Made by a program: the position numbers and the translations under genes. Source: Nitrosospira briensis C-128 (GTDB taxonomy: Bacteria > Pseudomonadota > Gammaproteobacteria > Burkholderiales > Nitrosomonadaceae). From it: DNA of 64,000 bases. Within the stretch, counting starts at the first letter, position 1, and each line of letters begins with the position of its first letter. Under the pieces are notes generated by a model. The model was given only the letters and a program-made list of their open reading frames with translations, made no database searches and had not been told where the DNA came from. The DNA lies in contig NZ_CP012371.1 in the NCBI RefSeq assembly GCF_000619905.2, forward strand, positions 868,001 through 932,000. The letters run 5' to 3'. Shown piece by piece: positions 1 to 64,000 of this stretch.

Positions 1-97
1 GGCGAAAAAGAAGCGCCGAAGAAGCCGTGGCCGACGAACATCCGCCTCCGCCGATACCGCGAGCCCCGATAATGCAGTTGCGGACGAGCCGGAATAG
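1..97 (+). CDS. pcnB: PcnB-like poly(A) polymerase, C-terminal end (partial)
   Basis: The reading frame is open from the window edge to a TAG at 95-97. It encodes a basic tail (KKKRRRSRGRR) followed by a short acidic end. Such Arg/Lys-rich tails are typical of the C-terminus of PcnB, the RNA poly(A) polymerase that tails RNAs for decay. pcnB directly preceding folK and panBC is a conserved proteobacterial order. Only 31 residues are visible and no catalytic motif lies in the window, so the call rests on tail composition and context. Confidence 0.6.
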   Translation, partial: AKKKRRRSRGRRTSASADTASPDNAVADEPE

Positions 98-106
98 TCC
101 GGTACC

Positions 107-610
107 ATGAATCGCATATCAGATCGTCACGCCGTTTCCCAGGCATATATCGGATTAGGCAGCAACCTGGATAATCCTGCGTCGCAGATACGGAAAGCGT
201 TTGAGGAGCTGGCGCGCCTTCCATCAAGCCATCTGCTGGCGCATTCCTCGCTTTATCGCAGCGCGCCGATGGGGCGTACCGATCAGCCTGATTTCATCAA
301 CGCGGTGGCGCTGATTGAAACTGCGCTCGCCCCCCATGATCTGCTCAAAGCCCTGCTTGAAATCGAGCATTTTCACGGGCGCGTGCGTGAATATCTCAAC
401 GCGCCGCGAACGCTTGATCTCGACATACTGATGTATGATAGGCTGCAATGGAACGAGGATTGCCTGATTCTGCCGCATCCGCGCATGCATCAAAGGGCGT
501 TTGTATTGCAACCGCTTCAGGAAATTACGCCAAACTGCCATATTCCCGGACACGGTTCCATTGCCGACTTGCTGGCTGCGTGCGCGGGACAGCAAGTCGA
601 ACGAGAGTAA
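107..610 (+). CDS. folK: 2-amino-4-hydroxy-6-hydroxymethyldihydropteridine pyrophosphokinase (HPPK)
   Basis: The 167-residue product has the usual length of HPPK, which transfers pyrophosphate from ATP to 6-hydroxymethyl-dihydropterin in folate synthesis. Visible family signatures are YIGLGSNL near the N-terminus, the DQPDFINAV segment, the RTLDLDILMYD block that supplies the magnesium-binding acidic residues, and LPHPRMHQRAFVLQPL. The ATG lies 9 bases after the pcnB stop. The next gene starts 5 bases after the folK stop, so it is probably part of one transcript with the kinase and panBC genes. Confidence 0.95.
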   Translation: MNRISDRHAVSQAYIGLGSNLDNPASQIRKAFEELARLPSSHLLAHSSLYRSAPMGRTDQPDFINAVALIETALAPHDLLKALLEIEHFHGRVREYLNAPRTLDLDILMYDRLQWNEDCLILPHPRMHQRAFVLQPLQEITPNCHIPGHGSIADLLAACAGQQVERE

Positions 611-615
611 GCACA

Positions 616-1257
616 GTGAAGCTGGAAGAATATCGCTACATCGTGGTGGAAGGGCCGATAGGCGTGGGCAAGACCAGTCTGGCACGGCGTCTCGCCGGTC
701 ACCTGGGCAGCGAATTGCTGCTGGAGAAGCCGGGTGAAAATCCGTTTCTGGCAAAGTTCTACGATGATATTCCCCGCCATGCGCTACCGACACAATTGTT
801 CTTTCTGTTCCAGCGAGCCGGTCAATTACAGGGGCTGGCGCAAATCGATATGTTCGCCAAGCCCACCATCAGCGATTTTCTGCTCGATAAGGACCCGCTT
901 TTTGCCAGGCTGACCCTGAGCGATGCTGAGTATGACCTGTATCGAAAAATTTATCAGCACCTCCAGCCCGAGGCGCCGTCACCCGACCTGGTGATTTATT
1001 TGCAGGCGTCTCCCGCGACGCTGATTGAACGAGTCAAGCGACGCGGCAGCGCTTTTGAAAACAGTATTACATCGGAATATCTGTACCGGTTGACCGAGAG
1101 CTATACCCGTTTTTTTCATCAGTACGAAGATGCGCCATTAATGATAATCAACAGCGAAAATCTCAACTTTGTCGATAGGCAGGCGGATTTTGATCTATTG
1201 TTGAGGCAGTTGGAGCAGATGCGCGGCCCTCGGGAGTATTTCAATCTTGGGATTTAG
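616..1257 (+). CDS. deoxynucleoside kinase family protein (deoxyadenosine/deoxyguanosine kinase-like)
   Basis: The 213-residue protein begins MKLEEYRYIVVEGPIGVGKTS, with the P-loop GPIGVGKTS typical of the dNK/dGK family that phosphorylates salvaged deoxynucleosides. Further family features are KPTISDFLLDKDPLFA (variant of the DRS region), DLVIYLQASPATLIERVKRRG (lid/LID-type arginines) and a C-terminal IINSENLNFVDR. The open frame extends upstream through folK in another frame, so I chose the GTG at 616, just after the folK stop, because homologous proteins start shortly before the P-loop. This kinase commonly sits between folK and panB in betaproteobacteria. The substrate cannot be read from the sequence. 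Confidence 0.85.
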   Translation: MKLEEYRYIVVEGPIGVGKTSLARRLAGHLGSELLLEKPGENPFLAKFYDDIPRHALPTQLFFLFQRAGQLQGLAQIDMFAKPTISDFLLDKDPLFARLTLSDAEYDLYRKIYQHLQPEAPSPDLVIYLQASPATLIERVKRRGSAFENSITSEYLYRLTESYTRFFHQYEDAPLMIINSENLNFVDRQADFDLLLRQLEQMRGPREYFNLGI

Positions 1258-1326
1258 CCAGGTCGATAGCAATATCAGGTCATTTTAAGTCAGGACTATC
1301 TGACGCACTACATCAGGAGCTCAAGC

Positions 1327-2118
1327 ATGCGCACCACACAGGACGCTTTACAGAAGATGCGGGATGATGGGGAGAAAATCGCGATCCTCACTTGCTACGA
1401 TTCAAGCTTTGCAACGTTACTGGAAAACGCCGGTGTTGATATCCTGCTGGTGGGCGATTCGCTGGGTAATGTGCTTCAGGGAGAGGAGAGCACCCTCCCC
1501 GTTACGCTGGATGACATGATCTATCATACCCGTTGCGTCTCACGCGGTTCGACCAAGGCATTCATTATGGCCGACATGCCTTTCGGGACGTCCCAGGTAA
1601 GCCCCCAGGACACTTTCGAGAACGCCGCCGAGCTAATGGCTGTGGGAGCAAATATGGTCAAGCTTGAAGGGGGTTCCGTCATGTCTGAAACCGTTGAATT
1701 CCTGACCCGTCGCGGTATTCCGGTTTGTGCCCATATCGGCTTGACACCTCAATCCGTACACCAGTTAGGCGGCTATAAGGTGCAAGGCAAGACTGACCAC
1801 CAGGCAAAACAGTTACTGGAAGACGCGGTCGCCCTTGAAAGCGCCGGTGCCGCAATGCTCTTGATGGAAGTGGTTCCCGCTGCGCTCGCAAAAGAAGTTA
1901 CCAAGAAACTGTCCATTCCCACCATCGGCATCGGGGCCGGGATAGATTGCTCGGGGCAGGTACTGGTGTTGTATGACATGCTGGGGATCTATTCCGGCAA
2001 GAAAGCCAGGTTCATGAAAAATTTCCTGACTGGCGCGAACGGGATACATGAAGCGGTTGAAAATTATGTCAGGGCGGTGAAAGCTGGAGAATTTCCCGGG
2101 CCGGAGCATGCATTCTGA
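1327..2118 (+). CDS. panB: 3-methyl-2-oxobutanoate hydroxymethyltransferase
   Basis: The 263-residue product is full length for PanB, which makes ketopantoate from 2-oxoisovalerate and methylene-tetrahydrofolate in the cytosol, the first step of pantothenate synthesis. The [26 protein letters not shown] block, [19 protein letters not shown], the [14 protein letters not shown] motif and [21 protein letters not shown] are all present, including metal- and substrate-binding Asp/Glu residues. An AGGAG sequence lies 8 bases upstream of the ATG. panC follows after 15 bases. Confidence 0.97.
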
Positions 2119-2133
2119 CTTTTGGATTGAAGC

Positions 2134-2973
2134 ATGGAGCTTGTTGCCGATATCTCATCCTTGCGGGCGCGCCTCAGGCATAAGTCTTCCATTGCTTTTG
2201 TGCCGACCATGGGTAGCCTGCATGAGGGTCATCTGTCGCTAGTGCGTCTCGCACAGCAGGAAGCGGATTTCGTCGTGGTCAGCATTTTCGTCAACCGTCT
2301 GCAATTCGCGCCGGGAGAAGATTTTGACCGGTATCCCCGGGCTCTGGCTGATGACTGCGAATTGCTGGAAAATCACGGGGGCGCCAATATGATTTTTGCA
2401 CCCGGGGAAAAAGATCTTTATCCTGTGCCGCAGCAGTTCATGCTGGAACCACCACCCGTAGCCAATATTCTCGAGGGTGAATTTCGCCCCGGGTTTTTCC
2501 GCGGCGTAGCTACAGTTGTACTGAAACTCCTGAATATCGTGCAGCCCCAGACAGCGATATTCGGTAAAAAAGATTACCAGCAACTGCATATCATGCGTGA
2601 ACTGGTACGGCAGTTGAATTTGCCGGTGAAGATCGTCGCGGGAGAAACGGTACGCGCACCAGACAATCTGGCGTCGAGTTCTCGTAATCGCTATCTGACG
2701 AACGAGGAACGCGCCGAGTCAGCACGGCTTTATCAAGTGCTGCTGAAGGTGAAGCAGGAGATAGAGAACGGCAACAGAAATTTTCATGGATTGGAGGAAA
2801 ACGCAAAGAAACCGCTCCACGAACATCACTGGAAAATTGATTACATTTCCATCCGGCACCGCGATACGCTGGCTCCAGCGTGCAAGGAAGATGAAAACCT
2901 GGTGATACTGGGAGCGGCCCGACTGGGCAAAACCCGGTTGATAGACAATCTGGAAATTTCTGCCAAAAATTGA
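2134..2973 (+). CDS. panC: pantoate--beta-alanine ligase (pantothenate synthetase)
   Basis: The 279-residue protein is full length for PanC, which condenses pantoate and beta-alanine with ATP. Visible motifs are [17 protein letters not shown] (HIGH-type nucleotide-binding signature), [48 protein letters not shown] and the KMSKS-like [12 protein letters not shown]. It is the last gene of the folK-kinase-panB-panC run, and a 498-base gap follows. Confidence 0.97.
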
Positions 2974-3471
2974 ATTAAAAACATCAGTAAGGCGTGTGTA
3001 TGATCTGCCATTGGAATTTTGTAAGCGGATAACGACACGCCAAAACGACTCAAACATAGAGTAGCATCGCCCCGCATACGAGCCAAACTCATTTCATCCC
3101 GTCGCTGTTATTACTCTTAGCCGCTAGCGCCCTTTCGCACATCTATATAACCTATTGATTTAATGTATATTTAGCCAGTCTCTATCTGGAGACAGCTAAT
3201 AATCCATAACTATCAATGAGTTATAGCCAGGCGATCCTTTTATGTTGCTCATAGGCAACATAAAATATTGTCATATTCTGTTTTTGTCCCTTTATTTTAT
3301 ATAACCTCCTGTTCAAGAAGGTTTAATAACGCCTGGCATGATAAATGCTTCTTTATATATCAATTGCGGTACCAAGGTCAGCCGATTTCCTCTAAATCAC
3401 TGTCATCGTAGTAGTGTCACGAGCGAAGGATACACTTCGGCGGCACGGCTCAACACAAAGGAGTTCTCATT
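2974..3471. other. intergenic region upstream of the Crp/Fnr-type gene
   Basis: This AT-rich stretch has no convincing coding potential. A short overlapping frame at 3338-3586 runs into the regulator gene and is not supported. It contains a near-perfect dyad (see 3238-3265) and presumably the promoter of the Crp/Fnr-type gene, but I could not identify a clear -35/-10 pair. Confidence 0.5.
3238..3265. promoter_or_regulatory. 11-bp inverted repeat, candidate operator or stem-loop
   Basis: TTTTATGTTGC and GCAACATAAAA are exact inverse complements separated by 6 bases. The dyad lies about 207 bases upstream of the Crp/Fnr-type gene and about 265 bases after panC. It could be a regulator binding site or an RNA hairpin. 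It is not the TTGAT-N4-ATCAA box of classical FNR, and no U-run follows directly, so an intrinsic terminator is less likely. Confidence 0.5.
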
Positions 3472-4269
3472 ATGTCTCCACTGCACAGCCCGAAGCAGAA
3501 TCGTATTTTGGCCGCCCTCCCGCGAGAGGATTATGGACGGCTCTTCGCATTTCTTGAGTTCATATCAATGCCATTGGGAAAAATAATCCATGAGCCGGGC
3601 TCGCCTATTACTCATGCATATTTTCCCACCACCAGCATTGTTGCGCCTTTGTATGGCGCGGAGAATGGGGCCTCCGTGCAACTTTCAATAATCGGTAATG
3701 AAGGGCTCACCGGTATTTCGTCTCTTTTAGGCAGCGGCAGCATGCCTGCCGGCGTGGTTGTACAGAGCGCGGGTGAGGGCTACCGGGTGAAAGCAGGGAT
3801 ACTGAAAAAAGAGTTCGATTTGAGGGGCGGATTACAGCACCTGGTACTTCGTTTTACTCAAGCGCAGATTACCCAAACAGCGCAGAACGCTGTTTGCAAC
3901 CGCCACCATAATATAGAGCAGCAGTTATGCCGCTTCCTGCTGATGAGCCTGGACCGATTGCCGCGCCGGCAGTTGAAAATGACACATGAGCAGATTGCGA
4001 TCATGCTGGGTGTCCGCCGCGAAAGCGTGACTCAGGCCGCTCTCAAGCTGCAAACGATAGGTGCAATCCACTACAGCCGTGGCCATATCACGGTTTTGGA
4101 TCGTGAAGAGCTGGAAAATTCAGTATGCGAATGTTATACGGTGGTAAACGCCGAGTATGACCGCCTGCTATGGAATGATACCCCTTATTTTCCTGCTCAG
4201 CAGGGTCTGGATCGGGTTGTGCGAAACACGAGCCGAAACATGGAAGAAGAACTACGGACCGTAAACTGA
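3472..4269 (+). CDS. Crp/Fnr-family transcriptional regulator
   Basis: The 265-residue protein has an N-terminal cyclic-nucleotide-binding-like beta-roll (residues about 15-130) and a C-terminal winged helix (about 145-215). The HTH core is MTHEQIAIMLGVRRESVTQAALKLQ. No N-terminal cysteine cluster of the FNR iron-sulfur type is visible, and a cAMP-binding arginine motif is not evident, so the effector is unknown. A strong AAGGAG lies 8 bases before the ATG at 3472. The gene stands alone, convergent with acnA. Its C-terminus is longer than in Crp, with about 40 residues after the HTH. Confidence 0.9.
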   Translation: MSPLHSPKQNRILAALPREDYGRLFAFLEFISMPLGKIIHEPGSPITHAYFPTTSIVAPLYGAENGASVQLSIIGNEGLTGISSLLGSGSMPAGVVVQSAGEGYRVKAGILKKEFDLRGGLQHLVLRFTQAQITQTAQNAVCNRHHNIEQQLCRFLLMSLDRLPRRQLKMTHEQIAIMLGVRRESVTQAALKLQTIGAIHYSRGHITVLDREELENSVCECYTVVNAEYDRLLWNDTPYFPAQQGLDRVVRNTSRNMEEELRTVN

Positions 4270-4277
4270 GGAGAGCC

Positions 4278-4341
4278 CCGGACTACTTCAGCGAAAACCA
4301 GGTTTCGCCCTCCCCTACCTGATTCGAGCTGAGTAGTCCGG
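4278..4341. terminator. nested stem-loops between convergent genes
   Basis: An outer stem (CCGGACTACTTCAGC at 4278-4292 against GCTGAGTAGTCCGG at 4328-4341, one bulge) encloses an inner hairpin GCGAAA/TTTCGC at 4291-4308. It lies between the ends of the Crp/Fnr-type gene and acnA and may serve as a bidirectional terminator. There is no U-tract, so this is structural inference only. Confidence 0.45.
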
Positions 4342-4363
4342 CTTGTCGCGTGATGACAGGCTG

Positions 4364-7201
4364 CTAACCTGTCATGAGTTCTCTGAGAACGTAAGGTAAT
4401 ATGCCGCCATGCAGGTAATAATCCACCTCGATGGCCGTATCAATTCTGCACAGTAAATCGATCTTCCGGCTTGAACCATCTTCTTCACGAATGACGAGTG
4501 TCACATCCTGCTGCGGGCGGACATCTTGCAAACCCAGAAGATCGAATTGTTCATTACCTTTGATGCCGAGCGATTGGGCGCTGTCGTCCCCTTTGAATTG
4601 TAACGGCAACACGCCCATGCCAACCAGATTGCTGCGGTGTATGCGTTCGAAGCTCCTGGCAATTACCGCCTTGACGCCGAGTAATTGTGCTCCCTTCGCA
4701 GCCCAGTCGCGGCTTGATCCAGCACCGTATTCTTCTCCTCCAAATACCAGCGTCGGTACGCCCTCCGCCACATATTTCATGGCTGCATCGTAAATGCTCA
4801 TCTGCTGAGCATCAGGATAATGCAGGGTTATGCCCCCCTCGCTGCCCGGTATCATCAGGTTTTTGATACGTACATTAGCGAAGGTACCTCGCATCATCAC
4901 GTCATGGTTCCCCCGGCGCGCCCCATAACTATTGAAATCGTGCTTTGATACGCCGCTTGAGAGCAGGTATTTTCCCGCGGGCGAAGTATCTTTGACGGCA
5001 CCGGCAGGACTGATGTGATCGGTAGTCACGGAGTCACCGAAAATGCCCAGGACGCGCGCATTCCGTACCTCGCCGATCTGCCCGGGCTGCATGGAAAAAT
5101 CTTCAAAGAACGGTGGCTCGGCAATATAAGTGGACTTTGGCCAAGTGTACACTTGGCCTGAAACCGCCGAAACATCGTTCCATAATGGATGATCCTTGGT
5201 CAAGTTGCTGTAGAGCCGGCGGAACGTTTCCCCATTGGTGGCGAATTTCATCAATGCGTGGATCTCATCCTCGCGCGGCCAGACATCCGCAAGCATGACA
5301 GCTGTCCCATCCTCCGCGAAACCCAATGGCTCAGTCGTCAAATCCCTGAGCATGGTCCCGGCAATGGCATATGCCACCACCAGCGGCGGAGAAGCAAGGA
5401 AATTTGCGCGGATGCTGGAGTGAATTCGCGCTTCGAAATTGCGATTGCCGGAGAGCACCGCGGCGCAAACCAGATCATTTGCCCCCATCGCTTCCTCGAT
5501 GGGTTCGGATAGCGGCCCTGAGTTGCCTATGCAAGTGGTACAGCCATAGCCTACAAGATTAAAACCAAGTTTTTCCAGGTAGGCCAACAAGCCGGTAGCC
5601 TTGAGATACTCCGTCACCACACGCGACCCAGGTGCCAGCGAAGTCTTGATATGCCGCTTCACCGTCAGTCCTTTCTCTACCGCCTTCTTTGCCAGCAGAC
5701 CCGCTGCAAGCAGCACACTGGGGTTCGACGTATTGGTGCAGGACGTAATCGCCGCAATCACCACATCGCCGTGGCCCAGATCGAATGGGCCGTTCGATAT
5801 GCATACCGGTGCTTCGTCCGTATCCAGTATTGGACGATTGCTGACCATCTCCGTAACATTCCTTGCACTCCCCAGTTGCAAGGGAATGTTTTCCTGCCCT
5901 GCGCCGACGATGTGAGTCTCCCTGCCCATTTCTTTGTCATTACAACTGCGCACTGGATGACGCAGGTTCAAATCTGTCGCGCTTTTACCGTAGCCGCTTT
6001 CCACAACGGGTTTGGTAAAGAGTTCGGTAAACCTGGATTTGATATTGTCGATTTCAATGCGGTCCTGAGGGCGCCGAGGCCCTGCCAGCGAGGGCGACAC
6101 CGTGCCCAGGTCAAGCTCCAGTTCACGTGTGTAATCGATGTCGCCCTTGCGGGGTGTACCGTACATCTCCTGAGCCTGAAAATAGGATTGAAGCGCGGCG
6201 ACTTCCTCTTCGCTACGCCCGGTACCGCGAAAATACTCGATGGTGGCGTCATCCACGGGAAAGAAGCCCATGGTGGCGCCATATTCAGGCGCCATATTGG
6301 CGATAGTGGCGCGATCAGGCACGGATAACGACGCGGTACCTTCACCGAAAAATTCCACGAACTTGCCCACCACGTGAGCTTTGCGCAACATCTCGGTAAC
6401 GGTCAGCACCAGATCGGTGGCGGTGACGCCGTCACGCAAACGGCCTGTAAGATTTACACCGACCACGTCAGGAGTGAGAAGATAAACCGGTTGCCCCAGC
6501 ATCCCGGCTTCCGCTTCTATCCCCCCGACGCCCCAGCCTATGACTCCGATGCCATTGATCATAGTGGTATGTGAATCCGTGCCGACCAATGTATCCGGAT
6601 ACACCACGCCATCTTTCTGGTGCACCCCACGGGCGAGATACTCCAGATTCACCTGGTGCACAATACCGATGCCCGGGGGCACTACCGTAAACGTGTCGAA
6701 TGCCTGCATGCCCCACTTTATAAATTCATAACGCTCATTGTTGCGACGGAATTCAGTTTCCATGTTGAGCTTGAGCGCCTGATCGTTACCGTAGTAATCG
6801 ACCTGAACCGAATGGTCAACCACTAGATCAACAGGCACCAGTGGCTCGATGAGCTTAGGGTCCCTGCCCATTTTTTCCGCCACACCACGCATTGCTGCCA
6901 GATCAACCAGGAGCGGTACACCGGTGAAATCCTGCAGCAGGATGCGCGATACTACAAAGGGAATCTCATCCATCCGCGCCGCATTGGGTTGCCAGTTGGC
7001 GAGTCGCCTCACATGGGCTTCTGTGACTTTCTTGCCATCGCAATGGCGCAAAACCGATTCCAGCACAATACGAAGGGAGATCGGCAGACGTGAAATCTTA
7101 CCCACGCCCGATGCTTCGAGCGCAGGCAAAGAATAAAACTTTGCTTTCCTGTTCGCGGAAAGAGCAATTTCCTTTTGTGTGTTGAATGGATTGTGAGTCA
7201 T
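4364..7201 (-). CDS. acnA: aconitate hydratase A
   Basis: The 945-residue product is slightly longer than most AcnA proteins (about 890-900). Aconitase interconverts citrate and isocitrate using a [4Fe-4S] cluster. Cluster ligands appear in [16 protein letters not shown] and [13 protein letters not shown], and active-site blocks include [60 protein letters not shown] and [22 protein letters not shown] lies 6 bases upstream of the ATG. The gene is physically separate from the TCA cluster at 15-32 kb but supplies the step between citrate synthase and isocitrate. No isocitrate dehydrogenase gene is in the window. Confidence 0.96.
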
Positions 7202-7337
7202 GGATGCTCCTTAAAAAATTGCCGTATCGGTCGAGCCAGGATTTGCGGAAATCATTTCCACCGGGTGGATCAGAATCTGCGACCCCTGAACCGAGCAAGC
7301 CAAACTGAGCGAGCCGTTTGACGATCCTCGATCAAGA

Positions 7338-8120
7338 TCACCTGGCGATATCTTTGTTATTTTTTTCCGCCTTATATTCTGCAATATCAGCTTCGATTAC
7401 GCTCCTGGAAAAACTCTGGTAGGCAAGCCCGATGCGTTTGGCCATTGTGTCGGGAAAGAGATGGAAATCTCCCGATTTCAGTGCGGCGATTATACCTTCC
7501 GCCACGACGGACGAAGGCTCGGCATTTCCACTCAAGCCAGCCTTATCGGACATGTCAGTGGCGATAAGACCGGGATGCACGCTGAGCACTGCTGTGCCCT
7601 GCTGGCCCAGCAACTCGCGCAACGCCTGCGTGAGAGAGTAAGTGGCCGCCTTGGAAGCGGAGTGGGTCGCAAAGTTCGAAGCGCATTTCAATGATGCGAT
7701 CGAGTTGAGCTGGACAAACCCACCGCCGCCATTTGACTTGAGAATCGGACCAAAGGCTTGCGCCATGCGGATCAACCCGAATACATTGATCTTCATTGCC
7801 AACTCGAGCGAATCTATCGCATCGCTGTCCAGCGGGGTTGAAGCCCTGAAGACAGCTGCATTGTTAACCACCACCTGAACATCGCTCGTTCTATCCGCCA
7901 GCGCTGTGATAGTCTCCGGCTCAGCCAGATTCAACTGAACCGGTTCCACCATGTCGCCATAATGCTCGGTCAGCGGTATGGCAGAATCCAGGTTGCGAAC
8001 CGCAGCATAGACTTTCGTTGCGCCATGATGCAGGAAAGCATCGACTATCGCGCTGCCTATTCCGCGATTCGCTCCCGTGACAAGTGCTATCTTGCCTTTG
8101 ATGTCGCAGGTTATTTTCAT
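7338..8120 (-). CDS. short-chain dehydrogenase/reductase with a His in place of the catalytic Tyr
   Basis: The product (260 residues from the ATG at 8120) has the classical SDR pattern: TGANRGIG cofactor loop near the N-terminus, NNAAVF, and LNSIASLK carrying the catalytic Ser. The catalytic YxxxK is written HSASK, so the usual Tyr is His (codon CAC; TAC would be Tyr). An in-frame upstream ATG at 8177 would add 19 residues without SDR similarity, so I prefer 8120, although neither start has a good Shine-Dalgarno. Downstream of acnA (divergence of function gives no pathway clue). Substrate unknown, and activity is doubtful if the His is real. Confidence 0.8.
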   Translation of the reverse strand: MKITCDIKGKIALVTGANRGIGSAIVDAFLHHGATKVYAAVRNLDSAIPLTEHYGDMVEPVQLNLAEPETITALADRTSDVQVVVNNAAVFRASTPLDSDAIDSLELAMKINVFGLIRMAQAFGPILKSNGGGGFVQLNSIASLKCASNFATHSASKAATYSLTQALRELLGQQGTAVLSVHPGLIATDMSDKAGLSGNAEPSSVVAEGIIAALKSGDFHLFPDTMAKRIGLAYQSFSRSVIEADIAEYKAEKNNKDIAR

Positions 8121-8527
8121 TTTATGTATAACATTGGCTTGGCATGAATCGATGTCGATGTGGCTAACCATGAACACGCATTCAATTATATTCCGCTTGA
8201 AACCTTCCGCGCAGCTCTTATTCAGAACTTCCTTATGTCTCGCGATTTTGAGCCGTTGAGGTTCTGGATTCAGTCAACGCTTGTATCCGATGGAACAAGA
8301 GGAAAGGGATGAGTCTATCATTGGAGCCCGGCGAAGAGATTACTTTCTCACGACCATTAATGTTAGTAGCATAATCCCTAAATGGCGCTTGAACCCGGAA
8401 TATTGTCTAGTATGAAGAAGAGGACGGTAATAATGCAGTTCGGCCCCTATCTGGGCGCGCAGCATGCCGCAATCTTTGCCGCTGATCTGGATGCGACTCG
8501 CTGGGTTTTCTTATAAGAACATTTTTT
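8121..8527. other. intergenic region between divergent genes
   Basis: About 400 bases separate the SDR gene and the hydrolase gene, which are transcribed away from each other. I see no credible ORF, repeat or strong hairpin. Promoters for both directions must lie here, but I cannot place them. Confidence 0.4.
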
Positions 8528-9265
8528 ATGGCACGCACCACGCTGGCTCTGTTGCATGGTTTTCTCGGTTTCTCACATAGAGGGCCTATTGAATATTTTC
8601 GCGGTGTAAAGGGGGCGTTGCGCGATATGCATATTACGCCCCTTATCCCCGAAGTGCCCACCGCCGGCACCATAGCCGAGCGCGCGGAAACGCTTGCCTC
8701 AAAACTTCTTCGCGGCAACACATCTACCTTTGCCTTGGTGGCGCATAGCATGGGCGGGCTGGATGCCAGATATCTGATTAGCTATCTCGATCCGGATCAC
8801 CGCATAAAAAGTTTGCTTACTGTTTCCACCCCGCACCGCGGCAGCCCATTGGCGGCATGGATGCTTGAATCGCGCGGGTCGATTCCGGCCTGGTTTCGGT
8901 ACATTGGCCGCCCGGCGCTGGATGAGCTGACCCCAAAGGCATGTGCAGCCATGTCTATCCCGGACCGCGAGGATGTGGATTACGCTTCCTACGCGAGTTG
9001 CCGCCCTGCTGGTGAGCTTCCATTCTGGCTCAAACCCTATGGATACATTATTTCCGAGGATAACGACGGAATGGTTCCACTTAGCTCCGCGCAATGGGGA
9101 AAATTTCGTGGCATCATGCGCGCGGATCACGTGGAACTGCTCGGGTGGAGCCTGAGCTTGCCTGATACGCGATCCGAGAGGCCTTTCGATCACCTCCGTT
9201 TTTGGAAACGGGCAGCCGCCGAGGCTATCGCCGCGGCAGAGGAAAAAACAAGTAAAGGGGAATAG
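8528..9265 (+). CDS. alpha/beta-hydrolase, triacylglycerol lipase-like
   Basis: The 245-residue protein has the lipase fold signatures. An HGFLG oxyanion loop lies at residues 10-14, and the nucleophile elbow AHSMGG has Ser at about 74. NDGMVPL carries the likely acid Asp180, and DHVELLGW carries the likely His201. STPHRGSPLA follows the pattern of family I lipases that act on lipid or ester substrates. No signal peptide is obvious. The stop codon is one base before the ATG of the next gene, so the two are almost certainly co-transcribed and may act together. Confidence 0.85.
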   Translation: MARTTLALLHGFLGFSHRGPIEYFRGVKGALRDMHITPLIPEVPTAGTIAERAETLASKLLRGNTSTFALVAHSMGGLDARYLISYLDPDHRIKSLLTVSTPHRGSPLAAWMLESRGSIPAWFRYIGRPALDELTPKACAAMSIPDREDVDYASYASCRPAGELPFWLKPYGYIISEDNDGMVPLSSAQWGKFRGIMRADHVELLGWSLSLPDTRSERPFDHLRFWKRAAAEAIAAAEEKTSKGE

Positions 9266-9266
9266 C

Positions 9267-10721
9267 ATGGATCAAAACGAGGGAAAGAAATGGCACATGC
9301 CCTGGTACGACTGGTCGATATTTGTGGTGCCAGGGGCCTTTATTATCGGCCTTGGGCTCGAGTCCGCCCTTGGTTCTCCAACAGGCCCTGATGAGCTCCC
9401 GTACCGCGATTTCCGGGCTATTGCGCACTGGTTTGACCCGGTGTTTTTCCAGTATAACCTCGTCATGACATTGCTGACGGTACTGGTCGTGCCATCGCTT
9501 GCTGTAAGCTATATACAAACCATGTCGAACCGCAAGGAACAGCGATTGCAACGCGAGGTTCCGGCCGAGCGTCGTAGCGAAATCCGCCGGAGGATGGGGC
9601 GGCGTGCTTCCTTTAGCGCCTATCGGGGGAGTGTCTGGTTGACCACGACTATCGTGCTGCTTGGCACCTCGATCCTGTTGCTGTTCAAACCCATCTCTTC
9701 AGCAGGTGGAATGGGTGTAGATTTCAGTCTTGGCGCAAACATGTTGATGATGGGGCCTTTCGCAGAATTATACGAAAGAGATCCAGAAGCCTATTACTCC
9801 CATCTTATCCGAAACCAGATCGCCTTCCAGTTCGGTTTCCTGGGCGCATATGTCTATTTCATCGGTTCGGTAGTCCGTGCATACTTCACAATGGATCTGA
9901 CCTCTCTCACTTTCGTCGATGGCGCCATCCGCATGATCGTCGCGAGCATACTGGCATTGGTGCTCTCCTTCGCCTTCGACTTCGCTTTCCCTACCGAGCT
10001 TAAATTAGCCTCTACCTCAGCTGTTGCACATGACGCCGATTCCATGCCTGCGGCCGAATCCTTGCCTCCCGCTACCGCCTCGACTACTGGCGAGGCTGTA
10101 CAAGATGGTGCACGGAGCGGTCTGCAAGGCAATTCTGAGAGGGCAAGTGCAGCGCTTCCGGCAAGCCTGAGCCTGCTTCCGGTCATAGCCTTTTTCTTTG
10201 GCTTCTATCCGAAACGGGCGACCCTGGCAATCGAACGTATCGCACTCAGGATAATGAAGGGTATTGTTTCCGACGATAGTTATCGCGCGCTTCCACTTTC
10301 CATGCTTGCGGGAATGAGCTATACGCACGAACTGAGGCTGGAACGGGAGGGTTTCGATAATATTGAAAACCTGAGCAACGCCGATGCCGTGGATCTGGCG
10401 GTGCGCACCAGTTTCAGCTACGGCCAGCTGAAGCAATGGATAGACCAGGCCTGGCTTGCCACTCACTTGCGGGAAGACTATCCGGACTTCGTCCGGCGCA
10501 CCGGTATCGCAAGTAGTGATGAACTGCGCCATTTTCTGACCAGCTGCGATTCCGCAAAGGTCGACGGAGTGGAACAACTGGTGGCAGGGTTATCGACAGA
10601 CCCGGCCACCAATCCATCGTGGAAGGTCAGGCTGGCAGCAATTAAAATATTGCTCGATATCGATTCTGCTCTGCCGGAAAACTGTGGCAATCCGGATACT
10701 GGTGAGCATGGATCGGGCTGA
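9267..10721 (+). CDS. unrecognised multi-pass membrane protein with a C-terminal soluble domain
   Basis: I do not recognise this 484-residue family. Hydrophobic segments lie at about residues 17-35, 64-82, 123-141, 184-203, 219-240 and 297-315. A very basic cytosolic-type stretch (about 88-115) follows the second segment. A low-complexity Ala/Ser/Thr linker (about 245-290) precedes the last hydrophobic segment. The final 150 residues are soluble, with an EREGFDNIENLSNADAVDLA stretch resembling a helix-hairpin-helix protein-interaction fold. It begins one base after the lipase-like gene, so a joint role at the membrane is plausible but inferred only from position. Confidence 0.7.
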   Translation: MDQNEGKKWHMPWYDWSIFVVPGAFIIGLGLESALGSPTGPDELPYRDFRAIAHWFDPVFFQYNLVMTLLTVLVVPSLAVSYIQTMSNRKEQRLQREVPAERRSEIRRRMGRRASFSAYRGSVWLTTTIVLLGTSILLLFKPISSAGGMGVDFSLGANMLMMGPFAELYERDPEAYYSHLIRNQIAFQFGFLGAYVYFIGSVVRAYFTMDLTSLTFVDGAIRMIVASILALVLSFAFDFAFPTELKLASTSAVAHDADSMPAAESLPPATASTTGEAVQDGARSGLQGNSERASAALPASLSLLPVIAFFFGFYPKRATLAIERIALRIMKGIVSDDSYRALPLSMLAGMSYTHELRLEREGFDNIENLSNADAVDLAVRTSFSYGQLKQWIDQAWLATHLREDYPDFVRRTGIASSDELRHFLTSCDSAKVDGVEQLVAGLSTDPATNPSWKVRLAAIKILLDIDSALPENCGNPDTGEHGSG

Positions 10722-10757
10722 TGCAGGCGCAAGTATTCTTCTGGAAGAATACTTGGG

Positions 10758-12209
10758 TTAAATCACAAGCATATCGACAAACTGATTGACTGGTGTTTCT
10801 TCGAGTTTTCGTGCATCAAGGCAGAGGTCGAATATCGCCTTTTGCTGTTTTGTCGGGAAACGGCGCGCAAGATTGATCCTGAATTTTTCCTCCAGTAGCG
10901 GAGTGCCTTCGTTGCGGCGGAATCGATGGCCAATGGGGTATTCCACGACGACCTCATCCAGTTTGCTGCCGTCCATGAATTCCACCGTCAGACCGTTGGC
11001 GATGGAACGCTTTTCAGGATCGTAATAATCCCTGGTGAATTGCGGATCCTCGACACACGTTATTTTTTCGCGGAGCGCGTCGATTCGCGGATCGGCGGCA
11101 ACAGTATCCTCGTAATCGGCGGCGGTAAGTCTTCCAAAAATAAGCGGTACCGCAACGATGTACTGAATGCAATGATCGCGGTCCGCGGGGTTGTTGAGCG
11201 GCCCTTTTTTGTCGATGATGCGAATCGCAGCCTCGTGAGTGCGGATGACGATTCTCTTGATATCGGTGATTCGCTCCCTCAAATGGACGTGCAATTGCAT
11301 CGCACACTCCGCTGCTGTCTGGGAATGGAATTCTGCGGGGAAGGAAATCTTGAACAACACGTTTTCCATGACGTACGAACCCCACTGTTTGACCGGCCTC
11401 GGGAATTTGAACGATTGCCCCTTGAACAGTACATCGTAAAAACCCCAGGTCCTGGCAGTGAGAGCCGAGGGGTAGCCCATTTCTCCTTTAAGCGTGATCA
11501 GCGCCAGCCAGACGGCTCGACTGGTGGCATCGCCCGCCGCCCAGGATTTGCGCGATCCGGTATTGGGGGCATGGCGATAAGTGCGCAGCGATTGTCCATC
11601 CACCCAGGCCTGTGAAAGTGCGTCAACGATCTGGTCGCGGTTCCCGCCGAGCAAATGCATCACGACCGCGACAGATGCCACTTTCACCAGCACGACATGA
11701 TCCAGCCCAACCTTGTTGAAACTATTCTCCAACGCAAGGCAACCCTGAATTTCATGGGCCTTGATCATCGCCGTCAGTACGTCGCGCATCGCGAACGGTT
11801 TCTCTCCCTCGGCCACAGCCTTGCGCGAACACCAGTCCGCAACGGCAAGTATCCCGCCCAGATTATCCGATGGATGACCCCATTCCGCAGCCAGCCAGGT
11901 ATCGTTGAAATCGAGCCAGCGAATCATCGTGCCGATATTGAATGCCGCCTGTACCGGATCGAGCTCGAATCGTGTACCGGGAATTCTCGCTCCGCCCCGC
12001 ACCGTGGTTCCGGGAATGAGCGGCCCCAGCAGCTTGGTGCAAGCCGGATAAGTAAGCGCTTCCATCGCACAACCCAACGAATCCATCAGGCAATGGCGTG
12101 CGGTTTCGTAAGCAAGGGTGCTCCGGATATCGCGGTCAACAACGTAATCCGCGATATCCACCAGCACTTGATCGGGTTGGGGGCGAATATTAGAGATGTG
12201 GGATGACAT
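10758..12209 (-). CDS. prpD: 2-methylcitrate dehydratase (MmgE/PrpD family)
   Basis: The 483-residue protein is full length for PrpD, which dehydrates 2-methylcitrate to 2-methyl-cis-aconitate in the methylcitrate cycle for propionate. Family blocks include [69 protein letters not shown] and [17 protein letters not shown]. An upstream in-frame ATG at 12254 would translate the adjacent inverted repeat, so I prefer the ATG at 12209, though its Shine-Dalgarno is weak. Clustered with prpC and prpB on the same strand, separated from prpC by the mliC-like gene. Confidence 0.92.
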
Positions 12210-12222
12210 ATGGCTATTTATT

Positions 12223-12275
12223 GTAGGTCGGGCTCTGCCCGACAACTTTTTCATGTCGGGCAGAGCCCGACCTAC
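12223..12275. repeat. perfect 22-bp inverted repeat (REP-like hairpin)
   Basis: The arm 12223-12244 (begins GTAGGTCGGGCTCTGCCCGA) is exactly complementary to 12254-12275 around a 9-base loop. Each arm is itself a small dyad (GTCGGG-CTCTG-CCCGAC). It lies immediately upstream of prpD and downstream of the mliC-like gene. Similar GTAGGTCGGG palindromes occur as repetitive extragenic elements in proteobacteria, so it is probably a REP-type element that may also stabilise or terminate the mliC transcript. Confidence 0.75.
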
Positions 12276-12329
12276 TTTGAATCAGCAACCAACTTCTCCG
12301 CATCGAACGATCTATCCGAGACCCCTTCA

Positions 12330-12803
12330 TTAATCTTGAAATCCTATACTCGTCACTTGAACACACATCTCGATTATTTCTCCTGTAGTCCCGTCATCTT
12401 CATGACGGAAGAGCGTCCCCTGTGACCCCTGCCCCACGCCCTTCGTCCACCATTCCAGCCCACCACCGACGTAGCGTGCACCGCTGCCCGATATCGCCAC
12501 AATCATTTCGCGAGCCCTACCCTCGTACCGCACAATGGCTGTGGTGCTGGAGTGATAAGATGCATCCACCGTATGACCACTCTTGCAGTGATATGCAATT
12601 GGCGAATCAGTACCGATTTTTCCAGCAAAAGGTGCACTCGAATGGGAGAAGTAAGTACAGCCGACCAAGGCACCAATAACGAAGAGAAAAGTAATGCGAA
12701 TCAGCAGTAATGAAAGCGCAAGGATTGAAGTTGCACGCGACAGCTTGAGAACTGATATGTTGTCTATTACTACACCTGTTCGGCCTGGATACCTCTTTTG
12801 CAT
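12330..12803 (-). CDS. MliC-like lipoprotein (inhibitor of c-type lysozyme)
   Basis: The 157-residue protein has a long N-terminal hydrophobic region ending in the lipobox ALVGC (Cys at about 49). The following domain resembles MliC/PliC: YHCKSGHTVDASYHSS, ARYEGR-type strand, SGSGARYVGGGLEWWTKG and a final EMC cysteine. MliC proteins sit in the outer membrane or periplasm and inhibit host lysozyme. The n-region before the hydrophobic core is unusually long, so the true start is uncertain. It is embedded between prpC and prpD on the same strand, with no obvious functional link to propionate metabolism. Confidence 0.7.
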   Translation of the reverse strand: MQKRYPGRTGVVIDNISVLKLSRATSILALSLLLIRITFLFVIGALVGCTYFSHSSAPFAGKIGTDSPIAYHCKSGHTVDASYHSSTTAIVRYEGRAREMIVAISGSGARYVGGGLEWWTKGVGQGSQGTLFRHEDDGTTGEIIEMCVQVTSIGFQD

Positions 12804-12862
12804 GCGGCTTGTACAGAGAGGTTCCTTGTTTCTTGCTTATAATTAGGGTCCAATCAATCCGG

Positions 12863-14020
12863 CTACGTTCGCGCCGAAATCGGCACAAACTCCCGCTCCT
12901 CCGGCCCGATATAATTCGCGGAAGGCCGGATAATCTTGTTGTCCATCCGTTGCTCGATGATATGCGCGGCCCATCCGCTGGTGCGCGCGATCGCAAACAG
13001 GGGTGTAAACATCGCTGTCGGTACCCCCATCATGTGATAGCCCACGGCAGAGAACCAGTCGAGATTGGGAAACATTTTCTTTATATCCCACATTACTGTT
13101 TCCAATCTCTCTGCAATACTGAACATTTCCGTATTGCCAGCTTCCACTGAAAGATTCCTCGCAACCTCCCGGATGATCCTGTTACGTGGATCGCCGCTCG
13201 TATATACCGGGTGGCCAAATCCGATGATGATTTCCTTATCCGCTACGCGGCGGCGGATGTCCGCCTCGGCCTCATCCGGGCTGCCATAGCGCGTCTGGAT
13301 ATCGAATGCAACCTCATTGGCGCCGCCGTGCTTGGGGCCGCGTAACGCGCCAATAGCACCGGTGATTGCCGAGTAGAAATCGGACCCGGTGCCGGCAATC
13401 ACGCGAGCGGCAAAAGTGGAAGCATTGAACTCGTGTTCCGCGTACAACACCAGTGAAGTATGCATTGCCTTCACCCACGACTGGGGTGGTGGTTTGCCGT
13501 GCAGCAGGTGCAGGAAATGTCCGCCTATGGAATCCTCATCAGCTGCCAGCTCTATACGACGATTATTGTGCGAGTAGTGGTACCAGTAAAGCAGAATGGA
13601 GCCGAGGCAGGCCAGAAGCCGGTCCGCCAGATCACGCGCGCCATCGATGGTATGTTTCTCCGCCTCCGGCACTATCGTGCCCAATGCGGATACACCGGTG
13701 CGCATCACATCCATCGGATGAGCGGTTGCCGGAATCGCTTCCAGAATGGTTTTAACGCCGGCGGGCAGATCGCGCAGGCTTTCGAGTTTCTCCTTATACG
13801 CAGCCAGTTCGTCCAGCGTGGGCAACTTCTCATGCACCAGCAGATAGGCAATCTCTTCGAACTCACAGCTGTCAGCCATGTCGAGAATGTCATAGCCGCG
13901 ATAATGCAGGTCGTTACCTGTTCTGCCGACGCTACAGATGGCGGTATTTCCTGCTATCACACCTGATAACACCACGGATTTCTTGATTCTGGCAGGAGCG
14001 CTTTCGGTGGTCTTACTCAT
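12863..14020 (-). CDS. prpC: 2-methylcitrate synthase
   Basis: The 385-residue product belongs to the citrate synthase family and matches the methylcitrate synthase subgroup. Landmarks are [58 protein letters not shown] (catalytic His region), [29 protein letters not shown] and [21 protein letters not shown]. It condenses propionyl-CoA with oxaloacetate. The ATG at 14020 overlaps the end of prpB by 8 bases, indicating translational coupling. A separate larger citrate synthase (gltA) lies at 25.0 kb. Confidence 0.93.
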
Positions 14021-14906
14021 TTTCAGGCTTTCTGGATTCGGAAAACATGCTATTCAATTTCTCCTCGTAGGCATGATAATCGAGAAAATCATATAGCTCG
14101 GCGCGAGTCTGCATGGCTTCGATCGTCTTCTTTTGGGTGCCTTCGTTGCGTATTGCCCGGTACACGTTCAGGGCAGCAGCGCTCATGGCGCGAAATGCGG
14201 ATAGTGGATAAAGCACCAGTGAAACGTCGGCCTTGGCCAATTCCTCGACTGTATAAAGGGGCGTCGCGCCAAACTCGGTTATGTTGGCTAGGACCGGTAC
14301 GCGCGCGATCGCGGCGAATCGGCGGTAGGTGTCCAGTTCAGTCACGGCTTCCGGAAAGATCATATCCGCGCCCGCTTCAACGCAAGCGCACGCCCTGTCC
14401 ATGGCGGATTGCAGTCCTTCAACCGCCAGTGCATCGGTGCGCGCCATAATGACAAACTCAGGGTCGGTCCTGGCATCCACCGCAGCCTTGATGCGATCCA
14501 CCATCTGCGCCTCGCTGACAATCATCTTGCCCGGAAGATGACCGCAACGCTTCGCTTCAACCTGATCTTCGATGTGCATCGCCGCTGCGCCGGCTTTGAT
14601 CATTGATTTCACCGTGCGGGCGACATTGAGAGCACCGCCGAAACCGGTATCCGCATCCACCAGTAGCGGCAGATCGGTGATGTCCGTGATGCGGCGCACA
14701 TCGGTCAGTACATCGTCCAGCGTCGAAATAGCAAGATCGGGCACGCCCAGCGACGCCGCTGCCACACCGCCGCCGGAAAGATAGAGTGCTTTGAACCCGG
14801 TTCGGGCCGCTAGGCGCGCTGCGTACGCATTGATACAACCCGCCACCTGCAGAGGCTTCTCTTCGGCAAGCGCGGTGCGAAAACGAGAACCAGCGGAGAT
14901 GATCAT
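14013..14906 (-). CDS. prpB: methylisocitrate lyase
   Basis: The product (297 residues from the ATG at 14906) is a PEP mutase/ICL-superfamily lyase that cleaves 2-methylisocitrate to pyruvate and succinate. Visible are [21 protein letters not shown], the metal site [10 protein letters not shown], the family signature KRCGHLPGK containing the catalytic Cys, and [12 protein letters not shown]. An in-frame upstream ATG at 14939 would overlap the end of mdh. Homologues begin close to the [10 protein letters not shown] segment, so 14906 is preferred. It lies between mdh and prpC. Confidence 0.93.
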
Positions 14907-14919
14907 AGGCGTTGAAAAA

Positions 14920-15915
14920 TCAAGCTGCGGACTTCCCAAACAAATGCTTCACGGAATCGCGCTCATCCACCAGTTCCCGATACGCAGCCTGCATTTTTTC
15001 CTTACTGAATTCGCTGATCTCAAGATCAGGAACGATATGGTAGGCCCCCTTCTCGCATACCACGGGGAAACCATACATGACACCATCAGGAATCCCATAG
15101 CTGCCATCGGAAGGGATGCCCATGGATACCCAGTCATTTTCTTGCGTGCCATAAACCCAATCACGGATATGAGCGATGGCAGCATTAGCGGCGCTTGCTG
15201 CGCTCGACATACCACGCGCCTCGATGACCTCCGTACCGCGATGCTGCACGGTAGGGATGAAATAATCTTCTACCCAAGCAGGGTCATCGATGAGGGAGGC
15301 GGCCTTATTGCCACCAACCTCGACATGATTCAAGTCGGGGTACTGCGTGGCGGAATGGTTGCCCCAGACAATCATTTTTTTTACGCTGCCTACCGATTGC
15401 CCCAGTTTGATGGCAATTTGTGATAACGCGCGATTATGATCCAGCCTCATCATTGACGAAAAATTGGCCGGCTTCAGGTCGGGCGCATTTTTCATGGCGA
15501 TGTAGGCATTGGTGTTGCAGGGATTGCCCACGATCAGGACCTTCACGTCGCGGTGGGCAACTTCATTCAGCGCCCTGCCCTGGCCGATAAATATCGTGCC
15601 GTTCGCCTCCAGCAAATCTTTACGCTCCATACCCTTGCTGCGTGGGCGCGCACCCACGAGCATTGCGATATCGGCGTCGCGGAAAGCGGATTTGGGATCA
15701 TCGGCGATGGTTACGTCCGCCAGCAGCGGAAATGCGCAATCATCGAGCTCCATTATGACGCCCTTGAGCGAAGGCAATGACGGCGGTATGTCCAGCAACT
15801 GCAGAATGACAGGCTGGTCCTGGCCAAGCATATCTCCCGCAGCGATGCGAAACAGTAGACTGTAACCGATCTGGCCGGCTGCACCCGTGATCGCTATACG
15901 AATAGGACGATCCAT
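14920..15915 (-). CDS. mdh: malate dehydrogenase
   Basis: The 331-residue protein is a typical LDH-like malate dehydrogenase that interconverts malate and oxaloacetate. It shows the NAD site [17 protein letters not shown], the loop [19 protein letters not shown] with catalytic arginine, VGNPCNTNA, the MMRLDHNRA segment and the catalytic [12 protein letters not shown] chose the ATG at 15915 because AGGAG lies about 8 bases upstream; an earlier in-frame start at 15948 lacks support. It is the first gene of the - strand run mdh-prpB-prpC-mliC-prpD, divergent from the sdh genes. Confidence 0.95.
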
Positions 15916-16332
15916 TCCTGCACTCCTGTAGGTGAGTTGCCGGGACAAGAAATTTCTTGGAATTTACCACGCATCCGACGCGCTTGTCTAACACGCATCC
16001 GGCACGCTTATCCAACGTAGCGAAGTCCGAAACTCACCCATCAATGGATGAGTAATGCACCTTCCTTCGTATTCGCATTTTATGCTCAAGCATCCCGCTC
16101 GATGCGAAGGATTTAAAAAAAAGATTTTTTAGTACATCGAGTAATTCGGATAAAAAATATTCCGCGCTGCTGCCAATTCAAAATCGTTCAAGATACATTC
16201 CGGCTGAATCCGAATGTAATGCCTTAGTTTTTTTAGGGATTATTTATGAGGGAACTCATGTTGTGCCGCTCGGTATAACGGTCTACACTAATCCGTAAAG
16301 GCAGGATCCGACCTACCGGAGAGCGAAAAAAA
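15916..16332. other. divergent promoter region between mdh and sdhC
   Basis: The gap holds an imperfect tandem duplication near 15965-16010 (CACGCATCCGACGCGCTTG then CACGCATCCGGCACGCTTA). An AT-rich central part (about 16110-16170) is suitable for promoters. No gene is visible. It must supply promoters for mdh leftwards and sdhC rightwards, but I cannot assign hexamers with confidence. Confidence 0.5.
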
Positions 16333-16710
16333 TTGCAGAGAAAACGTCCCAAGTATCTTAATCTGCTGGAAATCAGGCAGCCGCTCCCTGCCGTGATCTC
16401 GATCCTGCATCGCTTGAGCGGAGCGTTGCTGTTCTTTCCGGGCATTCCGCTTCTCCTTTGCGGCCTTGACCTGATATTAAACTCACCGCAAGGCTACGCT
16501 CAATTTCAATCTTTTCTGGAGAACCCGCTTTTCAAGGTCGCGCTAGCACTCTTCTTGTGGTTTTTCCTGCATCATCTTTTTGCCGGCATTCGTTTTCTGG
16601 CGCTGGATCTGCATTATGGCGGCAAACTGGAACAGGCACGCTTCACCAGCAAGCTGGTGCTGACCATGGGGATCATTCTCACGCTACTGATCGCGGCGTG
16701 GATATGGTAA
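16333..16710 (+). CDS. sdhC: succinate dehydrogenase cytochrome b556 subunit
   Basis: The 125-residue membrane protein carries the SdhC signature RPKYLNLLEIRQPLPAVISILHRLSGALLF, three hydrophobic segments (about 28-52, 65-87, 105-124) and the heme-ligand region HHLFAGIRFLALD. It anchors succinate dehydrogenase (complex II) in the inner membrane. The start is a TTG at 16333 with a GGAG about 11 bases upstream; no ATG is available before the conserved block. It overlaps sdhD by 7 bases. Confidence 0.92.
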   Translation: MQRKRPKYLNLLEIRQPLPAVISILHRLSGALLFFPGIPLLLCGLDLILNSPQGYAQFQSFLENPLFKVALALFLWFFLHHLFAGIRFLALDLHYGGKLEQARFTSKLVLTMGIILTLLIAAWIW

Positions 16711-17060
16711 AGCGCGTCGTAACCGGCGCTCATTACGGCCTGCGTGACTGGCTGGCTCAGCGCATCACCGCAGTGGTCATGGTTGTCTTTACGCTTTTGC
16801 TTGCAGCAATATTAATGATTTCGCCGCCGCATGATGAAGCATCCTGGAAAGCAATATTCAGTAATCGATGGATGCGAATCGCCTCCTTCCTGTTTCTTGT
16901 CAGCCTCTTCTGGCATGCCTGGATCGGAATGCGCAATATTCTGATGGATTATGTTCACGCTACCGGCATTCGCCTGACGTTACAGATACTGGTCATCCTG
17001 TCCCTGATATTTTATACGATCTGGTCTGCGGAAATTTTGTGGGCTTTGGAGATGGCATGA
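16704..17060 (+). CDS. sdhD: succinate dehydrogenase membrane anchor subunit
   Basis: The 118-residue protein begins MVKRVVTGAHYGLRDWLAQRITAV, typical of SdhD, with three hydrophobic segments and the WHAWIGMRNILMDYVHATGIR motif that supplies heme and quinone-site residues. I chose the ATG at 16704, which overlaps the sdhC stop. A longer in-frame extension upstream lies inside sdhC and is not supported. The stop overlaps the sdhA start (ATGA). Confidence 0.93.
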   Translation: MVKRVVTGAHYGLRDWLAQRITAVVMVVFTLLLAAILMISPPHDEASWKAIFSNRWMRIASFLFLVSLFWHAWIGMRNILMDYVHATGIRLTLQILVILSLIFYTIWSAEILWALEMA

Positions 17061-18820
17061 CAATAAGTAAGCGAAAATTCGACGCGGTAATCGTGGGTGC
17101 CGGCGGCGCCGGCATGCGCGCGGCATTACAATTATCCGAGGCGGGACTCAAGGTCGCCGTGTTATCCAAGGTCTTCCCCACCCGTTCCCACACGGTTTCT
17201 GCGCAGGGTGGCATTGCCGCGGCGCTCGGAAATGTTACGGAGGATAACTGGCACTGGCATATGTACGATACCGTGAAAGGCTCGGATTATCTCGGCGACC
17301 AGGACGCTATCGAATTCATGTGTCGCCAGGCCAGCGAAGTGGTGTATGAACTGGAGCATTTCGGCATGCCGTTCGATCGCCTGGAGAGCGGGAAAATTTA
17401 CCAGCGTCCATTTGGCGGTCAATCACAGAATTTCGGCGGCGCCCAGGCAACGCGCTCGTGCGCCGTGGCGGATCGTACCGGCCATGCCATGCTGCATACG
17501 TTATATCAGCGCAATGTGCAGGCCAACACCCAGTTTTTTATTGAATGGATGGGGCTGGATCTGATCCGTGATGAAGAAGGAGATGTGTGCGGCGTGACCG
17601 CGTTGGACATCGAAACCGGCGACGTCATGCTCCTGCAGGCAAGGGCGACGCTGTTCGCGACCGGGGGCGGCGCCCGCATATTCAGTGCCAGCACTAATGC
17701 ATTGATCAATACAGGCGATGGTCTCGGCATGGCGATACGCGCAGGCCTCCCTCTGGAGGATATGGAATTCTGGCAGTTTCACCCCACTGGCGTGTATGGA
17801 GTTGGCATACTTATCAGCGAAGCGGTGCGCGGCGAAGGTGGCTATTTGCTCAATAAAAACGGTGAGCGTTTCATGGAACGCTATGCGCCCCATGCCAAAG
17901 ACCTGGCCAGCAGGGATGTGGTGTCGCGTGCGCTGACGATGGAAATAAAGGAAGGGCGCGGCTGCGGCAGGGATGCCGACCATCTGTTGCTAAAACTTGA
18001 TCATCTCGGTGCGGATGTGATTAAAGCGCGATTGCCCGGTATTCGTGAAATCGCCATGAAATTTGCCCATACAGACCCGATCCATGACCCGATTCCAGTG
18101 GTGCCTACCGCGCATTATATGATGGGGGGAATCCCCACCAATTTGTATGGGCAAGTGGTTGCACCGTATAAAACCGGACCTGAGGAGGTCGTGCAGGGAT
18201 TTTATGCCGTGGGGGAGTGCGCTTGCGTATCCGTACACGGCGCCAATCGCCTCGGCACCAATTCGCTCCTCGACATTATTGTTTTCGGCCGCGCTGCCGG
18301 CAATCAGATTATCGAGGATTTGAACAGGCATCCGCATCATAAACAGCTGCCTGCCGATGCCGCAGACAAAGCGCTCGCGCGCCTTGACCGCCTGAACAAT
18401 CAGAAGGATGGCGAAAACGTAGCGCAAGTAAGCGACGATTTACGCAAGACCATGCAGACGCATTGCGGCGTATTCCGTTTCCCGGACACGCTCAGGCAGG
18501 GGGTGGAAAAGATCGAAGAAGTGGCCGAGCGCGTTAGACACACCGAGATCAGGGACAAAAGCAGAGTATTCAATACTGCCCGGGTGGAAGCACTGGAACT
18601 CGACAATTTAGTGGAAGTGGCTGTGGCCAGCATGATTTCGGCGGAAGCGCGCACGGAAAGCCGCGGCGCCCATGCGCGCGATGATTTTCCCAGCCGGGAT
18701 GACGACAAGTGGCTCAAGCATACGTTGTATTTCAGCGAAGGCCGCCGGCTGGATTACAAGCCGGTCCGGTTGAAGCCGTTGACCGTGGATTCTTTCCCGC
18801 CGAAGGCGAGAACCTACTGA
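17057..18820 (+). CDS. sdhA: succinate dehydrogenase flavoprotein subunit
   Basis: The 587-residue protein is full-length SdhA. It has the Rossmann AVIVGAGGAGMRAALQ, the covalent-FAD region SHTVSAQGGIAAALGN, the HPTGVYGVGILISEAVRGEGG block, catalytic TAHYMMGGIPTN and the GANRLGTNSLLDIIVFGRAAG C-terminal signature. It oxidises succinate to fumarate. The ATG at 17057 overlaps the sdhD stop. Unusually, sdhB does not follow; a family A repeat, zwf and glgP intervene before sdhB at 23682. Confidence 0.97.
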   Translation: MTISKRKFDAVIVGAGGAGMRAALQLSEAGLKVAVLSKVFPTRSHTVSAQGGIAAALGNVTEDNWHWHMYDTVKGSDYLGDQDAIEFMCRQASEVVYELEHFGMPFDRLESGKIYQRPFGGQSQNFGGAQATRSCAVADRTGHAMLHTLYQRNVQANTQFFIEWMGLDLIRDEEGDVCGVTALDIETGDVMLLQARATLFATGGGARIFSASTNALINTGDGLGMAIRAGLPLEDMEFWQFHPTGVYGVGILISEAVRGEGGYLLNKNGERFMERYAPHAKDLASRDVVSRALTMEIKEGRGCGRDADHLLLKLDHLGADVIKARLPGIREIAMKFAHTDPIHDPIPVVPTAHYMMGGIPTNLYGQVVAPYKTGPEEVVQGFYAVGECACVSVHGANRLGTNSLLDIIVFGRAAGNQIIEDLNRHPHHKQLPADAADKALARLDRLNNQKDGENVAQVSDDLRKTMQTHCGVFRFPDTLRQGVEKIEEVAERVRHTEIRDKSRVFNTARVEALELDNLVEVAVASMISAEARTESRGAHARDDFPSRDDDKWLKHTLYFSEGRRLDYKPVRLKPLTVDSFPPKARTY

Positions 18821-18865
18821 CGAAAACATTCAATCATGGATTTTATTACGCATCAGCTTGTTTTA

Positions 18866-19253
18866 AACCTAAATCCGGTAGTTGAATGGGGGAAGTGTAC
18901 GGTTTTTGAGGTGCAGGGCAAGGCGCAACGACGCGGAATGCGACCGCGCAGGGCGGAGCAGTGCCTTCCGCAGGAAGGTGCGACCCCGAAGCGGGATGCG
19001 GGCGCCTCCTTGCGGGTGGAACGCGATCGCGGCATCCCTGCGCTGCCCGATCCCCGCTGCGCGGGGCTCCTCGGGCGACGCTTCGGGGCGCCGTTCCATT
19101 CCAAGGAGTTGCAACGCAGCCATGTGCCGCAAAAACTGTGCAATTCACCCCGTAGCGGCCTCACCCGGAGGGTGAGCGCCAAATAATACGAAATGTTGTT
19201 ATTAATCATAATACTGATCTATAAAAGGAGCGATCAACTACCGGATTTAGGTT
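18866..19253 (-). mobile_element. family A terminal-inverted-repeat element, copy A1 (full, 388 bp)
   Basis: The ends AACCTAAATCCGGTAGTTGA (18866-18885) and its exact inverse complement (19234-19253) bound a GC-rich, hairpin-rich core. The core is shared with copies A2 (24606-24980) and A3 (40967-41344). It is in reverse orientation relative to those. It lies 45 bases downstream of sdhA. An open frame of about 100 codons (start region LRGELHSFCGTWLRCNSLEW) exists on the - strand of this copy. The same stretch is open in A3 but frameshifted in A2. No transposase is encoded, so it resembles a non-autonomous MITE-like element. Confidence 0.85.
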
Positions 19254-19432
19254 AAACGCACCACAAATGGCAATGACGAATATCAAGCGCGTCCCATGGC
19301 AAATGAAAACCCAGCATAAATGGGACATTTAAGAATGGCCAGATAAGACAAAAATGGTCATGGCTGTCGCCAGTCATGTTTCGGAATTTGTACCGCTTTC
19401 GGCGCCGGCAATAAAACAAGAGGGAATACAGA

Positions 19433-20947
19433 ATGAAAACTATTGAACCTTGTGTCTTGGTGATCTTCGGAGCGAGCGGGAACCTGTCGCGGCTCAAATT
19501 GATTCCTGCGCTGTTTCGGCTGGACGTGGCCGGGCGCTTGCCGGACAAAATGGCAATACTCGGTTGCAGCCTTGAACCGTGGAGCAATGATCAGTGGATC
19601 GCAGAGGTAGCGAAGATGCTTCAGTCGAAATTTGCTGACGGCATCGATGAGCAGGCCTTCGAGCGTTTCCGTGCCCGGTTGCATTATCATCCCAACTCCC
19701 CCACCAACGGCGATGCTTATCTCAGATTAAAGAAAGTGTTGGAAGAAACACCGGGGTTCCCACCCAACACCGTGTTTTACATGGCTGTTCGACCTTCAGC
19801 GTTTCCGGCGATTATCGACAAGCTCGGCGTGATAGGGTTGCTGAATCAGCAGAGGGGCTGGTGCCGCGTGGTCATTGAAAAACCTTTCGGCTATGACTTG
19901 CTGAGTGCGCAGACCTTGCAGGGAAGCCTGTACCGGCATTTGAATGAGCCGCAAATCTACCGCATCGACCACTACCTGGGCAAGGGTACGGTGCAAAACG
20001 TAATAGTATTTCGCTTCGCCAACATATTGCTGGAGCCGATATGGAACAATCATTATATCGACCATGTGCAAATTACACATTCGGAAACCCTGGGCATTGC
20101 TGGGCGCGCTGATTATTACGAGGGGGCCGGGGCGCTTCGCGACATGATCCAGAGCCACCTGATGCAGTTGCTTGCTCTCGTGGCGATGGAACCGCCGGTA
20201 ACATTGGCCGCGGAACATCTGCGGGACGAAAAAGTGAAAGTGCTGCAGGCAATACGGCCAATCACGCAGAATTCGGTACATGCGCATGCCTTTCGCGGGC
20301 AATATACCAGCGGCACCATTGATGGCATACCTGTTCCCGCCTATGTGGATGAACCTGGTGTGGCGCCGGACAGCGCCACGGAAACTTATGCGGCGCTGAA
20401 ACTGTTCATCGACAATTGGCGTTGGGCTGGCGTGCCTTTTTATCTGCGCACCGGCAAACGCATGGCGGAAAACAGTTCTGCAATTTGTATCCGCTTCAAG
20501 AGGCCGCCCCAGGATTTGCTGCGCCGCATGCACCAGGAGCATCATGAGTCATCGCGCCCGAACTGGATCATGCTGGGCATTCAGCCCAATGACTCGCTGA
20601 AAATGGAAATTCAGGTCAAGGTGCCAGGATTTGATCTGACGACTCGCACCATCAGCCTGGATGCCACCTACCGCAAGCAAAGCGACCAGGAGCATGACGC
20701 CTACGAGGGCTTGCTGCTGGATGTGATGCAGGGTGACCATTCATTATTTCTTCGTATTGATGAGGTGGAATGGGCTTGGCGCGCAGTCGATCCCATCATC
20801 AAGGTATGGGCGATGGAGCGCGATTTTATCAACGGTTATAACGCCGGCAGTTGGGGACCACGAGGTACCTATCGCCTGTTTGATAGTGATGATCAGTTCT
20901 GGCGCCATTCACTGGACCCTGAAGGCGCTGATTTACAAGCTTATTGA
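19433..20947 (+). CDS. zwf: glucose-6-phosphate 1-dehydrogenase
   Basis: The 504-residue product is full length for Zwf, which oxidises glucose-6-phosphate to 6-phosphogluconolactone with NADP reduction. It contains the N-terminal cofactor motif VIFGASGNLSRLKLIPALF (GxxGDLA variant with Asn), VIEKPFGYDL, the catalytic RIDHYLGKGTVQN and RTGKRMAE. It lies between sdhA and glgP within the TCA run, an unusual position that splits the sdh genes. Start supported by AGAGGGAA upstream of the ATG. Confidence 0.96.
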   Translation: MKTIEPCVLVIFGASGNLSRLKLIPALFRLDVAGRLPDKMAILGCSLEPWSNDQWIAEVAKMLQSKFADGIDEQAFERFRARLHYHPNSPTNGDAYLRLKKVLEETPGFPPNTVFYMAVRPSAFPAIIDKLGVIGLLNQQRGWCRVVIEKPFGYDLLSAQTLQGSLYRHLNEPQIYRIDHYLGKGTVQNVIVFRFANILLEPIWNNHYIDHVQITHSETLGIAGRADYYEGAGALRDMIQSHLMQLLALVAMEPPVTLAAEHLRDEKVKVLQAIRPITQNSVHAHAFRGQYTSGTIDGIPVPAYVDEPGVAPDSATETYAALKLFIDNWRWAGVPFYLRTGKRMAENSSAICIRFKRPPQDLLRRMHQEHHESSRPNWIMLGIQPNDSLKMEIQVKVPGFDLTTRTISLDATYRKQSDQEHDAYEGLLLDVMQGDHSLFLRIDEVEWAWRAVDPIIKVWAMERDFINGYNAGSWGPRGTYRLFDSDDQFWRHSLDPEGADLQAY

Positions 20948-21039
20948 TGCGTACCTGTTTGATGCCGTACCTGTTTTTGTGAGAGCAGTATCGTCTAGTG
21001 GACATCTTTGTATTTATCGTAAACCTAACAGGATAAATC

Positions 21040-23522
21040 ATGAATAATCCCTTAAAGCTTTCCATCTTTGAACATGAAAAAGTCGGTCTCGACACGGATT
21101 CAGTCAAACACTCTCTTTCCAACGGCTTGATCTATTCGGTAGGTAAAGACACGATTACCGCCACCAATCGCGACAGATTCTTTGCTGCGGCCTACATGGT
21201 GCGCAACCGCCTGATCGACCGCTGGATGGAGACCATGCGCAGCTATTACATCAATGACACTAAGCGGGTTTATTACTTTTCCCTGGAGTTCCTGATGGGG
21301 CGCACCCTGATGAACAGCGTACATAATCTCGGTTTTGATCAGCAATTCCGTGAGGCGTGCAGTGAATTGGGGATCGACCTGGACGACGTACGTGAAATCG
21401 AGCCGGATGCCGCCTTGGGAAACGGCGGCCTGGGCGTCTCGCTGCCTGCTTCCTCGATTCCATGGCGACGCTCAGCCTTCCGGGTTACGGCTATGGCATT
21501 CGCTACGAATACGGCATGTTTGCGCAGCGTATCGAGGACGGCAGACAGGTGGAACATCCGGATAACTGGTTACGCTATGGCAACCCCTGGGAGTTCCCCC
21601 GCCCGGAGGTGTTGCACCAGGTCAAATTTCACGGCCATGTGGTTCAATATGAAGATGAGAATGACGTATCGCGCTACCACTGGATCGATACCGATGACGT
21701 AATGGCAATGGCATTTGATACCCCTATCCCCGGTTATGGCACCCATACCGTCAACAACATGCGTTTATGGTCTGCGAAGGCGACGCGCGATTTCGAATTA
21801 CGCTACTTCAACGAGGGCAATTATGTCAAAGCGGTGGAGGATAAGAACGATTCCGAAAATTTGTCCAAAGTACTCTACCCGGACGACACCACCGCGATGG
21901 GACGCGAGCTTCGCCTGAAACAGCAATACTTCTTCGTATGCGCTTCGCTGCATGACATTCTCCATCGCTATAACAAATACCAGACCAATTTCGATGCCCT
22001 TCCGGATAAAGTCGCGATCCAGTTGAATGATACGCATCCCGCCATTGCCATTCCGGAGCTGATGCGCATATTGGTGGATTTGCACCGTCTCGACTGGGAC
22101 AAAGCGTGGGATATCACGATCCGCACTTTCGCCTATACCAACCATACGCTGATGCCCGAAGCGCTTGAAACTTGGGCAGTCGCCCTGTTCGAGAATGTCT
22201 TGCCGCGCCATATGCAAATCATCTATGAAATCAATCGCCGCTTCCTGAAAGATGTGATGCACCGATATCCCGGCGATACCGCGATACTGCGCCGCATGTC
22301 CATCATAGACGAGGAAGGTGGCAGACGAGTCCGCATGGCGCATCTCGCCATTATTGGCAGCCATAAGGTGAACGGGGTAGCACAAATTCATACCGAACTG
22401 ATGAAGCAGACCATATTTGCGGATTTCGACAGGTTTTTTCCCGGCAAGATCATCAATATTACCAACGGTATCACGCCGCGCCGCTGGCTGAACCAGGCCA
22501 ATCGGCGGCTGGCCGAACTCATTACTTCGCGCATCGGCGTTGGCTGGGTCAAGAACCTGAGTCAGTTGAAACATCTGATTCCGCTTGCCGACGACGCTTC
22601 TTTTCGCAAGGAGTTCGCTGACGTGAAGCGCGCGGACAAGGAGCGGTTCGTCACCATGCTGAAGCATAAGCACAACATTGATATCAGTGCTGATTCGCTG
22701 TTCGACGTCCAGATCAAACGGATCCATGAATACAAACGGCAACTTCTCAATGTATTGCATATAGTGACGCTTTATAACCGCCTTCGCGAGGATCGAAATG
22801 CCCAGTACGTTCCGCGTACCATCATTTTCGGGGGCAAGGCGGCGCCCGGCTATGCCACTGCCAAGCTCATCATCAAGCTTATCAACGATATCGCCGATGT
22901 CGTCAATAATGATCCAAAGGTGGCGGGGCGTCTGAAAGTGGTATTCATACCCAATTACGACGTATCGACCGCGGAAGAAATGATTCCGGCAGCAGACCTC
23001 TCCGAGCAGATTTCAACAGCAGGTACAGAGGCTTCCGGTACCGGGAACATGAAACTGGCATTGAACGGCGCACTCACGATCGGCACCCTGGATGGTGCAA
23101 ATATCGAAATCCGCAACGAAGTCGGGGAGGATAATATATTCATATTCGGCCTCACGGCGGCGGGGGTCGCCGAGGCGAAAGCAAAGGGTTATCAACCTTG
23201 GGATTTTTACCACGATAACGCCGAATTGCGGACGGTGCTGGATATGATCGCTTCGGGCTTTTTTTCGGTGGGTGAGCCGGGCCGTTTTAAACCCATTGTA
23301 GATTCTCTCTTGCAGGGCGGCGACAAGTACATGCTGTTGGCGGATTATGCCGCTTACATCGCTTGTCAGGAAAAGGTCGCGATCGCATACGAGAACCAGG
23401 ACGAATGGATACGAAAGGCAATTCTGAATATTGCCAACATGGGTAAATTTTCCAGTGACCATACCATCATGCAATATGCCAGCAAGATATGGGATGCAAA
23501 ACCGGTCGTTCCTGTCGAGTAA
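21040..23522 (+). pseudogene. glgP: glycogen/starch phosphorylase, frameshifted near 21435
   Basis: Two overlapping frames together make one glycogen phosphorylase, the PLP enzyme that releases glucose-1-phosphate from glycogen. The first frame (21040 to about 21435) ends in EIEPDAALGNGGLG. The second carries RLAACFLDSMATLSLPGYGYGIRYEYGMF and continues to 23522. The junction reads GGC GTC where GGC CGT is expected, i.e. one C is missing. The PLP-lysine region GTEASGTGNMKLALNGALTIGTLDGANIEI is intact. As read, the protein would stop at 21702, so the gene is either an authentic frameshift or contains a sequencing error. Downstream part alone could start at ATG 21462. Confidence 0.85.
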
Positions 23523-23681
23523 AGACCGATCGGCCGGCCTCAACTGTCTTTCCGGGGCTGGTCGGGTTGTTTTGCGGCTTTTTTTATCGCGGATGATGAG
23601 GAAGGGTCGATGTGTTATCTCCTGCGAATCGCAAGAGTAGCGCCCGATGCTCTCTTAAATCCGCTGAAAGGTTAACAGACT

Positions 23682-24377
23682 ATGAAATTCTCCATTTTTC
23701 GCTTCGATCCCGACAAGGACGAAAAACCTTATATGCAGGATTATGATGTCGCGCTGGAACCGGCCGACAGGATGCTGCTGGATGCGCTCATCCGGATAAA
23801 AACCGTGGACGACAGCTTGAGTTTGCGTCGTTCCTGCCGGGAAGGGGTATGCGGATCGGACGGGATGAATATCAACGGGCGCAATGGATTGGCGTGCATT
23901 ACCCCTGTCGCCGGATTGAAAGAGCCCGTGGAACTGCGGCCATTGCCAGGGCTCCCCGTGATACGCGACCTGATCGTGGATATGACGCAATTTTTCCAGC
24001 AGTATCATTCGATCAAGCCTTACCTCATCAACAATGACCCCCCCCCGGAAACCGAGCGGTTGCAATCGCCTGAAGACCGGGCAAAGCTGGATGGACTATA
24101 CGAATGCATACTCTGCGCATGCTGCTCCACTGCGTGTCCTTCATTCTGGTGGAATCCTGATAAATTCGTTGGCCCTGCCGGGCTATTACAAGCATACCGC
24201 TTTCTCGCAGACAGCCGCGACCAGGCGACAGCCGAGCGCCTGGATTATCTGGAAGACCCCTACCGCCTGTTCCGCTGCCATTCCATCATGAATTGCGTGG
24301 ACGTATGCCCCAAGGAATTGAATCCCACCAGCGCCATCGGGCGGATCAAAGACATGATGGTTAAGAGAACGGTATGA
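23682..24377 (+). CDS. sdhB: succinate dehydrogenase iron-sulfur subunit
   Basis: The 231-residue protein has the N-terminal [2Fe-2S] domain (SCREGVCGSDGMNINGRNGLAC) and the C-terminal clusters CILCACCSTACPSFWW and CHSIMNCVDVCPKELNP for [4Fe-4S] and [3Fe-4S] centres. It passes electrons from SdhA to quinone. It is separated from sdhCDA by zwf and glgP, about 4.9 kb away. Its stop overlaps the sdhE start. Confidence 0.96.
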   Translation: MKFSIFRFDPDKDEKPYMQDYDVALEPADRMLLDALIRIKTVDDSLSLRRSCREGVCGSDGMNINGRNGLACITPVAGLKEPVELRPLPGLPVIRDLIVDMTQFFQQYHSIKPYLINNDPPPETERLQSPEDRAKLDGLYECILCACCSTACPSFWWNPDKFVGPAGLLQAYRFLADSRDQATAERLDYLEDPYRLFRCHSIMNCVDVCPKELNPTSAIGRIKDMMVKRTV

Positions 24378-24607
24378 GGAAACTGGAGCGTGCTCGATGG
24401 CGTTGTCGTCGTGGCCTGCTGGAGCTGGATATCGTGCTGCAACGGTTTATGGATGCGTATTACGCTAAACTGGATGAAGCTGAACTCCGGCAATTTGAAA
24501 TATTGCTGGATCTTCCCGATAATGACTTGTGGGATATGATCGCGCTAAAAAAAGAAGCGGAGGATATGAGACTGAAACCCGTACTGCATCTCTTGCAGAC
24601 TATTTAA
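24374..24607 (+). CDS. sdhE: SdhE/CptB family FAD assembly factor
   Basis: The 77-residue protein has the RRGLLELDI motif (the RGxxE signature) needed for covalent flavinylation of SdhA, and the family ending DNDLWDMIALKKE. Its ATG overlaps the sdhB stop (ATGA). The TAA stop lies at 24605-24607 and its last two bases coincide with the first two bases of repeat copy A2, so the element abuts the end of the gene. Confidence 0.93.
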   Translation: MRKLERARWRCRRGLLELDIVLQRFMDAYYAKLDEAELRQFEILLDLPDNDLWDMIALKKEAEDMRLKPVLHLLQTI

Positions 24608-24980
24608 CCTAAATCCGGCAGTTGACTGCTCATTTAATAGATCAGTGTTATGATTAATAACATACTTGACGCTCACCTTCCGGATGAAGTCGCCACGGGG
24701 AGAATTGCACAATTTTTGCGGCACATGGCTGCGTTGCAACTTCTTGGAATGGAACGGTGCCCCGAAGCGTCGCCCGAGAGACTCCGCGCAGCGGGATCGG
24801 GCAGCGCAGGGAATGCCACGATCGCGTTCCACACGCAAGGGGCGCAGCATCCCGCTTCGAGGTCGCACCTTTCTGCAGAAGGCACTGCTCCACTCTGCAT
24901 GGTCGCATTCCGCGTCGCTGCATCTTGCCCTGCGCCCAAAAACCGTACACTTCACCCCGTCCAACTACCGGATTCAGGTT
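24606..24980 (+). mobile_element. family A terminal-inverted-repeat element, copy A2 (full, 375 bp)
   Basis: The left end AACCTAAATCCGGCAGTTGA and the inverted right end (CAACTACCGGATTCAGGTT, 24962-24980) match A1 with two or three substitutions. The core runs in the opposite orientation to A1. Relative to A1 and A3 the internal reading frame is shifted, so any encoded peptide is not conserved. It lies between sdhE and gltA, leaving only 50 bases before the gltA ATG. Confidence 0.85.
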
Positions 24981-25030
24981 TAATTGCATCGTGGTTTTTT
25001 TTGCCGGAAAGAAAATAATAGGGGAACGAC

Positions 25031-26329
25031 ATGGAACAAAAACATATAGCGACTCTCAATCTGGATAACGGCAATCCGACCGAGTTTCCCATCATGGCCG
25101 GCAGCATGGGGCCGGATGTGGTGGATATTCGTACTCTGCATGCCAAGAGCGGCGTATTCACTTACGACCCCGGCTTCCTTTCCACCGCCAGTTGCAGTTC
25201 CAAAATAACTTACATTGATGGCGATGAGGGCATTCTGCTTTATCGGGGCTACCCGATCGAGCAGTTGGCCAAGCGATGTGATTTCATGGAAGTGTGCCAT
25301 TTGCTGATGAATGGAGAACTGCCGACCAGAAAACAGAAATCCGCGTTCGACAAGACCATCAAAGATCATACGATGGTGCATGAGCAACTCGCGCGCTTTT
25401 TTACCGGTTTCCGCCGTGATGCCCATCCCATGGCGGTGATGGTCGGAGTAGTCGGTGCATTGTCGGCGTTTTATCATGATGCGATGGACATTTCCGATGC
25501 CAACCACCGTGAACTGTCGGCCTTCCGGCTGGTAGCAAAGCTACCTACCATCACTGCGATGACATATAAATATAATATCGGCCAGCCTTTCATATATCCG
25601 CGCAACGATCTTAGCTATGCGGAAAATTTCATGCACATGATGTTCGCCACGCCCGCCGAGGAATATAAGCCCAACCCGGTGTTGGCGCGGGCGCTGGACC
25701 GTATTTTGATCCTGCATGCCGATCACGAACAGAACGCTTCCACTTCCACCGTGCGGCTCGCGGGGTCCAGTGGCGCAAATCCATTTGCCTGCATCTCAGC
25801 CGGTATCGCCTGCTTATGGGGACCTGCGCATGGCGGAGCAAACGAAGCCTGCCTGAACATGCTGGAGGAAATTGGCGACGACTCACGCATCGGCGAGTAT
25901 ATCGAGCGTGCCAAAGACAAAAACGATCCTTTCAGACTGGTGGGCTTCGGCCACCGTGTATACAAGAATTTTGATCCCCGCGCCAAGCTGATGCGCGAGA
26001 CCTGCCATGAAGTGCTGAGCGAACTGGGACTGCATGACGATCGCTTGTTCAAGCTGGCGCTGAAACTGGAGAAAATTGCGCTTGAAGACGAATATTTCAT
26101 CTCCAAGAAACTCTATCCCAATGTTGATTTCTACTCCGGCATTGTGCAACGTGCTTTGGGAATTCCGGTCTCCATGTTCACAGCCATTTTTACCATGGCG
26201 CGCACGGTAGGCTGGATTGCCCAATGGAACGAAATGATTTCCGATCCAGACTATAAAATAGGGCGACCACGTCAGCTCTATACCGGGGCCACCACGCGAG
26301 ATGTAGTCTCGATTGCGTTACGCAAGTAG
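25031..26329 (+). CDS. gltA: citrate synthase (type I, hexameric-type length)
   Basis: The 432-residue protein is a typical proteobacterial citrate synthase that condenses acetyl-CoA and oxaloacetate. Visible are [37 protein letters not shown], catalytic-His regions [20 protein letters not shown] and [35 protein letters not shown] with the catalytic Asp/Arg, and [17 protein letters not shown] precedes the ATG. It heads the gltA-sucA-sucB-lpd segment. Confidence 0.96.
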
Positions 26330-26360
26330 TCTCGTTCTGCCAGCCAGGAGATCTCTAGCC

Positions 26361-29228
26361 ATGATGAAGCAACTGTTTGAGGATTCCTTGCTGTTCGGTA
26401 CCAACGCGTCCTTCATTGAAGGGCTTTATGAAAAGTACCTGCACAATCCGGAATCGATTCCGCCGGAATGGCATGAATACTTCGACAAACTGCGGCAGGC
26501 AGAAGGAACGGCCGGACCGGCCGGGCAGGCTTCTCAAAATGTGCCGTACTCATCGGAAATCGAATCGTTCAGCCGAGCGGCGGCAGCGCCTTGGCGACTC
26601 AGCGGGCATAGCCCCGACGAGGAACTTCTACAGGACGATTCCGACCTGGAAACAGAACGCAAGCAGATATCGGTATTGCAAATCATCAACGCATACCGCT
26701 TTCTGGGCGTGCGCCATGCCGATCTCGACCCCCTCAAGCATCAGGAAAAACCGCATATTCCCGAACTTGAGCCCGCCTATTATGGGCTGACAGAGGCGGA
26801 CATGAATACGGTTTTTGGCACCGGTTCATTGATCGGGCCGCCGCGCGCGTCGTTGGCGGAAATTCTGCGCATATTGCGGGAAACTTACTGTGGCAGTATC
26901 GGTGTCGAGTATATGTACATCACCGATACCGAGCAAAAACGGTGGTTACAGAATCGCATCGAAGGTTCGCGCGCACAACCCCGGTTCTCCCCTGAATACA
27001 AACGCCATATCCTGGAACGCCTCAATGCGGCGGAAGGATTGGAAAAGTATCTGCACACACGCTATGTCGGACAGAAGCGCTTTTCCGGCGAAGGCGGCGA
27101 AAGCCTGATTCCGCTATTGGATAATCTGCTGCAACGCGCCGGCCAAATGGGCGTACAGCAGATTATCATCGGCATGGCCCACCGCGCCCGGCTTAATGTC
27201 CTGGTCAACACGCTAGGGAAATTGCCGACCGATCTGTTCCAGGAATTCGAAGGCAAATATGCGCAGGACCTGACTGAAGGCGACGTTAAATATCATCAGG
27301 GTTTTTCCTCCGCGGTATCCACTCCCGGCGGCACGATGCGCCTGACGTTGGCATTCAACCCCTCGCATCTGGAAATTGTAGACCCGGTAGTGCAAGGCTC
27401 GGTGCGCGCCCGCCAGCAGCGCCTGCGAGACAGGCATGGCGATCTGGCGCTGCCCGTGCTTCTGCATGGCGACGCCGCGTACTCGGCCCAGGGCGTAGTG
27501 ATGGAAACGCTGAATCTGTCGCAAACGCGCGGCTATGGCACCGGTGGCACGATACACGTCATCATCAATAACCAGATCGGCTTCACAACTTCTGATCCGC
27601 GTGATACGCGCTCCACGCTTTATTGCACCGATGTGTCGAAGATGATCGAAGCGCCGATTCTCCATGTCAACGGGGACGACCCTGAGGCAGTCGTCATGGT
27701 GGCTGAGATCGCGCTCGATTTCCGGATGAAGTTTCATAAGGATGTGGTCGTGGACATGGTTTGTTTCCGCACCCTCGGCCACAACGAGCAGGACGAGCCC
27801 ATGGTGACTCAGCCGCTGATGTACAAGATCATCGGCCGCCATCCCGGCACACGCAAGCTCTATGCCGATAAACTGGAAGCCGAAGGTATCATCGGCGCCG
27901 ACCAGGCGGAGTTGATGGTAAAAGCCTATCGGGATGACATGGATGGAGGCCGCAATCCCAACAAAACCATCCTTTATGGCTACAAATCTTCGAATGCGGT
28001 GGACTGGACACCCTTCCTGAAGAACAATAAGTGGGACATGAAGGTGCAGACCGGACTGCCGATAGCGGAATTAAGAAAGCTGGCCGCGCGATTAACGGAT
28101 ATTCCCTCCAAGTTCAAATTACATGCGCGGGTGGAAAAGGTCATCGCCGACCGCCGCCTGATGGGCGAAGGAAAATTACCGCTGGATTGGGGAATGGCTG
28201 AAACCCTTGCTTATGCGGCGCTTCTGAAAGACGGGTATGCTGTACGTATTTCAGGACAAGACTCGGGGCGTGGAACTTTTTTTCATCGCCATGCTGTGCT
28301 GCATGACCAGAACCGGGCACGATGGAACGAGGGAACGTATGTTCCCCTGCGCCATATTGCCCCTGAGCAGCCTGGTTTCGTCATCATCGATTCAGTACTC
28401 TCGGAAGAAGCCGTGCTGGGCTTCGAGTACGGCTATGCAACTGCGGAACCGAATGAATTGGTCGTGTGGGAGGCCCAGTTTGGCGATTTTGCAAATGGTG
28501 CGCAGGTTGTAATAGACCAATTCATTGCCTCGGGCGAGGCCAAGTGGGGCCGGTTGTGCGGGCTGGTGATGATGTTGCCGCACGGTTATGAAGGGCAAGG
28601 GCCCGAACACTCCTCCGCTCGCCTCGAGCGTTTTCTGCAACTCTGTGCTGAATACAATATCCAGGTGTGCGTTCCATCCACCTCCGCACAGATGTTTCAC
28701 ATGCTCCGGCGGCAGATGATCCGGCCATTGCGCAAGCCGCTCATCATCATGAGCCCCAAAAGCCTGTTGCGGCATAAGGAGTCCTTCTCAAGTCTCGAAG
28801 ATCTGGCCAACGGCGATTTCCAGAACGTGATTCCGGAAATGGAGAAGCTCGATCCGCAAAATGTACGGCGCGTCATCGCCTGCTGCGGCAAGATATATTA
28901 CGAACTGCTGGCTTATCGCCGGGAACAGGGAATCAAGGATATCGCAATTGTTCGGATCGAGCAGCTATATCCTTTTCCGCATGGTGATTTCCAGATTGAG
29001 GTTGACCGCTACCCTCACGCTAAAGATATACTCTGGTGTCAGGAGGAACCCGGCAACCAGGGTGCCTGGCACCGTATTCAGCACTACCTGCTGCGGCACA
29101 AGCGTCCCGATCAGGTTTTAGGCTATGCATTGCGGCCGTCGTCAGCGTCTCCGGCGGTGGGGTATCTGGCAAAACACAAATTCCAGCAGAATGAATTAAT
29201 AGTGGCAGCGTTTCGCGAAAAAATTTAA
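26361..29228 (+). CDS. sucA: 2-oxoglutarate dehydrogenase E1 component
   Basis: The 955-residue protein is full length for SucA. It begins MMKQLFEDSLLFGTNASFIEGLYEKYLHNP, the N-terminal motif that binds partner subunits, and contains HRARLNVLVNTLGK, FNPSHLEIVDPVVQGSVRARQ, the thiamine diphosphate region GDAAYSAQGVVMETLNLSQTRGYGTGGTIHVIINNQIGFTT and EAQFGDFANGAQVVIDQFI. The ATG at 26361 has AGGAG 12 bases upstream; an earlier in-frame start overlaps gltA. Complete sucAB-lpd in an ammonia oxidiser is notable because oxidative TCA activity has historically been doubted in this group. Confidence 0.96.
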   Translation: MMKQLFEDSLLFGTNASFIEGLYEKYLHNPESIPPEWHEYFDKLRQAEGTAGPAGQASQNVPYSSEIESFSRAAAAPWRLSGHSPDEELLQDDSDLETERKQISVLQIINAYRFLGVRHADLDPLKHQEKPHIPELEPAYYGLTEADMNTVFGTGSLIGPPRASLAEILRILRETYCGSIGVEYMYITDTEQKRWLQNRIEGSRAQPRFSPEYKRHILERLNAAEGLEKYLHTRYVGQKRFSGEGGESLIPLLDNLLQRAGQMGVQQIIIGMAHRARLNVLVNTLGKLPTDLFQEFEGKYAQDLTEGDVKYHQGFSSAVSTPGGTMRLTLAFNPSHLEIVDPVVQGSVRARQQRLRDRHGDLALPVLLHGDAAYSAQGVVMETLNLSQTRGYGTGGTIHVIINNQIGFTTSDPRDTRSTLYCTDVSKMIEAPILHVNGDDPEAVVMVAEIALDFRMKFHKDVVVDMVCFRTLGHNEQDEPMVTQPLMYKIIGRHPGTRKLYADKLEAEGIIGADQAELMVKAYRDDMDGGRNPNKTILYGYKSSNAVDWTPFLKNNKWDMKVQTGLPIAELRKLAARLTDIPSKFKLHARVEKVIADRRLMGEGKLPLDWGMAETLAYAALLKDGYAVRISGQDSGRGTFFHRHAVLHDQNRARWNEGTYVPLRHIAPEQPGFVIIDSVLSEEAVLGFEYGYATAEPNELVVWEAQFGDFANGAQVVIDQFIASGEAKWGRLCGLVMMLPHGYEGQGPEHSSARLERFLQLCAEYNIQVCVPSTSAQMFHMLRRQMIRPLRKPLIIMSPKSLLRHKESFSSLEDLANGDFQNVIPEMEKLDPQNVRRVIACCGKIYYELLAYRREQGIKDIAIVRIEQLYPFPHGDFQIEVDRYPHAKDILWCQEEPGNQGAWHRIQHYLLRHKRPDQVLGYALRPSSASPAVGYLAKHKFQQNELIVAAFREKI

Positions 29229-29243
29229 GCCAAAGGAAGAACC

Positions 29244-30545
29244 ATGCTCGTCGATGTCAAAGTTCCGGCTTTATCCGAATCGGTGGCGGAAGCCACATTG
29301 CTTTCCTGGCATAAAAAAGAAGGCGAACATGTTGATAGAGACGAGAGTCTGATCGATATCGAAACAGATAAAATCGTGATGGAATTGCCGGCGCCCGCCG
29401 CCGGCATATTGACCAAAATCGTCAAGGGCGACGGAGCGGTAGTAGCCGGCGGCGAAATCATTGCCACCATAGACACTGAGGCCGCTCCGGCCGAAGCCAA
29501 GGCAGTTCCAGGTGACACTGCGGCGGCGGCTCCCTCAAGTGCGAAACCTGCTCCTGAGGCCACCTCGGCCGTTGCGGCCTCAGCGTCTATGGCGGCGATG
29601 ATGCCCGCCGCCCGAAATATGGCGGCGCAAGCAGCCCTTGATGTCGGTGAAATCAGTTCGATTAAAGGTAGCGGACGCGATGGCCGGATTACCAAAGAGG
29701 ATGTGGCGGCCCATGTGGAAAAGAAACCTTCGCCCCCCGGCGCGCCTTCTCCCTCGCCGTCACCGGCAGCTCCTGAGCCTTCGGCAGCTCCTGCACCTTC
29801 AACTATGGCACCATCCGCAACAGCCGCGCCTGCACCTACGGGTAACAGACCTGAACAGCGGGTAGCGATGTCCCGGCTGCGGGCGCGTATCGCCGAGCGA
29901 CTCGTGCAGTCGCAGTCCACCGCGGCGATACTCACCACGTTCAACGAAGTGAACATGCAAGCGATAATGGAGTTGCGCGCTCGCTATAAGGTGAGTTTTG
30001 AAAAAGAGCACGGCATCAAGCTCGGCCTCATGTCGTTTTTTGTCAAGGCGGCGGTGGCAGCGTTGAAAAAATTTCCTGTCGTCAATGCATCCGTGGATGG
30101 AAATGACATCGTCTATCACGGGTATTACGACATAGGCATCGCGGTGAGCAGTCCGCGCGGACTCGTGGTTCCCATCATTCGAAATGCGGACGCTTTATCA
30201 CAGGCGGAGATTGAAAGGCAGATCGCAGACTTCGGCAAACGCGCCCTCGACAGCAAATTAACGATGGAAGAGCTGACGGGCGGCACCTTCTCGATCACCA
30301 ATGGCGGCATATTCGGTTCGATGCTCTCTACTCCCATTATCAATCCGCCGCAAAGTGCGATTCTTGGCATTCACGCGACCAAGGAGCGCCCTGTGGCCGA
30401 GAATGGGCAAGTGGTGATTCGCCCGATGTGCTATCTCGCGTTATCCTATGATCACCGCATTGTCGATGGGCGCGAAGCGGTGCTTTCCCTGGTGGCAATG
30501 AAAGAGGCCCTGGAATATCCCATGAGCCCATTGCTGGAAGGCTGA
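29244..30545 (+). CDS. sucB: dihydrolipoamide succinyltransferase (E2 of 2-oxoglutarate dehydrogenase)
   Basis: The 433-residue protein has a lipoyl domain (residues 1-75, [12 protein letters not shown] with the lipoyl Lys). A peripheral-subunit-binding domain with [15 protein letters not shown] lies at about 130-150, between Ala/Pro-rich linkers. The catalytic domain ends in [18 protein letters not shown], whose His and Asp are catalytic. It transfers the succinyl group to CoA. It lies 15 bases after sucA and 63 before lpd. Confidence 0.96.
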
Positions 30546-30608
30546 GGGCATCGAACATAAGCCGCATTCCTGCAAAATAATTTTTTTCCTATTTTTACTA
30601 ATTCCAAT

Positions 30609-32069
30609 ATGCCTCGATCTTTTGATGTAGCAGTAATCGGTGCCGGCCCCGGCGGTTATGTCGCCGCCATTCGTTGCGCCCAATTGGGACTCAGCACTGT
30701 TTGCATAGATGAGTGGAAAAATCCGAAAGGTAATCCCAGCCTGGGTGGAACCTGCCTGAATGTCGGCTGCATTCCATCCAAGGCGCTGCTGGAGTCGTCG
30801 GAGAATTATGAACGTGCGGCGCATAAATTTGCGGCTCACGGGATCAAGGTGGAAGGCCTGTCGGTGGATATCCCGGTAATGATGTCTCGTAAGGATAAAA
30901 TTGTCGCTGCCTTCACCGGCGGGGTCGCCATGCTGCTTAAAAAAAATAAAGTCGCCTCCCTGCACGGACGCGGAACACTGCTCAGAAGCATCGAGGAACA
31001 TGGCGACAACAACAGGGGCTGGCAGATCCAGGTAAAGAACGGGGAAACAGAGGACACCGTCGAGGCAAAACACGTCATCATCGCCACCGGTTCCACTCCG
31101 CGGTCTTTACCGTTTGCACGGATAGACAACGAACGCATATTGGACAATGCCGGCGCGCTGGCGCTGACAGAAGCGCCCAGGCGGCTGGGCGTGATTGGCG
31201 CCGGCGTCATCGGCCTGGAAATGGGCAGCCTGTGGCGGAGACTCGGTTCCGAAGTCACCATTCTTGAAGCGCTGCCTACGCTACTACCGTCGACTGACGA
31301 GCAAGTCGCAAAAGAAGCGCTAAAAATCTTTACCAGAGGATCAGGCCTTGTCATCAATACGGACATCAGGATAAACGGAATCCAGACCAGCGAAGCGAAC
31401 ATCACCGTGGAGTACGTTAACGCCCAGGACAAGGAGGGCAACGTGCAAAAACTGGAAGTGGATAAGCTGATCATCGCAGTCGGCCGGGTTCCCAACACGG
31501 CTGGACTGGGTGCGGACAATGTCGGCCTGAAGCTGGATAATCGCGGGTTTATCGAGGTGGATAGCGATTGCCGCACCAATCTGCCCAATATCTATGCCGT
31601 GGGAGATGTGGTGCGCGGGCCCATGCTGGCGCATAAGGCTTCCGAAGAAGGGGTCGCCGTCGCTGAAAACATCGCGGGACAGGCTGGACACGTGAACCTT
31701 GATACCATCCCCTGGGTTATCTACACCTCGCCCGAAATCGCTTGGGTGGGCAAAAACGAACAGGAACTGAAAGCAGCGGGGATTCAATATAAAGCCGGGC
31801 AATTCCCCTTCATGGCCAACGGCCGCGCACGCGCATTGGGTGAGACCGGCGGCTTCGTCAAAGTGCTGGCGGACGCAAACACCGACCGTATCCTCGGCGT
31901 CCACATGATTGGTCCCTACGTTTCCGAAATGATCGCCGAAGCAGTAACGGCGATGGAATTCGCAGCCAGCAGCGAAGATATCGCTCGCATCGTTCACGCC
32001 CATCCATCGCTATCGGAAGTGCTGCATGAGGCGGCGCTAGCGGTGGATAAACGTGCCATTCACATATGA
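30609..32069 (+). CDS. lpd: dihydrolipoamide dehydrogenase (E3)
   Basis: The 486-residue flavoprotein has the FAD motif [19 protein letters not shown], the redox-active disulfide [13 protein letters not shown], the NAD motif [47 protein letters not shown] and the C-terminal [13 protein letters not shown] with the catalytic His-Glu pair. It reoxidises lipoamide for the SucAB complex. It ends the TCA run; a family A repeat and the his operon follow. Confidence 0.96.
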
Positions 32070-32422
32070 CGGGTGACTGGATCTGCACTCGCACCGTGAA
32101 GGTCCACCTTTTCCTCTCCCCTTTTTCTCCAGTTTCCAGATTCTGATTGAAAGAGCCCGTGACGGCGTATGCAACTTTTTCACAGGGAAAGGTTGTCATA
32201 TGGCGAGTTTCAGCAAATATCGTCGTTATCGTCGTTGTATATCTTCGGCAAACCCGTTGTGGCCCTTTAGAGTAAAATGCGGCTTTTATCCTGAATCCGA
32301 CAGTTGGACGGAGTGGAGTGAGCTCATCAAGAAGGTGAAGCTCACAGAATACGAAAACTCCTTTTTGATTAAAACTGGAAAATAAGCGGTCAACTGCCGG
32401 ATTCAGGTTTACGAGTTCTTCC
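32070..32422. other. intergenic region between lpd and hisG
   Basis: It contains the short family A copy A4 (32289-32409). The remaining 220 bases carry no supported gene. A 61-codon frame at 32200-32385 runs into the repeat and is not credible. Only 13 bases separate the repeat end from the hisG ATG, so the hisG ribosome-binding region is partly element-derived. Confidence 0.5.
32289..32409 (-). mobile_element. family A element, copy A4 (internally deleted, about 121 bp)
   Basis: The ends TCCTGAATCCGACAGTTGGA (32289) and CAACTGCCGGATTCAGG (to 32409) match family A. Read on the - strand, the first 75 bases (TTGACCGCTTATTTTCCAG, then a GAGCTTCACCTTCTTG segment) align with the left part of copy A3. 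The whole GC-rich core of about 250 bp is missing. This shows that the family is mobile or recombining independently of its core. Confidence 0.75.
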
Positions 32423-33067
32423 ATGACGAGCATCACTATTGCCCTTTCCAAGGGGCGCATTTTTGACGATACCGCACCGTTATTGAAAGCGGCAGGGATC
32501 GTCGCGCTCGACGATCCTGAAACATCGCGCAAGCTGATCCTCGCTACCAACCGTGATGACGTGCGGCTCATCATTGTGCGCGCTTCGGATGTGCCGACTT
32601 ATGTACAGTACGGTGCTGCCGATATGGGCATCGCAGGAAAGGACGTATTACTGGAGCATGGCGGCGCAGGGCTTTATCAGCCGCTGGACTTGAATATTGC
32701 CTGCTGCCGCATGATGGTGGCGGTGCGCGATGATTTCGATTACGAAGACGTCGTAAACCGGCGAGCGCGAGTGCGCGTCGCAACGAAATATCTGCAAACT
32801 GCACGTGAACACTTTGCCGAAAAAGGCATGCATGTGGATCTCATCAAGCTCTACGGCTCGATGGAACTCGCGCCGCTGGTAGGGTTGGCGGATGCGATCG
32901 TGGATCTGGTTTCCAGCGGCGGCACGCTAAAGGCGAACCATCTCAAGGCAGTGGAAGAGATCGTGCCGATTTCGGCGCGGCTGATCATCAATCAGGCAGC
33001 ACTGAAATTGAAGCGGGAAGCGATACAGCCGATGCTGGAAGCTTTCTCGGCAGCAATCATCAAATAA
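32423..33067 (+). CDS. hisG: ATP phosphoribosyltransferase, short form
   Basis: The 214-residue protein is the short HisG type, which lacks the regulatory C-terminal domain and requires HisZ; no hisZ is in this window. It catalyses the first step of histidine synthesis. Motifs are [54 protein letters not shown] and the phosphoribosyl-binding [15 protein letters not shown]. First gene of the his operon. Confidence 0.95.
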
Positions 33068-33116
33068 GGCAATGAATCAGCAAAAACGTCACAACCAATA
33101 AATCAAGTTCCTTCTC

Positions 33117-34433
33117 ATGATTCAAATCAAACGGCTTTCCTCCACCGATGTCAGCTTCAATGAAGCGCTAATGGAGCTGCTGGCTTTTGAAAGCGCCCAG
33201 GATGCGAAGCTGGATGCGACCGTGGCGGATATTCTTGCCGATATCAAGAACCGGGGCGATGAAGCCCTGTTGGAATATACGCGCCGTTTCGACCGTTGGG
33301 ATCCAGTCTCGGCAGCGGCACTCGAATTGCCCCGTCAGCGCTTGCAACAAGCCCTGCAAGATCTACCCGCGGATCAGCGTGATGCCCTGGAACAAGCCGC
33401 ATTGCGCGTGCGCGCCTACCACGAAAAGCAGTTGGCACAATCCTGGAGCTATATCGAGTCTGACGGCACGCTGCTTGGCCAGAAAATAACCCCGCTGGAT
33501 CGTGTTGGCCTGTACGTTCCCGGCGGCAAAGCATCTTATCCTTCCTCGGTACTGATGAACGCAATTCCCGCCAAGGTGGCAGGAGTGGGCGAACTCGTCA
33601 TGGTCGTGCCCACCCCCGCCGGCGAGACAAATGATCTGGTGCTGGCTGCCGCAGCCATTTGCGAGGTTGATCGAGTATTTACCATTGGCGGCGCTCAAGC
33701 CGTCGGCGCACTGGCCTATGGCACCTCGACAGTGCCGCAAGTGGACAAGATCGTCGGCCCCGGCAACGCGTATGTGGCCGCAGCCAAACGCCGTGTATTC
33801 GGCATGGTAGGCATAGACATGATAGCCGGGCCTTCGGAAATCCTGGTGATTTGCGACGGCAAAACAAATCCGGACTGGATCGCTATGGATTTATTTTCAC
33901 AGGCGGAGCACGATGAACTGGCGCAAGCGATCCTACTTTCCCCGGATGCCGATTTTATCGACGCGGTAGCGGCAAGTATTGCCCGCCAACTGGAAGCGAT
34001 GCCGCGCAAGGCGGTAATACGGGCTTCGCTGGAAGACCGCGGCGCGTTGATCCAGGTACGCGATCTGGACGAAGCCTGCGCCATAGCCAACCATATTGCA
34101 CCGGAACATCTTGAGCTGTCGGTCGAACAGCCGGAAAAATGGCTGAAAAAGATCAGGCATGCCGGCGCCATTTTCCTGGGCCGTTACACTTCCGAAGCAC
34201 TCGGCGATTATTGTGCCGGCCCCAATCATGTGTTGCCCACCTCTCGTACCGCGCGCTTTTCTTCACCGTTGGGTGTGTACGATTTTCAGAAACGCAGCAG
34301 TATTATCAAGGTGTCGGAACAGGGTGCGGCAAAACTGGGGCCGATCGCCTCCATCCTGGCTCATGGAGAGGGTTTGCAAGCCCATGCGATGTCGGCGGAA
34401 TATCGGATCGTGAATGGCGCCGATATAAAGTAA
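33117..34433 (+). CDS. hisD: histidinol dehydrogenase
   Basis: The 438-residue protein is full length for HisD, the zinc enzyme that oxidises histidinol to histidine. Visible are [65 protein letters not shown], the zinc/catalytic [15 protein letters not shown] and [13 protein letters not shown], and [23 protein letters not shown]. It follows hisG by 49 bases. Confidence 0.97.
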
Positions 34434-34513
34434 CTCGACAGATTCTTCCATGAGCCAACCCAAACTATATGCCGCAGAATGCCGACCGTAAATCGAGGCT
34501 AAATCATATAAAA

Positions 34514-35614
34514 ATGCCTGGATCGCCCAATCAAATCATTCGGCCCGAAATCCTCGCGCTCTCCGCGTATCACGTACCGCCTGCAAGCGGCATGGTGAAG
34601 CTGGACGCAATGGAGAATCCTTATTCCCTGCCACCTGAACTGCGCGATGAGATCGCGCAACTGGTTGCGGACGCGCCGATTAATCGCTATCCCGATGCGA
34701 GTGCTGCTTCGCTCAAGGCCTCGTTACGCCAAGCGCTGGCAATCCCCGATGGAATGGATATCATGCTCGGCAACGGTTCGGACGAGATTATCCAGATCAT
34801 CGCTCTGGCCTTCGCCAGACCTGGTGCGGTATTGATGAGTGTCGAACCTGCCTTTGTCATGTTTCGCATGACTGCCGTGTTCGCTGGGATGAAATATGCA
34901 GGGGTGCCGTTAAATGCTGATTTTTCGCTTGATATGGACGCGATGTTTGCCGCCATTGCGCGGCACCAGCCAGCGGTAATTTTTATCGCATACCCTAATA
35001 ACCCCACTGGCAACCTGTTTGACAGCGAAGCAATCTCACGTATTATTGAAGCTGCTCCTGGCGTGGTGGTCGTGGATGAGGCTTATCATGTCTTCGCCGA
35101 TGCCAGCTTTATGGGCAAGCTGGCGCAATACCCCAATCTGTTATTGATGCGCACGCTTTCCAAGCTGGGACTGGCGGGTTTAAGGCTGGGGCTCCTGGCC
35201 GGAAGACCTGAATGGTTGATACAGCTTGAAAAACTGCGTTTGCCGTATAATATAGGTGTTGTCACCCAACTGATCGCGGAAAAGGTATTACAGCATCACG
35301 ATGTCCTGATGCAACAGGCCGCAGCGATCAAAGCTGAACGCGCGATAATGGGTGAACGACTGGAAGCACTGAACGGTATCGAGGTTTTCCCGACGGATGC
35401 GAATTTCATTTTGTTCCGCGTGGCTCGAGAGGGTGACGGGAATGAAGCCAATCGGGTATTTCTGGGACTTAAAGAGCGCGGTATATTGATCAAGAATCTT
35501 GATGGGTACCACCCGTTACTGAAGAATTGCCTTCGCGTGACAGTGGGCAAACCCGACGAAAACACAAAATTTTTGATGGCGCTTCAGGCTTCACTTAACA
35601 AATCCAACAATTAA
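34514..35614 (+). CDS. hisC: histidinol-phosphate aminotransferase
   Basis: The 366-residue PLP enzyme carries [58 protein letters not shown] and the PLP-lysine segment [19 protein letters not shown] chose the ATG at 34514 since homologues start about ten residues before the SAYHVPP segment; the open frame extends to 34469. It lies between hisD and hisB. Confidence 0.95.
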
Positions 35615-35626
35615 ATTAACCTATCC

Positions 35627-36214
35627 ATGCGTCAGGCCCAAATCAACCGAAACACCCTGGAAACCCAAATTAACGTCAAAGTTAATCTGGATGGTACCGG
35701 GAACGTAGCACTGGATACAGGAGTGCCATTTCTCGATCATATGCTGGACCAGGTGGCGCGCCACGGCATGATAGACATGGAGATCGCTGCTACAGGCGAT
35801 CTGCACATCGATGCCCATCATACGGTAGAGGATATCGGCATCACCTTTGGACAGGCATTCAAGCAAGCTATCGGGGACAAGAAGGGCCTGCGCCGTTACG
35901 GCCATGCTTATGTGCCGCTGGATGAGGCGTTGACGCGGGTGGTGGTGGATCTCTCGGGACGCCCCGGCATGGCGTTTAACGTCGAATTTGTACGCGCCCG
36001 CATCGGCGAATTCGACGTGGATTTGATAAAAGAGTTCTTTCAAGGGTTTATCAATCATGCCATGGTGACCGTGCATATTGACAATCTGTCCGGCTGCAAC
36101 GCGCATCATCAGGCAGAAACCGTATTCAAGGCATTTGGGCGTGCATTACGCATGGCAATCGAAACCGACCCCCGCGCCATGGGCACGATTCCGTCCACCA
36201 AAGGCTCCTTGTAG
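35627..36214 (+). CDS. hisB: imidazoleglycerol-phosphate dehydratase
   Basis: The 195-residue monofunctional HisB has the manganese-binding repeats [52 protein letters not shown] and [22 protein letters not shown]. It dehydrates imidazole-glycerol phosphate. No phosphatase domain is fused, as usual outside enterobacteria. It begins 12 bases after hisC. Confidence 0.97.
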
Positions 36215-36243
36215 ACATCCTCAACCCTCATCATTTACACAGC

Positions 36244-36960
36244 ATGATTGATATTGCAATCGTTGACTACGGCATGGGTAATTTGCGCTCGGTGTCCAAA
36301 GCGCTGGAACACGTCGCGCCGACCGCCTCCATTGTCATTACCGACGATCCGGAGGTCGTACGGAAGGCTGGGCGTGTAGTGGTTCCAGGCCAAGGCGCAA
36401 TGCCCGACTGCCTGCGGGAACTGGATAAACGCGGATTGCGCGGTGCGGTGCGTTATGCAGCGATGAGCAAGCCTTTTCTCGGTATCTGCATCGGCCTGCA
36501 AATGCTGTGCGACAGCAGCGAGGAAGGCAACGTGGAAGGCCTCGGCATTGTGGCCGGCACCGTGCGGCGTTTTCCCTCCGCGGCGGTGGCTGATATCAGC
36601 GGACAGCGATTCAAAGTGCCGCACATGGGCTGGAACCAGGTTCATCAAACCATTGAACATCCCTTGTGGAAAGATATCCCCAGCGATGCACGCTTTTATT
36701 TCGTGCACAGTTATTATGTGGAAACCGCCAATCCGGAATCGACGGCGGCTACCACCAACTATCCCTTTTCATTTACTAGCGCAGTGGCCAGGGATAATAT
36801 TTTTGCCGTCCAGTTTCACCCGGAAAAAAGCCATGACGCAGGGTTGGCGCTGCTGAATAATTTTGTGCGATGGGAGCCGTTTCAGTTTCAGGAAGGGATA
36901 ATCAAGTCCAGACGTGACCTCTTCCCGCTCCAAACTTCAAAACTCACTTCTACACTTTAA
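36244..36960 (+). CDS. hisH: imidazole glycerol phosphate synthase, glutamine amidotransferase subunit
   Basis: The 238-residue protein is a class I glutaminase: [25 protein letters not shown], nucleophile motif [16 protein letters not shown], and the His-Glu pair in [22 protein letters not shown]. It supplies ammonia to HisF. Compared with the usual 200-215 residues it has about 25 extra C-terminal residues, which contain no recognisable motif and run into the spacer before hisA. Confidence 0.94.
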
Positions 36961-36973
36961 ACCTGACTCAAAA

Positions 36974-37741
36974 ATGCTGATTATTCCTGCGATAGACCTG
37001 AAAGACGGCCAATGCGTACGCCTGAAACAGGGCGTGATGGAAAACGCCACGGTATTTTCCGAAGATCCCGGCGCCATAGCCAGACATTGGCTGAGCCAGG
37101 GCGCCCGCCGATTGCATCTGGTGGATCTGAACGGCGCGTTTGCCGGCAGGCCAAAAAATGAGCCGGCCATACGTGATATTGTTGAGGCTATTGGTGACGA
37201 AATTCCGACCCAACTCGGGGGTGGCATACGTGACCTGGAAACTATCGAGCGTTATCTCGACGATGGCATTACTTACATTATCATCGGTACGGCAGCGGTG
37301 AAGACGCCGGGATTCCTGCATGATGCCTGCAACGCTTTCCCCGGCCATATCATGGTAGGACTGGACGCGAAGGACGGAAAGGTAGCTGTCAACGGCTGGT
37401 CTAAAGTGACTGGTCACGACGTCGTGGATCTCGCCAAAAAATTCCAGGATTACGGGGTCGAAGCGATCATCTATACCGATATCGGGCGCGACGGCATGTT
37501 GAGCGGCGTCAATGTGCAGGCCACGGTGGAACTGGCCAGGGCGCTTACTATTCCCGTCATTGCCAGCGGGGGCATCGGCAATCTTGACGATGTGAAAGCG
37601 CTCTGCGACCTCGAGTTGGAAGGTATCATGGGTGCAATTACGGGACGCGCCCTGTATGAAGGCGCTCTGGATTTCAAACTGGCACAAGCATTGGCGGATG
37701 AGCTGAGTATGAAAATATCCAACGACAAATCTCTCTCCTGA
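36974..37741 (+). CDS. hisA: ProFAR isomerase (phosphoribosylformimino-5-aminoimidazole carboxamide ribotide isomerase)
   Basis: The 255-residue TIM-barrel protein starts [20 protein letters not shown], with the catalytic Asp of [53 protein letters not shown] and [15 protein letters not shown] phosphate-binding half-repeats. The open frame begins earlier inside hisH; the ATG at 36974 matches the family start. Confidence 0.96.
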
Positions 37742-37883
37742 TAAAGCTCCGTCTTCATTTCGAAAAAATAGAACTGCGGTAAATTCAGCTTCCAGGTAGA
37801 TGATCTGCTACTAAGGGTACGAAGTGGCTGAGCATCTGCTCCAAAGCGGATGTCGGCAAATTTGCGATTTATAAAGGTATCGT

Positions 37884-38642
37884 ATGGGTCTTGCCAAGCG
37901 TATCATTCCCTGCCTTGACGTAACAAATGGCCGTGTTGTCAAAGGCATCAATTTTGTCGGGCTTCGGGACGCGGGCGATCCTGTCGAAATATCACGCCGT
38001 TACGGTGATCAGGGAGCAGATGAACTGACCTTCCTCGACATCACTGCCAGTTCTGATAATCGTGACTTGATTCTTCGTATCATCGAGGAAGTTGCAGCCC
38101 AGGTATTCATTCCGTTAACCGTCGGTGGCGGGGTGCGCAAGGTTGAGGATGTGCGAAGGTTGCTGAATGCGGGTGCCGATAAAGTAAGCATCAATACTTC
38201 GGCGGTACAGAATCCTCAACTGGTGGCGGATGCCGCGAACCGTTACGGGTCTCAATGCATCGTGGTGGCGATAGACGCCAAGCGAGTCGGCGATGGCTGG
38301 GAAGTATTCACTCACGGGGGGCGTCAGGCTACCGGCATGGATGCGGTCGAGTGGGCCAAAAAACTGCAATCGCTGGGGGCAGGTGAAATATTGCTCACCA
38401 GCATGGACAAGGATGGTACCCGCAACGGGTTTGATCTGGCACTGACTCGCGCCGTATCCGACGCGGTGGATGTGCCGGTGATCGCGAGTGGTGGCGTCGG
38501 TAATTTGCATCACCTGGTGGAAGGAATCGTAGAAGGTCATGCCGACGCGGTGCTGGCGGCCAGTATTTTCCATTATGGCGATTACGCTATACTTCAGGCC
38601 AAAGAGTATATGGCGGAACACGGCATTGAAGTACGGCTTTAG
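37884..38642 (+). CDS. hisF: imidazole glycerol phosphate synthase, cyclase subunit
   Basis: The 252-residue TIM barrel is a complete His[111 protein letters not shown] and [14 protein letters not shown]. It makes IGP and AICAR with HisH. A 142-base gap precedes it; I looked there for a riboswitch and found none. Confidence 0.97.
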
Positions 38643-39033
38643 TAGTAGAATAACCAGTTCACTCGCATGGATACCCCGAATGGGATGCCACGAAAGCAAC
38701 GACCGCTGCAGCGAGGCAGAGATGGAATGTCCCAAAGATAAGGAATGGCGAGTACGCGAATGACTGGCATTCTGCTTTCCTTTCCGGAGCGAGGAAAATC
38801 CGATACACCAGATTCCGAAAACCCTTCATTCCACCCGATCTGTAGACGCAGGCGCTCACTGTTTATCTATTATCCCCGGTGCGCGCCGTCGAATCAGACA
38901 GCCTTTATCGCACCTTCTGAGCATCCATCAATGCCAGTCAAGCTGAAACCCGGAATCAGCTCTTCACCACCAAGCGCTCCATTGAAGACCTATATTTAAA
39001 GCGTTCCGAATAACCTGATCCTAAAGCATATCC
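38643..39033. other. 391-base non-coding gap inside the his operon
   Basis: The gap separates hisF from hisI, which are usually almost contiguous. Frames of up to 84 codons are open here on the + strand, but none has a family-like composition or a good ribosome-binding site. No repeat arms were seen. It may be a remnant of a lost gene or a relocated promoter for hisIE. Confidence 0.4.
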
Positions 39034-39423
39034 ATGTCCGACATTTGGCTCAACAAGATAAACTGGTCTGACGACGGACTCGTGCAAGTCGTTACGCAGG
39101 AGGCCGGCAGCAAGGCGGTGCTGATGGTCGCCTGGATGAATCGTGAAGCATTGAAGCTCACCGTGCAAACCGGCGAGGCACATTATTGGTCGCGCTCTCG
39201 CAGGAAACTCTGGCATAAAGGTGAAGAATCAGGGCACGTTCAGAAAGTAAAAGAAATCCGGCTGGATTGCGACGAGGACGTTCTGTTGCTGACGGTGGAA
39301 CAAGTGGATGGCATCGCTTGTCATACCGGCAGACATAATTGTTTTTTCAATAAATTGGAAAACGGCCAATGGACAGTGGCAGCGCCGGTAATCAAGAGTC
39401 CGGAAGAGATATACAGAAAATGA
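39034..39423 (+). CDS. hisI: phosphoribosyl-AMP cyclohydrolase
   Basis: The 129-residue protein has the HisI motifs [55 protein letters not shown] and [11 protein letters not shown], which include the zinc-binding cysteines and magnesium-binding acidic residues. It opens the purine ring of PR-AMP. hisE is a separate gene overlapping its stop by 4 bases. Confidence 0.96.
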
Positions 39424-39746
39424 CCGATCCAGCTATGCTTTACCGGTTGGCTGAAGTTATTGAAGTCCGGAAAAATGCCGATCCTGCAGCTTCATATGTC
39501 GCAAAGTTGCTGCATGACGGGCAGGACAAGATTCTGAAGAAAATTGCGGAAGAGTCGGCGGAAGTCTTGCTGGCATCGAAAGAGCAGGACAAATCGCATG
39601 TAGTACGAGAGGTTGCGGACCTGTGGTTTCACTGCCTGGTGCTGCTGGCCCACCACAACCTGGGGCCCGACGATGTGCTGAACGAGCTACGGCGCAGAGA
39701 GGGGGTTTCGGGGGTGGATGAAAAAGCAGCGCGAAAGGCGCGATAA
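39420..39746 (+). CDS. hisE: phosphoribosyl-ATP pyrophosphatase
   Basis: The 108-residue all-helical protein matches HisE of the MazG-like fold: [45 protein letters not shown] with its acidic metal ligands, and [19 protein letters not shown]. The ATG at 39420 overlaps the hisI stop. hinT begins 2 bases after its stop. Confidence 0.95.
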
Positions 39747-39748
39747 AA

Positions 39749-40102
39749 ATGGACAGCTGTGTTTTCTGTAAAATCGTGCGGGGAGAAATTCCCAGTGAAA
39801 AAATCTATGAAGACGCTGATGTTTTTGCTTTTCACGATATTCACCCCGCAGCGCCGATACATTTCATGTTGATACCCAAGCTACACATCGGTTCGCTTGA
39901 CGAAGTCGAAGATAAGCACCGCAGTTTGCTGGGCGAGATGATGGTACTGATACCCAGGCTGGCGAGGGAGCAAGGCTGCACGGATGGCTTTCGTACCATT
40001 ATCAACACCGGGCGCGTCGGGGGACAGGAGGTTCATCACCTGCATATTCATATCATAGGCGGCAGCGAACGCTTGCCACCTATGATTCCTCACCCAAGAT
40101 AA
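39749..40102 (+). CDS. hinT: HIT-family purine nucleoside phosphoramidase
   Basis: The 117-residue protein is a HinT homologue: CVFCKIVRGEIPSEKIYEDADVFAFHDIHPAAPIHFMLIPK at the N-terminus and the HIT motif HHLHIHIIGG with the catalytic central His. It hydrolyses AMP-lysine and related phosphoramidates. In betaproteobacteria it usually lies between hisE and tatA, as here. Confidence 0.95.
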   Translation: MDSCVFCKIVRGEIPSEKIYEDADVFAFHDIHPAAPIHFMLIPKLHIGSLDEVEDKHRSLLGEMMVLIPRLAREQGCTDGFRTIINTGRVGGQEVHHLHIHIIGGSERLPPMIPHPR

Positions 40103-40113
40103 AGGAGTAAATT

Positions 40114-40341
40114 ATGGGATCATTCAGCATTTGGCACTGGCTGATCGTTCTGCTGATTGTTGTTCTGGTATTTGGCACCAAGAAACTCCGCAATATCGGC
40201 AGCGATCTGGGCGGTGCAGTGAAAGGCTTCAAGGAAGGCGTAAAAACGGCTGATGAAGAGGCGCTATCTTCTGTGTCTCATGAAGCAGGTGCCCGGACCA
40301 TCGAAGTGGATGCCAGGGAAAAGGCGCAGTCAAAATCCTGA
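40114..40341 (+). CDS. tatA: Sec-independent translocase subunit TatA
   Basis: The 75-residue protein has one membrane helix (about 5-22), the hinge and amphipathic start [26 protein letters not shown], and a short polar tail. TatA oligomers form the pore for folded, twin-arginine-signal proteins. GGAG lies a few bases before the ATG. tatB follows after 111 bases. Confidence 0.95.
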
Positions 40342-40452
40342 GGCCAGCGAGCAGAAGTGAAAAATTCAGCTAATGGGATGTAACGAATCGCGAATCGCGG
40401 AAATACCATCCGATAGCCGTTCGCTACGCTTCACCGGTAATTCCCATAAAAA

Positions 40453-40887
40453 ATGTTCGATATCAGCTTCGCGGAAATTCTCGTTATAGCAGTCGTGGGG
40501 CTGGTCGTCATCGGTCCCGAGCGGCTTCCCAAGGTGGCACGTACGCTAGGGCATCTGTTCGGCCGGGCGCAGCGTTACGCCAACGATGTCAAGAATGACA
40601 TCCAGCGCGAAATGGAACTGGAAGAACTCAAAAAATGGAAAGCTTCCGTGGAGGGAACCGCTCGTTCCATCGAAGACTCGGTACAAAAAGAAATGACGCA
40701 GTTCCAGGACATGATGGAAACGGAAACAGGATCAAAATCTTCCACGACTACTTCTGTGTCTTCTCCCGAAGCCACGGAGGAAGCTTCAGCATCGTTCCCT
40801 TCCCCCACTCCAGTCAGCCCGGCCACGTCGTCGATCAAATCGGAATCAAGCCACGAAGCAGCTGGAACAGAAGTACATCGCGAGTAG
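40453..40887 (+). CDS. tatB: Sec-independent translocase subunit TatB
   Basis: The 144-residue protein begins MFDISFAEILVIAVVGLVVIGPERLPKVARTLGH, the TatB signature with one membrane helix and the GPERLP hinge, followed by a long amphipathic helix and a Ser/Thr/Pro-rich acidic tail. It forms the Tat substrate receptor with TatC. Repeat copy A3 separates it from tatC by 459 bases, an unusually long gap for these genes. Confidence 0.95.
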   Translation: MFDISFAEILVIAVVGLVVIGPERLPKVARTLGHLFGRAQRYANDVKNDIQREMELEELKKWKASVEGTARSIEDSVQKEMTQFQDMMETETGSKSSTTTSVSSPEATEEASASFPSPTPVSPATSSIKSESSHEAAGTEVHRE

Positions 40888-40966
40888 TTTAGCGCCGGAT
40901 AACATATACTCGCTGACGCGAACCGGTATCTATCCGGTTCAATTCTTTGGCTCCCGCTCACAATAA

Positions 40967-41344
40967 TCCTAAATCCGGCAGTCGACCGCTTATTTTCCGG
41001 TTTAACGTTATAATCGAAAAGGATTTTTTGTACTCCATGAGCTTCACCTTCCTGGTGCGATCGCTACAGGGCGAATTGAACAGTTTTTGCGGCACAGCGC
41101 TGCGTTGCAACTCCTTGGAATGGAACGGCGTCGCCCGAGGAACCCCGCGAAGCGGGGATCTGGCAGCGCAGGGGATGCCGCGATCGCGCTCCACACGCAA
41201 GGGGGCGCCCGCATCCCGCTTCGGGGTCGCACCTTCCTGCGGAAGGCACTGCTCCGCCCTGCGCGGTCGCATTCCGCGTCGTTGCGCCTTGCTCTGCACC
41301 CCAAAAACCGCCCACTCCACCCCATTCAACTGCCGGATTTAGGA
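40967..41344 (+). mobile_element. family A terminal-inverted-repeat element, copy A3 (full, 378 bp)
   Basis: Ends TCCTAAATCCGGCAGTCGA (40967) and TCAACTGCCGGATTTAGGA (to 41344) differ by one base as inverted repeats. Just inside the left end lie a TATAAT, AAGGA and an ATG opening a frame of about 100 codons (MSFTFLVRSLQGELNSFCGT). The core contains strong small hairpins, for example CCCCGC-GAA-GCGGGG and CCTTCC-TGC-GGAAGG. The element sits between tatB and tatC; its right end stops 2 bases before the tatC ATG. Confidence 0.87.
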
Positions 41345-41346
41345 TA

Positions 41347-42144
41347 ATGAGTACCGACGAAACATTCATTTCCCATCTTGTGGAACTTCGTGCCAGGCTG
41401 ATACGGGCATTCGGCGGACTCTTGCTGGGTTTTATCCCCTGCGCCTACTACGCACGAGAACTCTACTCATTGCTGGCACAGCCTCTGCTGGATAAGCTTC
41501 CCCAAGGGGGTCAGATGATTGCAACCGAAGTGGTGACGCCCTTTTTCGTGCCGATGAAAGTTGCCATGATGGCCGCTTTTATCATTACCCTGCCGCACAC
41601 GCTCTATCAAATATGGGCGTTTGTCGCACCCGGGTTGTATTCCCACGAAAAACGCCTTGTCCTGCCGCTCGTCTTCACCAGCAGCCTCCTGTTCATATGC
41701 GGCATGGGGTTTGCTTATTTTGCCGCTCTGCCCGTGGTATTCGAATTCATTACCCAATTCGCACCAGAGGGCGTGGCGGTCATGACCGATATCGGCAGGT
41801 ATCTCGATTTTGTGTTGACTATGTTCATTGCCTTCGGCATCACCTTCGAGGTACCGATATTGGTCGTGATACTCGTCCGGGCAGGCATTGTCTCGGTCGA
41901 AAAACTAAAGGCGATACGGCGCTATGTTCTTGTCGGTGCATTCGTCATCGGCGCGATATTCACCCCCCCGGATGTGGTTTCGCAATTCATGCTGGCAGTG
42001 CCGCTTTATTTGCTGTACGAATTAGGCATACTGGTGGCGGGGCTCGTTATCCAACCAGCGAGGCTATCAGCTCACCAGCCGTCAAACGACATGGATACGG
42101 AGCAGGAACTGGAGGAGGCTGAAACAAGGAAAAGAAACGGCTAA
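41347..42144 (+). CDS. tatC: Sec-independent translocase subunit TatC
   Basis: The 265-residue protein has six hydrophobic segments and the TatC signatures FISHLVELRARLIRAFGGLL, the PFFVPMKVAMMAAFIITLPHTLYQIWAFVAPGLYSHEKR core with the conserved Glu, and FGITFEVPILVVILVRAGIVS. It recognises twin-arginine signals. Its only Shine-Dalgarno-like sequence, AGGA, is the last four bases of repeat A3 and lies 2 bases from the ATG, which is too close for efficient use, so initiation may be altered. Confidence 0.95.
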   Translation: MSTDETFISHLVELRARLIRAFGGLLLGFIPCAYYARELYSLLAQPLLDKLPQGGQMIATEVVTPFFVPMKVAMMAAFIITLPHTLYQIWAFVAPGLYSHEKRLVLPLVFTSSLLFICGMGFAYFAALPVVFEFITQFAPEGVAVMTDIGRYLDFVLTMFIAFGITFEVPILVVILVRAGIVSVEKLKAIRRYVLVGAFVIGAIFTPPDVVSQFMLAVPLYLLYELGILVAGLVIQPARLSAHQPSNDMDTEQELEEAETRKRNG

Positions 42145-42311
42145 GGAATTCTGAATGGCTGGCGGATTTCACCAACCAGCCTCAGGAAGTCCTGCTGCCA
42201 GATTCCGTACCGCTATCTGCGCCGCGGTAACCCTCTCGCCGCCGTGTATTACACGGATAAGCTTTTCTACTTCGGTACGGAAAATTCAGCTGTTGACCTC
42301 GTACCTCAAAC

Positions 42312-43511
42312 TTATTCCATCGTATCCGGGTCTTGGTACTGCTCTTGAGGCGCGGGCGTGGGGCGCTTGCCGACATTGATCTGAATGGATTTCTCCGTCT
42401 GATTGCGCATCACGGTAATGTCGGCTGCTTCTCCCGGCAACAATGCCGCGATCAGATTGAGCATCACGGATGAATCAACTACCGGGCTTCCCTTCACTGC
42501 CACAATGATATCCCCTGGTTTTACACCAGCCCGATCTGCGGGTCCCCCCTTGAGTACCCCGGCAATCAAGGCACCGTTGGTGTTGGGGCGCTTGAACGAT
42601 TCAGCCAGTTCCGGGGTCAAGTCTTGCACTTCCACTCCAATCCAGCCGCGCGTTACGCCACCGGTCTGGATAATCTGCTCCATTATCTGCTTGGCTACGC
42701 TGGTTGTAATGGCAAAGCCGATGCCGAGCGATCCGCCAGTACGAGATACAATCGCCGTATTGATGCCAATCAGATTGCCGGAGGCGTCGACCAGGGCGCC
42801 CCCTGAATTGCCGGGGTTGATGGCCGCATCAGTCTGAATGAAATTTTCAAAGGTATTGATGCCCATATGTGTCCGCCCCAGGGCGCTGATGATACCCATG
42901 GTAACCGTCTGTCCCACACCGAAGGGATTTCCGATTGCAAGCACGACATCGCCGACCCTGGCATTATCGGAGTGCCCGAAGGTCATGGTCGGAAGCGCTT
43001 CCATATCCACTCTTACAACCGCAAGATCGGTCTCCGGATCTGACCCGATGACGCGGGCCTTGGCCTTTCTGCCGTCGGCCAGCGCAACCTCGATTTCATC
43101 CGCCGCCTCTATCACATGATGATTGGTAAGAATATAGCCTTCGGAACTGACAATTACCCCGGACCCGAGACTCGATGCACGCCGGCTCTGCGGCGATTCG
43201 AAGCGATCACCAAAGAAACGCCGGAACATGGGATCTTCCATCAGCGGATGGGAGGCTATCTTCACTTCCTTGCTGGTAAAAACGTTGACGACCGATGGCA
43301 TGGCCTTTTGCGCCGCATCGCTGAAGCTGGCGGGCAAGGAGGCATTCTGGCGCGCCGTGTCGGAAACAACCGCTTCTTTTATGGTTACCACGGCACCACC
43401 GCCGCCGCGCGATTGCCAGGGCAACAGTTCGGGTCTTAAAGTGGAAACGACAAACAATGCGGCAAGGACTATCGTTACCGTTTGTGCGAAAATCAGCCAG
43501 AGCTTGTGCAT
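42312..43511 (-). CDS. membrane-anchored trypsin-like serine protease with one PDZ domain (DegS/AlgW type)
   Basis: The 399-residue protein has one N-terminal membrane helix (about 5-24). A trypsin-like domain follows, with the catalytic triad His132 (TNHHV), Asp162 (ETDLAVV) and Ser236 (NPGNSGGAL). A single PDZ domain lies at about 285-375, and a Pro/Gln-rich end closes the protein. One PDZ plus a membrane anchor is the layout of DegS/AlgW, which start the envelope stress response by cutting the anti-sigma factor, rather than DegP/DegQ with two PDZ domains. It is convergent with tatC and divergent from the Nif3-like gene. Confidence 0.92.
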   Translation of the reverse strand: MHKLWLIFAQTVTIVLAALFVVSTLRPELLPWQSRGGGGAVVTIKEAVVSDTARQNASLPASFSDAAQKAMPSVVNVFTSKEVKIASHPLMEDPMFRRFFGDRFESPQSRRASSLGSGVIVSSEGYILTNHHVIEAADEIEVALADGRKAKARVIGSDPETDLAVVRVDMEALPTMTFGHSDNARVGDVVLAIGNPFGVGQTVTMGIISALGRTHMGINTFENFIQTDAAINPGNSGGALVDASGNLIGINTAIVSRTGGSLGIGFAITTSVAKQIMEQIIQTGGVTRGWIGVEVQDLTPELAESFKRPNTNGALIAGVLKGGPADRAGVKPGDIIVAVKGSPVVDSSVMLNLIAALLPGEAADITVMRNQTEKSIQINVGKRPTPAPQEQYQDPDTME

Positions 43512-43563
43512 TTGGGATTTAGGTTTCGAGATTTAGTATGATTTTTATAAAGACCAGACGAAT

Positions 43564-44316
43564 ATGATGCGATTGGATAAGCTCGAAATCTATTTGAACC
43601 AACTCCTGAACATTGCCCATTTCCGTGATTATTGCCCAAATGGGCTGCAAGTGGAAGGCCGAAGTGAGGTGCATCATCTGGTTAGCGGTGTAACGGCCTC
43701 ATTGGATTTCATTCAAGCCGCTATTGAAGCCGGCGCGGATGCTCTGCTCGTACATCATGGTTATTTCTGGCGTGGTGAGGACCCATGCCTTGTTGGCAGG
43801 AAACACCGCCGTATTGCGCGGTTGATTGCGCACGACGTCGGGCTTCTCTCTTATCATCTGCCGCTGGACGCCCACCCGGAACTGGGCAACAACGCTCAAC
43901 TGGCCCACAGGCTAGGTCTCGTCGAAACGGGCCGTTTTGGCGATCAGAATATTGCCATGCACGGAACGCTTTCGCCGGATATGCAGAACGTGAAAGGACT
44001 GCGCATGAATATCGAACGTGCCCTGGGGCGCGAACCTTTGGTAATCGGCGAGGATTCGAAGACAGTGACACGCATAGCCTGGTGTACCGGCGGTGCTCAG
44101 GATTATTTCGACGAAGCTATCCGTCTGGGCGTGGATGCGTATATCACCGGGGAAATTTCTGAGCGAACCGTTCATGACGCCCGCGAGTCCGGCGTTGCTT
44201 TTATTGCGGCCGGGCATCATGCGACCGAGCGGTACGGCGTACAGGCATTGGGTGAACATATCGCACAGAAATTTGGCATCACGCATCAGTTCATTGATAT
44301 CGACAGTCCGGTATGA
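43564..44316 (+). CDS. Nif3-like dinuclear metal centre protein (YbgI family)
   Basis: The 250-residue protein carries NIAHFRDYCPNGLQVEGR, ADALLVHHGYFWRGE with metal-binding His, LLSYHLPLDAHPELGNNAQLA, VTRIAWCTGGAQDYFDEAIRLGVDAYITGEISE and AGHHATERYGV, the conserved metal-site blocks of the Nif3 family (often annotated GTP cyclohydrolase I type 2). The cellular role is not settled. It is divergent from the DegS-like gene and followed by a family B repeat. Confidence 0.92.
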   Translation: MMRLDKLEIYLNQLLNIAHFRDYCPNGLQVEGRSEVHHLVSGVTASLDFIQAAIEAGADALLVHHGYFWRGEDPCLVGRKHRRIARLIAHDVGLLSYHLPLDAHPELGNNAQLAHRLGLVETGRFGDQNIAMHGTLSPDMQNVKGLRMNIERALGREPLVIGEDSKTVTRIAWCTGGAQDYFDEAIRLGVDAYITGEISERTVHDARESGVAFIAAGHHATERYGVQALGEHIAQKFGITHQFIDIDSPV

Positions 44317-44333
44317 AAAAGCCAAAAATGTTT

Positions 44334-44511
44334 AACCCAGATAATCCATTAGGACGCGGGATGATGGCGAGGCAGGTTGCGAGACAGTTTTGCCGGTTGA
44401 GAGAAGTCCATAGCCTGGTCTATGGACGCCGAGCAAGCGGAGAGAATGGCCGCAAACTGACCGCCAGCACTCGCGTAGGCTCGCAGAGCCACCTAATGCA
44501 TTATCTGGGTT
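44334..44511. mobile_element. family B terminal-inverted-repeat element, copy B1 (178 bp)
   Basis: The ends AACCCAGATAATCCATTAGG and, inverted, AACCCAGATAATGCATTAGG match in 19 of 20 positions. The centre has a second dyad TCCATAG-N6-CTATGGA. A closely similar 178-bp copy lies at 56114-56291. No protein is encoded beyond spurious frames. It is MITE-like and lies 18 bases after the Nif3-like gene, upstream of haoA. Confidence 0.85.
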
Positions 44512-44628
44512 TATCTTGTTTTTCTGATCTTCCATCGCCCGATACTTCCTTATCAAAGCCTGCATGCCCCCACTGCTGCAGATACATGAAGGCCGTCATC
44601 CTGCCGGCAGCTTTATCTAGCTGCTGAA

Positions 44629-44701
44629 GCGGTATCAGTGGTACCAGAAAGAGTCATGGTGCTGGTGCTACACGTTTATATAAACCAGCTATAAAGTATG
44701 G
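44629..44701. repeat. 73-bp repeat upstream of haoA (copy 1)
   Basis: The segment is about 88% identical (roughly nine mismatches, no gaps) to 47769-47841 upstream of cycA. It contains GTGGTACCAGAAAGAGTCAT, and its two halves can form an imperfect hairpin around GAAAGAGTCA. It ends 169 bases before the haoA ATG. Confidence 0.8.
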
Positions 44702-44720
44702 TCATAATAAATTCAAAAAA

Positions 44721-44749
44721 TTACGCGGGGTTATACCCTTGCCTATAAG
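44721..44749 (+). promoter_or_regulatory. candidate haoA promoter
   Basis: A TATAAG at 44744-44749 has a 17-base spacer to TTACGC at 44721-44726. The -35 match is weak. Position (about 120 bases before the ATG) is reasonable for the haoA operon, but this is pattern-matching only. Confidence 0.25.
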
Positions 44750-44869
44750 GAGAGTCCATTGATCGGCTCCATGGCATTTCCCGCGGTGATGTCGCCTGAT
44801 TGCCTGGCGATCCGGGTTTCGAGTCTGGATATCGGACACAACAAATCAACACGGAGTAAGGAGAGAAAA

Positions 44870-46582
44870 ATGGTTGTCAAACCTTGGCTGAAGCTGGTCA
44901 CGCTCGCATGCGGCGCCTTATTGGCGGCGTCTGCGTACGCGGACTTTCCCAGCGTCCCCAAAGAAACGTACAAAGCGCTGAACCTGCAGCAATCGGCCTC
45001 ACCGAAAGAATTGCACCAGGCGCTGGTCAAGCGCTACAAAGACCCGGCACAAGGTGCGGGCCGTGGCACCCTGGCCAAATACTGGGAGCCCATTCCCATG
45101 AGCATGTACTTTGACCCTGCCTCCTTCTACAAGCCGCCCACCTCCATGAAAGAAGTGGCTGCGCGCGACGAATGCGTCAAATGCCACACCGACGAATCGC
45201 CGGTCTGGGTCAACGCCTGGAAAAAGAGCACCCACGCCAACCTGGACAAGATCCGCAACTTAAAGCCTGACGACCCCATTTACTACAAGAAAGCCAAACT
45301 GGAAGACGTCGAGAAGAACCTTCGCTCCATGAACCGGCTCGGCGCCACCGAAAAGCTCAAGGAAGTTGGTTGCATCGACTGCCACGTCGACATCAACGCC
45401 AAAGGCAAAGCCGACCACATGAAAGACCTGCGCATGCCCACCGCAGACGTCTGCGGCACCTGCCACCTGCAGGAATTTGCCGAACGCGAATCCGAGCGCG
45501 ACACCTTGATCTGGCCCAACAAGCAATGGCCGCAGGGACGCCCCTCGCACGCCCTTGACTGGAAAGCCAACGTCGAAGTCGCCGTATTTGCCGCCATGCC
45601 CCAGCGCGAGATTGCCGAAGGCTGCAGCATGTGCCACACCAACCAGAACAAATGCGACATGTGCCACACCCGGCACGAATTCTCCGCGGCCGAATCGCGT
45701 CAGCCCGAAGCGTGCGCCACCTGCCACAGCGGCGTAGACCACAACAACTGGGAAGCCTACTCCATGAGCAAGCACGGCAAGATCGTGTCCCTCATGGGCG
45801 ACAAATGGAACTGGGAAGTCCCCCTGAAGGACGCCTACGCCAAAGGCGGACAGACCGCCCCCACCTGTGCCGGCTGCCACTTCGAGTATGAAGGCAAATA
45901 CGCCCACAACGTCGTCAGAAAGATACGCTGGGCCAACTACCCCGCCGTTCCCGGCATAGCCGAGAACATCACCAGCGAATGGTCCGAAGAGCGGCTTGAC
46001 TCCTGGGTCAAGACCTGCACCCAGTGCCACTCCGAACGCTTCGCCCGCTCCTACCTCGAATTCATGGACAAAGGCACCCTGCATGGCCTGGCCAAATTCA
46101 AGGAAGCCCACGGCGTAGCCGAGAAACTCTACAAGGATGGCCTGCTCACCGGCCAGAAGACCAACCGTCCCGCCCCCCTGGCACCCGACAAAGAAATGTT
46201 TGCCGGCTTCACCCAGCTCTACTGGTCCAAGGACAACAACCCTGCCGCCATCGAGCTCAAAGTCCTGGAAATGGGTGAGAACAACCTGCCCAAACTGCAC
46301 GTAGGCTTAGCCCACGTCAACCCGGGCGGCTGGACCTACACCGAAGGCTGGGGACCCATGAACCGCGACTACGTCGAAGTCATGGACGAAAACACCAAGA
46401 TTCGCGAAATGGCCGCCTTGCAGGCACGGGTCGCCAAAATGGAATCCAGCCGACGCTCCAGCCTGCTTGACATCCAGAGCACCGATGACAAGCTCTCCCT
46501 GGGCGGCCTGGGCGGCGGCATGCTCCTGGCCGGCACCCTGGCTCTGGCTGGCTGGCGCCGCCGTGAAAAAAGCGAACGCTAA
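44870..46582 (+). CDS. haoA: hydroxylamine oxidoreductase
   Basis: The 570-residue precursor has a signal peptide (cleavage after SAYA, residue 24). It has eight CxxCH heme motifs at C102, C168, C195, C252, C262, C282, C333 and C383. [10 protein letters not shown] has Tyr490, which corresponds to the tyrosine that crosslinks to heme P460 in Nitrosomonas HAO. It oxidises hydroxylamine in the periplasm as a trimer. The C-terminus has a hydrophobic segment (about 545-561) ending in basic residues, suggesting a membrane anchor or sorting tail. AAGGAG lies 6 bases before the ATG at 44870. Third positions are strongly C-rich compared with neighbouring housekeeping genes. Confidence 0.98.
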
Positions 46583-46585
46583 CAT

Positions 46586-47653
46586 TTGAGCACCTCAACT
46601 TCAACCCGCGCCCCCGTGGCGCGGCGTAACACCAAACTCCTCCCCTCACTGGGCATCCTCCTGGTGGCGGGAGGAATTCTTTTACTCCTCTGGTTTGGCT
46701 GGCTCTGGTTCAACCCCGGCCCCGCCCCCTATCGCTACCAGCTCGTCACCGAAGGCGGCATCGACCAGTTTCCGCAACTGGGCCTGCCGGCAGACATCGA
46801 CCCCGCCCTCAAGCTGGCCCAATACGAAGTCTATGCCGAAGGCGTCGACCAGCCCCTGGCACTCACCCACACCGCCAGGCTGGGCGACCACCCACCCGTG
46901 CGGCTCGACTGGGAAAACCACACCAGCGAACTGCTCGTCACCGTCGACAACAAACTCAGCGAACTTGCCGCCCTGTCTGTTGCCATCGCCAAGCATGCGC
47001 CCAAGGACGCGCTCATCCTCGCCTGGTGGGACACCTCGCGCCAGGTCAACCTCCTGGCCGGACGCGACACCCTGTTCACCACCCGCATCGGCGAACCCCT
47101 GATCGTCCCCACCCCGTGGCTTGAGCGCACCGACGCCATCAAACGCTACGAGAGCGAATTCTGGGGCGCGCCCGCCGGCGAACAGGAACGCGCCACCTTC
47201 CAGCGCTTCGCCGACGCCCTCCTGGCCCCGCCCGAGACCGGCGCCGCCCTGCTGCGCGAACTGGCAGGCAACCGCGAAGCCTACATTGCCATCCACGTCA
47301 ACGACCTCTACAAACTGGGGCTCATGCGCCCCCAGTTTGACATCACCTACAAGAACTTCCCCATGGAAGGCAACATGCACGGCCTGATCGGCTACCTCAA
47401 GACCTGGATGCAGAGCAACCAGTTCGACACCTACACCCTGCAATCCATTTCCGACAAAATGGTGCGCGCCTACTTCCTGCACAAAGGCCCCAACAGCGAG
47501 AGCCTCATCGCCCAGATGCTGCCCTTCACCGAATCCCAGCCCCTGGAACTGCAAGCCCTCCAGCTCATCTACCAGCAAGGCGGCTACTGGGTCTACAAGA
47601 TCCCCGCCCCCGGCGACGGCGCAAGCGGCGCCGACCTCCCCGAAGGCACCTGA
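46586..47653 (+). CDS. haoB: HaoB, membrane-associated protein of the hydroxylamine oxidation cluster
   Basis: The 355-residue protein has one N-terminal membrane helix (about 18-42) after a basic start and a large non-cytoplasmic-type domain. It has no heme motif. It is identified by its position directly after haoA and by family features known from Nitrosomonas and Nitrosospira (YRYQLVTEGGIDQFPQLG, LGDHPPVRLDWENHTSE). Function is unproven. The start is a TTG 3 bases after the haoA stop; no ATG is available nearby. Same C-rich codon use as haoA. Confidence 0.93.
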   Translation: MSTSTSTRAPVARRNTKLLPSLGILLVAGGILLLLWFGWLWFNPGPAPYRYQLVTEGGIDQFPQLGLPADIDPALKLAQYEVYAEGVDQPLALTHTARLGDHPPVRLDWENHTSELLVTVDNKLSELAALSVAIAKHAPKDALILAWWDTSRQVNLLAGRDTLFTTRIGEPLIVPTPWLERTDAIKRYESEFWGAPAGEQERATFQRFADALLAPPETGAALLRELAGNREAYIAIHVNDLYKLGLMRPQFDITYKNFPMEGNMHGLIGYLKTWMQSNQFDTYTLQSISDKMVRAYFLHKGPNSESLIAQMLPFTESQPLELQALQLIYQQGGYWVYKIPAPGDGASGADLPEGT

Positions 47654-47768
47654 TTCCGGCGATATAACGCAGACACAGCGCAGACACCGCGACAGATACA
47701 AGCGAGCAGACCCCAGACCCGAAGACCCACCAGACCACCGCCCCGGCCCACCCGCCTGCGGCGGGCTG

Positions 47769-47841
47769 GCGGTACCAGTGGTACCAGAAAGAGTCATGGT
47801 ACTGGTGCTACCCGTTTACAGAAACCGGAGATACAGTATGG
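47769..47841. repeat. 73-bp repeat upstream of cycA (copy 2)
   Basis: It aligns end to end with 44629-44701 upstream of haoA. The palindromic GGTACC occurs twice within its first 16 bases. It lies 180 bases before the cycA ATG. Excluding the inserted family A copy A5, that distance would be about 65 bases. Confidence 0.8.
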
Positions 47842-47847
47842 GCAAAA

Positions 47848-47962
47848 TCCGGAATCCGGTAGTAGACCGCGCATTTATCGCTTAAGCGTTATAATACAAA
47901 GGATTTTACGTTTCCCGTGCGCTTCGCTTTCAGGGGCACGCTGCAAGCGTCGGATTCAGGAT
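47848..47962 (+). mobile_element. family A element, copy A5 (internally deleted, about 115 bp)
   Basis: The left end TCCGGAATCCGGTAGTAGAC, an internal TATAAT about 28 bases in, AAAGGA, and the right end GTCGGATTCAGGAT follow the family A plan. The GC-rich core is missing. It lies between the 73-bp repeat and cycA, only 58 bases from the cycA ATG. Confidence 0.7.
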
Positions 47963-48020
47963 AAAAAAAGTTTTAATAACACCCGGATAATTTTGTCTCG
48001 CCAGAAAAAAAGGAGAAACC

Positions 48021-48728
48021 ATGAGCCATCGCATGACATTAGTCCTCGCCGCAGCCGCCATGCTGGCGGTAGTTGCAGGCAGTGCTACCGCGCAATCGTA
48101 TGAAGGCCGCAAGAAGTGCAGTTCCTGTCACAAGAGCCAGGCCGAATCGTGGGGCGACACCGCGCACGCCAAAGCCATGGACTCCCTGAAGCCCAACACC
48201 AAAGCCGAGGCCAAGAAGAAGGCCAAGCTCGACCCGACCAAGGACTACACCAAGGACAAGGACTGCGTAGGCTGTCACGTCGACGGTTGGGGCAAGGAAG
48301 GCGGCTACACCGTCGAAGACCCGAGCAAGTTCACCACCGGCGTGGGCTGCGAATCGTGCCATGGTCCCGGCTCCAAGTATCGCGGCACCCACCGCAAGGC
48401 CGGTGCTGCCTTCGAGAAATCGAAGAAGACCGCCCCGCGCCAGACCTTGGCCGATGCCGGACAGGACTTCAGCTTTGAAGAAAGCTGCAACGCCTGCCAC
48501 ATGAACTACGAAGGCAGCCCGTGGAAGGGCGCCAAGAAGCCCTACACCCCCTTCACCCCCGCGGTGGACAAGAAGTACACCTTCGACTTTGACAAGTACG
48601 TCAAGGACACCAAGGCCATGCACGAGCACTACAAACTGGACGGCACCTTCACTGGCGAGCCGAAGTTCAAGTACCATGACGACTTCCAGGCCAAGGCCAA
48701 AGTGGGTGTGAAAGGTTCGGAGGACTGA
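48021..48728 (+). CDS. cycA: cytochrome c554 (tetraheme)
   Basis: The 235-residue precursor has a signal peptide (about residues 1-24, SATA then QSYEGR) and four CxxCH motifs at C33, C82, C110 and C156. It is the periplasmic electron acceptor of HAO. Length and heme spacing fit cytochrome c554 of ammonia oxidisers. Its stop overlaps the cycB start (TGATG-type overlap at 48726-48730). Confidence 0.97.
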   Translation: MSHRMTLVLAAAAMLAVVAGSATAQSYEGRKKCSSCHKSQAESWGDTAHAKAMDSLKPNTKAEAKKKAKLDPTKDYTKDKDCVGCHVDGWGKEGGYTVEDPSKFTTGVGCESCHGPGSKYRGTHRKAGAAFEKSKKTAPRQTLADAGQDFSFEESCNACHMNYEGSPWKGAKKPYTPFTPAVDKKYTFDFDKYVKDTKAMHEHYKLDGTFTGEPKFKYHDDFQAKAKVGVKGSED

Positions 48729-49327
48729 TGGCGGGAATGAAAGCAGGCGGCACCCTGCTCACAGGTGCCGTACTGGGAATCGTGATGGTGGCGGTGGTAT
48801 TCGGCGGCGAGGCCGCCGTCTCCACCACCGAATTCTGCACCAGTTGCCATTCCATGAGTTATCCCGCGGAGGAGCTCAAGACCTCCTCGCACTATGGCGC
48901 GCTGGGGGCCAACCCCGGCTGCAAGGACTGCCATATCCCGCAGGGCTTCAAGAACTTCCACCTGGCGGTGGCCACCCACGTGGTGGATGGGGCGCGCGAG
49001 CTGTACATGGAGTTTGCCGAGGATTACTCCACCCTGGAGAAGTTCAACGAGCGCCGGCTGATCATGGCGCACGATGCACGCATGAACCTGAAGAAGTGGG
49101 ACAGCCGCACCTGTCGTGAATGCCACAAGAATCCGCAACCGCCCGGTGCCGATGCCAAGGCTGCGCACAAGAAGATGGAGACTGAAGGGGCGACCTGCAT
49201 CGACTGCCACCAGAACCTGGTGCACAAGGAGGCCCCCGAGACCGACTTGAACGAGAGCAAGAAACAGGGCAAACTGGTCCTCAAACCTGAAAAGAAGGAT
49301 GACGACGAGGAGGATGAGGAGGAGTGA
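48728..49327 (+). CDS. cycB: cytochrome cM552 (NapC/NirT-family tetraheme quinone reductase)
   Basis: The 199-residue protein has one uncleaved N-terminal membrane helix (about 10-30) and four CxxCH motifs at C37, C65, C129 and C157 in NapC/NirT arrangement. It is thought to pass electrons from cytochrome c554 to ubiquinone. The C-terminus is a highly acidic tail (KKDDDEEDEEE), an oddity compared with NapC. Translationally coupled to cycA. Confidence 0.96.
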   Translation: MAGMKAGGTLLTGAVLGIVMVAVVFGGEAAVSTTEFCTSCHSMSYPAEELKTSSHYGALGANPGCKDCHIPQGFKNFHLAVATHVVDGARELYMEFAEDYSTLEKFNERRLIMAHDARMNLKKWDSRTCRECHKNPQPPGADAKAAHKKMETEGATCIDCHQNLVHKEAPETDLNESKKQGKLVLKPEKKDDDEEDEEE

Positions 49328-49380
49328 GTGGGTCGTGCTGAGCTATCGAAATAGACGCCACTCTCATCATTTACGATAGG

Positions 49381-49402
49381 GGCTGGTATAGCAGTACCAG
49401 CC
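49381..49402. terminator. 8-bp perfect stem-loop after the hao cluster
   Basis: GGCTGGTA and TACCAGCC are exact inverse complements around TAGCAG, 54 bases after cycB. No U-tract follows, so it may be a weak terminator, an mRNA stabiliser, or an operator for the MocR-type gene that starts 88 bases downstream. Confidence 0.4.
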
Positions 49403-49489
49403 GGTTTACGCCAGCTCTGCGAATATGTCAGAATCACATGTTTATTCGGAATCGGAATCCAGCGGGCTGGCGTCCCGCCAGGAAGAAAT

Positions 49490-51016
49490 ATGGCAATTCC
49501 CATTGAACTTGACCACGGCAGCGGCCAATCGCTGCAGGGTCAGATATTCGAGCAATTACGCTACCTCATCCTTGGCGGTAGGCTAAAGCCCGGCACGCTG
49601 ATTCCGGCGAGCCGGGTACTTGCCGAACAGCTAGGCATTTCCCGTAATACCGTCCTGCTCGTATACGAACGTTTAATCGCCGAAGGCTACCTTCAGGTAC
49701 GAAAGGCGATTGGAACATACGTAAATCTTGAGCTACCTGAAACCTGCCTGGCGGCGACACGCAGAACTGCTGCTTCTGTTCCTGTTCACGGCGAGACGGC
49801 AAAACCTCCCGTAATTCCTTTTATCGGCCGGATGCCGGTCAAAAGCAGCGCGCAGCGCCTGGATTTTGATTTTTGCCCGGACCGGATTGGGCTCGATTTA
49901 TTCCCCCATAAGATATGGCGCCGTTTCATCAACAGGATATTTACCTCCACCGGCACCCAGTTTACGGAATCCTGTGATTCGGGTGGTTTGCCACAGCTGA
50001 GAGAGGTGATTGCCGAATACCTTGGAGTAGCGCGCGGAATCAGCGTTTCCGCTGACCAGGTGATTATTACTGCCGGCTCGCAGGAGGGGCTGAATCTCGC
50101 AGCCCGGTTACTGATAAAGGAAGGCACGCGCGTTGCTATGGAGAACCCCTGTTATCGGGGTGCGGCATCTCTGTTTGAAAGTTATTACGCGAAATTGGTT
50201 CAGGTGCCAGTCGATGAGGCGGGACTGGATGTAACGCAATTGCCTGAGGATGGCGCTGCGCTTCTGTACGTTACCCCCTCTCATCAATTTCCCCTTGGCT
50301 TCACGCTATCGAATGAGCGACGTTTGAAGCTTCTGGAGTGGGCTCGACGTTGTGGCACATACATTATAGAAGATGATTACGACTCCGATTTCCGGTACCG
50401 CGGCTCACCATTGACAGCGCTCATGGGCCTGGATGATCACGGCTGTGTCATGTATCTGGGGACATTCTCCAAATCAATGGGTGCGGGGCTGCGCCTGGGC
50501 TATCTTGTGGTACCCAAAGCGCTGATCCCTGCTGCGCGGGCGGCCAAGGCATTACTCAATAATGGCCATGCGTGGCTGGACCAGGCAACGATGGCTGAAT
50601 TTATTCGTAGTGGTGCCTACGGCAACCATTTGAGGCGCATGCGCAGCATCTACTCCAAGCGCCACGATTGCCTCATAGAGGCACTACGCAGACATTTCGG
50701 CGCAGTCCAACTTTCGGGGCTGGAGAGCGGTCTGCACCTCGCCTGGCATCTGCCTGCCGACTATCCTGATGCATCCGAGCTTCAGGCGCTTGCGCTGCGT
50801 CATGGGGTGGGTATCTATTCCATTGGTCCCGGCCTCGCTCATGATTTCGGGACGTGCAGCTTTAGCAAGCACACGCTTGTGCTTGGTTTTTCTTGCCTTA
50901 ATGAGCATCAGATTCGAGCAGGAGTAAGACGTATGGCTGATGCATTTGCGGGTCTGCCAGCAAATTCCGTTTCTGCAGGAGCGGATAAACGCAGCTTATC
51001 GGGATCACCCCTTTAA
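49490..51016 (+). CDS. MocR/PdxR-family regulator (GntR HTH fused to aminotransferase-like domain)
   Basis: The 508-residue protein has a GntR-type winged helix (about 10-85; LKPGTLIPASRVLAEQLGISRNTVLLVYERLIAEGYL) and a class I aminotransferase-like domain (about 120-480). That domain contains ITAGSQEGLNLAARLL, YVTPSHQFPLGFTLS, IIEDDYDSDFRYRG and the PLP-lysine segment YLGTFSKSMGAGLRLGYL. Members often control vitamin B6 synthesis, but no pdx gene is adjacent. It stands alone between the convergent hao and amo operons. Effector and targets are unknown. Confidence 0.92.
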   Translation: MAIPIELDHGSGQSLQGQIFEQLRYLILGGRLKPGTLIPASRVLAEQLGISRNTVLLVYERLIAEGYLQVRKAIGTYVNLELPETCLAATRRTAASVPVHGETAKPPVIPFIGRMPVKSSAQRLDFDFCPDRIGLDLFPHKIWRRFINRIFTSTGTQFTESCDSGGLPQLREVIAEYLGVARGISVSADQVIITAGSQEGLNLAARLLIKEGTRVAMENPCYRGAASLFESYYAKLVQVPVDEAGLDVTQLPEDGAALLYVTPSHQFPLGFTLSNERRLKLLEWARRCGTYIIEDDYDSDFRYRGSPLTALMGLDDHGCVMYLGTFSKSMGAGLRLGYLVVPKALIPAARAAKALLNNGHAWLDQATMAEFIRSGAYGNHLRRMRSIYSKRHDCLIEALRRHFGAVQLSGLESGLHLAWHLPADYPDASELQALALRHGVGIYSIGPGLAHDFGTCSFSKHTLVLGFSCLNEHQIRAGVRRMADAFAGLPANSVSAGADKRSLSGSPL

Positions 51017-51171
51017 GCTATCCGGTCTCTATCAGCCGAACAATCCGTAGGAGTCTACTTGATTGGTGAGCCAACCTGGCTCCGCAATCATTTTATTATC
51101 AGGCTGCCTTCTCACCCGTGAGAGATTTGAAGGGATAGAAGAAGCCTGCTATTTTTATTTTTATGCTGCAT

Positions 51172-51221
51172 AAAAAACACCGATCCACCTTTCCGTCTGG
51201 CGACGGCGGCGGACCGGTGTC
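51172..51221 (-). terminator. intrinsic terminator of the amo operon
   Basis: Read on the - strand, ACACCGGTCCGCC pairs with GGTGGATCGGTGT (13 bp including G-U pairs). It encloses an inner CCGTC/GACGG stem and is followed by TTTTTT. It lies about 42 bases after the amoB stop. Confidence 0.85.
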
Positions 51222-51262
51222 ATGCCTTGCGGGACGGGGCTAGGCCTTGTGTCCCATGCGGC

Positions 51263-53349
<2,087 letters not shown>

Positions 53350-53480
53350 TCAAATGTCTACGATCTTAATACGTGAATGATGTGTTGCTGTTGCGTGTTG
53401 CTTGGTGCTGCTTGTCCTCTTTCCGCCCCAGCTTGTTTTTTTTGGGCTGGGTCTTTGTTCGCCGCAGCGGCGGTAGCGGC

Positions 53481-53519
53481 GGGCCGCTCTGCTGTCGGGT
53501 TGCGGCGGCAGGGCGGCCC
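53481..53519 (-). promoter_or_regulatory. GC-rich stem-loop in the amoC-amoA spacer
   Basis: Arms 53481-53494 (GGGCCGCTCTGCTG) and 53506-53519 (CGGCAGGGCGGCCC) pair in about 12 of 14 positions. The structure would form in the amoA leader RNA, about 145 bases before the amoA start, and could affect processing or stability of the amoCAB message. Confidence 0.5.
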
Positions 53520-53560
53520 AAGGTTCCTCAGGGTTCCTCGAGTCCGGGTGGTACCGAATC

Positions 53561-53596
53561 AAAAAGACCGGCTGAACTTGGGTTCAGCCGGTCTTT
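53561..53596 (-). terminator. terminator-like hairpin directly after amoC
   Basis: A perfect 15-bp stem (53563-53577 with 53582-53596, loop TTGG) starts 5 bases after the amoC stop. On the - strand it is followed by a short U run (TTTTT including the stem end). It may partly terminate or protect the amoC transcript, giving more amoC than amoAB; stable amoC messages with such structures have been described in ammonia oxidisers. Confidence 0.8.
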
Positions 53597-53600
53597 CAGG

Positions 53601-54512
<912 letters not shown>

Positions 54513-54564
54513 CTACGCCGGTAGAAACTTCGATAATTTGTTGCTGTCCTTCTTTCCTTCAATC

Positions 54565-54655
54565 TGGTGTTGCTCGTTATGTCTGGTTTACTACTCAATA
54601 CTTCGGGTGTTGCTCGATATTTCCGGTGTTGCTTAGGCTGCTGGTGTTGCTCGAT
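54565..54655 (-). repeat. four short direct repeats in the amoC leader
   Basis: TGGTGTTGCTCGTTA (54566), GGGTGTTGCTCGATA (54605), CGGTGTTGCTTAGGC (54624) and TGGTGTTGCTCGATA (54642) repeat the core GGTGTTGCTYG at irregular spacing. On the transcribed strand the core reads CGAGCAACACC. Related GTGTTGCT stretches also occur in the amoC-amoA spacer at 53380-53405. Confidence 0.7.
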
Positions 54656-54741
54656 ACGGTCCAACGTGTTTCATGTGTTTCTCTATGCCTGCGTTTCTGA
54701 ATACGGTGTTACCAATACGTTACATACCCATAACCCCATAA

Positions 54742-54770
54742 AGACTATCCCCGAAGATGCCCTAAGTCAA
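54742..54770 (-). promoter_or_regulatory. candidate amoC promoter
   Basis: On the - strand TTGACT (54770-54765) is separated by 17 bases from TAGTCT (54747-54742). The -10 is poor. It would give a leader of roughly 325 bases including the four repeats. Pattern-match only. Confidence 0.3.
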
Positions 54771-55083
54771 GCAGTTTGTCGGGACTACAATAGAGCATCT
54801 TGTATAGCAATTTCCATGCCAAATTTGTGGGGTTTTTCATAAAACTTTCGGCATGTAGTCAAGTTGGGCATCCCTCAGTCCGCCGTCGCTTGGAAAAAAG
54901 CAGTAAACAATGATATGGTTCCGTTTTTCTTGGCGGGTCCTAATGGAAGATATCCGGCTAGTGGCAGAATAAGCTAAGATAATTCTGGAAGCGTATTATC
55001 ACTGTTACCACATTTTCTTGTCGATTTTTTCGTCGATTTAATTACTGCCCACCCTTGATACCCCAGATCGATTAAGTTGACCG

Positions 55084-55997
55084 GTGGCTAATAGTCTACC
55101 CATTTTTCCAGCCTATTGTGGACGCTTTGCTCCATGACCGGACCGCTGCATTTCGGCTCCCTTGTTGCTGCCGTTGGCAGCTATCTTGAGGCGAAATCAC
55201 GCCAGGGCAAGTGGATGGTCAGGATCGAAAACCTGGATCCGACGCGCGAAATTGCCGGCGTATCGGGGAAAATCCTGAATACCCTGCAAGCGCTGGGAAT
55301 GGAATGGGATGGTGAGATTGTCTATCAAAAACAGCGGTACAAAACGTATCAGGCAGCGCTCGCTGTACTTGAAAGACAACATTTGATTTATCCCTGCGTC
55401 TGTAGCCGCAAGGAAATTGCGGATTCCACGATCACAGGAATAGATGGACCCATTTATCCTGACACCTGCCGTGGACGCTCCCTTCATGACAAATGCCCAG
55501 GGGCACGGCGAATACGAACGGATGACAGACTGATCCAGTTCAAGGATTCGTTGCAAGGACTGGTTCTACATCGATTGCACAGTGATATTGGGGATTTCGT
55601 GCTGTGCCGTGCCGATGGGGTTTTTGCTTATCAGTTGGCGGTGGTCGTTGACGACGCCGAGCAAGGGGTCACTCATGTGGTGCGTGGGAAAGATTTGCTG
55701 AATTCCACTTCTCGCCAGATATACCTGCAACAATTGCTGGGTTATCCGACCCCCTCCTATCTGCATCTTCCGGTAGTGGTTAACGCTCAAGGTGAGAAAC
55801 TCAGTAAACAGACCTGCGCTACGCCTCTTGATGTTTCCGATCCGATGCCGCAATTAATGATGGCGATACGTTTCCTGGGTCAAGCGCCGCCGGCAGAATT
55901 GATCGGAAGCGATATCGGTTCATTTTGGAAGTGGGCAACAGAAAACTGGAAGCCTGGGAGGATTCCTGAAAATAAGGAAACTTCCAGCAGAAATTGA
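55084..55997 (+). pseudogene. gluQ: glutamyl-Q tRNA(Asp) synthetase, frameshifted at the N-terminal signature
   Basis: From GTG 55084 a frame encodes MANSLPIFPAYCGRFAP and then meets TGA at 55135. The adjacent frame continues MTGPLHFGSLVAAVGSYLEA to 55997. Joined, these give GRFAP-MTGPLHFGS, against the family signature RFAPSPTGxLHFGS. The junction GCTCCATGACC would be in frame if one extra TCCA unit were present (GCTCCATCCATGACC, Ala-Pro-Ser-Met-Thr). The rest is complete: zinc-type CVC...C region, VVVDDAEQGVTHVVRGKDLL and GEKLSKQ. The enzyme glutamylates queuosine on tRNA(Asp). An in-frame protein could start only at TTG 55116 or ATG 55134, without RFAP. Confidence 0.85.
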
Positions 55998-56371
55998 ATT
56001 CAGCCAAGATGGCCCCTCATCAAGACATTCGTGCTACGCTGCTGCCCTGATTACGATAGAGGCTGAGTAATTGGGCGGCAATCTCATAACTCGTTAAAAT
56101 GTTATACGAAATAAACCCAGATAATCCATTGGGACGCGAGATGATGGCGAGGCAGGTTACGGGACAGTTTTGCCAGTTGGGAGAAGTCCATAGCTTGGTC
56201 TATGGACGCCGCGCAGGTAGCGAAAATGGCCGCAAACTGACCGCCAGCACTCGCGTAGGCTCGTAGAGCCGCCTAATGAATTATCTGGGTTAAATATAGC
56301 CCTGCCGGGATCCCGGAGGGGGTACTGATGAATGAAATAACAGAACTGATTTGCATTGCGAAGGAGGGGTA
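55998..56371. other. intergenic region with family B repeat
   Basis: The gap between gluQ and the flavoprotein gene contains family B copy B2 (56114-56291). The remaining sequence has no supported gene. GAAGGAGG at 56360-56366 is the ribosome-binding site of the next gene. Confidence 0.55.
56114..56291. mobile_element. family B terminal-inverted-repeat element, copy B2 (178 bp)
   Basis: It has the same length and plan as B1: ends AACCCAGATAATCCATTGGG and, inverted, AACCCAGATAATTCATTAGG, and the central TCCATAG-N6-CTATGGA dyad. Most positions are identical between the copies. It lies upstream of the NDH-2-like gene. Confidence 0.85.
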
Positions 56372-57529
56372 GTGCCTTTTCTACCATTTTACATACCCAG
56401 GCATAAGCAACTCAAAATTGTGATAGTGGGTGGCGGTTATGCGGGAATTGCAGCGCTGGTAACTCTTCTGCGCCATATGCCCGAGGCCCGCATCACGATC
56501 ATCGATCCCAGGCTTCATCATCTCAAGATTACGCATATACATGAAACGTTCCGGTATCCACTGGACGACTTCCTCGTATCGTTTTCCGATCTGGAAAATC
56601 GCTTTGGCTGCCGGCACGTTTGCGCCCAGCTGATCCTGAATGACTGTGTTCTCCAGCGGTGCCAGAAAGATAAATTTATCGTCGTCAACGACGAAATACT
56701 GGAATTTGATTATCTTCTGGTAGCCTCAGGTTCGCCCCTTGCGCAGCTGAGTAAATCAGACGATATTTTCGACCTCAATGATTTCATGATCACCGCCGGC
56801 TCTGACTTGCTGAACCGTCAACGCGATATACATGAGTCCGGCGAGAAAATCATTTCGGTAATAGGCGGAGGCGCCACAGGTATTCAATTTCTTTTCGAAA
56901 TCGCCCATTTTCTTCGGCGCCGGAAATTCGGATGGAAGTTACGCTTGATTCACGGAGAGGATCGCGTACTTAACCAGTTTGGAGTAGGTTTTTCAGAATA
57001 TACCCAGGCACGCATGTCTGAACTGGATATTGATTTTTATCCTAATACGCGTTACCGCGGCCAGGCAGCAAATGAGATTTTGCTGGAAGAAAGCGATACG
57101 GGTCGCCAATTCAAGCTCCCATCCATCATCTCCCTACTGTTTCTCGGCAAAAAACTTGACACACCACTTTTCGCCAATGCATTCGGACAGATTGTGATCG
57201 AGCAGAAACAGATGGAGAATATTTTTACCGCCGGCGATTGTTCCATATATAACTCTGCCGGTTCCAATACCATGACAGCGCAATCCGGTGTTCGCAAAGG
57301 AATGCTGGCGGCAAGAAATATTTTACGTCACTCCGGCTCATTGAAATTGCTGGAGCCGTACTTTCATCGCGACCTGGGTTACGTCATCAGTCTCGGACCA
57401 TCGGATGCCGTCGGTTGGCTGGCACTCGAAGGTAACGTGGTGGGCGGCATGCCGGCGTTGATGATCAAGGAGATGGTAGAGGCCCAATATGATTTATTGC
57501 TGACGGGAATCGACACGTATCTGGTTTAA
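56372..57529 (+). CDS. NAD(P)/FAD-dependent oxidoreductase, NDH-2-like
   Basis: The protein (385 residues from the GTG at 56372, 5 bases after AAGGAGG) has an FAD-binding KIVIVGGGYAGIAALVTLL near the N-terminus. A second dinucleotide motif ISVIGGGATGIQFLFEIA follows in the middle, and NIFTAGDCS comes later. This is the layout of type II NADH dehydrogenases and sulfide:quinone reductases. The C-terminal LALEGNVVGGMPALMIKEMVE region fits the membrane-associating end of NDH-2-like proteins. No cysteine pair typical of sulfide:quinone reductase is evident. Electron donor and acceptor are inferred, not shown. Confidence 0.8.
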   Translation: MPFLPFYIPRHKQLKIVIVGGGYAGIAALVTLLRHMPEARITIIDPRLHHLKITHIHETFRYPLDDFLVSFSDLENRFGCRHVCAQLILNDCVLQRCQKDKFIVVNDEILEFDYLLVASGSPLAQLSKSDDIFDLNDFMITAGSDLLNRQRDIHESGEKIISVIGGGATGIQFLFEIAHFLRRRKFGWKLRLIHGEDRVLNQFGVGFSEYTQARMSELDIDFYPNTRYRGQAANEILLEESDTGRQFKLPSIISLLFLGKKLDTPLFANAFGQIVIEQKQMENIFTAGDCSIYNSAGSNTMTAQSGVRKGMLAARNILRHSGSLKLLEPYFHRDLGYVISLGPSDAVGWLALEGNVVGGMPALMIKEMVEAQYDLLLTGIDTYLV

Positions 57530-57611
57530 GCTTGAATGCCTGGTTTAGCAATATCGTTTAACAATACCATATCGTTAAAGAAGGATAGTTGAGCCGGTAA
57601 AGTATTCGGTA

Positions 57612-58067
57612 TCAACGATTCGCCAGGATAGACGATATAACCATGCCCTGCTGAAACCATCTACCGATCACATATTCATAGAACTCCTGATTTTGCTTAT
57701 TGCTGAAAACAGTGGCCAACGCTTTTCCTTTTTCTGTCAGGAGAACGTGGCCAAGATCAAGTTGATTGTTCGCTTCCTCCACAAACTGGATCTTCGTAGC
57801 CCCGCCGAAATAAAACAGGCGGGTATGCTTGCCGAACCATCTCTTCACATATCCAGCGGCCTCAAAGGATATCAAGCCGATCGACTCCAAATGTTTTAAT
57901 ACTCGCAAGTTGATACCCTGTTTTGTATAAACCGGATGCTCCGGATTATAAATTAAAGGCAGCGGCTCCCCTTGAATCCATACAAACTGGCAAAGAGACG
58001 TAAAAAGCGCTGCATCGTCTTCATCAAGATCAGGGGTATGGGTATCTATCTCTTTTTTTGAGGACAT
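57612..58067 (-). CDS. hypothetical protein, winged-helix-like
   Basis: I do not recognise this 151-residue protein. It has LFTSLCQFVWIQGEPLPLIYNPEHPVY near the N-terminus, then GINLRVLKHLESIGLISFE (an HTH-like LxxLxxxGLI pattern) and LGHVLLTEKGKALATVF, which looks like the end of a winged helix. The ATG at 58067 is preferred over the TTG two codons upstream. It shares strand with the small membrane protein gene 93 bases upstream and may be co-transcribed. Confidence 0.6.
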   Translation of the reverse strand: MSSKKEIDTHTPDLDEDDAALFTSLCQFVWIQGEPLPLIYNPEHPVYTKQGINLRVLKHLESIGLISFEAAGYVKRWFGKHTRLFYFGGATKIQFVEEANNQLDLGHVLLTEKGKALATVFSNKQNQEFYEYVIGRWFQQGMVISSILANR

Positions 58068-58160
58068 TGCCAACGCAGTATCAATGAAGTTTTTTCTTTC
58101 TTGAAGGTTTGGCTGCGCTTGGGCAAATTTTTGATGGAAATGCCGGGATGGTGTAGTGCG

Positions 58161-58475
58161 TTAAAATTGATGACCGCGACGGGAAAGTTCCTCATCAATT
58201 TTTTCGAGAAAACCTATATTTTTTTTCCGCTGTTTTTCGCCCTTGTACCAGGTAAAGCAGGCAAGAGTACCAAGCAAGACCAGGAGAAGGTTGGTCCCGG
58301 TCGGGCCGCCGAAAAACATATCCATAAGCCCGGTCAACAATGCAAACGCACCCGCTATACCATTCCAGTTCAAGAACTTGTTTCCCCACGTCGGGGCTTC
58401 ACGTTGGAGACGCCACGCAAGAAGTTTCTCACGTATCGAAACAAGTTCCGCCACGGTCCAAGTCGTTAAATCCAT
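58161..58475 (-). CDS. hypothetical small membrane protein
   Basis: The 104-residue product has two hydrophobic segments (about 39-56 and 61-76) separated by GGPTGTN, a Trp-rich amphipathic N-terminus (MDLTTWTVAELVSIREKLLAW) and a charged C-terminal helix. No family recognised. It precedes the winged-helix-like gene on the same strand, suggesting a two-gene unit. Confidence 0.55.
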   Translation of the reverse strand: MDLTTWTVAELVSIREKLLAWRLQREAPTWGNKFLNWNGIAGAFALLTGLMDMFFGGPTGTNLLLVLLGTLACFTWYKGEKQRKKNIGFLEKIDEELSRRGHQF

Positions 58476-58670
58476 CGGAATAGCCCCAGCTGAAATAAAA
58501 TATACATAACCGGTCGAATGTCCATGCTAGCGATAGCTCAGACCAGTGTATGTTGGAAGCATACAAGAATTCTCCGGACCAGACAATGGTTTATGCTTGG
58601 GCGGAGATAATGCAGTTTTTGTTCCACGATGCTGAACCGCATCAGTTTATCAATGCCAATCAAACATAAA

Positions 58671-58699
58671 GAAGCCGGGATAACCCGGCTTCTTTTTTT
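58671..58699. terminator. terminator after rplQ
   Basis: GAAGCCGGG (58671-58679) and CCCGGCTTC (58684-58692) form a perfect 9-bp stem with loop ATAA. A run of eight T follows on the + strand, and CTTTATG follows on the - strand. It lies 17 bases after the rplQ stop and can act bidirectionally. Confidence 0.85.
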
Positions 58700-58715
58700 T
58701 ACCTATTGCCAGCAC

Positions 58716-59114
58716 TTACGCATCGGCTTTTCCAGCTGTAGTCGCAGTTAATTGTTCTGGTCGATCCAGCAATTCCACCAATGCCATCGGGGCGTTGTCA
58801 CCCTTGCGAAAACCGAATTTAAGAATACGCAAGTAACCGCCGTTACGTGTTTGATACCGGGGACCCAGTTCACCGAATAATTTCCCGACCATGTCACGAT
58901 CGCGCAAGCGATTGAAGGCCAGACGTCGATTTGCCAGCGATGGTTTTTTGCCCAGCGTTATCATCGGCTCGATTACACGACGCAACTCCTTGGCCTTAGG
59001 TAGAGTGGTTTTAATCACCTCATGCCGCAACAATGAATTGGTCATGTTACGTAGCATCGCCAACCGGTGGCTGCTCGTTCGATTTAGCTTTCGTAGCCCG
59101 TTATGGTGCCGCAT
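58716..59114 (-). CDS. rplQ: 50S ribosomal protein L17
   Basis: The 132-residue protein begins [24 protein letters not shown], the L17 signature, and contains [22 protein letters not shown] and [26 protein letters not shown]. The ATG at 59114 overlaps the end of rpoA by 14 bases in another frame. Last gene of the alpha operon. Confidence 0.97.
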
Positions 59115-60105
59115 GACTTGTTTCCTTTTTTCCCTTATCAAGATTGGCAGGCGGCCAACTTTCCAGCTTCATGCCCAGCGTCAACCCGCGGGAGGCCAAT
59201 ACCTCCTTTATTTCATTGAGAGATTTTCTTCCCAAATTGGGGGTTTTCAGCAATTCCGTTTCTGTGCGCTGAATCAGGTCGCCAATATAATAGATGTTCT
59301 CCGCTTTCAGGCAATTGGCCGAGCGCACGGTAAGCTCCAAATCATCCACCGGTCGAAGTAATACTGGATCGATCTGGGGCAATTTTGGCTGCTCCACCGG
59401 TAACGGTGTGCCCTTCAGGTCAGCAAATATGGAGAGTTGCTCAACCAGCACCTTCGCTGCATAACGGATCGCCTCCTCTGGATCGACAACGCCGTTGGTT
59501 TCAATATCCATAACGAGCTTGTCGAGGTCGGTACGCTGCTCAACCCGAGCACTCTCCACCGCATAACTTACGCGCCGCACCGGACTGAAAGAAGCATCCA
59601 GCAAAATACTGCCCAGAGCACGCCCTTCACTTGTCAATTGCCGCACGGTTCCAGGTACATAACCGCGCCCAAGTTCAACCTTGATTTGCATATCCAGCTT
59701 CCCACCGGCAGTAAGGTGTGCCACCACATGATCTGGATTAATGATCTCCACATCATGTCCCGCCTCGATGTCGCCGGCAGTGACCGTACCTTCACCTTTC
59801 TTTTTGAGGATCAGAATGGCCTCGGTTCGGCTGTGCAGCTTTAAAACGATACCCTTGAGATTGAGCAGGATATCGACCACATCCTCTTGTACACCATCCA
59901 GCGCAGAATACTCATGCACTACACCGCTAATCTGAACCTCGGTTGGTGCGAATCCTGGCATGGACGATAGCAAAATTCGACGTAACGCATTTCCCAACGT
60001 GTGTCCGTACCCACGTTCAAACGGTTCCATGATAATTTTGGCATGCAGCGGGGAAATATTCTGCACGTCAATAATGCGGGGCGTAAGAAAAGTGTTACTT
60101 GGCAT
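59101..60105 (-). CDS. rpoA: RNA polymerase alpha subunit
   Basis: The 334-residue protein has the N-terminal dimerisation domain ([35 protein letters not shown]), a linker near 235-250 and the C-terminal domain [64 protein letters not shown], which contacts UP elements and activators. It overlaps rplQ at the 3' end. Confidence 0.98.
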
Positions 60106-60138
60106 AGCCTGATCCTTTTGCCGAAACCTGGGCGGTAG

Positions 60139-60765
60139 TTACTTGGAATACAACTCAATGACTAGAGATTCATTGATGCTCGAAGGTAAATCAGAACGCC
60201 CCGGTTTAACTTTAAACGTTCCTTTCATTGCCTTGACATCCATCTCTATCCACTCTGGAAAATTACGGTGCTCCGCTGCTTCCACTGCAGCCTTGATGCG
60301 CAGATGACCTTTAGCCTTCTCTGCTACCTCTATCACATCACCGGGCTTAACCTGGTAGGAAGGAATATTGGTCCGGCGTCCATTTACCAGGATGCCGTTA
60401 TGACGCACGATCTGGCGCGCCTCTGACCGCGACGCACCAAATCCCATGCGATATGAAACCGTATCCAGGCGACATTCCAGCAACTGCAGCAAATTCTCAC
60501 CAGTAATACCGCGCTGCCTTTCCGCCAGTTCATAATTGTTATGGAACTGGCGTTCCAATATGCCATATATCCTGCGCAGCTTCTGTTTCTCGCGCAACTG
60601 GACCCCATAGTCAGACAATCGCGTACTTTTCTGACCGTGTTGACCGGGCGCATAGTTTCTGCGCTCGATTGCACATTTGTCGGTGAAACACTTCTCACCT
60701 TTCAGGAATAACTTCTCCCCTTCCCGGCGACATTGGCGACATTTAGGATCAAGATTTCTAGCCAC
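60139..60765 (-). CDS. rpsD: 30S ribosomal protein S4
   Basis: The 208-residue protein begins [31 protein letters not shown], the zinc-binding four-cysteine form of S4, and has the S4 RNA-binding domain [36 protein letters not shown]. It nucleates assembly of the small subunit and often regulates the alpha operon. Confidence 0.98.
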
Positions 60766-60775
60766 AGACCACTCC

Positions 60776-61165
60776 TTAAATACGGCGTTTCTTCGGTGGA
60801 CGGCAACCGTTATGCGGAACAGGCGTCACATCCGAAATACTGGTGATTTTAAAACCGGCTGCGTTCAAAGCCCGCACAGCGGATTCACGTCCTGGACCAG
60901 GACCTTTGATACGCACTTCCAAATTCTTTACTCCACATTCCTGAGCAACCTTACTGGCCTGCTCGGCTGCTACCTGAGCAGCGAACGGAGTACTTTTACG
61001 CGACCCCTTGAACCCGGCACCCCCGGAAGTAGCCCATGACAAAGCATTGCCCTGGCGGTCCGTGATAGTCACGATAGTGTTATTAAACGATGCATGAACG
61101 TGGGCAATACCCTCCGCTACATTTTTCTTGACCTTCTTGCGAACCCGTGTGGCTGCTTTTACCAT
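60776..61165 (-). CDS. rpsK: 30S ribosomal protein S11
   Basis: The 129-residue protein is complete: [46 protein letters not shown], then [23 protein letters not shown] and the end [18 protein letters not shown]. It lies between rpsM and rpsD, as usual. Confidence 0.98.
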
Positions 61166-61205
61166 ATCGAATTATTCCTGTATGCTACCGTTCAGTTGGC
61201 TGAAA

Positions 61206-61583
61206 TTATCTTGCTGCCTTTGCGTTGGAAGCCCGAACTGCCTTGCGTGGCCCCTTACGCGTCCTTGCATTCGTACGAGTACGCTGACCCCGTACCGGCA
61301 AACCACGACGGTGACGCAATCCACGATAACAACCCAAATCCATCAAACGCTTGATATTCATTGAGATTTCACGCCGCAGGTCGCCTTCGACCGCAAATTT
61401 AGCGACGTTATCTCTCAGCTTATCCATTTGAGCATCGGTTACATCCTTGATCTTGGTGGAAGCACCGATGCCAACCGCAGCACAAATCTCCCGCGCTCTG
61501 GTGCGACCTATGCCGTAGATTGAAGTTAACGCAATTTCGGCATGCTGATGATTCGGGATATTTACTCCAGCGATACGGGCCAT
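61206..61583 (-). CDS. rpsM: 30S ribosomal protein S13
   Basis: The 125-residue protein starts [30 protein letters not shown] and ends with the basic [22 protein letters not shown] tail. The open frame extends 5 codons upstream to 61598, but the ATG at 61583 matches the family start. Confidence 0.97.
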
Positions 61584-61637
61584 ACAGGTTTCCCACAAAA
61601 ATTTTGAATTATAACATCGAAAGTGATGCTTATTCGA

Positions 61638-61751
61638 TCAACCTTGGCGTTGTTTATGCCTTGGATCGGAACAAATTACCCGAACTATCCGATTGCGTTT
61701 AATGATCTTGCAATTACGGCAGATTTTTTTAACAGAGGCTAATACTTTCAT
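61638..61751 (-). CDS. rpmJ: 50S ribosomal protein L36
   Basis: A 37-codon frame reads [20 protein letters not shown], then [17 protein letters not shown] and a TGA stop. The Cys-x2-Cys, Cys and His give the zinc-binding (C+) form of L36. It lies between infA and rpsM, its standard place. Confidence 0.95.
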
Positions 61752-61767
61752 AAATGCTCCTTCCCGG

Positions 61768-61986
61768 CTATTTAGCGCGAAATGTTATTCGCGCTCTGCT
61801 TAAATCGTAAGGCGTCAAATCTACTGTTACCTTATCCCCGGGTAAAATCCGAATGTAATGCATTCGCATTTTTCCGGAAATATGCCCCAGCACGATGTGC
61901 CCATTTTCCAGCTTGACACGGAAGGTCGCATTTGGCAACGTTTCCAGTATCTCGCCCTGCATTTGTATTGTTTCTTCTTTGGCCAT
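61768..61986 (-). CDS. infA: translation initiation factor IF-1
   Basis: The 72-residue OB-fold protein ([20 protein letters not shown], then [49 protein letters not shown]) is complete. It binds the ribosomal A site during initiation. It lies between secY and rpmJ, 17 bases after secY. Confidence 0.97.
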
Positions 61987-62003
61987 CCTATCCTTAGATG
62001 TAA

Positions 62004-63332
62004 CTATCTCGCCGGCAATCCACCGCCGCCCTTGAAGTTGGTTTTCTTCAGCAAGCTTTCATACTGATGAGACATTATGTACGCCTGAACCTGCGCCATG
62101 AAGTCCATGGTTACCACCACGATAATGAGGAGAGATGTCCCCCCAAAGTAAAATGGCACGTTCCATTTCAAAATCAGGAATTCCGGCAGCAAACACACGA
62201 GTGTTACGTAAATCGCTCCGGCCAGGGTGAGCCTCAGCATAATGCGTTCGATATACTTGGCAGTTTGCTCGCCCGGACGAATTCCAGGGATGAAAGCCCC
62301 ACTTTTTTTCAGATTCTCCGCAGTTTCTCTCGGATTAAATACAAGCGCGGTATAAAAGAAACAGAAAAATACGATCATCGCCGCATACATCATCACGTAA
62401 ATCGGCTGGCCCGGCGATAACGCGCCGCTCATATCCTTCAACCAGTTCATCGATTCGCCCGTCGCAAACCACCCCGCTAACGTAGCCGGAAATAAAATAA
62501 TGCTGGAAGCGAAGATCGGGGGAATGACACCCGACATATTCAGCTTCAACGGCAAATGAGAACTTTGGCCGCCATAAACCTTTCGTCCAACCTGGCGTTT
62601 CGCATAATTTACCAGTATCTTCCGCTGGCCGCGCTCGACGAAAACCACGAAGGCTGTCACCGCCGTTGCCGCCACGAAGATCCCCAATGCCACCAGAAAA
62701 TGCATCGCACCCGTTCTGACCAGTTCCAGCGTACCCCCGATTGCGCTGGGGAGTCCCGCTGCGATGCCGGCAAAAATTATGAGCGATATACCATTGCCGA
62801 TGCCGCGTTCAGTAATCTGTTCGCCTAACCACATCAGAAATATCGTGCCGGTAACCAACGTTATCACCGTTGTCAACAGGAACATCGGTCCGGGCTCGAT
62901 CACCAATCCGGGCTGGGATTGCAACGCGATCGATATGCCATACCCCTGCAGCAACGCCAATCCCAATGTACCGTATCGAGTGTATTGGGTAATTTTCCTG
63001 CGGCCCGATTCACCTTCCTTCTTCAGCGCTTCCAGATAGGGGAACGCAACCGTACCCAATTGCATGATGATCGAAGCCGAAATATACGGCATGATCCCGA
63101 GGGCAAAGATCGAAAAACGGGAAAGCGCGCCGCCCGAAAACATGTTGAACATACCAAGGATACCTCCCTGCTGCGACTCGAATAAGTCTTTCAGCACCAC
63201 CGGGTCGATACCAGGCACCGGAACATGCGCCCCAATACGATAAACAACCAATGCGAGCAACAGAAACCACAGCCGACGTTTCAAGTCGCCGAGCTTTCCT
63301 GAGAGTCCCCGCAGGGATTCACTAGCGGCCAA
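62004..63332 (-). CDS. secY: preprotein translocase subunit SecY
   Basis: The 442-residue protein has ten membrane segments and SecY blocks: [77 protein letters not shown] and [25 protein letters not shown]. The start is a TTG at 63332 with GAGGAGACAG directly upstream; no nearby ATG precedes the conserved start. Confidence 0.98.
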
Positions 63333-63349
63333 TCTGTCTCCTCTCGAGT

Positions 63350-63781
63350 TTATTCAACGCTGCCGCCAACAGCTTCGATCGCAGCTTTGGCGCCTTTTGT
63401 GACTGCGATGCCCTGCAACTTAAATGCGCGCTCCACCTTCCCGGAAAGTATCACTTTGGCGCTCAAGGCAGATCCGGGAATAACCCCCGCCTGCTTCAGG
63501 ACCAGAATATCGATTTCATTTCCGGGTAATCTTCCCAAGGCTGACAGTCGCACCTCAGCGGTAGCGCTCCGGGTAAGTGATACAAAACCGCGCTTGGGCA
63601 GGCGACGTTGAAGGGGCATCTGACCGCCTTCGAAACCTACCTTATGAAAGCCACCCGAGCGAGATTTTTGTCCCTTGTGACCTCGTCCGGCAGTTTTACC
63701 GAGGCCGGAACCAATACCGCGCCCCAAACGCCGCCTTGCATGCTTGGCGCCACCGGCGGGTTTAATGGAATTCAGCTGCAT
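63350..63781 (-). CDS. rplO: 50S ribosomal protein L15
   Basis: The 143-residue protein has the glycine/arginine-rich N-terminus ([31 protein letters not shown]) and the C-terminal strand region [32 protein letters not shown]. Its ATG directly follows the rpmD stop. Confidence 0.97.
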
Positions 63782-63970
63782 TTACGCCTCACTCTTTACA
63801 AGGTAATAGATATTATTGATCATACCTCGCACGGCTGGAGTATCCTCCAGCTCAGCGCTGCTGTTTATTCCGCGCAATCCCAGTCCACGCGCAGTCGCAC
63901 GATGCGATCGTTTCGTACCGATCAGGCTCTTGACCAAAGTTACTTTAATCTTTTTTTTATCCTTGGTCAT
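63782..63970 (-). CDS. rpmD: 50S ribosomal protein L30
   Basis: The 62-residue protein ([54 protein letters not shown]) is complete L30. Its ATG overlaps the rpsE stop (ATGA) and it abuts rplO. Confidence 0.97.
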
Positions 63971-64000
63971 TTCGCCAGGCCCATGATTTCTTCTACGCTC
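63967..64000 (-). CDS. rpsE: 30S ribosomal protein S5, C-terminal end (partial)
   Basis: The last 11 codons visible read [10 protein letters not shown] and stop (TGA at 63969-63967), matching the S5 ending (SVEEI). The gene continues beyond the window. Its position before rpmD is the standard spc-operon order. Confidence 0.85.

Follow-up and report, generated by a model that had tools for sequence, protein, structure and literature searches.

The 64,000-nucleotide window of Nitrosospira briensis C-128 analysed here contains five copies (A1–A5) of a miniature inverted-repeat transposable element (MITE), a class to which the family belongs by anatomy and mobility. With a probability that we put at about 0.85, the segments are copies of a non-autonomous element that is moved in trans by a transposase and is defined by its ends, its pentamer targets and a hairpin unit. 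Three features of the family are unusual: a structural constraint that is deep and strand-biased, target pentamers that follow a palindromic rule, and a hairpin loop that accepts cargo.

The five segments lie where the sequence-only reading, an earlier interpretation of the same DNA, had placed them, and are mutually related; their borders were set exactly, from CCT to AGG (Table 1). The terminal inverted repeats read CCTRAATCCGGYAGTTG here and CCTAGAAACSKCRGTTG in other taxa. A genome-wide search with the ends, proposed in that reading, returned 161 sites (80 + 81) in the 3,210,113-bp genome with up to two mismatches allowed, and none for the reversed pattern used as a control. The genome holds 68 end pairs, one of them nested. 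With A1 as a BLAST query at least 51 matches were obtained, 40 of the 90 candidates having been scored. Forty fetched copies were examined together with A1–A5 (45 in all), of which 43 have both ends; the accepted two-ended copies measure 54–388 bp and contain no transposase gene. Dominating the size distribution are classes of about 385 bp and 235–237 bp, accompanied by shorter forms of 54–190 bp and a single 309-bp form. The 236-bp class corresponds to the 386-bp class minus a GC-rich block of ~150 bp, removed at one exact position. A4 and A5, previously described as retaining only the ends, have indeed lost the long hairpin, but ~95 bp of one side is kept. The unusual end of A5 also occurs in a 112-bp pair at G000 664880–664991.

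Table 1. Elements, loop cassettes and target duplications in the window (position 1 is its first letter)
Feature	Positions	Strand	Description and basis
A1, full element	18868–19251	+	384 bp, long form with loop cassette; folded strand +; ends, target-site duplication, fold
A1, core cassette	18940–19091	+	Apical loop; loop position via the A2 copy in the alignment
A1, target duplication	left 18863–18867, right 19252–19256		TTAAA/TTAAA, perfect
A2, full element	24608–24978	-	371 bp; folded strand -; ends, target-site duplication, fold
A2, core cassette	24757–24906	-	In loop, seen in the alignment
A2, target duplication	left 24603–24607, right 24979–24983		TTTAA/TTTAA, perfect
A3, full element	40968–41343	-	376 bp, between tatB and tatC; folded strand -; ends, target-site duplication, fold
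A3, core cassette	41128–41270	-	Slightly shortened
A3, target duplication	left 40963–40967, right 41344–41348		ATAAT/ATAAT, perfect
A4, short form	32290–32407	+	Long hairpin lost; upstream of hisG; ends, duplication, alignment
A4, target duplication			TTTAT/TTTAC, imperfect
A5, short degraded form	47849–47960	-	Between haoB and cycA; strand by eye from the GTAGACCGC end
A5, target duplication			AAAAT/ATAAA, imperfect

Flanking the elements are 5-bp target duplications, which are perfect in 30 of the 43 two-ended copies examined in C-128. For a wider sample, 191 distinct end pairs were pooled, a few of them chance pairs: 68 from C-128, 32 from relatives and 91 from GTDB genomes, the last, here and in the counts that follow, from among the matches listed. 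A perfect pentamer duplication is present in 109 of the 191, and all 109 read xTNAx. The outer two bases are complementary in 100 of these (xTNAx', palindromic), compared with a mean of 47.6 and a maximum of 67 in 20,000 trials in which one column was shuffled; the palindromic pentamers fall into the classes ATNAT, TTNAA, GTNAC and CTGAG. Exceptions are the nine perfect duplications that are not palindromic and the 82 pairs without a perfect duplication, some of which are chance pairs. Inheritance of a flanking base from the donor was considered as a source of the symmetry and rejected, as nearest-neighbour copies share the pentamer class in 16 of 41 cases, against 21.6 in shuffles; the class is thus not passed on among close copies and appears to be a feature of the site chosen. 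Also rejected, as the sole reading, was a 3-bp duplication (TNA) flanked on either side by one base of the element, because the outer bases are non-complementary in the nine exceptions. Mu has a symmetric 5-bp target analogous to the xTNAx' rule; this is an analogy and not a test.

Evidence of insertion comes from the joined flanks of A1–A4, searched against 14 related genomes. Informative for A1 is one of the 14, G009, in which the alignment is continuous across the junction and a single TTAAA stands in place of the element in the fetched sequence; the other 13 show no alignment across the junction. The A2 junction is crossed by alignment in 13 of the 14; the site is empty in G004 and G011, with a single TTTAA in the fetched sequences, and in G009 it is occupied by a different, 145-bp family member in the same orientation. 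Fetched sequences show the A4 site to be empty in G009 and G011, with a single TTTAC in G011 and a changed pentamer in G009; the junction is crossed by only 23–45 bases in eleven other relatives, and G002 has no such alignment. At the A3 site G009 carries a 122-bp short form, a difference that reflects either loss of the hairpin in G009 or its gain in C-128. The A3 junction is also crossed in G019, G020 and G013, where the spacer has diverged and an empty target is unreadable, and the remaining relatives are uninformative. Empty sites and differing occupants together indicate that the elements insert and that what occupies a site can change later.

The sequence-only reading had suggested an active non-autonomous element family and had called for a check of duplications and empty sites. 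The family assignment is borne out by the inverted ends, target duplications, copy number and empty sites (found for A1, A2 and A4); the word active holds on the scale of species only, on which A1, absent from G009, is recent. That the segments could instead be old single-copy or syntenic remnants, immobile in the genome, has next to no probability: degraded copies and unpaired ends are many, as among remnants, but similar copies occur at many places, the empty sites retain single target copies, and presence at the syntenic sites of all relatives is contradicted for A1, A2 and A4.

The basic unit of the family, ~234–237 bp long and without the GC-rich core, consists mostly of a single long, imperfect hairpin that the ends close, and is present patchily in many Beta- and Gammaproteobacteria. 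In the search of relatives A1 has matches in 29 of 61 genomes, including 22 of the 23 genomes of the genus, at least 13 of which match it outside the core. Among the matches listed, only the core matches A1 in G001, G003, G005 and G016, and all matches fall outside the core in G026 and G032, which represent another genus of the same bacterial family; G047 and G050, from other families, combine the same body with the different ends CCTAGAAACSKCRGTTG. When 84,980 species genomes were scanned for a pattern spanning both ends, at least 119 stretches were found, the matches listed including Ottowia, Acidovorax, Rhodoferax, Polaromonas, Ramlibacter, Thiocapsa, Thiodiazotropha, Denitromonas, Methylocaldum, Nitrosovibrio and others. 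The length is 233–237 bp in 55 of the 91 distinct GTDB end pairs among the matches listed. The distribution is described as patchy because the end pattern, with one mismatch allowed, occurs in only 2 of 200 evenly drawn genomes of the phylum, C-128 counted. Used as the sole query, the Ottowia element was found in 2 of 72,556 plasmid records and in none of 50,697 phage records, and the exact end pattern matched one viral contig. Three stretches among the matches listed come from two MAGs labelled Desulfobulbus and Desulfovibrionaceae, which may be mis-binned.

The GC-rich core is cargo in the hairpin loop and not the element itself. Occupying the loop in Nitrosospira and Nitrosovibrio, this block of ~150 bp is a separate repeat that also exists outside the element: in relatives it forms head-to-tail arrays, lies within a second inverted-repeat family with ends GGAAGSSCTGAACAA (duplications CTAG, TTAA or TTAG in six loci by eye, imperfect in others), and is found once in frame within a UbiH-like gene (L156), the sole intragenic case seen. 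Among the GTDB loci listed, twelve elements carry insertions of at least 50 bp at canonical positions 129–179. Three of these carry the GC-rich core and come from Nitrosospira or Nitrosovibrio; the other nine have six different cassettes of 52–82 bp, in most of which a palindrome is visible by eye. The foreign cassettes sit in the apical part of the hairpin, and loop cargo of this kind explains why the sequence-only reading saw a core and a shell. Ten short forms among the GTDB loci listed, counted after one 28-bp deletion and one chance pair had been set aside, lack a stretch running from 90–141 to 207–224, which is the long hairpin. Two further variants are a 158-bp insertion at canonical position 205 (L322) and a 71-bp extension that is a second end (L220).

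The ~234-bp body has a fold whose base pairs are maintained through compensatory changes in the Proteobacteria sampled, and on one strand G-U is in excess of A-C. RNAalifold, applied to an alignment of 59 elements that included A2, gave 46 pairs, 33 with compensatory double changes; on the opposite strand (the + strand of A1; 58 elements without core) there are 72 pairs, 55 with double changes. A custom covariation score, which counts double-sided changes only, is 0.392, whereas the highest control values are 0.091 (40 shuffles) and 0.064 (six slides). After filtering at 85% identity the score is 0.406 (44 rows; shuffles up to 0.095). The fold of the core itself is modest, with double changes in 9 of 25 pairs among 41 sequences. 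Covariance analysis of the core, which the sequence-only reading had suggested, accordingly returned a modest signal, and the strong one was found in the body. The proposal that a structured RNA is carried by the element holds for the body, with its strong covariation and RNA-like wobble bias, but not for the core, which is a separate loop insert. In the literature searched we met no report of such covariation for a MITE.

On the A1 + strand, the strand for which the structure was predicted, G-U outnumbers A-C by 414 to 80 and is in excess in 57 of 58 sequences; when the structure is predicted on the other strand, the excess shrinks to 213 against 177. Part of it stems from column composition, since shuffles also favour G-U (mean 488 against 209 A-C), with a ratio of 2.3 compared with the observed 5.2. 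After removal of the wobble-majority pairs from the filtered set, 179 G-U and 62 A-C remain. RNA parameters give the favoured strand the lower minimum free energy in 57 of 58 sequences and DNA parameters do so in 58 of 58, so that the stability fits RNA and single-stranded DNA equally well; the folding z averages -8.5 over the 20 sequences tested. Long palindromes are self-correcting, and pairing could be a by-product of template switching by which the arms correct each other, with no selection for a folded strand. We consider this unlikely, as it predicts neither the pairs that are G-U in most sequences (for example, in 42 of 58) nor the preference of departures in the filtered set for G-U over A-C (104 against 29 from G-C, 29 against 13 from A-U). 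Rfam gave no match at the gathering score in the window; for four further loci the best sub-threshold score was 23.7 bits where 80 is needed, and two weak matches look like chance.

Several copies adjoin genes closely, as had been noticed before. The left duplication of A2 contains the sdhE stop codon, the tatC ATG at 41347 overlaps the right duplication of A3, and hisG, ahead of which A4 lies, starts at 32423. The window genes haoB and cycA, on either side of A5, are consistent with an ammonia oxidizer. Gene frames were assigned by a longest-ORF heuristic, copies that lacked a frame within 600 bp on one side or the other being dropped uncounted; 55 of the 59 placeable copies lie between open frames and four inside a frame. 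Such placement, together with the strong covariation and the wobble bias, would suit a structured RNA with a function for the host, for example in stabilizing or regulating mRNA, that is kept by selection on the host. This explanation is nevertheless very unlikely, considering that the sites differ between close relatives, the taxonomy is patchy, Rfam has no match in the window, and orientation relative to the flanking frames is unbiased (15 sense on both sides, 19 antisense on both, 21 mixed; 55 scored). Given this random orientation, a function in host mRNA is an unlikely reason for the fold to be kept, and selection would instead act on the element.

A partner transposase with the same ends, anticipated in the sequence-only reading, was sought and not found: in a non-exhaustive search of C-128, its relatives and the at least 119 GTDB loci (among the matches listed), no transposase lies between matching ends. 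Nor does one lie between end pairs 0.7–4 kb apart, for which all loci of at least 1.5 kb were inspected (four of the pairs have near-matching duplications and are transposase-free by eye), or between matching ends at the unpaired ends in C-128 and the ends in G046, G047 and G050. Every end at the PF01609 and PF13751 loci of C-128 has at least three mismatches, and no PF13701 locus inspected in the search of C-128 and 60 relatives has a pair of these ends around the gene. Two candidates were discarded. A 1.7-kb pair (G000 663274–664991) takes its right end from a short A5-like copy and has a mismatched duplication; the viral contig L330, which carries an end, more likely represents a phage inserted into a copy than an autonomous partner, a reading based on repeated 20-bp sites that begin TG, 28 bp inside.

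IS1380 elements have ends starting with CC and AT-rich duplications of about 5 bp. This fit in end and duplication type raises the prospect that the family is an internally deleted IS1380-family element moved by the PF13701 transposase, of which C-128 has a remnant at G000 2,695,897–2,696,218. In G002 (L084) a PF13701 fragment is also found no more than about 60 bp from a 144-bp copy, and in G024 (L079) a 12-bp match to the start of the end lies 113 bp from another such fragment. Against this origin, both ends at L084 belong to the short copy and not to an insertion sequence around the gene, L079 has no second end, the ends of an interrupted PF13701 gene in L073 are different ones by eye, and no end pair occurs within 1.5 kb of the C-128 remnant. 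PF13701 is moreover absent from 9 of the 13 genus genomes with outside-core matches (among the matches listed), and we regard an IS1380 origin as improbable.

Mobilization in trans is inferred because no autonomous copy was found. In the mechanism that we favour, a DDE-type transposase acting in trans would bind the ~17-bp ends and make a 5-bp staggered cut at a symmetric pentamer target. Selection for a folded single strand, as RNA or single-stranded DNA, would act on the element and not on the host, hairpins may be lost through replication slippage, and copies at one site may be overwritten by other copies. A more far-reaching reading, which we put forward as a tentative possibility, is that of a mobile element across Proteobacteria whose spread needs the fold of one strand (RNA or single-stranded DNA), the mobile unit being a structured nucleic acid of ~234 bp with xTNAx' targets and apex cargo. 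A fixed length and a covarying fold across distant genera are unusual for a transposase-less element, and the strand-biased wobble offers a way to test whether MITE movement depends on a folded single strand. Symmetric pentamer targets provide a fingerprint for recognizing the missing transposase, and the cargo in the loop illustrates hitch-hiking by unrelated repeats.

Correia elements (CREE) of Neisseria insert at TA and have different ends, in contrast to the xTNAx pentamer duplications of the family described here. The review passages on CREE present them as short inverted-repeat elements in many copies, whose transcripts RNase III cleaves at the inverted ends, and describe no loop cargo. 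Closest in length to the ~234–237-bp unit is the Chunjie MITE of Geobacter uraniireducens, which the corresponding review passage gives as 235 bp at full length, with 37 further copies of 178–235 bp, conserved ends, direct repeats and one copy inside an operon (Chen et al. 2008, via PMC10969869). The present family may be Chunjie, and this is the main uncertainty over novelty because Chunjie is available here as a description in a review and not as a sequence; Geobacter is absent from the titles of the at least 119 loci among the matches listed. In the PMC papers searched nothing was found on miniature inverted-repeat transposable elements in Nitrosospira, nor anything joining MITE, Acidovorax and target site duplication, and the family may be described elsewhere.

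QMITE1 and QMITE2 of Coxiella burnetii are likewise long palindromic MITEs, whose RNA is predicted to fold very stably; in the sections consulted, their direct repeats are of 2–4 or 7–9 bp, no cross-taxon covariation is described, and the authors found no QMITE1 orthologue in other genomes (PMC5896051). The Tn3-derived TIME elements resemble the family in being non-autonomous, mosaic, 262 bp long and flanked mostly by 5-bp duplications, and differ, in the passages on them, in their 38-bp Tn3-type ends, usually single copy and known partner transposon family (PMC4133298). A repeat spanning families has a precedent in ERIC, according to the review section on it (PMC10969869). The core recalls the Rickettsia palindromic elements of the same review (PMC10969869) in being about 150 bp long and palindromic, and one copy of the core lies in frame in a gene (L156); it differs from them in that this is the single intragenic case seen, and in its tandem arrays and its riding in MITE loops.

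The GC-rich core is not confined to the MITE: a second inverted-repeat family, with ends GGAAGSSCTGAACAA, also carries it (loci L059–L072; genomes G001, G005 and G016). Duplications of CTAG, TTAA or TTAG were read by eye at six loci of this family, the ends of which resemble those of IS5-group elements. Near-perfect, head-to-tail arrays of the core, with a period of 138–150 bp, occur at three loci of genome G010 (L053, L054 and L055) and one of G016 (L057), the array in L053 changing over to a 110-bp unit. Set in frame within a gene of genome G050, assigned by eye to a UbiH-like FAD monooxygenase, is a further core copy, adding ~47 residues to the protein.

Occupying the A2 site in the window is a 371-bp member, whereas its counterpart in genome G009 is a different member of 145 bp in the same orientation; this difference suggests gene conversion or inter-copy replacement. 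Elsewhere in the genome, A5 (which lies between haoB and cycA) is matched by a sister that shares its unusual end and was possibly copied along with a duplicated hao cluster. Also in this genome is a nested MITE copy (L039), in which one pair of ends is enclosed by another, and which holds an additional palindromic insert, GTAGGTCGGGCTGCGCCCGAC.

Coordinates of individual copies and sites.
Feature	Location
Second inverted-repeat family, example copy	L061:890-1314
A2	window 24608-24978
G009 counterpart of A2 site	L197 = G009:C20:21800-22720
A5	window 47849-47960
A5 sister	G000 664880-664991
Nested MITE copy	L039 (G000:298165-298929)
Core copy within gene	L156:1501-1640

An IS1380-type transposase (PF13701) is present in fragmentary form near a 144-bp MITE copy in genome G002 (L084) and near a 12-bp match of the MITE end in G024 (L079), probably as a neighbour in both cases. 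In an IMG/VR viral contig (L330), a MITE end adjoins phage tail genes about 127 bases from one contig end, with three ~20-bp repeats (first bases TGCACAAATTGCATGCGACG) beginning 28 bp inside, a layout resembling the terminus that a transposable phage would show after insertion into a MITE copy.
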